DNA of 64,000 nt from Siphonodentalium dalli. Its lineage: Eukaryota > Mollusca > Scaphopoda > Gadilida > Siphonodentaliidae. Location of the stretch: positions 258,519,863 to 258,583,862 of the forward strand of contig CP136064.1 of the NCBI GenBank assembly GCA_032622095.1, written 5' to 3'. The position numbers and the translations under genes are program-made. The notes under the pieces were generated by a model that saw nothing but the letters and a program-made list of their open reading frames with translations, was not told the origin of the DNA and searched no databases. Of this stretch, positions 1 to 64,000 are shown one piece after another (within the stretch, counting starts at the first letter, position 1; every line of letters begins with the position of its first letter).

Positions 1-289
1 ATTAGTGTAAGTTAGTTCACAATGACTAATTGTAAGAAGAGCATGAGGGTCAGCTTATCATTTTCTTAATTGTAGTCATCTACTTCATGTTGTAAGCCTG
101 CAAGTCACTTTTTAACACATTACATGTTAGAGCTCAATGCACACTATTATTCAACACATATCTGTATCCCCCGAAAAGTTTTTTTGTCATAACATCAGGC
201 ATTGCAATAAAAAGGCCTAATGCGGCCCTTTTTATTCAATGCGGCGGTGCCTGAGAACCAAAACTTTATTTTTTTTTGGCCTAATGGTA
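1..289. other. AT-rich edge sequence
   Basis: No gene seen. Two GGCC/TAA junctions (about 213 and 288) resemble ends of the GGCC element family and may be eroded termini. Confidence 0.3.
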
Positions 290-1012
290 AGTCTCATTTC
301 AAGCATCATAAGCATAATCCATTGAACCAAAAGATATCTGACAATAAGTTATAAGCATTTCCAATCCATACATATATAAAAATTTCCAAAGTTATGCTTG
401 AGAAACTTGATCAAATTGACCTCTCAGTAAAATTCAAAATACTGACTCAAAGTGCCCTAGATTAGCTCTAAATGCAATGGACTTTCAAAATTTCCAGGGG
501 GAGAACCCTCACCATCAGTAGGGGGTCATCCCTCCCAAACCTTCCTCCGCTCAGGCCTTCAGGTTATGTCTTTGGCATATCATTGCCCAAAAACAGGTGT
601 CCCCAAAAAATACCTTGATCCTTCACCGAATGCGGAGGAGACAGTGGGGTTGTGAAGCCATCATTAAGAGATCGGTACAAGACGGTCACTCCAATATGTG
701 ACAGTGCAGTGGTGCTGGACTGACTCCAGTTGTCGCCAGGCCATATGGGAAATATTAAGATTATCAAAGACTATATTAGTATATAGACTAGTATATATGT
801 AAATATTGAAGCATATGTAAGATTGAATTGGAGTTTTTAGTTCCTCTGTCATTTGGGTTAACCTGATTGGGGCTAAGAAGTGCACAGTTTGGGTTACTGA
901 CAAGTATTATACAGTTATTTTTAAAGATACTGAAAAAAAAAAGTTAAGCCTACCACCTACCCTAATTTTTTTCAGCTCGTTAGCGGAAACAAATGTATTT
1001 TTTTTTTAGGCC
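290..1012 (-). mobile_element. PIF/Harbinger-like element fragment (right end intact)
   Basis: The stretch matches 6183-6600 directly and 6780-7075 in reverse. The right end reads GTTAGCGGAAACAAA, a T-run, then GGCC followed by TTA, the same terminus as the element at 5557-7351. A 3-bp TTA target and GGCC-ended inverted repeats suggest PIF/Harbinger. No transposase was recognised; short open frames inside are accidental. Confidence 0.55.
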
Positions 1013-4000
1013 TTATAGTAACCTAATGAACTTGTTTTACCTATGCAATTATCCTAGGCAAACTGATTTTGCCTCTGCTTTTACCTAGGCATTGCCTATT
1101 GCCAAGGCTAATTCCCAGGGCTGCGTAACCCTCCCCTAATTAGCTATTGATCAAACGACTGGCCGAATCTTCCCAGCCGAATCTTCCCGAGATCGAAAAA
1201 TACCTGGCCGAATCTTCCCGCGACCAAATCTTCCCGTTCCCCTCTGATATGAGCTTGGACATGGAAAATGCTTTAAAATGTGTCATGATTATCAACATTT
1301 CGCCAACCTCTGACTGAAAGTGCCATTTTTTGGAAGTTGTGCCCCCCCCTTTGCTGCTTCCGGCACCCCTGATGTCTCCATATTATCACTGACACTTTCA
1401 ATTTACTGAAGATTATGTAGAAGTCCAGGTGCTACCACGGCCGAGTAACTTTATAACCCTGTGCAGCGTGCTGACTCCAGACGAGAGTCCAGTAGCATTC
1501 TTTAACATGCACATATGTACATGTACCAGGGCTCTTTCACGTTAAAGGTTGACCACAAGTGGCCAAACAGGGTGAAAAAAAAGTGATTTTCAAATTACTT
1601 TTTCTTCGTTAATTCATGTTAGGAACATCATACTGGATCGTGAACTAAAGTTTCAGAGCAGTAGCAAGTGTATTTTGATTTTTCAGGTTTGGTCTATGCA
1701 GGATTCCCTCAAAATTGAAAATAATGAACAACTAATTTCTAATGTCTTAATTTTAATTATTATGCATCTCTTTCCAGAACGATATCACACGACGTTGAGC
1801 ATTGAACAATCAGAGAACATATTTATGTCAAAATTACTGAAAAAATCTTTGAATTTCGATATTTTTCAAATTTATATGTAAATTATGAACTCTTAATATC
1901 CATATTCCCTAATGGTTATTCTCTGATAATAGAAAGATGATTTAGTTGTGTAAAGATTTTACATCTCAAGGTGAATTGCATTCTTTAAGGATTGTTATGT
2001 TGAAAACATTATCAAAATCGGACAACAATTGACTCAACAAGAGCATATTTTTAAATCGCCAATTTCCACTGACTTATTCTCGGAGAGGACACCATTTTTT
2101 AACATTCATTCTCTGTAGACATCAGTCTTGTAACTAGATGATAGAAAGATTACTTATTTTCATTGCCTTGTAATATATTTTATAGAACTTGAATAGACCT
2201 GTCAAACTGAGAAACGTGAAGATAAACATATTGAGACTCTTGGAAACATGGCAAATGATAAGTTGGGGCAAAATCTGTTGTCCCATATAAAGGCCATAAC
2301 CAGTTTTTATGTATGGTACACATAGTTTCGGTCCAGCTTGACTACTCATTGTCCATCCGTCTGTCTATCCATACATAGACATTTTACGCATGATGCAATA
2401 ACTCAAACATTTTCTATGCAATCAGAACTGAATTTTGAATGAGTTTCTCAGCCCAAATTGCAGTATGAGTTTGAAAATGGGTTTAATCTGATTTTTAAAT
2501 ACAAATAGGTATAGGTATGGGCCTCTTTGACTTAGAATTCATGCATGCTGCAATGACTGAAACATGTTTTATCTGATCGGAACCAAATTTGGTAATTGGG
2601 CTGTGATTTCTCAGCCCAGAATACAGACCAAGTTCCAACATGGGTTCCAATTTTTTTTTACTGGAGTTATTGCCCTTTTTCGAGGTTTCCTGATTAATAC
2701 AGGCTTCACTATATAAGAGACAAGAGACACCTACAGACAACGTGAATCTTTGAAATAGAGTTATTTTTTAGCTATCATATGTTAGCCCTATTATAATCTG
2801 TAATGCATTGGCATTCATAAATGAATGGAGTCTCCAATTCAATTCTAAAAGTATAAATTAGAATAGTCCATTGTCCATTGGTAGGGATTTTTTTCAGAAT
2901 ATGAGCAGACAGCGAACCCATATTTAATGTAGTACTAGGTGCACTATTTAAAATTCAAAATTATTTGCAGTCTCACTGGGTGGATTTCCATAATACATGT
3001 ACTTCGTATGGAGCATTGCCATAAGACATAGCTTATAATTTGTTCAGTTGGTCATGGTTGAGTGGATTTTAGGGGACACCGATGGGGTGAGAAGATTAAC
3101 ATTGAGGACTATGGGGTTGTCATGGATCTCATGTTGAGAACAGAAATCAATGCTTTTCTATGAATGAAACAAATCTATTGAGTGCTATAGAGCATTTGGA
3201 AAAGGGGTTAGCGGTATCTTCAGTTTATCATGTCAGGAGCTTCAGGGGGTTCTAGTCAGGAGGCATTAAAGGGTCAGATAACTCTAAATAAGATAAGTAC
3301 TTCAAAAATCTATTTATCCAGTCCAAGAAGGCAGATGAACATTGTTAATACTTGGTATGGATTATTGTGATGAACAATAGTTTCCAAGTTGTTCATCTTG
3401 TCATGGTTGATTGAAATTTAGGGGCCACAGAGTGAGCACAGAAGATTAACATTGAATATTATTGATTTTAGCGTTCAAGGTAATTATAAAACATTGTAAT
3501 GTGTGAAATCATTCTATTGGGGGCTACTTACTGTCTTTAATATGAACTATGGTAATCTGTACTGAGTGTACTAAGGGTCATAGGGGCAGAATCTTCATCA
3601 TATTATGGTGTATAAACATTGTATAGATAATACATTTGTTACTTGTATGGTCTCAACTATTTTCTTGAGAGCTATACTGACTACCAGGGTATGAACTTTG
3701 TTCATTTATCTCAGGTTGAAGGTCCTAGGGTATTCCAATATTATTATATGCCTATCAATGTCAATTTGTCAAAGTGAGACTACTAATGCAAATTGGCACA
3801 AGGGCCAACAAATTCCAATAATTTTAGAATTTGTGTTATTATGTACATTTGTCTATACTAATATATTAGTACATAACAAAATATATAAGTCTCTATAATT
3901 CAACATTAAAACTGTAGATTATGATTCCAATCATAGCTTTTTACTATCGCCGAGGGATGGGTTAAACATCTGCCGATCATGATCAGCCTCTTGTTAATAA

Positions 4001-4856
4001 TCGGATATTTGTGAAAATACGATTATTTTAATTTATGTACTAACTTGTACTAAATATCACTTCCATATTATAAACAAATATCTTTGTTTACAATGCTAAA
4101 TTTATCCAGTTAAAAAGTAACAACTTATAGTATACTTAGAGAAGACAACTTTAATTTCAGTTTTGTATGTCTTAGTCTTGTTGTCGTTTTCTCTGAGAAA
4201 ATTAACATAAATAACACATGGAATATTCCTTTAATATTGCAAGTAAGTACAGATACTCTGTAATCTGTTAAAAAATATGTCCTCTCCGATAATTCAAGAC
4301 ATTTATATTTAACTATTGAGAAACACATGTTTTATGAACAACACTTCCATCAAACCACATGTAATCACTGACATGATTATAAATAATCAAGAAATTCTTC
4401 AGAATGACAATTTATTCAGACTATTGCAGTTGAGCAGACATGAATTGCCTCAAAGGAAATGAATGAAATAACACAGTAGCTCAAATTGGACACAGTTAGA
4501 GATGGGCGGTTGTGAAGAGTTGAGTCTCGGTTTCGGTTTTTATTAATAAAAATGACTAATGTGAACAAAATATAATTACGCTTCATCATATTACAAAGAA
4601 AACACACCAATTTTATCACCATAACTTGTGAGGTACATGTCCTTTTATAATTGTAAATTAGTATCATATTGTTACTATTACATGTATATTGTTAATGTCC
4701 ATGTCGAGTGGCAGTGCTAGAATGCAAGTGAGTCTGTGTATTGTGTATGACTGCAATTCAGCATCATATGATCATAAGTGTGAAATAATATAATGATCAT
4801 TTATATTGGCATAAAACTAATGTGTGTGACTAGATATATGTGTATTGTTATGATTT
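1013..4856. other. Intergenic sequence with degenerate repeats
   Basis: No coding region recognised. 1143-1250 repeats the word CGAATCTTCCCG several times. 2345-2740 holds two diverged units of about 190 bp sharing CTCAGCCCA and GCAATGACT-like words after a GTCCATCCGTCTGTC head, a layout seen in other repeats here. 3040-3720 holds about two to three diverged units of roughly 340 bp sharing TGTCATGGTTGA and AGAAGATTAACATTGA. The remainder is AT-rich. Confidence 0.4.
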
Positions 4857-4877
4857 GGGGGGGGGGGGGGGGGGGGG
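4857..4877. repeat. Homopolymer run of 21 G
   Basis: An uninterrupted run of G follows TGATTT. Long G runs are assembly-prone and may form G-quadruplex structure. It sits at the left edge of the following repeat array. Confidence 0.9.
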
Positions 4878-5165
4878 ATGAGTATTTTATTAATTAACAG
4901 TTAACGTTGTAGGGGGCACATGGGAGAGATGAGTAATTTGTTAGTGGACAGTTAATGTTGTAGTGGGTTGGGGAACAGTCAACGTTGTAGGGGAGTGGTG
5001 GAGAGATAAGTAATCTATTAGTTGACAGTTAACATTGTAGGGGATGCGGGGGAGAGATGAGTTGTTATAGGGGCACGGGGGAGAGATGAGTAATTTATTA
5101 GTTGACAGTTAACATTTTAGGGGGCGCGGTGGAGAGATGAGTAATTTATTAGTTGGCTTCATGGT
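4878..5165. repeat. Degenerate tandem repeat, GGAGAGATGAGTAATTTATT units
   Basis: About five imperfect units of 50-60 bp share GAGAGATGAGTAATTTATT, AGTTGACAGTTAAC and a G-rich end. Non-coding; units vary by internal deletion. Confidence 0.75.
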
Positions 5166-5257
5166 CTTTGTTGGGAAATGTCAGGACCCCCTATTTCAAA
5201 CTGAAGTTCACACCCCCTGAACCAAGCAAAAGTTTGAGCTGGGAATATTCATGTCTC

Positions 5258-5430
5258 ATGAGTGGACCTAACACCCCATGAATGGACCTAACACCCCATG
5301 AGTGGACCTTACACCCCATGAATGGACCTAACACCCCATGAATGGACCTAACACCCCATGAGTGGACCTTACACCCCATGAATGGACCTAACACCCCATG
5401 AGTGGACCTTACACCCCATGAATGGAAATT
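5258..5430. repeat. 20-bp minisatellite (ATGAATGGACCTAACACCCC)
   Basis: Eight or so head-to-tail 20-bp units alternate between AATGGACCTA and AGTGGACCTT versions. The minus-strand open frame through it is a repeat artefact. Confidence 0.9.
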
Positions 5431-5556
5431 TTGTGTTATCACAGGCCCACTTTCGATGTCCTGTTGGACGTTTTGTAACCAGAAAATTTGAAGTGGCAAG
5501 TCGTTTTCTGTTGATTACTAGTTAGTGTTGGTATCTATATCATAGTATGTAGCTTA

Positions 5557-7351
5557 GGCCTAAACAAATAATACGTTTGTTTCCGCTAACCCGACCGACC
5601 CTATTTTAAACCGCCGACCCTAAACTTTTTATTGCCATTGCAAAAAAAAAAAAATTGGACCAAAAAAAAAAAAAAAAAAAAAAAAATTATTAAAATTTTT
5701 TTGTTTTTAATTTAGGTCCCAATTCATATCATAACAAGATGAAAAACATTTATATATTTATATATATTGACATAAGAAATTTAAGTTTACAAAAAGATTT
5801 AAGTTTAACAGTTGGAATCATACTGTAAAGTATGTTTGGCTTAAATTTATCTAGCTTTCATCTGTGAAAACTTCAAATAATTTGAGTTCAGGTACGGTAT
5901 GTTATCATTCAGCGTTCATACTTCAGTATTTCAATCAATTACAGCACAGGAACATTAACAATTTGATCAAATCAACCTGGTTATCAAGTGTGATCTCATA
6001 ATACCAAATGAAAAATTAACATAGAGATTAGTACCATATATAGTCATTACTATCTTAATACATGTACATTGTTTCTGTACTACATGCACATGTAGGATTT
6101 CTGTATTACATGTACATGTAGTATATTATGTACGGTATGTGTCTCACTTGAATTTTATAAAATAGCCTATTTATGAATTAGAGTGATGATGGCAAGTCTA
6201 ATTTCAAGCAGGATAAGGCTTCCGATAAGCATAATCCATAGAACCAAAAGATATCTGACAATAACTTATAAGCATTTCCAATCCATACATATATAAAAAG
6301 CTCCAAAGTTATGCTTGAGAAACTTGATAAAATTGACCTCTCTGTAAAATTCAAAATACTGACTCAAAGAGCCTTAGATTAGATCTAAATGCAATGGATT
6401 TTCAAAAATTTTCCAGGGGAAGAACCCCCACCATCATCAGGGGGTCACCCTTCCCAAACATTCCTCCGATCAGGCCTTCAGGTTATGCCTTCGGCATATC
6501 ATTGCCCAAAAACAGGCGTCCCCAAAAAATACCTAGATCCTTCACTGAACGCGGAGAAGGTGGTGTTGTGAAGCCATCCTTATCCTAGGCATAAGTACAT
6601 AGTTTGGGTTATTGACAAGTATTATACAGTTATACTGAAGAAAAAAAAGTTAACAAAAAAAAAAAGTTAAGCCTACCTACCTTAGGCCTAAACAAATAAT
6701 ACCTTTGTTTCCGCTAACGAGCTAAACAAAATTAGGGTAGGTAGGTAGGCTTAACTTTTTTGTTTTTGTTAACTTTTTTTCTCCAGTAATCTTTAAAAAT
6801 AACTGTATAATACTTGTCAATAACCCAAACTATGCACTTCTTAGCCCCAATCAGGTTAACCCAGATGACAGAGGAACTAGAAACTCCAATTCAATCTTAC
6901 ATATGCTTTAATATTTACATATATACTAGTCTATATACTAAGATAGTCTTTGATAATCCTAATATTTCCTATATGGTCTGGCGACAACTGGAGTCAGTCC
7001 AGCACCACTGCACTGTACACATATTGGAGTGACCGTCTTGTACCGATCTCTTAAGGATGGCTTCACAACACCACCTTCTCCACATTCAGTACCTGAACTC
7101 AAATTATTTGAAGTTTTCACAGATGAAAGCTAGATAAAGCCAAACATACTTTACAGTATGATTCCAACTGTTAAACTTAAATCTTTTTGTAAACTTAAAT
7201 TTCTTATGTCAATATATATAAATATATAAATGTTTTTGTTTTTTTTTGGTCCAAATTTTTTTTTTTCCAATGGCAATAAAAAGTTTAGGGTCGGCGGTTT
7301 AAAATAGGGTCGGTCGGGTTAGCGGAAACAAACGTATTTTTTGTTTAGGCC
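5557..7351. mobile_element. Composite head-to-head PIF/Harbinger-like element
   Basis: Termini are inverted copies: GGCCTAAACAAATAATACG at 5557 and its complement ending GGCC at 7351, each followed by long matching arms (about 5557-5900 against 7094-7351). TTA flanks both ends (5554-5556, 7352-7354), fitting a 3-bp duplication. A second GGCCTAAACAAA terminus at 6685 and mirrored copies of GTAGGTAGGCTTAAC around it show an element inside an element. No transposase seen. Confidence 0.7.
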
Positions 7352-7354
7352 TTA

Positions 7355-9887
7355 TCAGTTAGTTAATCATGCATGGCATGTGGAATTCAAATTGTGCATA
7401 CTATGGACAAAGTAAAGGTATTCTATATGTAATATATCATAACATACCACAATACAACATCCTGTTCATGCAAAGTCATTCCATGGGCTTCATTTTGTGT
7501 TTTATATAATATCTGTTGTAAATTGCGATTAACATGCATGCGAAAAAAATACAAAGCCCTGCACTTGCTAACAATCAGCACAAACTTTCCGAGTTTTCTA
7601 TCGCAAATCTTGCATGTTTATGGGGAAGATAACTATTATTTGAGTTAATATTTAGATGTAAATGATATTTCTGGGTTTTATATATATGAAACGAGCGATT
7701 AAATCACATAATTGAATGTGAGACAACATTTATAAGATTTTTATTAACACATCCTGAATTTTGTATGCACCACAGTAAAATTGTGATCTGGCAATCCGAT
7801 CATTGTTGTGTTCTTGTGACGAAAAACCATTCTAATTGATGCGCCAAAATCGGATTCAGTAACTTGTCAATTCTTGAGAAAGAGAACGACATTCGAAAAC
7901 AGTGTATTTTGTGCTATCAAACCGGACGATATAACTCCGAACCGGACACCGAACGAGGAACCTGATTGCATCGATTGTAGTCTGTGGTTATACAGCTTGT
8001 AAATATTAAAGAGAACACATCTCCATTTCACCCAGAGACTTCGAATCGACCCATGTGCGACCGCCATCGTTGAGATGAACTTGTTCGAATCGATTCGATT
8101 CGAATCAACCACGGAAAACATCGATGTTTAATGTAAATATCAACAAAAACACGTGCTTCCGGTCAGCGAAGAGGAACGATAACTCGTGATCTTCCGGTAT
8201 TGCATAAGATCGTATTAAATTTGACTTTCCGTTAGAGTGACGATGTGGCTTTGCGAAAAATATATAAATATATCAAAGATATTATTTATCTCGCGAGGTG
8301 AATCATAAAATGGAACCACGTGTACATAGTTTGGTTAATATCAGTGTGGTCGGTCGGTTTATAGATTGATTTTTTTTATTTAAAACCAATAAAATGAACT
8401 TGGGTCGGGGGGTTTTGAAGACGGTCAGTCGGGTTACGGGAAACACGCATCATTTTTGTTTTGGCCTTATAGTTTAATATAAACCAATGTTTTCCAGAAA
8501 ATCTCTGGGTTCTATGCTTGAATTCTCGGAGAGGACATTTTTTTTAACATTTAATGAGCTGCTGTACGAAATCAGGATGGTTCAGCCCACCAATTAAAGT
8601 TTATACACCCTCAATACTAGTGACAGTTTACCCACGAATCCACGATACAAAATGATTTTCTCATTTCATTAGTATTAGCAGTTGACAAAGATTCTCGGAG
8701 AGAACAGATTTTAACGGAATTTCTGTGCACATATTTTGGAGAATTGAATATAATTTAAATAGGATAATACACAGAAAAAGATTTTTACCGTTGATCTTCT
8801 ATACCATGAAATGTCCAACTGAACTATATTCCTGATCCATGGCTATTGTGAATTGCGTTAATGAAATGCTTTATTTTAGATTCATATTCTGTAAATCATT
8901 TAACGGAATTTCTCAATAACCTTTAAATTCAAATATCATCAAACTGAATTCACGAAATCACTCAAAATTTTCACCACACGATCAACCAGACATAAGCTAA
9001 AGGTTAAATGAGGACATTTTTGGCAAACCCATAACTACAAATAAATATAAGGAAAACAATATCATCACAGCAATGGTTGGCCACTCAAAATATGCCAAAA
9101 TTGGTACCCCATCACCCTATAATTTTGTTAAATTTTCAAATGTAGTAGTGAAATTTTGCCTGCAGGTTGGGCTGGGTGTCAGTACTACAGAAATATTATT
9201 ATGACACTCCAAACACAATGACAAATGCATAATTTTCCCTCCTAGTATGAAGCTCCAGTCTATTTTAATAAATTATAAAAATAACCAAAAAATAAATATG
9301 CTTTTAAGTTTTTAAATCTCATGCGCCTCCACATAATCCTCAGCACATTGAGCTAATTTGAGGGCGATGGAGTACCAAGTAGATGTAGATGTCCTATCCG
9401 GAAAATTCATTTTGTCAACCATTATTCGAAAGAGCCCACCATGGCACCAATGCATGTACGCGGGTCAGCTATTAATGTCCGTACTGTACCCACGACAACA
9501 TACCTGAACAAATGTTGTAATGCCTACTAATGGGGGGCACTTATACGTCTGAAAGGATACTGTGCCGTACAAGATTCAGATTCAGATTCGGGGGGGGGGG
9601 GGGGTCATCATTTTGCATTCGGATCTTTAATTTATAATTATTATTCTTTTAAGTTTTACTTTTAGTTTATTCAGTGATCTCGAATGAGACTTTTTAGCCT
9701 GACACTAATGACAGTGACAAACTTGGTATCTGACCCGAGTTCTGATTTTTGTCAGAATACCCTGACCCGGTTCCGATCCTTGGTCCGCTAGCACGAGAGA
9801 CGACATCCTTACTGAGTCAGAGACTCAGACAAGAATACTATTAAAGTAAAAATAAATAAAAAATAGATTCATTTCGGTGATTTTTAA
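7355..9887. other. Intergenic sequence, no gene recognised
   Basis: 7780-8250 is richer in CpG (GATTCGATTCGAATC, CCGGACACCG) and could be a promoter or old exon, but no motif supports it. The word CGGAGAGGAC recurs near 8527. A run of 15 or so G lies near 9589-9603. The rest is AT-rich. Confidence 0.3.
8340..8466. mobile_element. Eroded terminus of the GGCC element family
   Basis: GTCGGTCGG, an A/T stretch, GGGTCGGGGGGTTTT, GTCGGGTTACGGGAAAC and a final TTTTGGCC before TTA match the right arm of the 5557-7351 element in order, with many changes. No left partner found. Confidence 0.5.
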
Positions 9888-12289
9888 CGGTCCTACTAAA
9901 CAACGAACACAAACGAACACAAACGAACATAAACGAACACAGGTCTAAAAAGCGGAATAGAAGGGTGAAATTTGGTTTGTGGGTACGTGTGGGTCCATTA
10001 TATGTGTATGTGGTGTTATTTCCAACTTTGATGACTTATTTTTCGAGTTATAAGCATTATTTGAATGCAAAGCTACTAAACAACGAACACAAACGAACAT
10101 GAGATTAGCCGTATTGCAAAGGTGTTAATAAAGGTGTTAATTAACTACCGCCTTCTCTATGGCTTATACTCTGTCTCTTTGTCACTGAGTTGTTTTGACT
10201 TAGTTAGTTTGTCTTATTATTACTTCGTTTAACTTCCCTGGCATCACACTGCTCTTTGAGTAGAGCTTTAGGTACTAGAATCAAAGTTTGTTTTATATAC
10301 AATCGAATATTTATATATTATTTTACACTGACTCAGCCCTGGCGGAACGATGGGCAGAGTTTGTTCTCCTTGAAGTCAGTGCATGGATGAAAATGGCTCC
10401 AGCAAAATGTTGCATTATTTAAATCATTAAAATCAAGTAATGCACTTATTTGATATGAATCCAAGAAGTCTATATGTTATTTTATCACATGATTAGCACT
10501 ATTTTCCTATGTAATATTCGAGCGTAATAGACACGTGTAATATCGTTGCGTGCAATGACGTCACGCTGCTCTTTGGGACAAAGTTCTCTGTCTGTTAATT
10601 ATTGTTGTTTTCGATAAAAATTAAGCGATTATATGACCATGTGATAAAAAGTATCTCAAACTCGTTCTATTTTATACGTAATTTATCAACCTCGTAAACT
10701 AAATTCTATTTGAGCCTCGGTAAACCTCGACTCAAATCGAATTTAGTGAACTCGGTTGATAAATTCCGTATAAAATAGAAACTCATGTGAGATCCTATAT
10801 GTATATTTACATACTATATGCTAACTTTCTGTCGTTTATTGGTGATCGTCTTGGTTTTTGATGTCTTCACTCTTTCCTTTTTTTATTGTCCATTTTTTTT
10901 TTGCGAGAGCGGTAGTTTTGGGTATAGTTAATTGCCATCAGTTGAAGTTTGGAATTTGGAATTGTCACTCACAAAATTAAGAAGTCTTCGCATTAGTCTG
11001 TCTTGTTGTTCGGCCGTCAAATTTGTTCAAATTTCGTGTCTCACTTCCAAAGATGATGCAATGCCTGATAATGTAAAATCCCCTCCACTCGAATGTCACG
11101 CAGTTATCAGTCACTGTTTCATTTAAATTGTCTGTAAACTCAGTCAATTTTTTTGTTAATTATAGTATTAAAGGCACGGGAGGCCTTAGTTGTCGAAAAT
11201 ATTCATATTTGTTCCAATCACCGTAAACAGAAAAAACACTAAAACGCATACAGTTTCGTTCATCGTGTAAACAGCATGCTATCATAAAGACCTACTATAT
11301 ATTACCTAAGCAAGAGCCTGATTGTGTTACAGAAGACAGCACCGTACGTGTTACTGGCTAATCACACACAAATGATATAAACAATCTTTATTAGTTCTTA
11401 TTTGTATACGGACAAAGTCTGTCTACTTTTTGCTTTTTGTGTCGGTTTTTGACCGTTGGAAATTTTTCACAGCATATACCCACTGCCAAGGACTCCCGCA
11501 CCTTTAATGCTTTCATAATTGTTATTTGTCCAATATTTCGGAATTGTTGAATTTTGTTTTCTAGCATTGAAAACTTTCGTCTTTAGTCTTTCCATAAATG
11601 TAAGGTATCGTCTGTTGTCACATATATTTGTCAATTATGTCTGTCTGTATTTCGTCATAAATGATTTTGTTTTCTATTGTTACCAAGACGCTCTCGCTAT
11701 TGAATACTTTTCCATCTTATTGACAGTTTGATCACTGTCTGTTTTACTTAAATTACGATTGAGATTTTGCTTAAGATGCCTGGTACATAGCGTATGCGTG
11801 TATCAGGAAAGCAAGCAGATATACTGCGGCATTTACCAGAGTGATCTCCGAGACTGAGAAAATATATATAGTCATCTCAGAGACTGACAACAATGACTCA
11901 CTCAAATGTTTTGTTAGCTATGCATTAAAACGCCGACCTCTGATGTTTCGCCGTGTTTTTATTGCCATCAGTGATAAAATTGACAATCATCTTGCAGTAA
12001 AAATAAAAACAAGGAGACAGAGTAAGCCGTAGTTAATTAACACCTGCATGGTAACCTCTGCACTGCCGCTAATCTTATGTTCGTTTGTGTTCGTTGTTTA
12101 GTAGTTTTGTATTCAAATAATGGTAATAACTCAAAAAATAAATCATCAAAGTTGGAAATAACACCACATACACATAGAATGGACCCACGCGCACCCATAA
12201 ACCAAATTTCACCCTTCTACTCCGCTTTTTGGACCTGTGTTCGTTTGTGTTCGTTTATGTTCGTTTGTGTTCGTTGTTTAGTAGGACCC
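9888..12289. mobile_element. 2.4-kb TIR transposon with 8-bp target duplication
   Basis: Both ends carry inverted repeats of about 250 bp beginning GGTCCTACTAAACAACGAAC and continuing with iterated AAACGAACAC. ATTTTTAA flanks both sides (9880-9887 and 12290-12297), an 8-bp target duplication that fits hAT among others. Interior holds an imperfect palindrome at about 10665-10785 and no long open frame, so it is non-autonomous or decayed. Superfamily not proven. Confidence 0.8.
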
Positions 12290-12297
12290 ATTTTTAA

Positions 12298-12636
12298 ACT
12301 GACAACCTATACTGGCTATAGTCAAAATTAGACGATTAGACAATATTAACACAAGACAATTACAGGTTGTATTACTGCGTCGGGGTGGGTTAAAAGCTAC
12401 ATTGCTCTATTCGGAGACGATCATGTCGGTTTTTGTGTGTTTAGGGCGGAAAATTTAGTACTAAAACCATCAATAAACTTTTACCTGTCAGACATATTTT
12501 CATTTTTGCCGCTCGGTTTAAAATTGACCAATGAGATTGCGGTATACTTTTCTTCGAAAAACTTCATTTTAGAAACTCGGAAGTGGATCATTTACTTTCG
12601 GAAGCCAAGATCCACAAAAAGTCATAATGCAAATTA
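12298..12636. other. Short unique intergenic stretch
   Basis: No gene or repeat recognised; a 66-codon open frame here shows no known motif. Confidence 0.25.
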
Positions 12637-13087
12637 AAGGTACTCAATCGGATTTTAATGCTCCCCATATAATCAAATCCAACAACAATAATTGTTTTAA
12701 ATGCCACTTCAGTTATCAGAATCGATTAATTGCCCAAAAATAATGCTAACCACAGTCAACTATAGTATAAAATTGCCCAAAACGTGTTATTTATCAACAT
12801 TTTGTTCAACGAAATATGGCCGGATTGTCAAATGTCTAACACCAAAGCCACTTGATGTTGGAGTTATCCATCTTCATCTGCAATTTGGCCTGAGGCCGTC
12901 GGCATGACGAATAATTGCCAGGCCGCCAAAAATGACATATCTCGGGAAAAAATACATTTCAAAAATCGATATCTGCATGATCACACTGAGTTTTTGATGG
13001 GTGGATTCGTCGACTCGAATCAAATATTTTTTACCCCCGAATCCAAAAAGATAGTAATTTGGAAGCGTTAATCGGATTATGCAGTTT
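12637..13087. mobile_element. TTAAAGGTACTC-family element, copy 1
   Basis: Starts AAAGGTACTCAATCGGAT and ends in GTTAATCGGATTATG. It shares the internal blocks ATCGATTAATTGCCCAAA, GAGTTATCCATCTTCATCT and the GACTCGAATCAAATATTTTT right arm with copies at 14833, 15317, 21420 and 35875. Confidence 0.65.
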
Positions 13088-13284
13088 TAACAGAATTGTT
13101 TGACTAAGTTCAACTTGTATTAACAATTTGTTAATAATAATACAAACAAGTTACCGTGCTATAAGTAACATTAGTGCAGGTGGTGGCTCTATGTTTGTGT
13201 CGTCGATCATGGTTATGAAGACAGTGGCGTTGGTGCTCACACAGAGCGACATTTTACGGCAGCATGGAACCACAATACCACTTC

Positions 13285-13535
13285 ATTTACTATCTTGATT
13301 AATCAGTTTACTATCTTGATAATCAACTTAGCTATCTTTATTAATCAACTTACTATCTTGATTACTCAACTTATAGCTATCTTGATTAATCAACTTACTA
13401 TAATGATTAATCAACTGAGCTATCTTGATTACTCAACTTAGCTATTTTGATTAATCAACTTCCTATCTTAATTAATCAACTTAATATCTTGATTACTCAA
13501 CTTAGCTTTCTTGATTAATCAACTTACTTTCATGA
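13285..13535. repeat. Minisatellite of ATCTTGATTAATCAACTTA units
   Basis: About ten imperfect units of 22-28 bp with the core TATCTTGATTAATCAACTTA. Palindromic TTGATTAATCAA is within each unit. Non-coding. Confidence 0.85.
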
Positions 13536-14067
13536 ATGATTCATCAACTGAAAGTGAAATCGCTCAACAACCGATTGATTTTGCTCAACAGTAACTGTTG
13601 ACTGAACTATGTAGATTTCTCAGTTTAGAAAATGAGTTGGCTAGGAATATGTGTTGTTAGAATTCTCGAAAATGAACTGGATCATATATCCAGGATCAGC
13701 GACTGAATCAGATTTGAAATATCGGGAAATTAAAAAATTCACGATATATATACAGTATCCGAAAATAGTCTGTTGGAAGATATATTAAATTATTATGTGA
13801 TATATTTGATTCGTATAGTTCAAATTATGTCTGAATTGTTTGTGGTGTCCATTGAATTAGCTAGAACTCCGGCCTCAAAATGTTTCTCTTTAATGAGGTG
13901 ATGAACTTATATAGGAAGTTCTGACATACCTATCGGCCATCTCCTCCCATCTCAATGTTACATTTACAGATAAAAAAAATAATGTTGAAACGTAGATTAC
14001 ACATCTCGAAATGACTACAATTATATACGCACAGTGTTTAAATTGAGTTATTATTCCTATAGAACTT
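13536..14067. other. AT-rich intergenic stretch
   Basis: No gene seen. The words GTTGACTGAAC and GATTGATTTTGCTCAAC recall the repeats around 14510-14620, so this may be the flank of an older element into which the 14072-14463 MITE inserted. Confidence 0.25.
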
Positions 14068-14071
14068 TTAA

Positions 14072-14463
14072 CCCTTTACCCAACAAACCGGCCAAAACCG
14101 GCCAAATAAAGCTGCAACAGCCTAAATTATCTTGGGTCTGTCTCAATAAAACCATACAAATATGGATATCATTGGAACCGGCTCATTAACCACATTGTGA
14201 TGGTTATAGTTATGCCCTGTGCCAATGCATTCTCTTATATATGCGAGTCGACCATAGGTCGCCTCGCATATATAAGAGAATGCATTGGCCTAAAAAAAAT
14301 CTGTTTTTAACACTTTTTACCATTTTTTCTTACATTATTTAACAATTTTATAATTTTTAATGTGTTAAGCCAATGTATTCTCTTATATATGCGAGGCGAC
14401 CTATGGTCGACTCGCATATATAAGATAATGCATTGGCACAGGGCCCTTCTGTTGGGTAAAGGG
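14072..14463. mobile_element. piggyBac-like MITE (CCCTTTACCCAACA ends) with two hairpin cores
   Basis: Flanked by TTAA on both sides (14068-14071, 14464-14467), with termini CCCTTTACCCAACA and its complement. CCCTTT next to TTAA is the pattern of piggyBac-type ends. Inside are two copies, about 14224-14291 and 14370-14437, of the hairpin core described in the findings, facing each other. No protein. Confidence 0.75.
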
Positions 14464-14832
14464 TTAATAAATAAATCCACGAATCAGATATGGTTTGTCA
14501 TTGTTGAGTATATAATACTCGTTACTCAACCGTTGAATACAAATCACTCAACAAATTATCACTGAACGTGTTGAGTAGAGATTTTATTCAACAAAATTTT
14601 CAGTGGGCGAATTAAGGAGAGTATCACTCGAACTTTTCGACCATACCGGGCACTTGGCGCCAAACTACTTCCTCTAGTCAGAGAATAATTTACATGTAAT
14701 ATCTTCCAAACAGACCATTAACGGATACCATATCGGAATTTCATAAATTTCCTGATATTTCTGATTCGGTCGCTGATTCTGTATATACATGTATTATCCA
14801 GTTTAGTTTCTAGAATTCTTCCAACAAATATT

Positions 14833-15315
14833 AAAGGTACTCAATCCGATAAAACTCCTCTCAATTACTATTTCAATGGCTTTGGGGGTCAAACATATTT
14901 GATTCGAGTCGAGGAAGTCACCCATCAAAGCTCAGATTTGTTAGATATCGATTTTAGAAATCTATTATTTTTCATTATCGGGAATCTTTCTGGCCCAGAA
15001 CTCAGTCAAAATTGCGTTATTATTACCTCTTGATTTTAGAGTTATCCATCCTTGTCTGTTTGAATTATGTTTTGGAGTACACATCTCGCGCAGGTTACGA
15101 AACTGACGGCAATTATTATTTTACTCATCTCGAGAAACTAACAAATTTCAAAAATCAATATCTAATAACTATGAGCTTTGTTTGATGGGTTCCTCGACTC
15201 GAATCAAATATTTTTTAACCCCAAAGCCAAAGAAATAGTAATATAAGACCCTCTGATCGGATTGTTGTTGTTGGAATCTGTTGAGATGGGGACCCTCTGT
15301 TCGGATTGAGTATTT
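14833..15315. mobile_element. TTAAAGGTACTC-family element, copy 2 (near-palindromic)
   Basis: Left end TTAAAGGTACTCAATCCGAT; right end CGGATTGAGTATTTTT, its complement. The arms (TCGAGTCGAGGAAGTCACCC against GGGTTCCTCGACTCGAATC) are inverted over more than 100 bp. It abuts copy 3. Confidence 0.7.
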
Positions 15316-15316
15316 T

Positions 15317-16024
15317 TAAAGGTACTCAATCCGATTCGATGGTCCCCCATATAATCATATTCCAACAAGAACAATTTTTTTTTTTTTTTATTAAATGCCG
15401 CTTCAGCTGTCAGAATCGATTAATTGCCCAAACATAATGCTAACCACAGTCAACTATAATATAACATTGCCCAAAACTTGTTGTTTATCAACATGTTGTT
15501 CGATGAAATTTTTGCCTTATTGATTTTAGAGTTATCCACCTTCGTCCGCAATTTGGTCCGAGACCTCGACTCGTCGACTTTTTGCTGGGCCACTATTAAG
15601 TCTCGATGATGAAAAATAATAGATTATTATTCGTGCTCCGACTGTCGGTGGGATAAGATGTCCCGGATTGAGCGCTCCTGGACATCGCCCATGCACCTGG
15701 CGATCGGATTACTGACTTCAGCGGACAATGGATCGTCTATAATCCCCGCTGAAGTCCTGCAGGCTCGTGTTGAGCTCAAATAAATTGGATCGCTGCCTGA
15801 GTCCTGACCTGGAATTTACACCGGTCACATCTTCAACACTTCATATAACGTACATGCATATCATTAAATTTCCAAAGTGGGTTGTATAGGGAAGGGGTTC
15901 CGCCCCTTCCCAATTCTCCCGGGGTTAAATCCCAAATCCCCAATAAAAAAATAAATAAAATAATTTGTTTTACCCCCGAATCCAAATAAATAGTTATTGA
16001 GAGGCATTTAATCGGATTATGAGT
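15317..16024. mobile_element. TTAAAGGTACTC-family element, copy 3, with an insert
   Basis: Starts TTAAAGGTACTCAATCCGAT and ends near TTTAATCGGATTATGAG. Compared with copy 1 it contains about 350 extra bases (roughly 15600-15955, GC-richer, holding GACATCGCCCATGCACC), probably a nested insertion of unrecognised type. Its right end is about 280 bp before the MIC10 start codon. Confidence 0.6.
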
Positions 16025-16304
16025 CTTTGATTTTGAGTTTAGGCCTATTAGGCCTAAGTCGTAATTTCGAGTTTATGAAGTCGATATTTCGATTTTAATA
16101 GTCGATTTTTTTTCAACGTGTCCCGAATAAGCTTCCGTACTCACTACTTAGATCAATCCGTCTGCAGTAGCCTATCCTGGCCCCACGGCGAAAACATCGG
16201 CCTTCTGTGGAACTGTCCCGTTCGCCCCCTTTTTTTTTTTATCTAACACGTTCCGTTTCAGTTCTGCAATCTTATTCCCAACTTTTGATTTTTTATTTGC
16301 GAGA
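16025..16304 (+). promoter_or_regulatory. Probable MIC10 promoter / 5' UTR region
   Basis: This gap between the last upstream transposon-like sequence (ending near 16024) and the start codon is richer in CpG and C-tracts than its surroundings, for example the stretch near 16175-16220. No TATA box is evident. It must hold the 5' UTR, and probably the core promoter unless a non-coding first exon lies further upstream. Inference from position only. Confidence 0.3.
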
Positions 16305-16389
16305 ATGTCAGAAAGGACAAGTGCTCGATCGGAGGAAGAACTTGGTCATAAATGGGACAGATGTCTCTCTGACACGGGCATAAAACTAG
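16305..16389 (+). CDS. MICOS10: MIC10 exon 1 (start codon to residue 28)
   Basis: Starts at ATG 16305 and encodes MSERTSARSEEELGHKWDRC (first 20 residues) then LSDTGIKL. It ends one base into the next codon, before GTGTTC (phase 1). The ELG-KWDRCL-D block is the conserved N-terminal MIC10 motif. The ATG is chosen because it opens with MSE as in vertebrate MIC10 and leads straight into the motif. Confidence 0.9.
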
Positions 16390-19300
16390 GTGTTCATCAT
16401 TGGACATATTTGATTACTAACACGCCACTAACTACACGCAGTTTTTGAAGTTTTCATCTACTTTTCCCATTTTCGAGCTAGCCTATTCTGGCAATCTGGG
16501 GGTGTGATAAGATACCTTTTTAATGGGCTTTAAGGCACACTTTGGTGTACACTACATGTATAGATAAAAATAAACAGGAATACATGGTATATATGTGATA
16601 TACATGTAACATAAATTCAGGGTTTCCCTACTACGGCAAGCCGGCCGTCCAACGACCTCATTTCCCTCCCCAACCTTGACTTAATATTGGTCACAAAATA
16701 GCCACAAACCTTGCTCGGTCCCCTTTTTACACAAGACGAATGATCACCGACAGTGATGATTAACAGATTGCAAGGAATCCTACACTTGGTGCCTGAATAA
16801 GACATGATCAGTAGCGCGGACCATATGTACAGTTGTCTACACCATTCTGGTAACGCTTTGTCATACGAATGTTTAGTAGTCAGCCTCTCGCATTTTAATT
16901 TACCGTATATTTCTGTCTATTTTAAGTCCCAACTTTCTGACCCACTATTTCCCCTCAGAATTCGCAATATACATCGGTAAGTCATCATTAAGGGTAGTCC
17001 AACAAATTAGACTATTCGGATTAATACATATTTTAATATTTGGACATTTACGATTGTATTAATCCTTCTAGTCTAATAAAAGAGCTGAAGCAAAGTTAGC
17101 ACACATTTTGAAGCAGGTCAACATCAGTGACCACCGATATGACCCATCAAAATACCATTTTCTCTTAAATTATCTACAAATACATTAGTCTTACCTGTAG
17201 CAGAGATAGTATTCTTTGTGTTCACACATAGATTGTGATATAAAAGTTGTCAGAATTACAGATTTGTTAGTTTAATCCCAGATTGGAAAACATATCACCA
17301 TTTTCAAATACAAATAAATTATGTTAAGTTTTTTTTTTTTACCAGATTTCTTATCTATTACGCATGCGCGTGCTTTCGTTTTCGTATGTGTTCGCTAGCG
17401 TAGACGGGTTTGAATATTTCTGTCGGTTGAGTTGTTATAAAATTATATGGATTAATAGTGACACAAATTTATGCTAGTTAGTTCAGTCATGATATTTAAT
17501 ATTCCAACAAAAGGTATGTGTTTTTTATTTGTAGTTTTATTTGTGTCATTAGACGTGAACAGTGTAAGTTAAAGGGGCATGACCTTGCCACATAATTCGT
17601 GTGGCTTCGTAGCGTTCAAAGTTTTCACATGTTCCATTAGACTGAAGGATTAAAAGGTCCATAAACGTCCAAATATTAAAATTCCTATTAATCCGAAAGT
17701 CTAATTTGTTGGACTACATTAAGGGGGCTAAATTCTGAGCTACAGCCACGAACACGGGTGAGTTTTGGCAGTCGCTGCGACGAACAGTGCAGACATTTTT
17801 TCCCAAAACATGGCCTGTAATGCCCTGTATCAAAGAAATGTTTAATTAAAAATAAAACAATTAAAATATTAATAGTTATTATCGGTGTATTTATTCCCTA
17901 TCCAATGAATACAAAATTATCCATTATACGATTCCAGCATGAGGTCATCTCCATCTGAGGAATGGCTTTTGATTGGTACTGTGAACAAAATACAAAGAAA
18001 GCGGGCATGTAGAACGTCTGTATAGCACGTGACATGAGCTCTGCTCTGACATAACACTTGTTACTTCTAGACAGTGTGACAATGTGTCTTTTGCAAACTG
18101 CGGTAGTCTTTGATGTCGGCTTTTAATATTGCTACTGTTTATATAAAAATTGTATGCAGTTATGCTTACATGCTTCTTTAACTTGATATCTAAGAAAGAC
18201 GATCTGTTTTAATTTGGTTTCTATACGAAGCTTCAATGTTCCTGCTTGTTGTCTCAAGTGCAAGGAAATAGCTACTTTTCAGTGATAAACAACCAAATGT
18301 TTTTCCCGACAGGGCGCCTGGTATGTGCTCCCCAAATACGGCCACATTCCCCCAACCCCTAGCGGAAACCCTGATAAATTGTAAAGATGTAGTCTGTAGA
18401 ATATCAAATTATTTGATTTATTACTGGACATACATGTAGGTCACCTGCAGAAGGATGTGATGTACCATATGGTACATTACCACTTCCACAGTCGACCAAT
18501 GCCCAGCATGAGTATGGCGTTTATTAGGGGTGTAACGATACGGGGTATGGGGTGTATCGATGTTTATCGCGATATGTACGGACTGTATATACACTGATAT
18601 ATAGCGATAACGACGGGTGGGTATGTGCTTGCATGGCTATAGGTAGGCCTACATGAACTCGCTAAAATAAGTGTACTAGATGTTCGTCTAAAATGTTTGT
18701 TGTTACAACTTGTAATGTATTGTCTAAGAAGAAAAAAAATTAATTAAAATCTCGTTGATGTATCGAATATCATTGATATCCTATCGACCCGGAAGCATAA
18801 AGATGCCGACATTGAACCCATTGTTGCACTGCGTTATCTGAACAAAATTAATTAGAGATTACAAACACTACCTGTTGACCAATGAGGAACGTCCTCTCCG
18901 AAAATCTCTCAGTCAATGTCACGAGATTGACAGTTAAATGGGAGGGGTTTTATATTAATAACTCATGTCAAGTTGTCAACTTTATAACGGGAATTGGGGG
19001 GATTCATTGTCTGTTGACAAGTTTATTCCGGGAAGTTTAACAATTGCTCAGCAACCCACATGGGCCAGTGCACAGAGTGCAGTGTCCAGTGTTGACGTGA
19101 CATGGGGAAAGACATACATGTAGATTGATATGATATAGGTTGAGACTACAGCAGTTGCATCACTCTAGTTAACAGTGAAATAAAATTGCAGCAATATCAG
19201 TAAGACAGGCATCAAAGGTTTGCCAACGGTTGTAAACGACATGTCATTGACAAAGTAGGTCACTTGCTGCATGACGTGTACTATTGAAATAGGTCATTAA

Positions 19301-22300
19301 AATTGAGGTCACTCAGGTCAGGTCTGTGCTTTGATCACATCATTAGTGGACCACTAGCGACTGATCTATTAATACAATGTGTTTCAAGAAGATGGCATCG
19401 TATTGTCCACACATGCAAATTGATACAATGCGGTCTGTTGGCCTCACGTTTACTATGTGATAAATAGGGAATGCTTTTCACTTTTATTACTTATTGTGGG
19501 GGATTACCTTAATTTTGTGTTAGATACTGATTCAGCATTGACCTTTCTCGTTCGTGACGACCGCTGCTTACTTGCCTCAATAGGTAATAACAACATGCAA
19601 TTTGTGTATCGAGATACGTATCGTTTGAACGCCCGTATCGATGACCGTATCGTCAGTGCTGTATCGCGGTCGCATCGATACATCGATGTATCGTTACACC
19701 CCTAGCGTTTATACAGGGTATGAGACTGTAAAGGAATTGTCCGGCACTAACAAGTGACCAAAAACCATCGGGGATAGCATAAGAAAACAGTCCTAAGACC
19801 ATTTATTTCCATTATGGTCCCAATGGATTCAAGCCACATGAGAGACCGGAACACACCCATACGCTTCCTACCATCACAAACCACTGGATTAAAAATATAT
19901 TATGTTTGATTTAACAATTAAATGCATACGGTCATTTGAAATTAAAGTCATGATAGGTGACAGTGAGCTAAACAGCAAGGACTTTATCATACTCACGGTA
20001 CAAGTTTGTGAAATCTAAAGTTTTTAATTTAAAGATGTTGGAGATGTCCTGTCCGATTTTGACAATATAATTGCACCATCTGTACTTTTTCTATACGCGT
20101 TTTAAAAATGGGGTCACCCTGGCAAATATTCCGATGATCCGTGATGTCGCCTTTTACTTGTAAAGTGCATCCATGCTCCAGTCGCACAAAAGCCATAGAT
20201 AATAAAGAGCGTTCTCAATTTGATCTCTTTCAACCGTATTGTATACATGTGGATGATTCTGTGGATTTTTGCGATTCCTGAGTGACATTGATGATGGTAG
20301 AATTGCCTCGCCTCTAGTTTTCATTTGATAGTTTTTGTTTTTTTATTGTCCCTCACTACTCCTTACCCCAACTTTACCCCGTAAAATTGTATTAGGATAT
20401 TCTATGAAAATATATTGGCCTCTTATCCAATTTGCATTGATATTCTCGTAATCCGAGCTAGGCATACAAAAAAACTTTCAAGACTGACCACAGAAAGCAT
20501 ATACATGTACTTGTCATATCTAACAGAAAGTTTCTATTTAGCACATTAAATCAAGGCTTATATTACAGGTGTGCTATGACACCCACCCCCCCCCCCCCCC
20601 CCCCAACCCCGTTTTGCAAATTTCTCCCTCCCCTAGGGTGGAAGATAAACTGGTTTTACCTAGTTTATCTCCCCCGCCCTGATCAACTCCTGCCTAGGTT
20701 TTTTCTTACATGTACCTTAACATGTAGTAGTCAGATACTCTCATTTTAACATTCAATACAATATGACTCAGAAAAACTATCATTGGTGTCAAGGAAGCAT
20801 ATTTTTTTCTTTGGCAGAGGCATTATATATATGGGTCAGATTTTTGTTGTTGAAAATTACCCCGCCTTATTTTTGTTTGTGTGATGGTTAACTTAAGGGT
20901 GTTGGTGTGTCACGATTGTGTGCATTGTGGTTTATTAAAGGTCAATATCACAGGGTGCTTTCAAACTTAGACTTCATATGCACCAGTCATATTTTCTTGC
21001 ACTCTTTGTGTTCGCTCCACAACATCACAACGCTTTATTGGATTCTGGTGAACTTTGCCATAGTTGTTCCTAATGAGGAGACAATGTGTCGCACAAAAAA
21101 TATTTTCCAATCGTTGAAGGTTAAGGTCGCAGGTCATCTCTCGATACTAAATCTGATAAGTTTTTCATGAAATTATGGGGGTATTATATTCAAAAGACTT
21201 CATGGAACGCAACATTACAAATTTATTGGAGGTCAGGGTATAAAATCGCCGACGAGTTGCGGGACATTTCTTGTTTTATTTAGAAAATTTATTTCCGTTT
21301 ATGCTTTGTCAAGATTTTTTTTAGAGTGAATAAAGAAATAAAGAAAATAAATAAATAAAAGATCGAATTTCACACCAAAATGTGAGGGAAGAGGTCAGCT
21401 AATGAGAAGCCAGGAATGTTAATCAATAAATATATTTTTTTAAATCAAAATCCAATAGCTCTGAACTTAGGTGGGTTCCTCGACATAAATCAAATATTTT
21501 TCACACCCGAAGCAGAAAAAATAGTAATTTAGGGGTGCTAAATCAGACAGGGGATCTTTAAAACAAATTTTCAGTGGAAATATAATGTGAGACCCATGTA
21601 TAACCCTGACCACATTCTAAAATTGTGTTTAAATTTATTTTCAGCAAGTGGCCTAGGTCTAGGAATCGTATTCTCTGTCATATTCTTCAAAAGTAAGTAC
21701 ATGTATATTGTTATTCATGTTATCCAGAGAGTCTAACTTAAAGTCCTAACTCTGATAGCTATGATATGACAGAAATGCACTAAATCTCGCCATATATGGG
21801 ACCATCTCCTTTTATACCTAACAGAATACATGTATATGTAACAAATGAATGAATTTGAGCCATGGATTAGTGCAAAATACACTCATGTGTTTATGAACGA
21901 TGCAAACAACATGGAAATTATAATGAAAATGAATTTATGACTCCAGTCGGAACTTACAAAGGTGTCTTCAAAGTGATAGAAAACACTTTCGCTTCAACTC
22001 TCATGTTTGAATTATGATCATTTTAAAAGATGAGTTATTGGTGGTTATACTGTCCAATTTTATATTTTGATCAGCTTCTGGTTTTAAATATTTTTTTGGA
22101 CCAGATAACTTAAAGGTAGTGATTACTGCCACTTGAATAAAAGGTCGCTGACCACACGTCCCACAAAAAAAGATGGTTTTCTTAGGAGGTTGTTTTTTTC
22201 GGGACCAAAAAATAAATAAAAACATTTGTAAAAATTATCCAAAAATTGCAAATTAGAATTGTAAAAAGTTATCTGAGTCAAGAAAGGGGAAGAATTCTTT

Positions 22301-25300
22301 GAAAAATTATTTTTCTCTGTTGTCCGTATATATGTTGCACATTATAGTGGAGTCGGTTAGCGCACAATAACAGAAGAATCTTTCACTTCAGGATTAAAGC
22401 ACCAAACTTCGGACATATATTGTCGACTGTATCCCTAACCATAATCCAGCTGGTTCCAGCTTTCGGTTTAGTGGAACCCGTTAAATTCAAGATGGTACCC
22501 AACATGACCGCCGTTTTGCAGACGGGTCACTAAGTCAGTTTGATGTAAATTATAGTGAAACAATCTTGTCATATGTATACATTTTTTGTGAAGATAAGAT
22601 AAAATGACATTGGAACTCAGTGAGTTCCAATGTCATTTTATCTTATCTTCACAAAAAATGTTCAACTCACCGTCCAAGATGGCCACCAAAATGGCAGCTG
22701 GAAGTGGAAAATAAAATTTTGTTCTCTAATATCTTTAAGATCAGTTTATGCTGTTTGGTTCTGGGTGAGAATTGTGACTTTATGTTGCATTGTTCATGTT
22801 AACTGATCATTGAAGCAATGAAATATGCCATTCTAGGAGTCAGAAAGTGAGAAACCCTTCCTTAAAAATTCGATTTTACAGAAAGTGTTATTAAATTTTT
22901 CCAAAAATCACCATTGTGATTTCTAGTCATATTTCATCAAGAAATTGGCAGAACTGTGCAATTTTAGAGAAGCATTCCATTTCTTATGCATATTCCAACT
23001 CTTTATTTCCAAAATTGTCACTTTGGCTCAAAATGGCGGCAAAAATGTGGAAAATGGTAAATATTGCCCCATGCTGCGTGCCATGTAACCACATACAAGT
23101 TCTGATTGATGACAAAATTGACTATTCTGTCTTATACAGGGAGGTCCCAGAAGGTGTTGGAAGGAGATTCAGGTTCAGTTTTGGGGATATAATGAAGATT
23201 TTAAAAAGATAATGCAGGCTATTCCCAGCGTTAAAGGACTTTTATACATATTTTTTCCTGGAATAGTCTACGATTCAAAATATCATGAATCACATGACCG
23301 CTTTTGAATTGGAACGTAAGATTTGAAATATAATTGAAGCTTTGTCAGGCCCTAATTCAGAGTTCCAGGCTAATTTTTACGGAACCTATTTTACTATTTC
23401 TTTCGATTGTAGTTCTGGTGTATTAAAAAACATATTTGGAATGATAACTGTTATTTATTTAAAATACATTATTTTGGTTGATATTAAATTTCCTATGCAT
23501 TTATTTCATATTTCGATGTTTTAGAAGGACACCAAAAAGTACTTTGTTACTTTTTCAATAACAAACTGATATTCTTCAATTTCTTCGGCATTTATAGGTC
23601 TAGTTTGTATCTAATATTTGGTTTCCATAACTTTTTCAACAGAACAAAGAAGACAACAACATTAAATTCGATTTTTCGTGTTGTGTTGTAACCCTCTTGA
23701 ATCCAGAATACATTTTGTCTCAGAAAATCTCTATATCTTTTGTGAAGTATTTATCAACCGACTAGTATTTTGTTTGCCAGAACTTGTTTATGCACAACTT
23801 ATGGGCTGAAGGTTAACAGTTATTTTCAATATCTCCTGTTAACCCTTTCTATGCTAAATACTCATTGATGAGTGGTTCCCTTAGGAAATGTTCAGATAAT
23901 AAGAGGTCGTTTGTTCAACTGATTAAACGAACCAAGCCTTGAAATAGGGTGTCTGTCATTTGCAGAATGAGGTCCCCAGAGGGTGAATTTAGTGATGCTA
24001 CTCCGCATAGCGGGCTAGCATCACCAAATTCACCCTCTGGGAACCTCATTCTGCTGAGGTGTAAGCAGAATGAGGTCCCCAGAGGGTGAATTTGGTGATG
24101 CTAGCCCGCTATGCGGGGTAGCATCACTAAATTCACCCTCTGGGGACCTCATTCTGCAAATTACAGACATGTCCCACCTATGAATATCTATCATTCTGCT
24201 CTTTTATCTGTCTTGTTCTGTCTGTCGTCGGCTTTTATTAACTGAACACCCCATCCAAATGAAAAATAGACTGTTCCAATGTATACTGTTATATAACTGA
24301 GGTGACGTTCACACATAGCCGGTGAAGCCGTTACCCGGCGAACCCGTTAGCCGGCGAAGGTTGGGCAGAGTGTTTACACATCGCCGGCGAAGATACGCAT
24401 ATATTCATATGTCTCCTTTACTTCATAATAGTTTTCGTTTTAGTTCTCACTGAACTGCAATATGATATTGCTGTACACCTGTAAACATCTAGCCGCTTCC
24501 TGTTAGAGATATGGTTGGGCAGTATAGTGAAATGAAACTTTTTAGAAATGGAAATGCCGAAATTATTAATATCCAACTCAAACTTTCAGGTATTGCTATT
24601 GGTAATTTTATAGATATTTAAAAAACATTGTTAATGGTTTGTTTTGGTTCACAAACTTCACATACAGCCTGTGAAGTGAGTGTCGCACCAAAAGCATGGC
24701 CATTGTCAGTTTTGAGATCTGTTCGTCGCATACATCTACAAATTGGTGTCTAATCATTCGGATTGGATTTTATATTATATATATAAGTTTCAACATCGCG
24801 AATCAAATGTGACACATTTTCCGTTTGCACATTATACAATAAAATATGTTTTTCATTTTACTCGGGCGTTCACCATGTCCATGTAAATAGGGCCGTGGCG
24901 ATGGGGGTGTCTCATCCCAACTTTAATCAAAATATTCAAAAGCTGGAAATTTCATACCTGACACGGCAATAGTTGGACATTTGACATCAGCAATATGATG
25001 AAATTGTTCTCGTAGTTTTATTTTCAACAATTTGTTATTGGTGATTTCTTTAGGCAACATTTGCTTATTTTTTTACCAAATTGTTGGACTGAAATGACCA
25101 TCAGTTGGAAATGATCCAACCTTATTAGAGGTGCGTCAAGTTTGGAAAATGTCCAACAATTGGAAATCTTAAGGCTGGATGCTAGGATTTTGCAATTTTC
25201 AGGGTTCAGATTAAATTTTTTTATCACACCTGGCCATAACCACGGTCGGTCGATAAATTCCAAAGATGAACAGTCCCACACCTCCAAATCAGGCCCTCTA

Positions 25301-28300
25301 GACCCGACCCTGTGTAAATATGTCCATAGCGCACTCAGATTTAGATTATTGAACTAATTGTCCATTAAGTTTGAATCCACAGAAACGTGCCATCCCATTT
25401 CTTCCATATATATATATGGAACATACATGTACATGAATTAATTCCATCGAATGCGCAACAAATGTACCATGCACATGCAGAGTACGTGTACCATCATCGG
25501 TTAGTATTTATAATAATAGCTTATAACCAAGGTGCGTGACCACCGACCTGACAGCTGATTAGAGACAATCAAACTGGCACGCTGACCAATATATACACAG
25601 GTGAAAAGCGGGCTGGTCTATCAGCGATTGCACAATAATATTGTTCGAGTTAATTGTTGAAAGGAAATCACCCATGACGGCATGACCCCAGATAAACATC
25701 TAACTTAACCGCAGAGCAAATTAGAATCCATACGACAATCAGGTGCTTGTACTAAATCATTTTTATCCAAAAGTTGAAAACCGTATAGCTGAGTATCCGG
25801 ATAGCCGTAATTCTTATCCGGCGAAGTATAAACACTCTATTGTTATCGCTGCCGGCTACAGCGAATGCGATCTTCGCCGGGTAATGTATAAACACCCCCT
25901 GAATGTGAGAATCCATTTAGTATAGAAATGTTAATTAAGAATTGTATAAAAAATACTCAACTTCCAGTCAAGAGACGAGCAATATTCTGACATCCATTTT
26001 TAATGTTTTGTTATCTGGATGATAACTTGAACAACATTTTGCATAATTTTATGATATTTGGTACATTGTCTATACAGTTGAGAAAGTTTCAGTAAAATCT
26101 GGTTTGTTAATTAATTATTTCTGATCGAGTTATGCCCCTTTCTGACTGGTTGATTATTTTGATGTCAGGATGATAAACTTAGTTCGCCTAGTTGATCTAT
26201 TGCCATGCGTTGGTGTCTGTGTGTGTGTCTGTCAACCATTCCATTTGGCACACACTACAGGCCACATCCCTTAACCAAACATCACCAAACTTCATATGGA
26301 TCCTCAAAGTGACCTCTGGATGGGAGCTTTATACCATATTTTCCGAATTTTGTAAAAAAACATGTAAAACATCTTGTATTCCATAGTTAACCCTTTACCC
26401 AACAGAAGGGCCCTGTGCCAATGCATTCTCTTATATATGCGAGTCGACCATAGGTCGCCTCGCATATATAAGAGAATGCATTGGCCTAACACATTAAAAA
26501 TTATAAAATTGTTAAAGAATGTAAGAAAAAATGGTAAAAAGTGTTAAAAAATGTTTTTTTTTTAGGCCAATGCATTCTCTTATATATGCGAGGCGACCTA
26601 TGGTCGACTCGCATATATAAGAGAATGCATTGGCACAGGGCATAACTGTAACCATCACAATGTGGTCAATGAGCCGGTTCCAATGATATCCATATTTGTA
26701 TGGTTTTATTGAGACATACCCAAGATAATTTAGGCTGTTGCAGCTTTATTTGGCCAGTTTTGGCCGGTTTGTTGGGTAAAGGGTTAAATCCATTGGCACA
26801 CTCTGCAGCTCACATTTATTGGAGAAATGTTTTGAACATTTATAGGTATTAAATTTGAATGGCAGCTATTTTGTAGTTTGCTCGTTCCATGACTAAATCC
26901 TTGTCACACCCTATATAATCATTATTTCCCATCCGATTGGTCCCTAACTTCATGTGGCTCTCCGGGTTGACCTCCAGTCATTGACACTATCATTATACCC
27001 CCCGCAACGAAGTTAGGGGGGGGGGGGTATACTGGAGTCAGCTTGTCCGTCCGTCGTCCGTCCATGGACACAAATTTGTCCGGAGTTTTTCTCAGTCGTT
27101 TTTTGATCAATTTCCGTGAAACTTGGTACAGACATCAACCACCATGGGAACCTGTGCACCTGCGATTATGACGTCTGTCAGACTTTTTTTGGTGGAGTTA
27201 TCCCCCCTTTTTCAACTTAGAAAATATTCGCAACATGTAACTTTTGTCCGAGCTTTTATTAGCTCACCTGAGACGAAGTCTCCGGTGGAGCTATAGTCAT
27301 CACTCCTCGTCCGTCCGTCCGTCCGTCTGTCCGTCTGTCCGTCCGTCAACTTTTTTAAAAACATCTTCTCCTCTGAAACCATCATACCGAATTGGTTCAT
27401 ATTTGGTGTGGATGTTCCCTAGGTGACTCTCATTCAGATTTGTTCAAATGAGGTCACTGGGTCAAATAGTTGTGAAACCAGGGCCATAACTCTATTCCTC
27501 CACAGTAATTCTTACAACAACTTCTTGTCCATAACCATTGTGCCGATTTAGCTAATATTTGGTATGGAGGGTCCTTGGGTGACTGGTGTTCAGATTTGTT
27601 CAAATGAGGTCACCCGGTCAATTAGTTGAGAAACCAGGGCCATAACTCATAGTAATTCTTACAATGACTTCTTCTACAAAAATATTGGGCCGATTTAGCT
27701 TATATTTGGTACTGAGGGACCTTGGGTGACTGGGAATCAGATTTGTTCAAATTTGGTCACTGGGTCAATTAGGGGCAGAGCCAGGGACATAACTCTAAAA
27801 ACCAAAAAATTACATTTTTGCATTTTGATCATATTTGGTGTGGATGTTCCCTAGGTGATTGTCATTCAGATTTGTTCAAATGAGGTCACTGTGTCAAACA
27901 GTTGCGAAACCAGGGCCATAACTATATTCCTCCTTGGTAATTCTTATAACGAATTCTTGTCAAGAACCATTATGCCGATTTAGTTTATATTTGGTATGTG
28001 GGGTCATTGAATGACTGGGGTTCAGATTTGTTCAAATGGGGTCACTGGGTCAAATAGGGGTGGAGCCAGGGCCATAATTCCCCAAAAAATAATAAAAAAT
28101 TCAGAAACTCCTTGATCAATATAACATACAAACAAAATTATCACCCCCCTCCACATTACTCAGAACCCCACCCTGCCCCCAACCAACAGCATTCCACCCT
28201 ATCTCACCTCCTAACTCACAGGTAAATAAAGTATTTTTTATTTAAATAAATTAAAAAACATTTAATTAAAATTTTGAAGAACTTGTGACATTACATCTTC

Positions 28301-31300
28301 GGGGGGGGGGGGGGGGGTGGGGGTAGAGTAGGTACCTCTGAAATCAGGGGTTTGGGAGAAAAGATGAACAGACAGATGGACAGAATTGTTCAGTAAATTT
28401 CTTTTAATACTAGTATCTGTGCATTCCCATGACAAGGCAACTCTTCTGTAGCTATAGGCAGAGTCCCCAGGGAGTGTATTCATGTCATTCATAAATTAAA
28501 TGAGATTAAGGTAGCAGTACACGATTTCACGGGTTGTAGGGGGTCTGAAAAATAGAAATATAAGTATCTGGGGGGCATAACGGCCAGTGTAGCCTGTGTT
28601 AACTGTGTCATTACTGGTTTGAAGGTTTATTTATTTTACTAAACTGGGAAAGTTCTCAAAAAAGTGAAAAATTTGGATACGCAACAGGGTTTTCGTATTC
28701 AGTGAAGGCCAACTCTGTGTTATTGATTACAGGAAAATAGCCCGATTTCTCTCCCCTGAATTCTGTCATCTGGGCTCGCAAGACTTTTTTTTCAAATTGA
28801 TACGATAACTTTTTTTCTATTTCAAATATTTCTCAGCTCTAGCATAGCTCTATCAGGTGGAAGAATCTTATTTACTGACATTCGCTCTATCATGGTCTGT
28901 TTTTGGGTTGAAAATGGCCAATTTGAGTAAAAAAAATGGGTAAAATTGAGCGGTTCGTGTGTGCTAACCAAGGGGCATAACTCAATGACAAACTGTACGA
29001 AGAACCAAAAGTACATTTATATGATTACACCTAAAATTTCTGTCGAAATTAAAACATGCTCGATTGGATATATGCCAACGATAATGGCTTAGCATTGATT
29101 TGAAGTACAGTAACCCCTCCCAGGTTGGCAAAATTGCTGGAAATCGTGTATTGCTACCTAATGGTGTTATCAATGAAGCACCCTTGTTGTTTACATTTGC
29201 CGACACAATCATGTCAATCTTGATATGTTTATAAACATTCCTGCAGATCTGCTAGAAGTCATTAATTCCCAATCTCTCATGTATTCTTCATATCAGGACT
29301 AATGTCATTTGCAGAATGAGGTCCCCAGAGGGTGAATTTAGTGATGGTATCCCACACAGCGGCCTAGCATCACTAAATTCTCCCTCTGGAGACCTCATTC
29401 TGCTTAGGCCTCATCTTCTGGGAGGTATCTATAGTATCAAATTAACATTGTTAGTTACATTTCCCTTCTAGGAAGTTTCTATATCCCCTAATTTGCAGAA
29501 GATAAATTCATAATTGAGGTGCCCAATGGGTGAACATCACCAACTTCAACTGGGGAACTTAAATCTTATCCTAGGTCTGCCATAGCAGTTGGGGGCCCTA
29601 GCAGAATGAGGTCCCCAGATGGTGAATTTGGTGATGCTAGCCCGCTGTGCAGGATAGCATCACTAAATTCACCCTCTGGGGACCTCATTCTGCAAATGAC
29701 AGACACACTTTCACACTATTTCAAGGCTTGATTGTATAATACATTGTGTTGCTTGAGGCCAGGCATGCACAATGTAGGAACAGACAGTTTTTGTGATGCT
29801 ATCCCGCACATTGGGCTAGCATCACAAAATTCACCCTCTGGAGACCTCATTCTGCTTAGGCCTCATCTTCTGGGAAGTATCTATAGTATCAAATTTCCAT
29901 TGTTGTTAGTTAAATTTCCCTTCTAGGAAGTTTCTATATCCCCTAATTTGCAGAAGATAAAATTCATAAATGAGGTGCCCAATGGGTGAATATCACCAAC
30001 TTCAACTGGGGAACTTAAATCTTATCCTTATCAGATTTGTGAAAATGGGATCACAAAGTCAAATAAGGGCAGAGCCAGAGACTTAACTATTTCACTGCAT
30101 AGTAATTCTTAAAAACTGTTTGCAAGACCTATTTGGCTTATATAGTCTGGTGAGCGACCCCACAGTCATTGACTGTCTTGTTCCTACATTTTTCGGTCAA
30201 TTTTTTAAAAACGTGGCACAGATATTTAGTACCATGGGAACTTGTGCACCTGCGATTATGACGTCTGTCCGACATTTTTTGGTGGAGTGATCCCACCTTT
30301 TTCGACTTATAGAAACTTTTTTTACAACATGAATAATTTTATCGAGCTTTTTTTCCTACATTTTTCGGTCGATGTTTTTTAATCTTGGCACTGATATTTA
30401 GTACCATGGGAACCTGTGCACCTGCGATTATGACGTCTGTCCGACATTTTTTGTGTGGAGTAATTCCCCTTTTTTGACTTAGAATTTTTTTCGCAACATA
30501 CATAATTTTGTCCAAGCTTTTATTCCTACATTTTTCGGTCAATAGGTTTAAGATTAGGGTTATGGTTGTACACCTGGGAACTGTTATTTTATTATTTTAA
30601 CTAAATGTTTACTGACATGTGAAACATCTTAGTATTTTAAATACAGGGGGGTATCCGTAGTCCCATTGGGACAGTCACACCTCTAGTTTTATTTTGCTTT
30701 AACCCTTTCTATACTAAATACTCATTGCCGAGTAGTTCCCTTAAAGGGGTACTGTACACTAAATCTGGTCATTTCTGGGACCAACCTAAATATTTATAGT
30801 CAATAGAATATATGCAACAAATTAATGAATTTGAGCCATGGAATAGTGCAAAATACACTCATGTGATCTATGAACAATGCAAACAACATGGTAATTATAA
30901 TGAAAATGAATTTATGACTGGAATCTAAAATTAATTTTCATTATAATTACCATGTTGTTTGTATCGTTCATATGGTAAATGAGTGTATTGTGCACTAATC
31001 CTTGGATCAAATTCATTCATTTGTTGCATTATATTCTATTGACTATAAAAGGAGATAGTCCCAGAAATGACCAGATTTAGTGTACATTTAAGAAATGTTC
31101 TGATAATAAGCTCATCAAACATTGAACTTATAACAAGAAATATTGAACTTATTATCTGAACAATTCCATCCAATAAATAGGACTTCTTCTGTACTTGTAA
31201 TATCTATCATTTGCTAATTTTTCCTGAAAGCCCCTCCAGATGAATTCCAATGTATATTTTTTATAACTGAGTGGGTGAATCCAGAGTACAGAAAGTGTTA

Positions 31301-34300
31301 AAAATCTGGCATGTGCATCCAGGGAATGGAATATTCAAATTAATGTCTCTTTTGCAGAACGACCATGACCAGATATTAAAATTAATCTCTGTTTTGCAGG
31401 ACGACCATGGCCGGTTGCTTTCGGTGCAGGTATTGGCTTAGGAATGGGGTACTCAAACTGCCAACATGATTTCAAGAATCCGTATTTACTCCATGGATGC
31501 ATGAGAAAAGTATGCCTTCATCTTGTTAACCCTTTCATGCTGGGAGCTGCACTGGTGCAGCATTAAAGACCCTGTGACAGTGCATTCTCTTTTATATGCG
31601 AGTCTCCCATAGGGAGCCTCGCCTTTATAAGAGAATACACTGGCTTGCAAGGTCAATGTAAATATTGTTACAAATTTTATGATGATCAGACAAACAGTAC
31701 GGCCTGTAGCCCGCGCCAATGGATTCAAATTTGAAATCCAAGATGGCCACCAGCGGCCATGTTTTTTGGCCGAATGACCCCAAAATGACTCCAGTCATGA
31801 AAGGGTTAAACAAGCTTGTCTGAGAAACCAGAACACAGATTGGTGATAGAATTTCTTAACATTTACGAGATAGCAGATATGATTGTGACAAATCAATTTA
31901 AAGCACCTGGTTATTCGATAGATTAAAGGGAGACTAACTAAATCCAGCCATTATATAAGCCATCTCCTACTCTATTCAGCAACAAATATGTAACAAATAA
32001 ATGAATTAGAGTCAGGGATGAGTGCAAAATACACCAATGTACTTTATGAATGATGAAAAACAACATGGTAATTATAATGAAAATGAGTAAAGGCTTAAGC
32101 CTTTACTCAATTTCGTTATAATTATCAGGTTGTTATATGCGGTTCTTTGTGTATGAGAGTATATATAACACTCAATTCTTGACTCATATTAATTATTATT
32201 AGCTTTGTAAGTTTGAGCTATTGCCATGGGTTGGCGTCCGTCGTCAGTGTGTCTGTGTGTCCGTCAACAATTTCCTTTGACGTGGGCTGCAGGTCGTATC
32301 TTTGGTCTGATCTTTATGAAATTTGTCGTGAATGTTGACATTGACATCTAGATGGGAACGAGTCATTTTGGGGTCATTCGGCCAAAAAACATGACCGCTG
32401 GTGGCCATCTTGGATTTCAAAATTAAATCCATTGGCACAGGCTACAGGCCGTACTGTTTGTGTGATCATCATAAAATTTTGTCATGAAAAAAACATGGCC
32501 GCTGGTGGCCATCTTGGATTTTACTCTTTGCATCACTAAATCCTTTGACACATCCAGCAGACCACATCTCTGATCCGATCATCACCAAACTTCATATGGA
32601 TCATCGGGGCGACCTCTAGATAGGAACGAGTCATTTTGGGGTCATTTGGCCAAAAAACATGGCCACCGTCAGCCATCTTGGATTTTGCTCTTTGCATCAC
32701 TAAATACTTTCGCACGGGCTACAGGTCGTATGTTTGGTCGGATCTTTATGAAATTTGTCGTGAATGTTGACATTGACATGTAGATGGGAAACGAGTCATC
32801 TTGGGGTCATTCGGCCAAAAAACATGGCCACTGGTGGCCATCTTGGATTTCAAAATTAAATCCATTGGCGCGGGCTACAGGCCGTACTGTTTGTCTGATC
32901 ATCATAAAATTTTTAATGAAAGTTGACATTTACATGTAGATGGGAACGAGTCATTTTAGGATCATTCGGCCAAAAAACATGGCCGCTGGTGGCCATCTTG
33001 GATTTTACTCTTTGCATCACTAAATCCTTTGACACATCCTACAGACCACATCTCTGATCCGATCATCACCAAACTTCATATGGATCATCGGGGTGACCAC
33101 TAGATGGGAACGAGTCATTTTGGGTTCATTTGGCCAAAAAACATGGCCGCCATCAGCCATCTTGGATTTTACTCTTTGCATCACTAAATACTTTCACACA
33201 CCCTACAGACCACAACCCTGATCCGATCATCACCAAACTTCATATTCATCATTGGGCACGAATCATTTTGGGGTAATTCGGCCAAAAAACATGGCCGCTG
33301 GTGGTCATCTTGGATTTCAAAATTGAATCCATTGGCGTGGGCTACAGGCCGCACTGTTTGTCTGATCATCATAAAATTTCTCATGAATGTTGACATTTAC
33401 ATGTAGATGGGAACGAGTCATTTTAGGATCAATCGGCCAAAAAACATGGTCGTTGGCGGCCATCTTGGATTTACTCTTTGCATCAGTAAATCCTTGGACA
33501 CATCCTACAGACCACATCCCTGATCCGATCATCACTAAACTTCATATGGATCATCGTGGTGACCTCTAGATGGGAACGAGTCATTTGGCCAAAAATCATG
33601 GCCGCCGGCAGCCATATTGGATTTTACTCTTTGCATCACTAAATACTTTGACACAACCTACATACCACATCCCTGATCTGATCATCACCAAACTTCATGT
33701 GGATCATCTGGGTGACCTCTTGATGGGAACGAGTCATTTTGGGGTCATTTTTCGGCAAAAAAATATGGCCACTATAAATGGCCATTTTGGATTTTACTCT
33801 TTGTGTGACTAAATATTTCTAAAAAATCCATTAGCATGGGTTATAGACCGATCTGTTTGTTTGATCTTCATGAAATTTGTCATAGATGTTGACATTGACA
33901 TGTAGATGGGAACGAGTCATTTTGGGGTCATTCGGCAAGAAAACATGGCCGCCGGTGGCCATTTTAGAATTTACTCTTTGCATCACTAAATCCTTTGGCA
34001 CACCCTACAGACCACATCCCTGATCCAATCATTATGAAACTTGTCATGAATGTTGATATTGACATGTACATCTTGTCTTACTTAGACATTTCAATTAGCA
34101 CCTTTCCTAATTCCTCCATTTACTGTCAACCTTTAAATTATTCCCCTACCTAAGTTGAGCTACAGTGTCATTGACACTTTCATTATTAGATATTTTCTAT
34201 TGTCTATAGTAGGAGATGGCACCATAAATGGCTGGAGTTAGGTACAGTCTCTAAAAGTTGCTAAGAGCCTAATAGTAGTGTCAGCACGATTATTAATTTT

Positions 34301-34665
34301 GGAGAACATTCCCAATGATCACTATTATTTGGCATTGAGACGTAAGAGTGAAATTGCCATCACTATTATTAATTTCAGCCCAAATCCCCACCCATCACTA
34401 TTTTATTAGGCCATTTATTACTCGTTTATCATCCTGCGAGTTAAAACTCTGGTTCTCATTTTACCATCGCACCACAACAAACTTGTGCAACGTTAACCAG
34501 TTCACATACTATTCTATCTATATCCGAAAGTTTCAGATAAAATTGACTTTTTATTCTTCTCTTGTTCATTGATTCTTTTTGTATTTTCAGAAATCAGCTG
34601 ATGCTTGCAAGAAAGTGGAGAAAGCAGTTGAAAAAGCCACTGAACCTTGTAAAGAGTGCCATTGA
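16305..34665 (+). CDS. MICOS10: MIC10 (MICOS complex subunit), complete four-exon gene
   Basis: Coding exons 16305-16389, 21645-21692, 31400-31509 and 34591-34665 join in frame (318 nt, 105 aa plus TGA). MIC10 is a small inner-membrane protein of mitochondria that oligomerises to bend membrane at crista junctions. Visible hallmarks: ELGHKWDRCLSD near the N-terminus (residues 12-23), a first hydrophobic segment with GLGLG (31-35), an RRPWP turn (45-49), a second glycine-rich segment GAGIGLGMG (53-61), and the signature YSNCQHDF (62-69) followed by PYLLHG. The two glycine-rich membrane segments are those known to drive MIC10 oligomerisation. The protein is longer than the roughly 78-residue human form: a few extra N-terminal residues and a Lys/Glu/Cys-rich tail of about 24 residues made by exon 4. 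All junctions use GT-AG and phases agree (1, 1, 0). Introns are 5.3, 9.7 and 3.1 kb and filled with transposons. Identification is from remembered family motifs and is strong. Confidence 0.93.
16618..18373. mobile_element. hAT-like element in MIC10 intron 1, interrupted by a Mutator-like element
   Basis: Ends are CAGGGTTTCCCTA and its near complement TAGCGGAAACCCTG, flanked on both sides by ATAAATT (7 bp matching; hAT normally gives 8). A 722-bp element (16995-17716) sits inside. No transposase recognised; the 62-codon open frame near its left end shows no motif I know. Confidence 0.65.
16995..17716. mobile_element. Mutator-like TIR element with 9-bp target duplication
   Basis: Inverted termini TAGTCCAACAAATTAGAC extend for about 85 bp with few mismatches. 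CATTAAGGG flanks both sides (16986-16994 and 17717-17725). A 9-bp duplication with long inverted repeats fits Mutator-like (MULE) elements. Interior carries no long open frame, so it is non-autonomous. Confidence 0.75.
18525..19704. mobile_element. hAT-like element with 8-bp target duplication
   Basis: Termini TAGGGGTGTAACGATAC and its complement GTATCGTTACACCCCTA-like right end, flanked by GCGTTTAT (18517-18524 and 19705-19712). The GGGGTGTAACGATA end is typical of hAT elements. Subterminal regions repeat the ATCGATA word many times, likely transposase-binding repeats. No transposase found. Confidence 0.82.
19713..21414. other. MIC10 intron 1, no further gene recognised
   Basis: Mostly unique-looking intron sequence. 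It holds a run of 19 C (20586-20604) and short open frames with no known motif. Confidence 0.35.
21415..21560. mobile_element. TTAAAGGTACTC-family fragment (right arm)
   Basis: GGTGGGTTCCTCGACATAAATC, AAATATTTTTCACACCCGAAG and AGTAATTTAGG match the right arm of copies 1-3. It lies about 85 bp before MIC10 exon 2. Confidence 0.55.
21645..21692 (+). CDS. MICOS10: MIC10 exon 2 (first membrane segment)
   Basis: A 48-nt exon after a TTTATTTTCAG acceptor and before a GTAAGT donor. With the split codon it reads A-SGLGLGIVFSVIFFK, matching the first transmembrane segment of MIC10 (GFGLGIVFS in human). Phase 1 at both ends. It is far too short to appear as an open reading frame on its own. Confidence 0.92.
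21772..21955. mobile_element. Half of a fold-back element
   Basis: Matches the left arm of the fold-back element at 30745-31087 (ACTAAATC, ATGGGACCATCTCC, TTGAGCCATGGATTAGTGCA, CAACATGG, AATTATAATGAAAATGAATT). The second arm is missing. Confidence 0.65.
21956..23838. other. MIC10 intron 2, left part, no gene recognised
   Basis: Apart from the palindrome, I see no coding motif. A 98-codon open frame at 22916-23212 overlaps AAATGGCGGC-type repeat words and has no recognisable domain. Confidence 0.35.
22580..22660. repeat. Perfect 81-bp palindrome (40-bp arms, 1-base centre)
   Basis: The left arm begins CATTTTTTGTGAAGATAAGA and ends GGAACTCA. After a single G the exact complement follows to 22660. 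Flanks hold ATTCAAGATGG- and CCAAGATGG-type words in opposite orientation, so it may be the centre of a larger decayed fold-back. Confidence 0.85.
23935..24175. mobile_element. GAATGAGGTCCCC-family MITE, double-hairpin form, nested
   Basis: Begins AAGCCTTGAAATAGGGTGTC and TGTCATTTGCAGAATGAGG, ends in the complement near ACAGACATG. Two consecutive palindromes each carry CCCAGAGGGTGAATTT and its complement. Confidence 0.75.
24301..25899. mobile_element. 1.6-kb TIR element with 3-bp TGA duplication
   Basis: Left end GGTGACGTTCACACATAGCC, right end complement GGGGGTGTTTATACATTACC; internal blocks AGAGTGTTTACACATCGCC and AGAGTGTTTATACTTCGCC are inverted too. TGA flanks both sides (24298-24300, 25900-25902) and removing the element plus one TGA restores the host element sequence. 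Possibly PIF/Harbinger-type by the 3-bp duplication; no transposase seen. Confidence 0.7.
25935..26386. other. Intron sequence with a fragment of the ACTACAGGCCACATC repeat
   Basis: 26195-26350 matches one unit of the array at 32203-34181 (CATCACCAAACTTCATATGG, GACCTCTGGATGGGA). Nothing else recognised. Confidence 0.5.
26391..26783. mobile_element. piggyBac-like MITE (CCCTTTACCCAACA ends), second copy
   Basis: TTAA at 26387-26390 and 26784-26787. It is the same element as 14072-14463 in the opposite orientation, with both hairpin cores (about 26417-26485 and 26566-26634) nearly perfect. Confidence 0.78.
26994..27244. repeat. CCCCCGCAACGAAG repeat-family module
   Basis: Starts CCCCCCGCAACGAAGTTAGG, has a GTCCGTCCGTCGTCCGTCC head and the block CCATGGGAACCTGTGCACC, TGCGATTATGACGTCTGTC. 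The same module, in tandem, is at 48971-49505 and again near 30225-30560. Open frames in it are spurious. Confidence 0.75.
27250..28090. repeat. TTAGCTCACCTGAGACGAAG repeat with about five 150-bp tandem units
   Basis: A head with (GTCC)n/(GTCT)n tracts is followed by units sharing TCAGATTTGTTCAAAT (about 27435, 27590, 27738, 27865, 28022) and CCAGGGCCATAACTC. Non-coding array within MIC10 intron 2. Confidence 0.8.
28091..29297. other. MIC10 intron 2, middle; no gene recognised
   Basis: Contains a G-run followed by TGGGGG near 28301-28323 and AT-rich unique sequence. Minus-strand open frames here have no known motif. Confidence 0.35.
29300..29725. mobile_element. GAATGAGGTCCCC-family MITE, full form
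   Basis: Two hairpins (29315-29405, 29603-29695) enclose CATCTTCTGGGAGGTATC, CCCTAATTTGCAGAAGATAA and CCCAATGGGTGAACATCACC. Ends in GACAGACAC... TTTCAAGGCTTG. Confidence 0.75.
29726..30030. mobile_element. GAATGAGGTCCCC-family MITE, partial
   Basis: Repeats the left part and interior of the preceding element (GATGCTATCCCGCAC, ATTCACCCTCTGG, TTTGCAGAAGATAAAATTC) but lacks the right hairpin. Confidence 0.65.
30140..30690. repeat. CCATGGGAACCTGTGCACC module in two tandem units
   Basis: After AGTCTGGTGAGCGACCCCAC (also at 39241) two units of about 185 bp share TTTTTCGGTCAAT, CCATGGGAAC and TGCGATTATGACGTCTGTC. Ends GGGACAGTCACACCTCTAG, as the 48971-49505 element ends GGGACAGGCCCATCTCTAG. Confidence 0.7.
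30713..31297. mobile_element. piggyBac-like element (CCCTTTCTATACTAAATACTC ends) split by a fold-back
   Basis: TTAA at 30709-30712 and 31298-31301. The interior from 30745 to 31087 is a separate fold-back; outside it the sequence follows the 23843-25930 relative. It ends about 100 bp before MIC10 exon 3. Confidence 0.65.
30745..31087. mobile_element. TTAA-flanked fold-back element
   Basis: Nearly symmetrical arms: left AGGGGTACTGTACACTAAATC on to AATTATAATGAAAATGAATT, right the complement back to GATTTAGTGTACAT. TTAA at 30741-30744 and 31088-31091 and a clean join of the host across it support insertion at TTAA. Confidence 0.72.
31339..31376 (+). repeat. Duplicated decoy of the MIC10 exon-3 acceptor
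   Basis: Bases 31339-31376 and 31380-31417 are near-identical copies of the end of intron 2 plus the start of exon 3. The upstream copy has its own TTTGCAG acceptor exactly 42 bp before the real one. Splicing there would keep the frame but meet TGA as the fourth codon (AAA CGA CCA TGA), because GG of the true CCATGG is GA in the copy. It therefore looks non-productive or like a poison acceptor. Confidence 0.75.
31400..31509 (+). CDS. MICOS10: MIC10 exon 3 (second membrane segment and NCQHDF motif)
   Basis: A 110-nt exon after TGTTTTGCAG. It completes an Arg codon and reads RPWPVAFGAGIGLGMGYS followed by NCQHDFKNPYLLHGCMRK, ending at a GTATGC donor in phase 0. It holds the second glycine-rich membrane helix and the most conserved MIC10 block. 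A near copy of the acceptor plus the first exon bases lies 42 bp upstream (see the separate entry). Confidence 0.94.
31530..31805. mobile_element. piggyBac-like MITE (CCCTTTCATGCTGGGAG ends)
   Basis: TTAA on both sides (31526-31529, 31806-31809). Terminus CCCTTTCATGCTGGGAGCTG; one hairpin core (31580-31646) of the CTCCC/GGGAG type. The right part includes AAATCCAAGATGGCCACCAG, also part of the array at 32203-34181. It starts 17 bp after the MIC10 exon-3 donor. Confidence 0.7.
31927..34250. mobile_element. Fold-back element split by a 2-kb insertion
   Basis: Left arm from 31927 (AGGGAGACTAACTAAATCC, after TTAA 31923-31926) through a palindrome centre near 32097 to 32202. The arm resumes at 34182-34250 (ATTTTCTATTGTCTATAGTA, GGCTGGAGTTAGGTACAGTC). 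Same family as 30745-31087. Confidence 0.65.
32203..34181. mobile_element. Inserted element carrying about ten tandem 160-bp units
   Basis: Flanked by ATTATTAG (32195-32202 and 34182-34189) inside the fold-back. It starts CTTTGTAAGTTTGAGC, has a GTTGGCGTCCGTCGTC head, and its units share GATGGGAACGAGTCATTTT, GGCCAAAAAACATGGCCGC, CATCTTGGATT and CATCACCAAACTTCATATGG. It ends GTCATTGACACTTTC. Tandem units alternate between two versions. Tandem-array-bearing elements are known in bivalves; exact class unproven. Open frames here are repeat artefacts. Confidence 0.75.
34591..34665 (+). CDS. MICOS10: MIC10 exon 4 (charged, Cys-containing tail and stop)
   Basis: After a GTATTTTCAG acceptor this 75-nt exon encodes KSADACKKVEKAVEKATEPC then KECH and TGA. 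The heptad-like spacing of Lys, Glu, Ala and Val suggests a short amphipathic helix; three Cys are present. It is not conserved with the short vertebrate tail, so its assignment rests on the in-frame phase-0 junction, a good acceptor, a stop and a following polyadenylation-like signal. Confidence 0.75.
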   Translation, partial: KSADACKKVEKAVEKATEPCKECH

Positions 34666-35294
34666 TAAGAAACTCATGATGTTTAGTGTATTTATCGTGA
34701 GATGACTGTGATAATCATGGGCCGATACAGATTTAATCCGATTATTGATTTATGACGATTTAATCCCATCGTTGCATGGTTGAAGACTCATAGTGACTAT
34801 CAAACATCATGGGAAGTTAATATAATTTAATTGTGCAAAATGTGTGTTTTTCCATAAAATATTAAAACTGATTTGAGCTATGATACAAATGTCAATGATT
34901 CCAAGGAACAATGGTTCTTCATTTCACACCTGAATGCAAAATAATCGATCTCTGTAAAGCCACTTGGCACTTTGCGCTCCAGAATATACCTAATAATATT
35001 CGCTTTTAATTTTTTCCCAGTATATATAAGTCGATAAATACTTAAACTACTTTTCTACGAGCAGTATATATCCCAGTAAGATGCCTGAAGTCATAAAATA
35101 TACAATTTGAACATGTTTGGGATCCAAACAAAAAACATCCATTTGCATGGGACAGAAAAGAGCATCCTGTATTAGTCTGTTCCTGATATGGTAAAATGCG
35201 TTTATTTCACATCTGTGCAAAAAAAACAATACAGCTGGAAAGTGGATGTGACCATGGCAAGTATTTTTCAGAGGATATGAAGCCGGTTTATCAA
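34666..35294. other. MIC10 3' UTR and flank
   Basis: The MIC10 3' UTR probably runs to about 34880. The rest is AT-rich with no motif; 53270-53330 in reverse shares short words with 35060-35110 (CCCAGTAAGATGC, AGTCATAAAATA), hinting at a dispersed repeat. Confidence 0.35.
34861..34866 (+). terminator. Candidate polyadenylation signal for MIC10
   Basis: ATTAAA lies about 195 bp after the MIC10 stop codon, in a T- and A-rich stretch with no closer AATAAA that I noticed. The variant hexamer is common in animals. Assignment is by position only. Confidence 0.4.
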
Positions 35295-35296
35295 TA

Positions 35297-35522
35297 CAGT
35301 AATGCCCTAAGTAATCGACTCCTTAACCACAGCAGTAACTTTTCAGGATTTAGTCGGAAATATGGCTTGTTGCCATTCATCGGAAAGCTTGTTGCCATTC
35401 ATCGGAAAGCTCTCACTGAGAGCTTTCCGATGAATGGCAACAAGCCATATTTCCGACTAAATCCTGAAAAGTTACCCATAATTCTGCTGTGGTTAAGGAG
35501 TCGATTATTTAGAGCATTACTG
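35297..35522. mobile_element. Palindromic CAGTAATGC MITE (TA target), copy 1
   Basis: Flanked by TA, ends CAGTAATGCCCTAA... and complement to GCATTACTG. Arms carry TCGACTCCTTAACCACAGCA, TTTCAGGATTTAGTCGGAAA and CCATTCATCGGAAAGCTC. The TA target and CAGT ends fit Tc1/mariner-pogo-type elements. A short internal repeat of TTGCCATTCATCGGAAAGCT is present. The 119-codon open frame is an artefact. Confidence 0.75.
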
Positions 35523-35874
35523 TACCTCCTTCCAAATTACATTAACAAAATTTGAAAGCTCGATTGGGCCATGTCCGTTTAAAAGCTGAGAATAATCGAC
35601 TCTATAATTCTGTATGCCGCATCGATTTCTATATTGATGGGATTCCCTTCATTCCATTGATCATGTTTGACTGGGCACTTTTTCATTGGTTGTGTCATAA
35701 TCATACCGTAATAGCTAGTTGGAAGGCAGAACCAGTCTCTTTAAAAAGCAGATGATAATACAATCAGAGCTTCACGATTGGTTAAATTTGAATTGAAAGA
35801 TTGATATTTTTCCCACCCGTAGCAAAGCGCAATACATTTTACAATATATACATATATACATGTATTTAAACATG
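35523..35874. other. AT-rich intergenic stretch
   Basis: A 67-codon open frame at 35552-35755 has no known motif. Nothing else seen. Confidence 0.25.
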
Positions 35875-36150
35875 CATAATTCGATTACTATTTATTTGGA
35901 TTTGAGGGTAAAAAGTAATTGATTCAAGTCGAGGAACCCACCCATCAAAGCTCAGAGTTATTAGATATCGATTTTTAAAATCTATTATTTTTCACCAATT
36001 GAGAATTATTAGTGGCCTAGTAAACAGCCAACGGTCTCGGACCAAATTGCAGATGAAGATGGATAACTCTAAATTCAAGAGTCTTGTTGATAATAAGGCC
36101 ATTTTTTTTTTAACAACATGTTGATAAATAACACGTTTCGGGCAATTTTA
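35875..36150. mobile_element. TTAAAGGTACTC-family fragment
   Basis: CGATTACTATTTATTTGG, GTCGAGGAACCCACCCATCA, AGATATCGATTTTTAAAATC and TAACACGTTTCGGGCAATTT match copies at 12637 and 14833. It is cut at 36152 by the next element. Confidence 0.6.
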
Positions 36151-36152
36151 TA

Positions 36153-36260
36153 CAGCAATGCTCTAAATAATCGACTCCTTAACCACAGCAGAATTATTGG
36201 TAACTTTTCAGGATTTAGTCGGAAAAATGGCTTGTTGCCATTCATCGGAAAGCTCTCAGT
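36153..36260. mobile_element. CAGTAATGC MITE, single arm
   Basis: One arm from CAGCAATGCTCTAAATAATC to CGGAAAGCTCTCAG, no second arm. Confidence 0.7.
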
Positions 36261-36299
36261 GATCAAATTATCAGACATACGAAGTGCAGAAGGATTTAT

Positions 36300-36420
36300 T
36301 GTCACTGGTGGGAAATGTTCAGATAATAAGTTCAAAAAATGACCTTATGGTCGTTGAACTTATTATATGAACATTTCCTATTGGAACTACTCATCAATGA
36401 GTATTTAGTATAGAAAGGGA
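36300..36420. mobile_element. piggyBac-like right-end fragment
   Basis: GGAAATGTTCAGATAATAAG, its inverted partner and TGAGTATTTAGTATAGAAAG match the right half of 23843-25930 relatives. Confidence 0.55.
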
Positions 36421-36878
36421 TAACATTTTATAATTATTGTTGAAGAATCATTTGTAATGCAGATTGAATGATCTATAAATTAGTATGATTTCTACAAGTC
36501 TTAATATTAATATCTTTCCCTGTTTAGAAATTCTGAATACAAACATACGTGTTATCAAATCACCATTCCTGGATATTCGTGAATGACGGGTCTGTCATTT
36601 GTTGATGATTTGAACACCTGGCTCAGGGACAAGCCTTGAAATAGTGTCTGACATTTGCAGAAAATGAGGTCCCAGAGGGTGAATTTAGTGATGCTATCCC
36701 TCAGTGGGCAAGCATCACCAAATTCACCCTTTGGGGACCTCATTCTGCTTAGGCCTCCTCTTCTGCTTATAGCACGGACAGTATATACATGTATATTCTC
36801 AAATTAATGTTTTTAGTTAATTTTTCCCCCTTCTGTTCAGTTTCTATATCCCCTAATTTGCAGAAGATATAGAGAATT

Positions 36879-36994
36879 GAACTGGTGATGTGAAATAATT
36901 CATGAGAGGCAGGGACATTGTACAAACACGAGAGCGCTCAAGTGTTTCACAAAATAGTCCCTGCCTCGAATGAATTATTTCATGTCACCAGTTC
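36879..36994. repeat. Hairpin with about 40-bp arms
   Basis: GAACTGGTGATGTGAAATAA and GAGGCAGGGAC pair with GTCCCTGCCTC and ATTTCATGTCACCAGTTC around a loop that contains GAGAGCGCTC. Probably its own small element. Confidence 0.7.
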
Positions 36995-37179
36995 TATCAA
37001 GTGATTATTCTGTTTGTTATATTCCACTATAAATATCTGATTTGCCAGAAATCTGAATCATACCACCATTATATCCATAACACATAAATTTTGATACTGG
37101 GTATGAATACATAACAAGCTAGTTAAAGTGACATAATTCACTTGTGAAATTATCGTTTATAATCACTCGAGAAATTGTG

Positions 37180-37623
37180 ACCTGCCATATCAAATCCAGT
37201 CGGAAGTCGGGATTTTTTTACCCTGTTCTAATGCATTCTCTTACAAATGCGAGTCGACCATAGGTCGCCTCGCATATATAAGAGAATGCATTGGCCTAAC
37301 AATTTTTTATCATGTTTTTTAAATAAATGTTTCTTACAATTTTTAGGACATAAAATAAAAAAACATCCATTACCCTGCAGGGAGCCCCACGCATATATAA
37401 GAGTGTCGTCTGCTCATGTTTGTCTGGGGCTCTGTATGGGTGAAATTATAAAATTGTTAAAGAATACAAGAACAAATTATTAAAATTGTAAAAAATTGTT
37501 AGGCCAATGCATTCTCTTATATATGTGAGGCGACCTATGGTCGACTCGCATATATAAGAGAATGCATTGGCACAGGGTAAAAAAAATTCCGACTTACGAC
37601 TGGATTTGATATGGCGGGTCACA
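37180..37623. mobile_element. MITE with TGACCTGCCATATCAAATCC ends and two hairpin cores
   Basis: Inverted ends TGTGACCTGCCATATCAAAT and complement at 37600-37623. It carries two copies of the same hairpin core (37228-37296, 37501-37570) as the TTAA families, although its termini are unrelated to CCCTTT. Confidence 0.7.
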
Positions 37624-38007
37624 ATTGAGGTAAATCACACAGGAATATCATAAAAATGCATAATCGAGGTGACTAATGGGTGAATGTCACCAACTTCAAC
37701 TGGGGAACTTCAATCTGATCCTAGGTCTCCCATTGTGGTTGAGGCCTATGTAGAATGAGGTTCCCAGAGGGTGAATTTGGTGATGCTAGCCTGCCGTGCG
37801 CAATAGCGTCACTAAATTCTCCCTCTGGGGACCTCATTCTGCAAATGTCAGCCACTCTATTTCAAGGCTTTACGAGGGGTGGTAATATGTCAGAATTGCT
37901 TTGAAACATTCAATTGAGCGATGTGACCATTACGTGGTTGCCAACAATAGCCGATTGTGAAGCTCTGTCACCTCCATTCATTCGTCTGCCCATCAATATT
38001 TCTCTAA

Positions 38008-38132
38008 CCCTTTCATGACTGGTGCTTCCTGAATTTTTGCGAAAACCCTGTGCCAATGCATCCTGTTTTATATGCGAGTCGCCCATATATATAAGAGAAT
38101 GCTGCACCAGAGCAGCTCCCGCCATGAAAGGG
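38008..38132. mobile_element. Short piggyBac-like MITE (CCTTTCATGACTGG ends)
   Basis: Ends CCCTTTCATGACTGGTGC and GCCATGAAAGGG next to (C)TAA/TTAA. The hairpin core is internally deleted. Confidence 0.65.
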
Positions 38133-38136
38133 TTAA

Positions 38137-38834
38137 ACATCTCCAGAACTACCAGCTGGAACCACAGGAAAACATTTTTGATTTGGATGACATGGTCTCC
38201 AGGGACTGGAATCTCAGAATTGTTCCCATTATATTTCCTGGTCGATTGCAATCAGAGCTGTAGGACATAACCCTCTTTCTCCCATAGAAGGGTGGGGGGG
38301 CACATTATCTAGAAATCTAGCAACAGTATCAAGCACATTCTTCCATTTTAATTTTATTAACATAAATTGATGTACATGTATATGCATATTTACAAAGGTT
38401 TTTTATTTTTTACACAGACCACATCATGGCCATCTCTCACGGCCATACAAATTACTTTTAAAACAATTTGGAAGTGAAACCATAACTATTCATCTTAGTA
38501 ATAATATTTCAAAATGATACAAGCATCTAAATTTACAAAACGATAAAAATGAATATTATGATGACAATGTACATAAGGTTATATTCACATACTTGCCTTG
38601 CAAATATTGTAGCAGTTCATAGCAGATGTGTATGCATTGCAAAAAATATAAGTAACAAACTGCAAATAAATGTGTATGAGCTACCACTTATACCTCAACT
38701 ACATAAGCTTTAAATTAACAAGTTTTTGTTCAACTGAAATTGACTTTTTCTACCACCCAATATCAGCCTGATACACACAAGTAAAACATGCTCCATATTT
38801 TGTATCGACATGCCATGCGCTGTATACTTTGAAG
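38137..38834. other. Unique-looking stretch, possible minus-strand 3' UTR
   Basis: No repeat recognised. A minus-strand AATAAA (plus TTTATT) lies near 38353-38358. Nothing proves a transcript. Confidence 0.2.
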
Positions 38835-39173
38835 TCAAACCCCTGGATCGATTTCAACTAAATTAAGTGAGGTGAGTCGGTGTACCCTGGTGGATGTTAT
38901 AGTCGATCGGTCATCTGTATCAGTTTGACAACACAAATGGCCACAAATTTTAACTTTATGGGGGATGTCAGGTTGGAAATTTTGAAAAGTTTGAGAGCTT
39001 GAAGTACCGGTACCAGTTGTAAAAGAGGGATGTGCAAAAGAAACAGTGAACAGAACTGTGGTCTGGTTGTCTTGTTTTAAAAGGGTAAGGGGTTGGAGAT
39101 TTGTCAGTGGTGTGCAATTATAAATTTCAAGATGAAGAGCCCTGCTCATCTGAGAACTTCCAGCTATGTCCAT
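38835..39173 (-). CDS. Orphan open frame, 112 codons, uncertain
   Basis: Longest open frame in repeat-free sequence of this window (starting MDIAGSSQMSRALHLEIYNC). Composition is Thr/Ser-rich with no membrane segment, signal peptide or motif I recognise. It lies about 4.2 kb downstream of the RPTP stop on the same strand. It may be chance or part of a 3' exon of an unknown gene. Confidence 0.15.
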   Translation of the reverse strand: MDIAGSSQMSRALHLEIYNCTPLTNLQPLTLLKQDNQTTVLFTVSFAHPSFTTGTGTSSSQTFQNFQPDIPHKVKICGHLCCQTDTDDRSTITSTRVHRLTSLNLVEIDPGV

Positions 39174-39240
39174 GTTTAGAACTATTTTTCTTAAGTACTG
39201 TCAAGTACTGACTGCTATAGTTATCAGTCACAGTCTTTAC

Positions 39241-39480
39241 AGTCTGGTGAGCGACCCCACAGTCATTGACTGTCTTGTTTAGCTGGTAACTGGTTTTGTA
39301 GCCTGTAGCCTGTTTTTAGACTGGTAGCCAGTTTTTGTAGCGGGTAGCCTGTTTTTATCGGTTTTGTGTCCTGTAGCTGGTCTTATAGCCGGATTTAAAA
39401 AAAAGTTCCTGCTTTTTAATTTGCCAGTTTATTTAATATTTAGCTGGTTTTTAGCTTGTTTTGGTTAAATATTATGTATA
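39241..39480. repeat. Degenerate GGTAGCCTGTTTTTA tandem
   Basis: Starts with AGTCTGGTGAGCGACCCCAC, shared with 30147, then loosely repeats GTAGCCTGTTTTT, CTGGTAGCCAGTTTTTG and variants. Confidence 0.6.
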
Positions 39481-39655
39481 GCACACCTTTCCATAAAAAA
39501 CATTGGATTTATCTACAACTGACGCTTACGCTTTTTGGCCTCAATAGTCTAGACTAGAGCGCATTCTAGATAAGACAAAAGCAAACATAACATCTTACCC
39601 GAACAACATCGACCCGACAAGAACAATAATCCCATTGCTAATCTAACAACCCCAG

Positions 39656-39945
39656 AACAACATCATTACCCTTCTAAACAACATCATTACCCTTCTAAAC
39701 AACATCATTACCCTTCTAAACAACATCATTACCCTTCCAAACAACATTACCCTTCTAAACAACATCATTACCCTTCTAAACAACATCATTACCCTTCTAA
39801 ACATCATTACCCTTCTAAACAACATCATTACCCCTCTAAACAACATCATTACCCTTCTAAACAACATCATTACCCTTCTAAACAGCATTACCCTTCTAAA
39901 CAACATCATTACCCTTCTAAACAACATCATTGCCCTTCTAAACAA
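39656..39945. repeat. 21-bp minisatellite (AACATCATTACCCTTCTAAAC)
   Basis: About 14 units, mostly 21 bp, some 18 bp. The 104-codon minus frame of repeated MMLFRRV is a by-product of the period being a multiple of three. Confidence 0.92.
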
Positions 39946-39977
39946 TAATATCATCATGACATACAGCAGGTTATGGG

Positions 39978-40072
39978 CACAGGCCCCTCGGGAAAATTAC
40001 TAAAATACCGTCACTGGTATAGTCTATATTGGTATTTTAGTAATTTTCCCCAGGGGCCTGTGGTTACGGGCA
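39978..40072. repeat. Hairpin of about 95 bp
   Basis: CACAGGCCCCTCGGGAAAAT and TTACTAAAATACC pair with GGTATTTTAGTAA and the complement ending GGGGCCTGTG around a 20-bp centre. Confidence 0.75.
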
Positions 40073-40103
40073 ACCACCAGACATGCAAATTACACTGACA
40101 CAA

Positions 40104-40335
40104 GCCTGCAAATAGTGAGTCTGTCATTTCAGAACGAGGTCCCCAGAGGGTAAATTTTATGATGCTATGCCACACAGTGGGCTAGCATCACCAAATTCGC
40201 CCTCTGGGAATCTCATTCTACAACTTAAGTTCACTTGTTGAAGTTGGTGATGTTCACCCATTAGTCACCTGGATTATGCAATTTATGGTATATACATGTA
40301 GAAACTGAACAGAAGGGAAAAAGTAACTAAAATAA
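40104..40335. mobile_element. GAATGAGGTCCCC-family MITE, left part
   Basis: ACAAGCCTGCAAATAGTGAG, CAGAACGAGGTCCCCAGAGG through GAACAGAAGGGAAAAAG; truncated near the start of the 191-bp array element. Confidence 0.65.
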
Positions 40336-40354
40336 AAGGTCGGCCGACCACATG

Positions 40355-41140
40355 GTCCCCCGACAACGTGGCAAGTCGATGGCCGCTTTGTTAAAGAAGT
40401 TTTAAAAAATGTCGATGGCCGCTTTGTTAAAGAAATAAAACCAGAGTTTCAAATCTCTACATTTAAAACTGTAGGAGGAGTTGATTACACCATGAAGGTA
40501 CCCAATCTCATCCAAAAGGCAAAAATGTTCAAAATTTTCTAAGTCGAAAACCCCCCAAAAATATGGAAAAAATGATATTTTTTATTAGCTATATAGATGT
40601 TGCAAATCATCAACATGTTAGGAACAATATCCCAGAGTTTAAAATCTCTACATTTAAAACTGTAGGAGGAGTTGATTACACCTTGAAGGTACCCAATCTC
40701 ATCCAAAAGGCAAAAATGTTCCAAATTTTCTAAGTCAAAAACCCCCCGAAAATATGGAAAAAATTATATTTTTTATTAGCTATATAGATGTTGCAAATCA
40801 CCAACATGTTAGGAACAATATCCCAGAGTTTCAAATCTCTACATTTAAAACTGTAGGAGGAGTTCATTACACCATGAAGGTACCCAATCTCATCCAAAAG
40901 GCAAAAATGTTCCAAATTTTCTAAGTAGAAAACCCCCCCAAAAATATGGAAAAAATTATATTTTTGATTAGCTATATAGATGTTGCAAATCACCAACATG
41001 TTAGGAACAATATCCCAGAGTTTCAAATCTCTACGTTTAAAACTGTAGGAGGAGTTGATTACACCATGAAGGTACCCAATCTCGGACGGACGGACGGACG
41101 AGGGTCATTTCTATAGTCCTCCGACGGAAACGTCGGGGGA
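40355..41140. repeat. 191-bp tandem array with TCCCCCGAC inverted ends
   Basis: Units begin CAGAGTTTCAAATCTCTAC at 40442, 40633 (one change), 40824 and 41016: periods 191, 191, 192. Ends TCCCCCGAC (40355) and GTCGGGGGA (41140) are inverted, and a GGAC-repeat head precedes the right end. Minus open frames are artefacts. Confidence 0.85.
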
Positions 41141-41261
41141 CAACTATATAAACTTCCCAGATGTAAGTTGACTATTTACTCACACAAGTGTCCAGCAAGA
41201 TGTCTGCCCCATTTGCCAGCACATGTCTCTCACCTCCAGGTTACACCAAATTTAGTGTGTC

Positions 41262-41695
41262 TGATATTTACAGAATGAGGTCTCCAGAGGGTGAATTTAG
41301 TGACACAATCCTGCATAGCTGGCTAGCATAACCAAATTCACCCTTTGGGGACCTCATTCTGCTTATGCCTCAACTACTATGGGAGATCTATGATCAGATT
41401 GATGTTCCCCAGTTGTTGGTGATGTTCACCGATTAGTCATCTTGATTATGCAATTTATTTTCTGCAAATTAGGGGATATACATGTAGAAACTGAACAGAA
41501 GGGGAAAAACTAACTAAAAACAATGTTAATTTGAGACTATATAGATACTTCCCAGAAGATGAGGCCTAAGCAGAATGATGTCCCCAGAGGGTGAATTTAG
41601 TGATGCTATCCCAGTGTGCAGTGTAGCATCAATAAAACTCACCCTCTGGGAACCTCATTCTGCAAATGACAAGAAACACTATTTCAAGGCTTGTC
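41262..41695. mobile_element. GAATGAGGTCCCC-family MITE
   Basis: Two hairpins flanking the GGGGATATACATGTAGAAAC and CCCAGAAGATGAGGC core; ends TATTTCAAGGCTTG. Confidence 0.72.
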
Positions 41696-41859
41696 TGTGG
41701 CCAATTACCAGACAACTTGCTGGGTGAACTTGACAGTGTGTGAACTAGCCGAACCAATGGAGTCTGTACAAAGAGCACATAATGCAAGAAAAATACCTAC
41801 CAAGCAGTCAGAACTTGTATGAGTGAGTAACATAAATTCTCTAGAGAAAAATAGATGCA

Positions 41860-42030
41860 ACAGTTATCCCTTCAGTGCTGTACCAGTATTCAATATGGTA
41901 GAAATAGATGCAACATTTATCCCTTCAGTGCAGGACCAGTATTCAATATGATAGAAACAGATGCAACATTTATACCTTCAGTGCTGTACTAGTATTCAAT
42001 ACGGTGGAAATAGATGCAACAGTTTTTCCT
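41860..42030. repeat. Tandem units of about 54 bp (GAAATAGATGCAACA)
   Basis: Three imperfect units share AGATGCAACATTTATCCCTT, TCAGTGCTGTACCAGTATTC and AATATGGTAGAAA. Confidence 0.75.
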
Positions 42031-42127
42031 TGGTACAGCATCAGTTGTCGATTTGGCAAACTCAGAAGCAACATAGATCCCAACAAACAAGGGTCCAATA
42101 GAAACATGATTGTACTCAACATATCCT

Positions 42128-42590
42128 CCTCTGTACAAGCCTGCAAATAGCGTGTCTGTCATTTGCAGAATGAGGTCCCCAGAGGGTGAATTTAGTGACG
42201 CCATCCCGCATAGCAGGCTAGCATCACTAAATTCACCCTCTGGGGACCTCATTCTGCTAAGGCCCTCAACTGCTATGGCAGACCTAGGATCAGATTGAAG
42301 TTCCCCAGTTGAAGTTGATGATGTTCACCCATTGGGCACCTCGATTATGCATTTTATCTTCTGCAAATTAGGGGATATAGAAACTTCCCCAAATGGAAAA
42401 CGTACCGTAACTAAAAACAATGTCAATTTGATACTATAGTTACTTCCCAGAAGATGAGGCCTAAGCAGAATGAGGTTCCCAGAGGGTGAATTTGGTGATG
42501 CTAGCCCACTGTGCGGGATAGCATCACTAAATTCACCCTCTTGGAACCTAATTCTGCAAATGACAGACACGCTATTTGCAGACTTGCCTC
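42128..42590. mobile_element. GAATGAGGTCCCC-family MITE, best full copy
   Basis: Inverted ends: CAAGCCTGCAAATAGCGTG and CACGCTATTTGCAGACTTG. Both hairpins intact. The 156-codon minus frame crossing it is not a gene. Confidence 0.78.
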
Positions 42591-43030
42591 TGTTGTCAGT
42601 ACATAGTGTACTTTGTCGAGAATTAAAATGCACATGATATGTGCTGATTTTACTGAACGATCTCTGCACACTATAACATGAAATACAGATTGTATAACTG
42701 TAACAACATTGTTTTAGAAAATGTAATAAATAGATATAGACAATAAATTGTTCACACGAAAATGAGCACGCCACTAGAATGGCATTGCCAGACATTCAGT
42801 TCATTGGAAAGAATATAAATAATGGCGACTAATTCTATATTTAAAAATATTCAATGTCGACATTGAATCAGATCAGCGATATTGACATCAAATCGAATCT
42901 CAAATATTCGCCGGGTCCTAAATGTGCAGATTTTAAATTTTAAGTAAGCACACAATGAACTAATTTGAAGGTCAACAAGCTGGATTCCTTCAACTTATAT
43001 GGTAAGTATGAACTCCATAAAGGGAGAAAA
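42591..43030. other. RPTP 3' flank, no feature recognised
   Basis: AT-rich. May include the RPTP 3' UTR if the transcript extends through the decayed exon copy. Confidence 0.25.
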
Positions 43031-43292
43031 TGTTTCCTGAGAGCATGACATACAGTAATGCTCTAAATAATCGACTCCTTAACCACAGCAGAATAATGGG
43101 TAACTTTTCAGGATTTAGTCGGAAATATGGCTTGTTGCCATTCATCGGAAAGCTCTCGACGAGAGCTTTCTGATGAATGGCAACAAGCCATATTTCCGAC
43201 TAAATCCTGAAAAGTTACCCATAATTCTGCTGTGGTTAAGAGGTCGATTAATTAGAGCATTACTGTACTTTGTAGCACAACTCAGTAGAATC
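43031..43292 (-). pseudogene. Decayed copy of the RPTP last exon, split by a palindromic MITE
   Basis: Read on the minus strand, 43292 downward starts after a TCTCAG acceptor with codons for DSTELCYKV, aligning with DQFEFCYEA of the true last exon. It is then cut by a 213-bp palindromic element at 43053-43265 and resumes in bases matching the GCCATGCTGTCAGGAAAC part of the real exon. Removing the element and one TA copy restores continuity of the alignment, but with a deletion and frame change, so it is a dead duplicate. Seen by eye; moderate confidence. Confidence 0.6.
43053..43265. mobile_element. Palindromic CAGTAATGC MITE inside the decayed RPTP exon
   Basis: 213 bp, TA on each side, arms almost perfect. 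Interrupts the 43031-43292 exon copy. Confidence 0.82.
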
Positions 43293-43390
43293 CTGAGAAT
43301 TTGGCATTCTCAATACGTGTTCAGTGTTTTGATGTTGAATCAGGAAATTATATGAGAACATTGCTTTATGATAAGAGTTGAGATGCTGAA

Positions 43391-43462
43391 TTAGAAGTTT
43401 CCTGACAGCATGGCGTTTTCCACATAAGTATTCAGTGCTTCGTAGCAGAACTCAAACTGGTC
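43391..43462 (-). CDS. RPTP last coding exon
   Basis: 72 nt in phase 0 after [30 protein letters not shown] then GNF and TAA. The [10 protein letters not shown] helix is the standard PTP C-terminal helix, as in exon d, and the protein ends soon after it, as is usual for receptor PTPs. A decayed copy of this exon lies about 100-350 bp downstream on the same strand. Confidence 0.9.
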   Translation of the reverse strand, partial: DQFEFCYEALNTYVENAMLSGNF

Positions 43463-46400
43463 CTGAAAACAGAATAAATTCAGGTAAATATCAGATGTGT
43501 ACTGCACTCAAAGACAAACATTTATGATGCTACCACCCCCTGGAATCCAGAATCCTGCTTTCAAAAAAGACATGGAATCCAGTATCCAGTTTAAGAACTT
43601 AACAAATAAGGAATATATTAATTATTTTGAAGAAAAACAACATTGTATACAGTAAAATGGGCATAACTTGTTTGAACCTCAAAATAATGTATACATAATT
43701 TGGTAAGAGGTATTTTATAACGTACCTACATAGAAGATATCTGAACAAATTCGTCGATATAGGGCTGAAAATACTTGTTGTTTTTTTTCTCCATAATGTC
43801 GGTTCAATTATTTTAGTCAGCGGTCTCATAAAAATGCAACTGTAGACCACGAGAAGAAAATCTAGAGTTTTCGATGATTTGAAACATTTGTGGCACTAAA
43901 AAAATTTGATTTAAAATGAAGAGAAAGCAGTAGGTGAAGTTTTTAAATAGTTTCATGTTTAGATAACGCAATATACCTTTCCAGACATAACATTTCTGAT
44001 CCCACAATTCTGATAAATACAAATAGCAGTTTTTTTTCAGAGTCCGAACTTATGTTCAGAGTTGTATTTTTTAAATAACTTCAATGCGTCTTTCTGGGAC
44101 ATATAATGCTCTTAGAAAGTTAGTTTTTCATCAGTGAACATAAACCGATCATACAAAAAGTTTCATTTTTTTTACCATATTGAGAATATCTGTAGGAGAG
44201 GTTCTTAAACCATGATATTAGATTGCTGTTGTCTTACTACATTTTTTTTTTAAATAAGTCCTATTTTAAAGAACAATATTAGGTGAAATATTTGTAACAT
44301 GAGATGTTTCTGGTGTGTTTCTTTCAGGACAACAATGCAAACATGCCTTAAAAATGAGTTTTGTTTGTTTTAGTTTTGTTATTGTTTGAAGTGGTGCTGT
44401 TACGAGACGATGCTACTTATATTTCATTCTAAGAGGCCTACAGTAATGCTCTAATTAATCAACTTCTTAACCACAGCAGAATTATGGGTAACTTTTCAGG
44501 ATTTAGTTGGAAATATGGCTTGTTGCCATTCATCGGAAAGCTCTCGGGGAGCATTACTGTAGTTAAGTCATCATTCTACTGGTATGAAGAGACTTGTGAA
44601 CCCTTCCATGACAGGAGCTTCCTGAAATTTTGCAAAAACCATGTGCCAATACATTCTCTTATATATGCGAGTCTCCCATAGGAAGCCTCACATATATAAG
44701 AGAATACATTGGCCTAACACTATTTACCTTGACCTTGCAAGCCAGTTTATTCTCTTATATATGAGGCTCCCTTTGGGAGACTCGCATATATAAGATAATG
44801 CACTGTCACAGGATCTTTTATAATGCTACACCAGCGCAACTCCGATCATGACATGGTTTATTGTCACTTTTCGACTAATGTATTTTCATTAGCACTAACC
44901 GGCGTTCGAATCAGGAGATCCCTGCGATAACGGAACATGACGACGATTTCTGGAATGCTCACGACCTGGTCCCTACGCAGCTTCTCCAGCGCTGTATCCA
45001 CGGCACAGAACAAGCCACACCTATCGGCACCATTCCTTGGGAGGATACAAATGTAGAACATGAAACACCTATATTCAGCAGATTGACATTGGATTGCATT
45101 CAGTACATATGGCTTCTTTATCAGACTATGTCTACACCAAATGGGTATATCAAGTATAAATAGAGGGAGGTCACTTCCCCTATTAATTGTTAACCCTTCC
45201 ATGATGGGAGCTTCCTGAAATTTATGTGAAAACTATGTACCAGTCAGTGCATTCTCATATACAGTAATGCCCTAAATAATCGACTCCTTAACCACATCAG
45301 AATTATGGGTAATATTTTCAGGATTTACTCGGAAATATGGCTTGTTGCCATTCATCGGTTAAGGAGTCGATTATTGAGGGCATTACTATATATGTGAGTC
45401 TCTCATAGGGAGCCTCGCATACACCAGATAATACATTGGCCTAACAATATTTACCATAACCTTGTAAGCCAATGCATCCTCTTATATATGAAAGGCTCCC
45501 AATGGGAGACTTGCATATATAAGAGAATGCACTGGCACAGGATATTTAATGCTGCACCAGCGGTACTCCCACCATGAAAGAGTTAATAGTTAAAAGTATA
45601 AAGTATGCAAATTGCTAAATTATTTCAAGGCTTGGTTTCTGGCTATACTAATCTTTGGATATGATTTCCAGTACCGATACCAGTACAGTAATGCTCTAAT
45701 TAATCGACCCCTTAGCCACAGCAGAATTATGGGTAATTTTTCAGGATTTAATTGGAAATATGGCTTGTTGCCATTCATCGGAAAGCTCTCTGAGAGCTTT
45801 CCGATGAATGGCAACAAGCCATATTTCCGAATAAATCCTGAAAAATTACCCATAATTCTTCTGTGGTTATGGAGTCGATTAATTAGGGCATTACTGTAGT
45901 TCTATGGACGTGACAAAGTTTTAAAGAGATGGGTAGCTTACTTTGCAATGTGTAGATGAGAAGCATCTATCAGTCCTTCCCATGAGAAAAATACAGCGAG
46001 AGCACTTATTTGCTCTAGCAATTCAGAAGAAGGATGTAGTTGCGCCCATAATATAACGCCAAGTTGGGTTTTGCTCAAACAAAATGTCATTGTGGGATAG
46101 ACCCATGTCCAGTTACACTTTCACATGCTCATAATTTAACTGAGATGGGAAATGTTCTAAATATACCTTTAAATAGTTCAATATTGAATCAACGATTACA
46201 GTGACCATGAACATTTTGACAAGAGGGACGACTCCCCTGACAAATGCGAATTTTAGCGCCTGTGAATTACAACTTGCGAGTGCATACGGGTGCGAGAGCT
46301 ATTGCTCCCGTTTCCTGGGAAGGACTGCATCTATAGATGCTATTTGTAACTTACATGCAGTGCGCTATAAGCACTGATGAGCTTTCAGCTTGCCATTGTT

Positions 46401-49400
46401 TAATTTCATTGATCATGAACAGGAAAGACATCGTAGAGAGAGGGACGGTCGCAGTCTCTGGCCACACCCGCGTGATGAACTGCTTCACTATTAAAGGTTC
46501 CTTGGTTAACTGTGGAAAGAATTGAGACATATATAGTAGTGATGTGTGGCTTTTAAATTCATTTCGGTTTTGGTATGGTTTTTGTAGAAAACCAGGTTTT
46601 GGTTTCGGTTATGGTTTTACTGAATACACCAATTACTACAGTAATGGTCGAATTAATCGACCTCTTAACCAAAGCAGAATTATGGGTAACTTTTCAGGAT
46701 TTAGTCGGAAATATGGCTTGTTGCCATTCATCGGAAAGCTCTCCCCGAGAGCTTTCTGATGAATGGCAACAAGCCATATTTCCGACTAAATCCTGAAAAG
46801 TTACCCATAATTCTGCTTTGGTTAAGAGGTCGATTAATTAGAGCATTACTGTATATGCATAGAGCAGATGGTATAATATTTGACATAATATTTTAGCCAT
46901 TTTCCATATTTCATATTTAATGGCAATACAGTAATGCCCTAAATCGACTCCTTAACCACAGCAGAATTATGGGTAACATTTCAGGATTTAGTCGGAAATA
47001 TGGCTTGTTAGCCATATTTCCGACTAAATCCTGAAATGTTACCCATAATTCTGCTGTGGTTAAGGAGTCGATTATTTAGGGCATTACTGTATTGCCATTA
47101 TCGCTCATATCACACCCAAATGTTCCAAATTGAAACTGCTACTTGTAACAGTGGCAAATAGCAGCTGCAAAAGCATGCACTAACTTTTGCGACATTCAGA
47201 ACCAGCGATGTCAGTTAATTGAAAACAAAAGAATAGGTTTTATAGAATATATCAGTTGTGGTTTGGTTTTGAAATAAAACTGAAAGAAAACCAAGAAACC
47301 GTAAAACCGCACGTCACTAATATATATTAAAAGGCCCGTAAGGCATTGGCTAGGTGAATAGAAAGTCAATCAAATTCTGATGATCAAATAATAAATATCA
47401 ATATTTGCCAGAATATTATACACAGTGTTACAAATAACTTTTTCTTTTGTTTTTAAAATAAAATAATGCTGAGTGATGCCAATGCCGCTGCAAATAAGTT
47501 ACTGAGGAAATACGCGGTGCAACATATCTGACTATAATCAACATTGTCTGTCTTTGTTATCTTTCGTTGCGGAAAATATATTAATACCTAGATCATGAAA
47601 TTAACCTCTACTCTGACTAACACCTGTAGATATCATATTCCACCAGTACAAAACCTTGGAACTATTTGATGTTTCAACCCCTTCTGACAGGGAACTTTAT
47701 AACATTGAACAAACAAGGCAGGCAATATATTTCTTTGTTAGTACTTGTTCCTCAATAATCTACTTCACTTTAGGGGGTGATCCCAGCTCGAGATCGCCTG
47801 CTTTTTTGTGAGCTTATATCACAATAAACATTGAATAATTACCCAGGAGTGTTAACCCTTTACCCAACAAAGCGGCCAAAAACGCCCAAATAAAGCTTCA
47901 ACAGCCTAAAATATCTTCGGTCTGTCTCAATAACACCATACAAATATGGATATCATTGGAACCGGTTCATTGACCACATTGTGATGGTTACAGTTATTCC
48001 CTGTGCCAATGCATTCTCTTATATATGCGAGTCGACCATAGGTCGCCTCGCATATATAAGAGAATGCATTGGCCTAAAACAATTCTTTTTTAACACTTTT
48101 TACCATTTTTTCTTACATTCTTTAACAATTTTATAATTTTTTCTTACATTTTTCTACATTCTTTGACAATTTTATCATTTTTAATATGTGTTAAGCCAAT
48201 GCATTCTCTTATATATGCGAGGCGACCTATGGTCGACTCGCATATATAAGAGAATGCATTGGCACAGTGCCGTTCTGTTGGGTAAAGGGTTAAGGTGGGA
48301 ATATATTCCAGCACCGATACTCATGGGATTTTGTTTTAGCAAATGAAAGTTCCAGAATTGATAGTCACTATGATTCAACCACAATTCTATTTGAATCCGA
48401 TTTTTAGAAATATCGTTTCTTAACTTTCAAACATACTATAACCTTGTTTTGACTTACCCAATTATTTCGCCTAAATTTCAACAATGCCTGATATTTCAAA
48501 CATGATGGTGTTCAAACAATTTGATTATATAAAGTCTTGAATAATCTAGCCATCTGTATGACTAACCTGATTCTTGCATGATAGTTGGTACGTGTTGAGC
48601 TTGTAGCATTCATTTTCACATCCATACACCTTCTTGACAATAAAAGGCCCAACTTCCTGTTCATCTTCGACATCGCTCCAGTACTTGCCAACATTCTGTA
48701 AATGAGAAGTAAGCCCAATTAGCACTGCACACTGAAATCAGACTGGCTGCCACAGCCAGTGCAGTATGTTGTTATACTTTCATATAGTATAAAGTTTACC
48801 AAATCCAGTGCAGTATGTTGTTATACTTTCATGTAGTATAAAGTTTACCAAATCCAGTGCAGTATGTTGTTATACTTTCATATAGTATAAAGTTTACCAA
48901 ATCCAGTGCAGTATGTTGTCATATTGATTGAGTCACTTTTGCTTTGAGAAGTGACTTCAACTTTGTTATAACCCCCGCAACGAGTTGTGGGGGTATACTG
49001 GAATCAGCTTGTCTGTTGGTTTTTTAATTTGGCACAGGTATTTAATACCATGGGAACCTGTGCACCTGCGATTATGAGGTCTGTTTGATATTTTTTTGTG
49101 GAGTTATCCCCCTTTTTCGACTTAGAAAATGTTCAATACAGGTGTATACCTTTGTCTGAGCTTTTATTCCTACAGTTTTTGTTTAATTTTTTAAAAACTT
49201 GGCACAGATATTTAATACCATGGGAACCTGTGCACCTGCGATTATGAGGTCTGTTTGATATTTTTTTGTGGAGTTATCTCCCTTTTTCAACTTAGAAAAT
49301 GTTCAATACAGGTGTATACCTTTGTCTGAGCTTTTATTCCTACATTTTTTTTTCAATTTTTTAAAAACTTGGCACAGATATTTAATACCATGGGAACCTG

Positions 49401-52400
49401 TGCACCTGCGATTATGAGGTCTGTCTGATGTTTTTTGTGGACTTATCCCACTTTTTCGATATGGGGGTATACCTTAGTTCCACCTGGGACAGGCCCATCT
49501 CTAGTTTAATTAACCCTTTCATGATGGGTGCAGTGCTGGTGCAGCATTAAAGATCCAGTGCCAGTGAATTCTCTAATATATGCGAGTCTCCCATAGGGAG
49601 CCTCGATTATTAAGAGAATGCACTGGCTTACAAGGTCAAGGTAAATATTGATAGGCCAATGTATTCTCTTATATATGTGAGGCTCCATATGGAAGACTTG
49701 CATATATATAAGAGAATGCATTGGCACAGGGTTTTCGCAAAATTTCAGTAAGGGTTAATTTCGCTTTCAGCAATCGAGCCAAGTATGTTCTAATTATAGT
49801 GAGTATGGTCTGGTTGTCAAAATATAAATGGTAGAAACATTCAGTTGAGTCGCAGAGAAGGAATTTTTGTTTGACTTTTATGCTGCATCTATGGACTGTT
49901 ACTCATTACAATTGACGATTGTTCACAGTAGTGAAAGTCACCTGACTTTATAAAATTGTGCAATTTCTTTGCCAAATAACTGGACTGTGCCTTTAAAGTT
50001 ATATGAAACACTCTGGCAGGATGATCAAATAGAAATGGGGAATAATCTTGCTCAAAGTAATTATGTTTACGATTATTAATTCCAATTGACAACACACACA
50101 ACATCATTCTGATATATTAACAAAATGCAATGACTCGCGATGGTGAAACTTATGTTTGTTTGTTGCCGATAGATGCGTCCCGAACCAGATGTAAATATTT
50201 ACAATTGGGCATAGTTCAGACGATGATTTCTATGGAGTCGTATGGTAGATTTCTTTGAAATTTTCGCAGATGTTTGTAAAATGCTACATTCCCCATATTG
50301 CCATTACTCCTGAGTATTAAATAGTCAGTTTCACACACCCGAACAAGGCCATAATATGTCTTTAATGTAAACAAGAGCATCACTAGGGCAGGGCAAAATA
50401 CACCCATGGTAAGTCCAACAAAGGGCCATAACTCTGGTAAAAATTGGCAGGCTGAACACAAACTCAAACTTGACCTGTATTTGGACCAGTAAACTCACAT
50501 ACGAGATTTCATTCCATTCAGTTCAGACTTACTAAAGTTATCATCCGGAAACAAATATTGAGTGCAAATTCCAACAGAAAATCATGACGCTGGTGAAAAT
50601 TGGTGGGCATAACCTGAATTCAAACTTAACCTATATTTGGTGCTAGTAAACCCACGTACCAAATTTCATTCCTTTCAGTCAAGACTATCTGAAGATATCA
50701 TCAGAAAGCAAAAGCAAACGGACGGACCAAAACAAAATGCATCCCATTTTTTTAAAACGGTCGTATAAAAATCGCTTAAATAAGTATTATTGAGGCATAT
50801 AAAGTTCATGTATATTATGTATTTCTCAATCTTAGTCCCTGGAATGTGACATTATGAGCAGCTACAGGCAAGTATTGAAAACACTACTGTCATTTGCAGA
50901 ATGAGTTCCCCAGAGGTGAATTTAGGATGCTATCCCACACAGTGGGCTAGCATCACCAAGTTCACCCTTTGGGAACCTTATTCTGCATGTCCTCTTCCTC
51001 TGGGAAGTATTTATAGTCACAAATTTTTAGTTTTAGTTACTTTTTTCCCTTATGCTCAGTTTCTATATCCCCTAATTTGCAGAAGATAAAACGCATAATC
51101 GAGGTGAAGCTGGGTGAACATCACCAACTGGGGAACTTCAATCTGATCCTAGGTCTCCCAAGCAGTTGAGCATAAGCAGAATGAGGTTACCAGAGGGTGA
51201 ATTTGGTGACGATCGCCTGCTGTCCGCCGGGATAGTGTCACTAAATTCATCCTTTTGGGACCTCATTCTGCAATTGTCAGACACTATTTGCAGGCTTGGC
51301 TACTAGATTTAGTTTGATGCCTGATGATTGTTTGTCCAGAGAATGGTATTAGGAGGTTTTATTTACTTTACAAAGTTCAATTATAGACATTGACTGACAT
51401 TCAGGATGTTTTGAAAATAACACATAGGGGACCACAATGCTAATATATCACAAAATATTATACAAGATAGGTTTTTTTTTTAGCTCACCATGCAGAAGAG
51501 ACAAAGTATACAGTAGTGCTATAATAATGTTTAGAATGAATTTATGGCTTAAAACTGTCAACTAATTTTGACTAATGACGTATACATGTAGTAACGTTGC
51601 CACTTGTGATCCAAATAAAACCTCAAGTTTTTATGTTGAAAATAATTTTGTAACGAGATTGGAGTATCAATCAAAAATACTGCTATACTACTTACAGTTA
51701 TATACACCTATAATTATTTTTAACTAACTTCGGCATGTTGCTATGCTGAGACTTTAACCCTTTCTGTACCAAATAGATTCTCCCACTCAGTTATAAAAGT
51801 ATGTTCAGGTAATAAAAGCAGACAACGACAAATAGACAAAAAATGCAGAAGGATTCTTAATCAATAGTGGGAAATGTTCACATACAAGTTCAACAAATAA
51901 CCTTTGTAGAACTTATTATCTGAATATTTTCTAAGGGATAATTACTTGTAAATGAGTATTTAGTATGATAAGTGTGAAGATAATTATCCTGTGTTTCACG
52001 TTGAAATAGCAATACTGGATATACTACCTTGTTGTTAGCTGTTTGTTCTTCATGCAACATGACCACTGTTGAACAATTTTGGTCGTAGACAAGCCGCCAG
52101 AAATCCACAACCGTGTTTCGAAGAGGAGTCTGTGTGATGATTCGTGAAAACTTATCTTTGTCACTCTGTCAAAATCGAGAGAGAAGAGAAATCAAAGTTG
52201 GTTATGTCATGCATGATCAATATATGTATGCAATATTGAACTTGTAAAATCAGACAGAAATTCTGAGAGTAATATATGTCAGCTTAAAGGTCCACTTAAT
52301 TTTCGAACCCCCATATTTAAAAAAAAATGTATGCCATATTATATACCATTTGAAAGAGAAAGCACCAAAACATTGTATTGTCAACTCTATAGAGTTATTC

Positions 52401-55400
52401 CCCTAATATTGAAAATACATTTTTAGTTTGAATTCTGTTGCAATCTGGGAGCCATTATGGGGGAAATCTTTCTATGATTTCAGCTGGTTTCTTTTTCTCT
52501 ATGGGCATCTTCTGAGACACAAGTTTCAAATGGTGATGAATTATAGTATTTAAATCATATTTTATGGCATAGATTGTTATTAAAACCATATATCAAGTCA
52601 CTATAAAAAAAATAATCGGCGACTCAAAAATTAAGTGGGCCTTTAAATGGTTCTTTTTCTTTCAAAGGTTGTTTGCACTTGTAGATTTGTAATAGATAGA
52701 TAAATATATTTATTTACATAAAACACTCAAAGGAACATAATAATAAATAATAAAAATAATAATAACACATATGTACATGTGTACGTAAAGACAAAACATC
52801 ATTTCATTTAAAAATAATTTACTGTATGGATTCCCCATACAATAACACAGTATACTGTGGAATGATCCATAATATAACCGTAATATGCAGATTTGTCTCT
52901 TCAAGCACCACTTCCAACGGTAACAAAGCTTCCAGGAAACTAATTTTGAAGGCATTTTTGCATTGTTGTTCTCAATGAATCACACCAGAAACATCTGGTG
53001 TTACAAATATTGCACCTAAAATTGTTCTTTAAAAAAGAACTTATATTTTCATTAAAAAATGTAGTAAGGTAACAGCAATCTAATAGTATGTTTTATGAAC
53101 CCCTCCTACCAGAGACCAGCCTAAAGAATTCAAATAGGGAGAAGTGGCACATTTTAGGGAGAACATGTCTCCCAAGTCGGCCTCTAGGTGGGTCCTTGCC
53201 TCCTACAGCATTTTTCTCAATATAGTAAAAAATATTAAACTTTAATATGATTGGTTTATGTTCACACTGATGAAGAACTACCTTTATATGAGCATTATAT
53301 GTCCCAGAAAGATGCATTGAAGTCATAAAAAAATACATCAATTCAATTAGTTTATTCTCTTAAACTCATGTTACATTTTCTTGAGTATTGAGACATAATA
53401 TATACAATACAAGAACATTGATATATGCAATAGCTATTATGTACACAGTTCCGAATCAGCTGATCAATAGTATTTAGTATTGCCTGTTCGGTGTTACAAA
53501 TATTATACCTAAAACTCTTTTATATATTTATTTATATAACTTATATTTTTCAATAAAAAATGTTGTCATCGTCTAGAAAAACAAGTTACAACACAGTATA
53601 GCTCTATATATTTATACATACCAGCATGAAGACTGCATTGATGTAGTCATTACAACACAGTATAGCTCTATATATTTATACATACCGGCATGAAGACTGC
53701 ATTGATATAGTCATTACATCCATCGGCTGGTGTTGAGAGGTAGGCTCGCAACCGGTCGGCTGAAGTTCAAATGTGGATGCATTAGTTACTAGCTGACAAT
53801 ACATATATAACTGGCATTACACTTGAGAAGCAAAACTGTGAGATTTTACAGACAGCAAACAATGATATAGTCATGAGCAATCAGTGCCCAAACCACTGAG
53901 CTTCATAAACATGAAATAAATATCTCAAATAATGGTATAAGCAGAATATGTCACAGGGTAAAAGTACTTCAATAAAACAAAAGCCTTATACCCCATATTG
54001 AAAAAAGAAATATTCTAATCTTGATTAAAAAGAACATATTTTACAATATATTTTACAATATATATTGGTTTGCAACAATTTCAACCTATTTTCGATATGA
54101 AATTTCCAACTGCAATTGATTCAGACATGACATTTCCAAACTGTTGCAAATATAGACCATTGTTGGGATGATGTGCCCCATGTTACCACGTCCCTGGTGC
54201 AAGGGATGGACACAATGACATACATTGTTTCTGGGAATTCGTGCTGAATTCCCTTGAAAACTCTTACATGGAAGTATGTTCTTGAATCTGTTTTTATCTT
54301 TGTTATCATCAGACAATGCTGTAGCAAATTCATATTCTTTTCTTTCTGGTTGAAACTCTTCAAGTGACTAAAAAGGAGAAAAGATATTGGCATAAATTAT
54401 GGTTGTTTCAATTCAAATTAATATTATTTTTTGATCTGCTTTAACTCTTCCAGTGACTGAAAATTATATGAAGAGATATAGACAGAAATTAGTGATGTTT
54501 TAATTCAAACTCATATTCTTTTCTTTCAGGTTAACAAGCCTGCAAATAGTGTGTCTGTCTTTTGCAGAATGAGGTCCCCAGAGGGTGAATTTAGTGATAC
54601 TATCTTGCATGGCTGTGTGGGGTAGTGTCAGTAAATTTGCCCTCTGAGGACCTCATTCTATAAATGACAGACACACTATTTCAAGGTTTACTGGTTAAAA
54701 CTGTCCACTGACTGAAAAGATGAAGAGATATCGGACCTATACTATTTATTTCTATCTTTGAGCTCTGTAAGGTTTATGATATGGTGGGTCCTTCTGAATT
54801 GGTATGATGATGGTGGGTCCTGCTGAGAGCTTTCCGATGAATGGCAACAAGCCATATTTCCGACTAAATCCTGAAAAATTACTCATAATTCTGTTGTGGT
54901 TGAGGAGTTGATTATTTAGGGCATTACTGTAATTATGATATCTCACCTCAAACAGAGCCGCTAGCTTCGACTCCCCTGTGATGTTGTCAGTCTCTTGTAA
55001 GTTCTTGTATGATTCAGAAAATTTATCCATTGTGAGTGATGTATGGTTGAGATGATAGGCCTCGATTAGAGCCTGGTGTAGGAAGACATACTGGTCCTGC
55101 AGCAAAGTAATAGTTTCATTTTAATTGGTTACAGTGAGATGATAGGCATCGATTAGAGCCTGGTGTAGGAAGACATACTGGTCCTGCAGCAAAGTAATAG
55201 TTTCATTTTAATTGGTTACAGTGAGATGATAGGCATCGATTAGGAATCACGGAACTAAATGGTTTCCCATAGGCGACAGTGTTAACGTTTCGGTCAAATT
55301 CGCTGAATTGAAGCCTGCAGGCCATACCAGTGATGTTTACCCAGCTAGATTGACACCAGTTGATCACGAAAATGCAAGAAAAATCATAGGTCATGTGTTT

Positions 55401-58400
55401 ACTTTTTAAAATAAATCCCCAAGTGTACGACAGGGCTATCTCACAGCCAAATTTGATCTGGAAAAACCCAGATCTACAACAGCTAGTTAAATACATTTCC
55501 CGCTCACAAAAATCCATTCCCCCATTCATTCACCAGTTTAAATTATTTTGATATTATGTACAAATCAAATAAACGCGATGTCATCCTTTAATAACGTGTC
55601 GCATGTATCAGGTGAAGGTCATTCTTCAGTTACCTTCACCTTTAGGGTTCCACGGTGTACTCGCTCCCCGACTCTAGAACACATTTAGCTCCCTGATTCC
55701 TATATATATGTATATGTGTGAATAACAGCGTTTCTTATAGTATTTTATCAAAATATAGACCTTACTGAAATCAAAAATGGATTATATCGAGCAGTAGTGG
55801 TTTATTTTTCCAATATGAGGCATCCTGAAAATTAGTGTCAATCCTCAAAATAAAGCCAAAAAATTTAGCTTTTTTTTCAATTTTACTAGCTAATGCATGT
55901 TGTATAACTGAAGTATGTCCTTATATACCATAATATTACTAAATTGAAGAGGAAATGTTAATATACATTTTGAGAGGGATATATTGTCCAATTTTAAACC
56001 CTTTTCATGCAGAATTTGGCAATTTATAATAAATATTTACCAAAATTAACAGAAAATAATTTATTTTTTTTAATAGCAATGTAAAGCAACCATAAGTCAA
56101 TTTAAATATCGAAACATTATGATACGACATCAGACACAGCCTCAGGCATGAAATTTTACCAGATGGCAGGGCCTACTGTCTGTTTAACAAAGCTGCCATG
56201 ACAGTTTTGCACGACAGTAACTCTAGTGGTGATGCAACAGGTGTACGACAGGGCTATCTCACAGCCAAATTTGATCTGGAAAAACCCAGATCTACAACAG
56301 CTAGTTAAATACATTTCCCGCTCACAAAAATCCGTTCCCCCATTCATTCACCAGTTTAAATTATTTAGATATTATGTACAAATCAAATAAACGTGATGTC
56401 ATCCTTTAATAACGTGTCGCATGTATCAGGTGAAGGTCATTCTTCAGTTACCTTCACCTTTAGGGTTCCACGGTGTACTCGCTCCCCGACTCTAGAACAC
56501 ATTTAGCTCCCTGATTCCATTAGAGCCTGGTGTAGAAAGACATACTGGTCCTGCAGCAAAGTAATAGTTCCATGTTAATTGGTTATTGTAGTCCCTGTCA
56601 ATTTACCATTAGTCATTTAAATAGCTAATATAAAAACTCTAAAATATCCACCTAATACCGAGGCGAGTCACATGAATTTAAGGTTGCAGGCATACATATG
56701 TGTATCCAGGGGGTATACACAAGCAAACATTTCCTCGAAAATCCAGCTGTGACCCTTATAAAATTAATTTAATTAAATAGATAAATATATATAAAAAAAA
56801 GTTCCCAGACCCCTGTGGAAACAAATTTCCGAGATGCCTTCCTAAATGCACCTGGAATGGAGTTTATCACATGAATATTCTGCAGTATATCCTTACTTGT
56901 TTCTGCACCATGTTTACACGTTGCGACCTCAGGTCCTTGACACATTTATAAATATCCAGCACACCATCCGTGGAACCTTGCTCAAGAAGATAGTCGAGGG
57001 CTATAAATGTACCAGTTCGACCTATTCCAGCACTACAAAATAAGATAAAACATACATTTAGCCTAAAATTAGTTTCAATTAGTCCCTGTTAACATGATTT
57101 TTGTTTCCTTCGTGAGCCGATATTGCAATAAACATTGATTGATTACCCATGAGAAATTCTATGCTTGTACAGACAGCCTAGTTTTGAGTCTTTATTATCA
57201 CAGCTAGGGAGGCTTCTAACGCATTCTGCTGCCCTACCCCTCTCCGCCCTATACACACCCCTGCTATAATGTCATTGTACTGTATAAGAACATATAAAGT
57301 ACCATGACAGGGGTATGTATAGCCTAGCTATAGGGATGGCGCATAAAGGCAGCAGCGGAGTACGTTACAAGAAAACCATAGTCAGACATGGTAACGCCCT
57401 CAAGATCATATTATTAGGCATATATAAATCATAATATAAAATATACTGGTTTCATGAATGCACCACCCCAGTATTCCATAAAACAACTAATCCTTCAAAT
57501 TGTTACAACAAATATGGCTTATCACTGAAGCTTTCTCATTCACACACCATGCAGAAAGCCTCTAAATGCAGACCATAAATCTACTTATCGGATTAAATAC
57601 AGCCCCGATACTTCGAAATACGACCTTTAGTCTACATTCCATACATACTTCATCAGCAATGTTAGCTGTTATATTATGCATTGTGTTCCTGTAATAAAAT
57701 TTTCAAGAGTGGCTCAGCCATTGTTCACGCCTAAATATCGAAATCAATTAACGTGGTCATAAAAGATACATACTGCAACAATGAGACATACGCCAAAATA
57801 CATCCGCGAATATATACATCCTGCACGAAGTTTAACTCGTACGCAATATAATGAGTATGTTATTAATCAAAGTTACCCCATAGCTCCTATGACATCGCCA
57901 GATCAGCCTTGCAGTATACACCCTGTAACAAGGCCCTGTGCTTTAACTCTTTCATGACGGGAGCTGCGCTGGCGCAACATTAAAGACCCTGTGCCAACGC
58001 ACTCTCTTATATATGCGAGTCAACCATAGGTCGCCTCGCATATATAAGAGAATGTATACGCCTAACATTTTTTATATTTTTTTCTTACATTCTTTAACAA
58101 TTTTTATAATTTTTTATCATTATTTCTTACATTCTTTATCAATTTTTATAATTTTTTCTTACATATTTATAATTTTTTTATCATTATTTATTACATTCTT
58201 TAACTATTAATATCATTTTTTTTATTTTTTCTTACATTCTTTAACAATTATAAAAAAAATATAAAATTTGTTAGGCCAATGCATTCCCTTATATATGCGA
58301 TGCGACCTATGGTCAACTCGCATATATAAGAGAATGCATTGGCACAGGGTTTTCGCAAAAATTCAGGTATTTCCCATCATGAAAGTGTTAATAATTATTT

Positions 58401-60895
58401 ATATGTACTGACCTGCAGTGTATGACTACTGGGCTGACTGATAATTTCATCTCGTGTTTTACGACATCGTGGAACTGTACAAGCTCGCCAGCTGTCTTAG
58501 GTACACCATGATCGGGCCATGCTGTGAAGTGATACTGCTTCAGGTTCCTGCGCAAATCTGTTGATATCTGTACCAATAATCAAGGTGCCGACTGGTGAAA
58601 ACTAGAGGCGGGACGGACCCAGTGGGACTAAGCAGTGGCGTAGGAGCAGGTACGGCCGGACGGTTTTGTCCGTACCAATATTCACAGCTGTGAAGTTTTT
58701 TGTTGTTACAAGCGTGGGAAAGGTGCGATTGGCGATAGTCATAAAACACAGAATGTGAAACTTCTATGATGCCATGCTGCTTAATTTATAGTTCTTATCG
58801 AAGAAACGTCGTTGACTATATCATGTTATCCCTATCTGTCTTCGATAATTAAGGCCCCGGGCCATAAATTCCCAGCATGACATATAAATTGATATAATAT
58901 GTATCTCAAATTCCCTTTCCCCGCTTCTCCCATAATTTAATTTAACTTAATTTATTTATATTGTACTGCTCTTTTACTGTCTCAAGTTAGCAGATATGTG
59001 ATTGTGTCAAGTTAGTAAAAAATGTCAAGATTAAGATAGAAGACATGTGTACCACATTGCGGCCATGATTCCTGGAACCACCATACATGTATGTCTCATC
59101 TATTATTCAAGCTCTATATATTCATTGGTATGATATATATCTCTTCCATTCAGCAAAATTAATTATCCATCGTCGTTCCTGTATTCGTGGAATTTTCTTT
59201 TGGAGGAGTAATTTTATCGTGGAAAACCGCTTTAAGTATTGGTGATTAATTTGTACTGCAACATTGTTTGTCTTATTTGTGTGACACGTGCGTCGGGACA
59301 TGATTCATTCAGATGCTATACATGCATGGTTGTTATACCGGTGAGTATTGATGCATGTTTCATTCTTTTCTCCCAGCATGTGTAATGTAACATTGGTTAC
59401 GCCAAAATGCACCAGAAAGCGCCATTTCAATATTGAATATTAAAAAAATTCCCAATTTCGGAAGTGGGGACACCCCCTTCCATACCATCCTCCCTTCTTG
59501 ACGCTCCACGCGCCTCGGAGCCGCGCAAGCGCAGCTATGGAATTATGCCTATGGGCCGTAGGAATACTTATACCCTTCCTACGCCTCTGCTAAGGAAACC
59601 CCCCCACAGTGCAATTGGGCAATTGTTGCAATTAAGGGTAGTTATATAGTTAGTGGATTCCTATCTGGTCGTACAATTCCCGGCAGAGTTCAAATAACAA
59701 CTATCAGTCAAAAAGGCATACTTTATTAACATGGGCAAGACATGCATCACAGGTCCATTATGGAGTAAGCTGGTATGCTTGGTAGGATACAGCATGCCAC
59801 TTTAAGAAAACAGCATAAGATTTACTTTGGTATTTGTTTGGAAGCCAAGCACCAGTAAATGTGGTTTACATTAGTATTTGATTCCTGCAAGCTGGTGTGG
59901 CTTTAACCTGGACAATATTACAACCAAACAACAGCAAAACCATTACTACCTCTATACTGGACCAGGTATGCACCAACTGAGGTGTATTAGAATTAGGTGA
60001 TTTTATAATGAGGAGCATAGCAGATAGAGTTGTCTCTCTTGTAATGTTCATTTGTATATAGCAGTATAATAAAGACATCCACTTGAATGAACATTACAGG
60101 AGGGCAAATCTGCATCCGCTACATATTAACCCTTTACCCAACAAACCGGCCAAATAAAGCTCCAACAGCCTAAAATATCTTCGGTCTGTCTCAATAGAAC
60201 CATACAAATATGGATATCATTGGAACCGGCTCCTTGACCACATTGTGATAGTTACAGTTATGCCCTGTGCCAATGCATTCTCTTACATATGCGAGTCGAC
60301 CATAGGTCGACTCGCATATATAAGAGAATGCATTGGCACAGGGCCGTTCTGTTGGGTAAAGGGTTAACATATGTTTTTCAAAATGAAACACAAGGAATAC
60401 AAAACTATGCTGCTTGTGAAAAATTCCGTTGAAAAAGGGGGATAACTCCACTAACAAAAAAGACGGACGAGCCTCATATAAATATGACTCCTTCTATACT
60501 ATTAATTATCTGTCGTCTGCTTATATTACCAGTACATCCCTGCAGATCAATAATAGGCCATTCCGATGCACACTTTTTAACTGACTGGGAGAATCCAATT
60601 AGTATAGAAAGGGCTAATAATTGTTTATACATGTATGTACCATTTATTATAGACATGGTTAAAGTGGTACCTTGTTTGTTCGTTTGTTTTTCGATCTGAA
60701 TGATAATATCCCCACATGTGCCCATGTCCGAACAGTGCAGTTTAATTTTCAAATGAACATTGTACAAACCTCGATGATATCCAGTGTTCTGACTGTATGT
60801 CCCGTGTGAACATCCATGTCTGACAAATGAGTTTTGTATTCATCAAATTCTTTGGTCTCTGTCACGTTGTCAGGCCAGAACTGCTCGCATTTTTC
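43391..60895 (-). CDS. Receptor-type protein tyrosine phosphatase, 3' part with tandem D1-D2 domains (5' partial)
   Basis: Eleven exons on the minus strand (60770-60895, 58413-58567, 56897-57032, 54947-55096, 54268-54367, 53686-53759, 52028-52165, 48567-48695, 46355-46509, 44900-45035, 43391-43462) join in frame to 456 aa plus TAA. The visible protein starts inside D1. D1 has the general-acid loop WPDHG (59-63 of the visible segment) and the P-loop [10 protein letters not shown] with nucleophile C93 and R99, so it should hydrolyse phosphotyrosine. D2 follows from about residue 195: [27 protein letters not shown], a degenerate WPE (352-354), and HCMNGADRCG with C387 and R393. The chain ends [10 protein letters not shown]...NAMLSGNF. 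Two tandem domains with weakened D2 mark a receptor PTP; ectodomain, membrane helix and early D1 exons must lie beyond the right edge. Subfamily cannot be fixed from this part. Introns are 0.5-3.3 kb and full of MITEs. Confidence 0.92.
43463..44440. other. RPTP last intron, unique part
   Basis: No gene or repeat recognised; AT-rich. Short minus open frames lack motifs. Confidence 0.3.
44441..44559. mobile_element. CAGTAATGC MITE deletion derivative
   Basis: Full left arm but the right arm is reduced to GCATTACTG, directly joined after CTCTCGGGGA; TA on both sides. In the RPTP last intron. Confidence 0.75.
44601..44856. mobile_element. piggyBac-like MITE (CATGACAGGAGC ends), eroded
   Basis: CCCTTCCATGACAGGAGCTT to TCCGATCATGACATGG; two hairpin cores of the CTCCC/GGGAG type (44646-44713, 44738-44806). 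It ends 44 bp before RPTP exon j's donor side. Confidence 0.65.
44900..45035 (-). CDS. RPTP exon j (D2 pseudo-P-loop)
   Basis: 136 nt: completes Met, then [40 protein letters not shown] and LIRTP before GTTAGT. With exon i it makes HCMNGADRCG in place of HCSAGxGRTG. Acceptor CCTCCCAAG is short on pyrimidines but is the only one fitting both phase and homology. Same length and phases as exon c. Confidence 0.9.
45194..45581. mobile_element. piggyBac-like MITE with a CAGTAATGC MITE nested in its first hairpin
   Basis: TTAA before CCCTTCCATGATGGGAG (45190-45193) and CATGAAAGAGTTAA at the right. The first core is broken at its TATATA by a palindromic element (45262 to about 45388); the second core (45472-45534) is intact. 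Confidence 0.72.
45262..45388. mobile_element. CAGTAATGC MITE, shortened, nested in a hairpin core
   Basis: Left arm to CCATTCATCGG, then directly TTAAGGAGTCGATTATTGAG and GCATTACT. Inserted at a TA of the host core. Confidence 0.7.
45686..45896. mobile_element. Palindromic CAGTAATGC MITE
   Basis: 211 bp, TA flanks at 45684-45685 and 45897-45898; arms near perfect. In the intron between RPTP exons i and j. Confidence 0.82.
45899..46354. other. RPTP intron, weak inverted repeat
   Basis: AGCATCTATCAGTCCTTCCCA near 45962 and its approximate complement near 46312-46340 suggest an old TIR element of about 380 bp. Otherwise nothing recognised. Confidence 0.35.
46355..46509 (-). CDS. RPTP exon i (D2, degenerate WPE loop to P-loop Cys)
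   Basis: 155 nt in phase 0: [20 protein letters not shown], then [20 protein letters not shown] and [11 protein letters not shown] plus AT. The catalytic Asp of WPD is Glu here (WPE). The split codon gives Met, making HCM. It has the same length and phases as exon b of D1. Acceptor TTCCACAG, donor GTAAGT. Confidence 0.9.
46639..46851. mobile_element. Palindromic CAGTAATGC MITE
   Basis: 213 bp between TA copies; arms as in the other members. Just upstream of RPTP exon i. Confidence 0.82.
46929..47089. mobile_element. Palindromic CAGTAATGC MITE, 161 bp, in a palindromic site
   Basis: Perfect arms ending at GGCTTGTTAGCC. Flanks TAATGGCAATA and TATTGCCATTA are complementary, so the empty site would itself be a palindrome. 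Confidence 0.8.
47090..47851. other. RPTP intron, unique AT-rich
   Basis: No feature recognised. Confidence 0.3.
47856..48289. mobile_element. piggyBac-like MITE (CCCTTTACCCAACA ends)
   Basis: TTAA at 47852-47855 and 48290-48293; two hairpin cores (48005-48073, 48198-48264). Spacer expanded by a TTTTTTCTTACATT repeat. Lies between RPTP exons h and i. Confidence 0.78.
48567..48695 (-). CDS. RPTP exon h (D2, KYWSD segment)
   Basis: 43 codons in phase 0: [20 protein letters not shown], then [20 protein letters not shown] and KNQ before GTTAGT. It corresponds to exon a of D1 (126 nt there, 129 nt here). Acceptor ATTTACAG. Confidence 0.9.
48756..48919. repeat. 49-bp tandem repeat (CCAGTGCAGTATGTTG)
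   Basis: Units start at 48756, 48805, 48854 and 48903 with a constant 49-bp period and very few changes, so the array is recent. About 60 bp upstream of RPTP exon h. Confidence 0.9.
48971..49505. repeat. CCCCCGCAACGAG element with three tandem 175-bp units
   Basis: Head CCCCCGCAACGAGTTGTGGG; units share CCATGGGAACCTGTGCACC, GCGATTATGAGGTCTGT and GAGTTATC; tail GGGACAGGCCCATCTCTAG. Confidence 0.8.
49514..49754. mobile_element. piggyBac-like MITE (CCCTTTCATGATGGGTG ends)
   Basis: TTAA flanks; two hairpin cores of the CTCCC/GGGAG type (49564-49626, 49654-49724). Confidence 0.72.
49759..50344. other. RPTP intron, no feature recognised
   Basis: AT-rich sequence; no motif or repeat noted. Confidence 0.3.
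50345..50745. repeat. AACAAGAGCATCACTAGGGC repeat with two 175-bp units
   Basis: Units share GGTAAAAATTGGCAGGC / GGTGAAAATTGGTGGGC, AAACTCACATAC / AAACCCACGTAC and TTTCATTCC, ending in ACGGACGGACC. An AACAAGAGCACGCC start also occurs at 63816. Confidence 0.65.
50880..51296. mobile_element. GAATGAGGTCCCC-family MITE
   Basis: CTGTCATTTGCAGAATGAG, CCCTAATTTGCAGAAGATAA and TCTGCAATTGTCAGACACTA; two imperfect hairpins. Confidence 0.7.
51297..52027. other. RPTP intron with piggyBac-like fragments
   Basis: 51754 onward has TTAACCCTTTCTGTACC and 51880-51970 has ATTTTCTAAGGGATAATTAC, TGAGTATTTAGTATG, rearranged parts of the CCCTTTCTATGC family. The rest is unique. Confidence 0.45.
52028..52165 (-). 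CDS. RPTP exon g (D2, TQTP and DFW motifs)
   Basis: 46 codons in phase 0: [20 protein letters not shown], then [20 protein letters not shown] and QTANNK before [22 protein letters not shown] matches the D2 version of the TQGPL...DFWxMV block. Acceptor TTTTGACAG. Confidence 0.92.
52166..53585. other. RPTP intron, no mobile element recognised
   Basis: AT-rich with AATAATAATAAC microsatellite near 52735-52765. Two loosely related blocks near 52960-53060 and 53470-53570 share GGTGTTACAAATATT and ACTTATATTTT, probably an old duplication. Confidence 0.4.
53586..53713 (-). repeat. 64-bp tandem duplication covering the RPTP exon-f donor
   Basis: Bases 53586-53649 and 53650-53713 are two near-identical 64-bp units, each holding the last 30 or so bases of exon f, its GTATGT donor and some intron. 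The copy nearer the true exon body is used in the gene model. Use of the downstream donor would add 64 nt and shift the frame. Confidence 0.8.
53686..53759 (-). CDS. RPTP exon f (D2, DYINA segment)
   Basis: 74 nt: completes Ser, then [20 protein letters not shown] and VFMP before GTATGT. NDYINA is the conserved PTP strand. The 3' edge with its donor is tandemly duplicated 64 bp downstream. Confidence 0.88.
53760..54267. other. RPTP intron, no feature recognised
   Basis: AT-rich, no repeat noted. Confidence 0.3.
54268..54367 (-). CDS. RPTP exon e (start of D2)
   Basis: 100 nt after a TTTTTAG acceptor: [20 protein letters not shown], then [13 protein letters not shown] plus one base before [15 protein letters not shown] is the conserved opening of a PTP domain (KNRYxNILP in active domains). 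The split codon joins to Ser in the next exon. Confidence 0.9.
54537..54692. mobile_element. GAATGAGGTCCCC-family MITE, short single-hairpin form
   Basis: Ends AACAAGCCTGCAAATAGTGT and GACAGACACACTATTTCAAG; only one hairpin and no central core. Confidence 0.72.
54779..54929. mobile_element. Half CAGTAATGC MITE joined to stray minisatellite units
   Basis: 54779-54826 holds ATGGTGGGTCCTTCTGAATT and ATGATGGTGGGTCCTGCTG, two inverted units of the 61911-62275 minisatellite. 54827-54929 is one arm of the palindromic MITE, ending GCATTACTG before TA. Only 17 bp from the RPTP exon-d donor. Confidence 0.7.
54947..55096 (-). CDS. RPTP exon d (end of D1 and linker)
   Basis: 50 codons, phase 0: [20 protein letters not shown], then [20 protein letters not shown] and [10 protein letters not shown] before [18 protein letters not shown] is the C-terminal helix of a PTP domain; the rest is the D1-D2 linker. 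Its 5' edge and acceptor are locally duplicated (separate entry). Confidence 0.9.
55051..55222 (-). repeat. 87-bp tandem duplication covering the RPTP exon-d acceptor
   Basis: A unit with the first half of exon d, its TTTGCTGCAG acceptor and flanking intron is repeated with a period of about 87 bp (GATGATAGG at 55051 and 55138). Splicing to the outer acceptor would read [16 protein letters not shown] and then reach TAA, so the extra copy cannot encode a functional D1 end. Confidence 0.8.
55423..55700. repeat. Direct duplication, copy A (partner 56241-56519)
   Basis: A 278-bp block beginning GTGTACGACAGGGC and ending CTCCCTGATTCC is repeated in the same orientation at 56241-56519 with only a few differences. 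Both lie in the intron between RPTP exons c and d. No coding content recognised. Confidence 0.85.
55701..56240. other. AT-rich spacer between the direct duplicates
   Basis: No motif recognised. Confidence 0.3.
56241..56519. repeat. Direct duplication, copy B (partner 55423-55700)
   Basis: Second copy of the same block, with single-base differences such as ATCCATTCC against ATCCGTTCC. It adjoins the displaced exon-d acceptor copy. The intervening 540 bp (55701-56240) are AT-rich and unique as far as I can see. Confidence 0.85.
56518..56585 (-). repeat. Third partial copy of the RPTP exon-d acceptor
   Basis: About 65 bp again match the start of exon d with its GCTGCAG acceptor, some 1.4 kb upstream on the minus strand. 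It adjoins the second copy of a 278-bp duplication, so the exon edge probably travelled with a larger rearrangement. Confidence 0.65.
56897..57032 (-). CDS. RPTP exon c (D1 P-loop)
   Basis: A 136-nt exon beginning with the last base of Ser and reading [19 protein letters not shown], then [20 protein letters not shown] and NMVQKQ before GTAAGG. With the preceding exon it makes [10 protein letters not shown], the active PTP signature, followed by the LRxQRxxMVQ helix. Acceptor TTTTGTAG. Confidence 0.94.
57033..57942. other. RPTP intron, no feature recognised
   Basis: Unique-looking intron sequence without a recognised element. Confidence 0.3.
57947..58387. mobile_element. Hybrid piggyBac-like MITE (CTCTTTCATGACGGGAG ends, GTCGACC-type cores)
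   Basis: TTAA at 57943-57946 and 58388-58391. Termini belong to the CATGATGGGAG family but the two hairpin cores (57998-58058, 58276-58344) have the CAACC/GGTCG and CGACC/GGTCA forms of the CCCTTTACCC family. The spacer is a TTCTTACATTCTTTA repeat. It ends 25 bp from RPTP exon b. Confidence 0.72.
58413..58567 (-). CDS. RPTP exon b (D1 WPD loop to catalytic Cys)
   Basis: A 155-nt exon: [20 protein letters not shown], then [16 protein letters not shown] and on to VSPVVIHC plus two bases AG that complete the Ser of HCS. It carries the catalytic Asp in WPDHG and the nucleophilic Cys. Donor GTCAGT, acceptor GGTACAG. A 957-bp transposon-like element lies just upstream in the intron. Confidence 0.93.
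58633..59589. mobile_element. TIR element with 5-bp CTAAG duplication
   Basis: Ends CAGTGGCGTAGGAGC and the complement of CAGAGGCGTAGGAAGG, flanked by CTAAG on both sides (58628-58632 and 59590-59594). CAGNGGCGTAG resembles hAT-type ends, though hAT usually gives 8 bp. No transposase found; the open frame at its right end is not coding as far as I can tell. Confidence 0.65.
59595..60125. other. RPTP intron, no feature recognised
   Basis: No repeat or motif noted. Confidence 0.3.
60130..60363. mobile_element. piggyBac-like MITE (CCCTTTACCCAACA ends), single-core form
   Basis: TTAA at 60126-60129 and 60364-60367. Only one hairpin core (60270-60335), whose stem is fully symmetrical (GTCGACC against GGTCGAC), unlike the others. 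Confidence 0.78.
60490..60617. mobile_element. piggyBac-like right-end fragment
   Basis: TTCCGATGCACACTTTTTAA, CTGACTGGGAGAATCC and TTAGTATAGAAAGGGCTAA match the right end of the 23843-25930 family. It provides the empty-site comparison for the insertion at 24301. Confidence 0.55.
60770..60895 (-). CDS. RPTP exon a (mid D1)
   Basis: First exon visible here. Phase 0 at both ends, 42 codons: [20 protein letters not shown] and so on to TVRTLDIIE, then a GTTTGT donor. The KCxQFWPD block is the usual segment of PTP domains after the region contacting phosphotyrosine. The acceptor is TTTCAAG. Exons upstream of it, encoding the start of D1, were not found before 64000. Confidence 0.88.
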
Positions 60896-61152
60896 CTTGA
60901 AATTGAAGGTAAATAAACTTAAAGATTCAACAAGGATTCACCACTGGATTGATCACCATATTATCTTAATGTTTTCTATACTGCATCCTATACCGGATAT
61001 ATCGAATTGATCTCATGACACTCATTCAAATTGAACGTGGGTTTACCCTCAGATATCAACTTTGTATGGGACGATTCTGACTTTCAGCACAACGTCCAGA
61101 AAGTCGGAGTACCTACCACAAAGAGCTTTCTTTTTCTTGCCCAACAGAGGTA
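60896..61152. other. RPTP intron upstream of the first visible exon
   Basis: No further RPTP exon found here or up to 64000. Confidence 0.35.
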
Positions 61153-61364
61153 CAGTAATGCTCTAATTAATCGACTCCTTAAACACAGCAGAATTATGGG
61201 TAACTTTTCAGGATTAGTCGGAAATATGACTTGTTGCCATTCATCGGAAAGCTCTCCCCTAGAACTTTCCGATGAATGGCAACAAGCCATATTTCCGACT
61301 AAATCCTGAAAAGTTACCCATAATTCTGCTGTGTTTAAGGAGTTGATTAATTAGAGCATTACTG
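61153..61364. mobile_element. Palindromic CAGTAATGC MITE
   Basis: TA flanks (61151-61152, 61365-61366); arms near perfect, with AAACACAGCA in place of AACCACAGCA on both arms, a matched change. Confidence 0.82.
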
Positions 61365-61577
61365 TATATATTGAAGATTGTTTGTTTGGTTGACAACAAT
61401 TAAAAAGCAAGTGTTTGTATGACACATTCAAGAACAAATATATTTTATATAATTATGTTAATAATGATGTCGCTGGTGTCTACAAAAAGGGGGATATCCA
61501 TCTCAATTATGGCTGGTTTGCAACAACCAACACAGCCGTTGTTAACGTATTTCACAATCTATGAATATAGACGTTAA

Positions 61578-61803
61578 CCCTTTCAGTGCCAGGGGCCGAT
61601 CTCATCGGCCCTAATTTACGGTCTGTAAAATCGGCCCTAAAAAAATAAAAAAATAAAAAACAATAACAAATGATGAAAAATTGTTAGGCCAATGCATTCT
61701 CTTATATATGCGAGGCGACCTATGGTCGACTCGCATATATAAGAGAATGCATTGGTACAGGGTATATGGGTTGATACAAAAATCGGACCTGGCACTCAAA
61801 GGG
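61578..61803. mobile_element. piggyBac-like MITE (CCCTTTCAGTGCCAGGG ends)
   Basis: TTAA at 61574-61577 and 61804-61807. Third terminus type: CCCTTTCAGTGCCAGGGGCC, with the right end CCTGGCACTCAAAGGG. One hairpin core of GTCGACC type (61690-61755). Confidence 0.75.
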
Positions 61804-61910
61804 TTAATGAAGGAATTCAACACATAATATTGCATGGCTTTTCCTCGAAATATTCATCTCAGCCAAACACAGCGAAAATTACTTTTTTTCTTCTTTGCCC
61901 TATACCAGCA

Positions 61911-62275
61911 TGATCATAGCAATTCAGCAGGACCCACCATCATCATAGCAATTAAGCAGGACCCACCATCATCATAGCAATTCAGCAGGACCCACCAGCT
62001 TCATAGCAATTCAGCAGGACCCACCATCATCATAGCAATTCAGCAGGACCCACCAGCTTCATAGCAATTCAGCAGGACCCACCAGCTTCATAGCAATTCA
62101 GCAGGACCCACCATCATCATAGCAATTCAGCAGGACCCACCAGCTTCATAGCAATTCAGCAGGACCCACCATCATCATAGCAATTCAGCAGGACCCACCA
62201 GCTTCATAGCAATTCAGCAGGACCCACCATCATCATAGCAATTCAGCAGGACCCACCATCATCATAGCAGGCAGG
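61911..62275. repeat. 29-bp minisatellite (CAATTCAGCAGGACCCACCA)
   Basis: About 12 units of 29 bp; each has AGCAATTCAGCAGGACCCAC and ends either in CATCATCAT or CAGCTTCAT. The two versions intermix. No unique spacers, so not a CRISPR array. Confidence 0.92.
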
Positions 62276-63440
62276 ACCACTTAGCCTATAACCAGGGGTG
62301 GCAATTTAGAGGTGCCAAATCAGATCGGTCATCTAACTAACTGGATGTATCGGGTGTACTGAGATATATGATAGAACTAACGTTTAAAGATTCCCGGTAT
62401 TATTTAACACAAAATTTTGCATACCGCATATACCATTATTATGGCACACTGAAATGAGTTATACTTGCTACCACCATCATTCGTACTGCACAGGTATAGC
62501 GAAAATCCACAAAACTACCCATTTGTAATACCAAACTGCAAGGCAGAGTTCTGTCCCCTCGCTATGCTGGTCTGGCCACTGCCATCACTTATATATACAT
62601 AATTAAATATATCATTTTTTATCCAAGAGTTTTGCCGATTATAATTCATTCTGGTTCTACTAGCCAATTTCCAAATGAATATGGATAGTTCGGGATCTCA
62701 AAAGTCAAGTCCTAGCTAAAAAAATGCTTTCCTCACATTATGTGTATGTGGTGTTGGGCCAATCGTGGTCAGGCCAGCGAATCAGGGACTGAACTCTGCA
62801 TTACAATTTGAAGTAGTATGTCGAAAACGATCGAACAATCTCATAATTAAGAATGCTCTTTGTTATCTACTGCTTTTGGGCAACAGAATCATCAACGCTC
62901 TTTATCAGAGATGATCATCAGAATTTTTGCTTGGCTGAGCCTGACACAAAAAATTCAAAACGTGTTGAAATTCGTCCTTTGAAAGACGATATTTGTCCAT
63001 CAAGGCCTTCTATTACGGTATGTTCATACTCTGGCATTTTCTCATATAAAACCCTATATGGTGCCAGAATATGAACGGCAACATACACATCAAATGTATA
63101 TTCACAAAGCTAACAACACGAGAAGTAAAATTTTGATAGTTCCACAATGTAACGGTGCTAATAACACACTGCCTTAAAGTACCTGTATTATACTATTATT
63201 CATCCTTGCGAGATAATTGCATGCTATTGACAAGCAAATTTTGATAGCATCGCTACAAGTACCAGACTAATAGTGGAACTACATAGTTTTTTGTTACTTC
63301 TCATGTAGTTAGTTGTGGTATGGTACGGACACTGGTACGGATGCTTTTTTTATAAGCATTTTTGCCTTTGATTTCTGGCATATTGCAGCTATCTATACTG
63401 TTATGCCTGCAAAATAATGCATTGCACACTTTCCAGTATA
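62276..63440. other. Right-hand flank, mostly unrecognised
   Basis: 62310-62335 (TTTAGAGGTGCCAAATCAGA) recalls the right end of the TTAAAGGTACTC family. No RPTP motif was found. It may be intron of the RPTP gene or intergenic. Confidence 0.3.
62887..63017 (+). CDS. Weak plus-strand exon candidate
   Basis: Open between GGGCAACAG and GTATGT: reads SSTLFIRDDHQNFCLAEPD, then TKNSKRVEIRPLKDDICPSR and PSIT. Composition is protein-like and the splice sites are plausible, but I recognise no family and no partner exon. Could be chance. Confidence 0.12.
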
Positions 63441-63449
63441 AGAATGTAC

Positions 63450-63640
63450 CCATAACCATTTCATGACTGAAGATTCCTGAATTTTTGCGAAAACTCTGTG
63501 CCAATGCATTCTCGTATATATGCGAGTCGACCATAGGTCGCCTCGCATATGTAAGAGAATACATTGGCCTAACATATAATTTTTTATAATTGTTAAAATG
63601 TAAGAAAAACTGAAAAAAAAAAGGGTCAAAGAATGTAAGA
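63450..63640. mobile_element. piggyBac-like MITE left part with one hairpin core
   Basis: ACCATTTCATGACTGAAGAT resembles the CCCTTTCATGACTGG end of 38008; core at 63503-63565 is GTCGACC type. The right end was not found before the window edge. Confidence 0.6.
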
Positions 63641-63815
63641 AAAAATGATAAAAATTGTTGAAGAATGTAAGAAAAAATGATAAAAATTGATAAAGAATGT
63701 AAAAAAAAAATGATAAAAATTGTTAAAGAATGTAAGAAAATATTATAAACAATGTTGATAAAGAATGTAAAAAAAGAATGATAAAAATTGTTAAAGAATG
63801 TAAGAAAATATTATA
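63600..63815. repeat. Tandem GAATGTAAGAAAAAATGATAAAAATTGTTAAA units
   Basis: About six A-rich units of 33-37 bp, an expanded version of the spacer found inside the hairpin-core MITEs (the reverse of TTTTTTCTTACATTCTTT at 48100 and 58080). Confidence 0.78.
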
Positions 63816-64000
63816 AACAAGAGCACGCCGTCGGGGCGTGGTATAATATGCACGTTTCTGGAGTAGAGTGGGGCAAGGTTTAATTCATTTGTTTGAAACC
63901 TTTGACTTAAGACGAAAGAATAACTAAAACACAATAACTTCAAGTGTGGTATTTTTGACTGGAAAACCAAAAATAATTTTAAAATATTTATTTTCGGCTA
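63816..64000. repeat. AACAAGAGCACGCCGTCGGG repeat, cut by window edge
   Basis: Starts like the element at 50345 (AACAAGAGC) and contains GGGGCGTGGTATAATATGC. Only the first part is visible. Confidence 0.45.

Follow-up and report, generated by a model that had tools for sequence, protein, structure and literature searches.

The piggyBac-type MITEs mPok1 and mPok2 of Daphnia are short, have a TTAA duplication and carry ends like those of piggyBac in the same genome, according to the available part of PMC4912750, which quotes 50 to 2x10^4 copies for piggyBac MITEs in metazoans. Palindromic sequence near the TTAA ends of piggyBac and piggyBat is described in the available part of PMC11707139. In Drosophila, Galileo/Foldback-like elements have recombining inverted repeats and form chimeras with ends of different subfamilies (PMC3573991, available part), and multi-base paired changes in stems are reported for template switching in RNA hairpins (PMC8794818, available part).

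The elements described here come from the genome of Siphonodentalium dalli, starting from one window (the whole stretch of 64,000 nucleotides that was analysed). Unlike mPok1 and mPok2, they contain paired 67-bp hairpins. A pattern search of the 2.23-Gb genome returned 119,200 exact copies of one hairpin tip (type 1) and 3,288 of another (type 2); the type-1 figure exceeds the copy range quoted for piggyBac MITEs, although not all of these tips lie within TTAA-flanked families. The palindrome is 67 bp, against 14–19 bp in the piggyBac and piggyBat text available, and was not found in the transposase-coding elements sampled here. Galileo chimeras stay within one P-element family as far as the available text goes, whereas here the core spans two kinds of target duplication. 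In contrast to the RNA hairpins, the structure belongs to a DNA transposon, and ongoing upkeep of pairing was not detected. Among the literature matches listed, which gave partial coverage, no description of the hairpin core was found.

The hairpin core and the MITEs that carry it

We consider it probable that the hairpins are the common core of very abundant, gene-less mini-transposons (MITEs). The core is a 67-bp palindrome with 32-base arms, a 3-base loop and one T/C mismatch. A sequence-only reading had listed about 21 copies, two tip types and the mismatch. Three typed hairpin strings were made into a profile, which detects 21 hairpins in the window, agreeing with the claimed positions to a few bases, and both tip types and the mismatch are present. 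Two entries hold in part: at 45240 there is a hairpin, but only its first part, the rest being 45381–45445 beyond another insertion, and the hairpin at 38055 is decayed and carries a deletion. The stem start, CCAATGCATTCTCTTATATA, matches the window 39 times at up to 3 mismatches (0.02 expected from shuffles). In the window, one hairpin, at 31577, has the 25-base type-2 tip in exact form; the hairpin at 49561 is one base off, and the remaining type-2 copies are further off.

The usual layout is a hairpin, an AT-rich spacer and an inverted hairpin within a short MITE, and 56 inverted pairs occur among the 163 hairpins collected. This inverted pairing, and the location inside TTAA- or A/T-flanked MITEs, did not figure in the sequence-only reading; neither did the single hairpin at 60270, which has a T/A instead of the T/C mismatch. 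The core is present with four end types. F1–F3 start with TTAACCCTTT, have TTAA duplications and are piggyBac-like, and F4 has GTGACCCGCC ends (also given as GTGACCCGCCATATC) and 4-bp duplications of A/T composition that differ from TTAA. The features of the window are as follows.

14068..14467, no strand: F2 MITE, TTAACCCTTTACCCAACA ends, two type-1 hairpins
14222..14288, +: type-1 hairpin
14370..14436, -: type-1 hairpin, inverted partner of 14222..14288
26387..26787, no strand: F2 MITE in opposite orientation, type-1 hairpins 26418–26484 and 26567–26633
31526..31809, no strand: F1 MITE, TTAACCCTTTCATG ends, one type-2 hairpin 31577–31643, satellite-like sequence in place of the right half
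37177..37622, no strand: F4 MITE, GTGACC ends, AATT target duplication, type-1 hairpins 37228–37294 and 37504–37570
38004..38136 (edges by eye), no strand: decayed F1 MITE, one damaged hairpin starting at 38053
44596..44860 (edges by eye, right edge approximate), no strand: decayed F1 MITE, type-2 hairpins 44646–44712 and 44742–44806
45190..45586, no strand: F1 MITE, type-2 hairpins, the right one 45469–45535, the left one (45240 to 45445) interrupted by another inverted-repeat insertion
47852..48293, no strand: F2 MITE, type-1 hairpins 48006–48072 and 48196–48262
49510..49758, no strand: F1 MITE, type-2-like hairpins starting at 49561 and 49656
57943..58391, no strand: F1 MITE with type-1 tips, hairpins 57994–58060 and 58276–58342
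60126..60367, no strand: F2 MITE, one hairpin 60270–60336 with a T/A pair
61574..61807, no strand: F3 MITE, TTAACCCTTTCAGTGCCAGG ends, one type-1 hairpin 61689–61755
63501..63567, +: type-1 hairpin, F1 left arm outside, TTAA end mutated

The MITEs at 14068–14467 and 26387–26787 are 97% identical, in a comparison that loci L106 and L108 also entered. Most elements measure about 220–480 bp, with inverted ends; typical copies are too short to hold a transposase gene, and at L089, the only locus with an ORF list, no 80-aa ORF lies entirely within the 2.4-kb interior. In being short, with inverted ends, a target duplication and high dispersed copy number, the elements match MITEs. An unselected sample of 120 kb from 12 places held 17 hairpins, with none in six of the places.

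Hairpins flanked by TTAACCCTTT-like ends were sought; this search covered elements with well-matching ends, kept near-duplicate loci and gave 29 rows; with two mis-set rows excluded, TTAA stands at both ends in 23 of 27 elements. F3 elements had one hairpin each in all 14 of their rows. Two reciprocal, paralogous empty sites lie inside one repeat: L018 lacks the F3 element of L015 (76 of 79 bases identical over the joint, single TTAA), and L015 lacks the F2 element of L018, again with a single TTAA at the joint. A single F2 copy and a single F3 copy have an empty site, and none was found for F1, with near-duplicates L026/L038/L039 and the L021 match left out. Further candidates were rejected: two (L091, window 48089) stemmed from a mis-set element edge, and L011/L012 in L013 gave a 75% match and a joint without TTAA. 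For F4, an exact A/T duplication of at least 4 bases (ATAT, ATTT, AAAT or AATT) was found in 7 of 10 distinct loci, a TTAA duplication in none of the 10, and three were without a clean duplication. F1–F3 therefore fit the piggyBac pattern of TTAA duplication with CCC..GGG ends, and F4 fails on TTAA. A Sola-type origin of F4 is conceivable.

The genome contains piggyBac transposase genes with uninterrupted frames, PF13843 having 128 matches; we inspected flanks of 28. TTAACCCTTT ends occur in 8 of 20 sampled 5' flanks, one 5' flank reading TTAACCCTTTACCCATCACATCGGC, which is F2-like. These ends are similar, not identical, to those of the MITEs: L079 approaches F2 and L001 approaches F3, and F1 is unmatched in the 20 5' flanks. 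No transposase gene with a hairpin in its ends was found in 8 two-flank loci and 20 further 5' flanks, a weak partial match at L081 being the sole exception, and an exact short hairpin seed is absent from 5 transposase 3' flanks. F1–F3 would move at TTAA, most likely through piggyBac transposases supplied in trans, and F4 would move with different ends and a different target duplication.

Paired changes before and after insertion

From the paired tip change and the shared mismatch, the sequence-only reading had proposed that the folded form is maintained or that hairpin-templated repair copies one arm onto the other. In the dispersed copies neither is borne out, because the arms mutate independently once inserted and paired changes are near chance. 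At one stem pair, counted genome-wide, there are 2,640 one-arm changes and 36 paired ones; 15–31 paired changes were expected, so that 36 is slightly above every expectation computed. Across the stem, 65 type-1 hairpins show 51 one-arm changes and 1 two-arm change (0.4 expected), and 40 type-2 hairpins show 167 and 17 (15.2 expected). These counts come from the 163 hairpins after removal of 53 that were gapped or incomplete and of 5 near-duplicate type-1 rows; because the tip defined the type, what is counted at the two tip pairs depends on that assignment. Forty loci had been picked by an anchor (intact outer stem plus CCTAACA adjoining one hairpin) and another 20 for their type-2 or both-changed tips, all from the first part of C1, and the unselected material consists of the window and 12 stretches. 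Loci L106–L110 postdate the pair counts; L106–L108 are in the F4 duplication count, and L109 and L110 are outside all counts. The mismatch is no sign of upkeep either: among the first 100 of 522 listed changes, which may include local duplicates, the T became G in 42, C in 36 and A in 22, and since 42 of these create a pair, the mismatch is not guarded.

The paired signal lies earlier. The type-1 consensus is identical across F2, F3 and F4, with a mean divergence of 1.0–1.2%, against about 6% in F1 type 2, and the contrast between CGACC/GGTCG and CTCCC/GGGAG is a difference of source lineage that sets the older F1 cores apart from the younger type-1 ones. Matching stem changes are thus for the most part a legacy of a few source copies in the ancestry, not a result of ongoing upkeep of the fold. 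Copies would receive both palindrome and T/C mismatch from these few sources, after which each arm would decay on its own. Between the F1 and type-1 consensus, three of four changed stem pairs are altered on both arms. Under random placement the probability of this is about 0.0005, rising to 0.004 when the adjacent tip pairs are treated as a single event; the values become 0.002 and 0.012 with one extra one-arm consensus change from a mixed type-2 group (13 hairpins, 5 from one tandem array) that was initially outside the test. In type-2 F1, the right hairpin is distinguished by the third both-arm change (A-T to G-C, stem pair 4), which was absent from the sequence-only reading. Both-arm consensus changes exceed chance, and pairing was therefore kept or re-created in the source lineage; plain descent alone is insufficient. 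Of what the sequence-only reading had named as counting against it, arm independence is found and the paired tip change tracks two founder types, but at the source level both-arm changes are commoner than random placement gives. As a whole, its interpretation is partly supported.

The source-level pairing may be due to selection or to template switching, which so few events cannot tell apart. One tentative explanation, to which we give less than even credence, is that source elements are selected for the palindrome, whether it acts as a fold, as a cruciform or as a symmetric site for a protein, with dead copies left to drift. Of the consensus differences, three are both-arm Watson-Crick changes and one is a one-arm change, which agrees with it, as does the finding that two cysteine-rich domains in the transposase dimer bind palindromic motifs near piggyBac ends (PMC11707139, available part). 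However, the motifs described there measure 14 and 19 bp rather than 67, the sampled transposase-coding piggyBac flanks are without the hairpin, F3 elements have a single one, and the events number just two or three. A rare template switch or hairpin-templated repair in a source copy could have produced both halves of the paired tip change at once, and this too we regard as possible while leaning against it. Two adjacent near-loop pairs differ together, pair-forming G outnumbers A among the listed mismatch changes (local duplicates possible), and template switching is named as a source of multi-base compensatory changes in RNA genes in the available part of PMC8794818, whose authors call the evidence for maintenance circumstantial. 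Yet paired changes after insertion are near chance, the reversed loop TAT is absent from the tally of 105 hairpins, and, since both types retain the mismatch two bases from the tip change, a copied tract could have spanned no more than a few bases.

Other accounts of the hairpin fare worse. Its consensus RNA fold is very stable (-50.9 kcal/mol, z -13.9), as a small-RNA precursor maintained for its product would be, but Rfam has no match at gathering score in window positions 14000–64000, the arms decay independently, and copy structure and number fit a transposon; a precursor is very improbable. A core that was a transposon in its own right and had entered several MITE families would explain one core in four end contexts, but this is unlikely: the edges of the core, with flanks judged by eye, are without a consistent target duplication, for which reason the simple insertion model was set aside, F3 has one hairpin only, and core-less MITEs numbered zero for each of F1, F2 and F4 (exact-match patterns, which diverged copies would escape).

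Possible exchange of ends between families

Because the hairpins are closely alike, recombination between them could join, delete or swap element ends, and such exchange could explain one core in families with unrelated ends. At L089, an F1-type hairpin at 9340 is followed by an F4 end, and its 540-base tandem duplicate (98.9% identity) retains the F1 end. By sequence comparison, it looks as if recombination within hairpins placed the F4 end on the F1 hairpin. From this single locus, hairpin recombination is a possible route to the common core, and end-swapping may have founded the families. A bolder proposal, which we consider rather unlikely, is that the core serves as a recombination module through which a MITE lineage changes ends and borrows transposases of different superfamilies, TTAA-type and A/T-type, hence its extreme amplification.

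Covariation in repeats is often taken as structural selection. Here, genome-wide counts separate the signal inherited from the source from change after insertion, and the paired signal is almost wholly inherited. MITEs of the TTAA type and of the A/T type have a core in common, and at one locus an end-swap seems to have occurred; this points to a testable escape of non-autonomous elements from dependence on a single transposase.

A hairpin core and its abundance

The dispersed hairpin core proposed by the sequence-only reading was confirmed: the stem start has 39 matches in the window at ≤3 mismatches (0.02 expected), and a profile search recovered 21 hairpins, including two partial ones. In consensus, the hairpin is a 67-base palindrome whose 32-base arms, with one T/C mismatch, enclose an ATA loop (predicted folding energy −50.9 kcal/mol). 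Tips, the stem bases near the loop, read CGACC/GGTCG (type 1) or CTCCC/GGGAG (type 2, one exact case in the window). Genome-wide, exact tips number 119,200 (type 1) and 3,288 (type 2). Twelve 10-kb stretches contained 17 hairpins of any state, all in six of the twelve, which extrapolates to ~315,000 genome-wide; density is higher in the window than in these stretches. We conclude that the hairpin is a real, very abundant transposon core.

Other repeats were observed alongside. At window ~45264–45380, another inverted-repeat element (AGTAATGCCC ends) by eye sits within a hairpin and splits it; inverted repeats (C/T)AGAATGAGGT(C/T)CCCAGAGGGTGAATTT at 23962–24157 and 37750–37845 form a further dispersed hairpin family. 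Within 727,825–926,287 of assembly sequence C1, hairpin pairs repeat every ~11.17 kb (837–916 kb) and every ~14.56 kb (742–771 kb), suggesting long tandem arrays containing the MITE (a gene-less mini-transposon). Single hairpin units in tandem, with a period of ~97 bases, make locus L013 (1–541) a MITE turned satellite. At ~1.73–3.67 Mb of C1, five locus pairs (L022/L032, L023/L031, L024/L030, L025/L027 and L106/L029) are 96–99% identical, inverted and at mirrored positions, which suggests either an inverted duplication on the megabase scale or an artefact of assembly (haplotype).

Element ends, probable mobilisation and probable exchange

The 163 hairpins collected include 56 inverted pairs (≤700 bases apart) flanking an AT-rich spacer. 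Beyond each pair lie short arms and then the element ends, of which four types were found.

Ends of the four element types
F1: TTAACCCTTTCATG
F2: TTAACCCTTTACCCAACA
F3: TTAACCCTTT(G/C)AGTGCCAGG; single hairpin in 14 of 14 rows
F4: GTGACCCGCCATATC

In a search aimed at F1–F3-type ends, 23 of the 27 usable rows had TTAA at both ends. L018 lacks the F3 element of L015 and has one TTAA at the joint, across which 76 of 79 bases agree; reciprocally, L015 lacks the F2 element of L018, again with one TTAA. Both empty sites fall within one repeat. For F4, 14 rows with four near-duplicates gave 10 distinct loci: seven carry exact duplications (ATAT, ATTT, AAAT or AATT), three no clean duplication, and none TTAA. 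Elements that carry the core therefore show two kinds of target duplication.

Genes for piggyBac transposases are common (at least 128 matches; 116 of 649 candidates scored). Across 28 of these matches (8 loci with both flanks and 20 further 5' flanks), no hairpin was found except a weak partial match in L081, and five 3' flanks held no exact hairpin seed. TTAACCCTTT ends occur in 8 of the 20 5' flanks; the 5' flank of L079 resembles F2 and that of L001 (TTAACACGTTGAGTGCCGG) resembles F3. We infer that F1–F3 are most likely mobilised in trans by piggyBac transposases.

F1–F4 share the hairpins and, by eye, spacer motifs; their ends are not shared. Exact-match genome patterns revealed no core-less relatives of F1, F2 or F4. 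Locus L089 contains a 540-base tandem duplicate (98.9% identical) with an F1-type hairpin in each copy; one copy has an F1 end, the other an F4 end adjoining an F4 hairpin. Because the three hairpins are identical for ~30 bases ahead of this switch, exchange within them is its likely cause, and such exchange could be a route to one core with different ends. The hairpin at window 60270, joining the left half of one hairpin to the right half of its partner without the mismatch, looks like another recombination product. For Galileo elements, chimeric copies are proposed to arise by such exchange (PMC3573991).

L089 also shows a ~34-base direct repeat, by eye, around an F4-like element (6291–6324 and from ~8943) whose left end is truncated; the usual duplication is 4 bp. 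Satellite-like repeats with GGCCAAAAAACATGGCCGC motifs lie between two hairpins of an F4-like element there (6430–8600) and also occur free at window 32488–34032.

Stem changes in inserted copies and source lineages

Upkeep of the fold, or copying of one arm onto the other, had been suggested for the hairpins; in inserted copies, changes to one arm dominate instead. Complete, ungapped hairpins numbered 110 of 163 (70 type 1, 40 type 2). Type 1, at 65 after removal of near-duplicates (2,015 cells), showed 51 one-arm changes vs 1 two-arm change, not Watson-Crick (0.4 expected); type 2 showed 167 vs 17, 10 of them Watson-Crick (15.2 expected). Genome-wide, counting transitions only, the type-1 tip G-C pair gave 121,876 tips: 119,200 consensus, 36 A-T doubles and 2,640 one-arm changes, 73 times commoner than doubles. 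Under independence, no more than 14.6 doubles would arise among copies of uniform age; allowing for the rate variation found in samples of 70 and 21 copies raises this figure to 23–31. The observed count is thus 1.2 to 2.5 times expectation.

The mismatched T is altered in 522 copies genome-wide whose remaining tip is exact; among the first 100 listed (C1 and assembly sequence C2 only), the new base is G, which restores pairing, in 42, C in 36 and A in 22. The mismatch is inherited and guarded by nothing. The excess of G over A among these (42:22; binomial probability 0.017) weakly suggests that one arm is occasionally copied onto the other, counting against pure descent.

Source lineages bear a different mark. 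The hairpin consensus is identical in F2, F3 and F4 (mean divergence 1.0–1.2%). F1 type 2 is more diverged (~6%), and in its consensus both arms of the two tip pairs depart from the shared sequence. In addition, stem pair 4 of its right hairpin reads G-C in place of A-T, and its left hairpin carries a single change affecting one arm, which is tied 6 to 6. Five hairpins within F1 flanks have type-1 tips (window 57987, 58270 and 63495; L035 twice), and the tip change therefore happened in elements that already had F1 ends. Genome-wide, the G-C pair is changed on both sides in 4,435 tips, 3,288 being exact type 2; among 100 listed, 24 are not exact type 2, and 20 of these are by eye one step from it. 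Two loci that resemble each other (L066, L067) have a further tip, CACCC/GGATG, with A-T at the changed G-C position.

If the seven changed positions are placed at random, three both-arm pairs arise with a probability of ~0.0005; with adjacent tip pairs taken as one event, two arise with a probability of 0.004. Counting an extra one-arm change from the mixed type-2 group brings the two values up to 0.002 and 0.012. Since both-arm changes exceed random placement, the source lineage either retained or restored its pairing, which fits template switching and selection alike. The covariation seen in hairpin stems mostly reflects descent from two source types. What is unusual is the copy number, together with one core common to two target-duplication systems.
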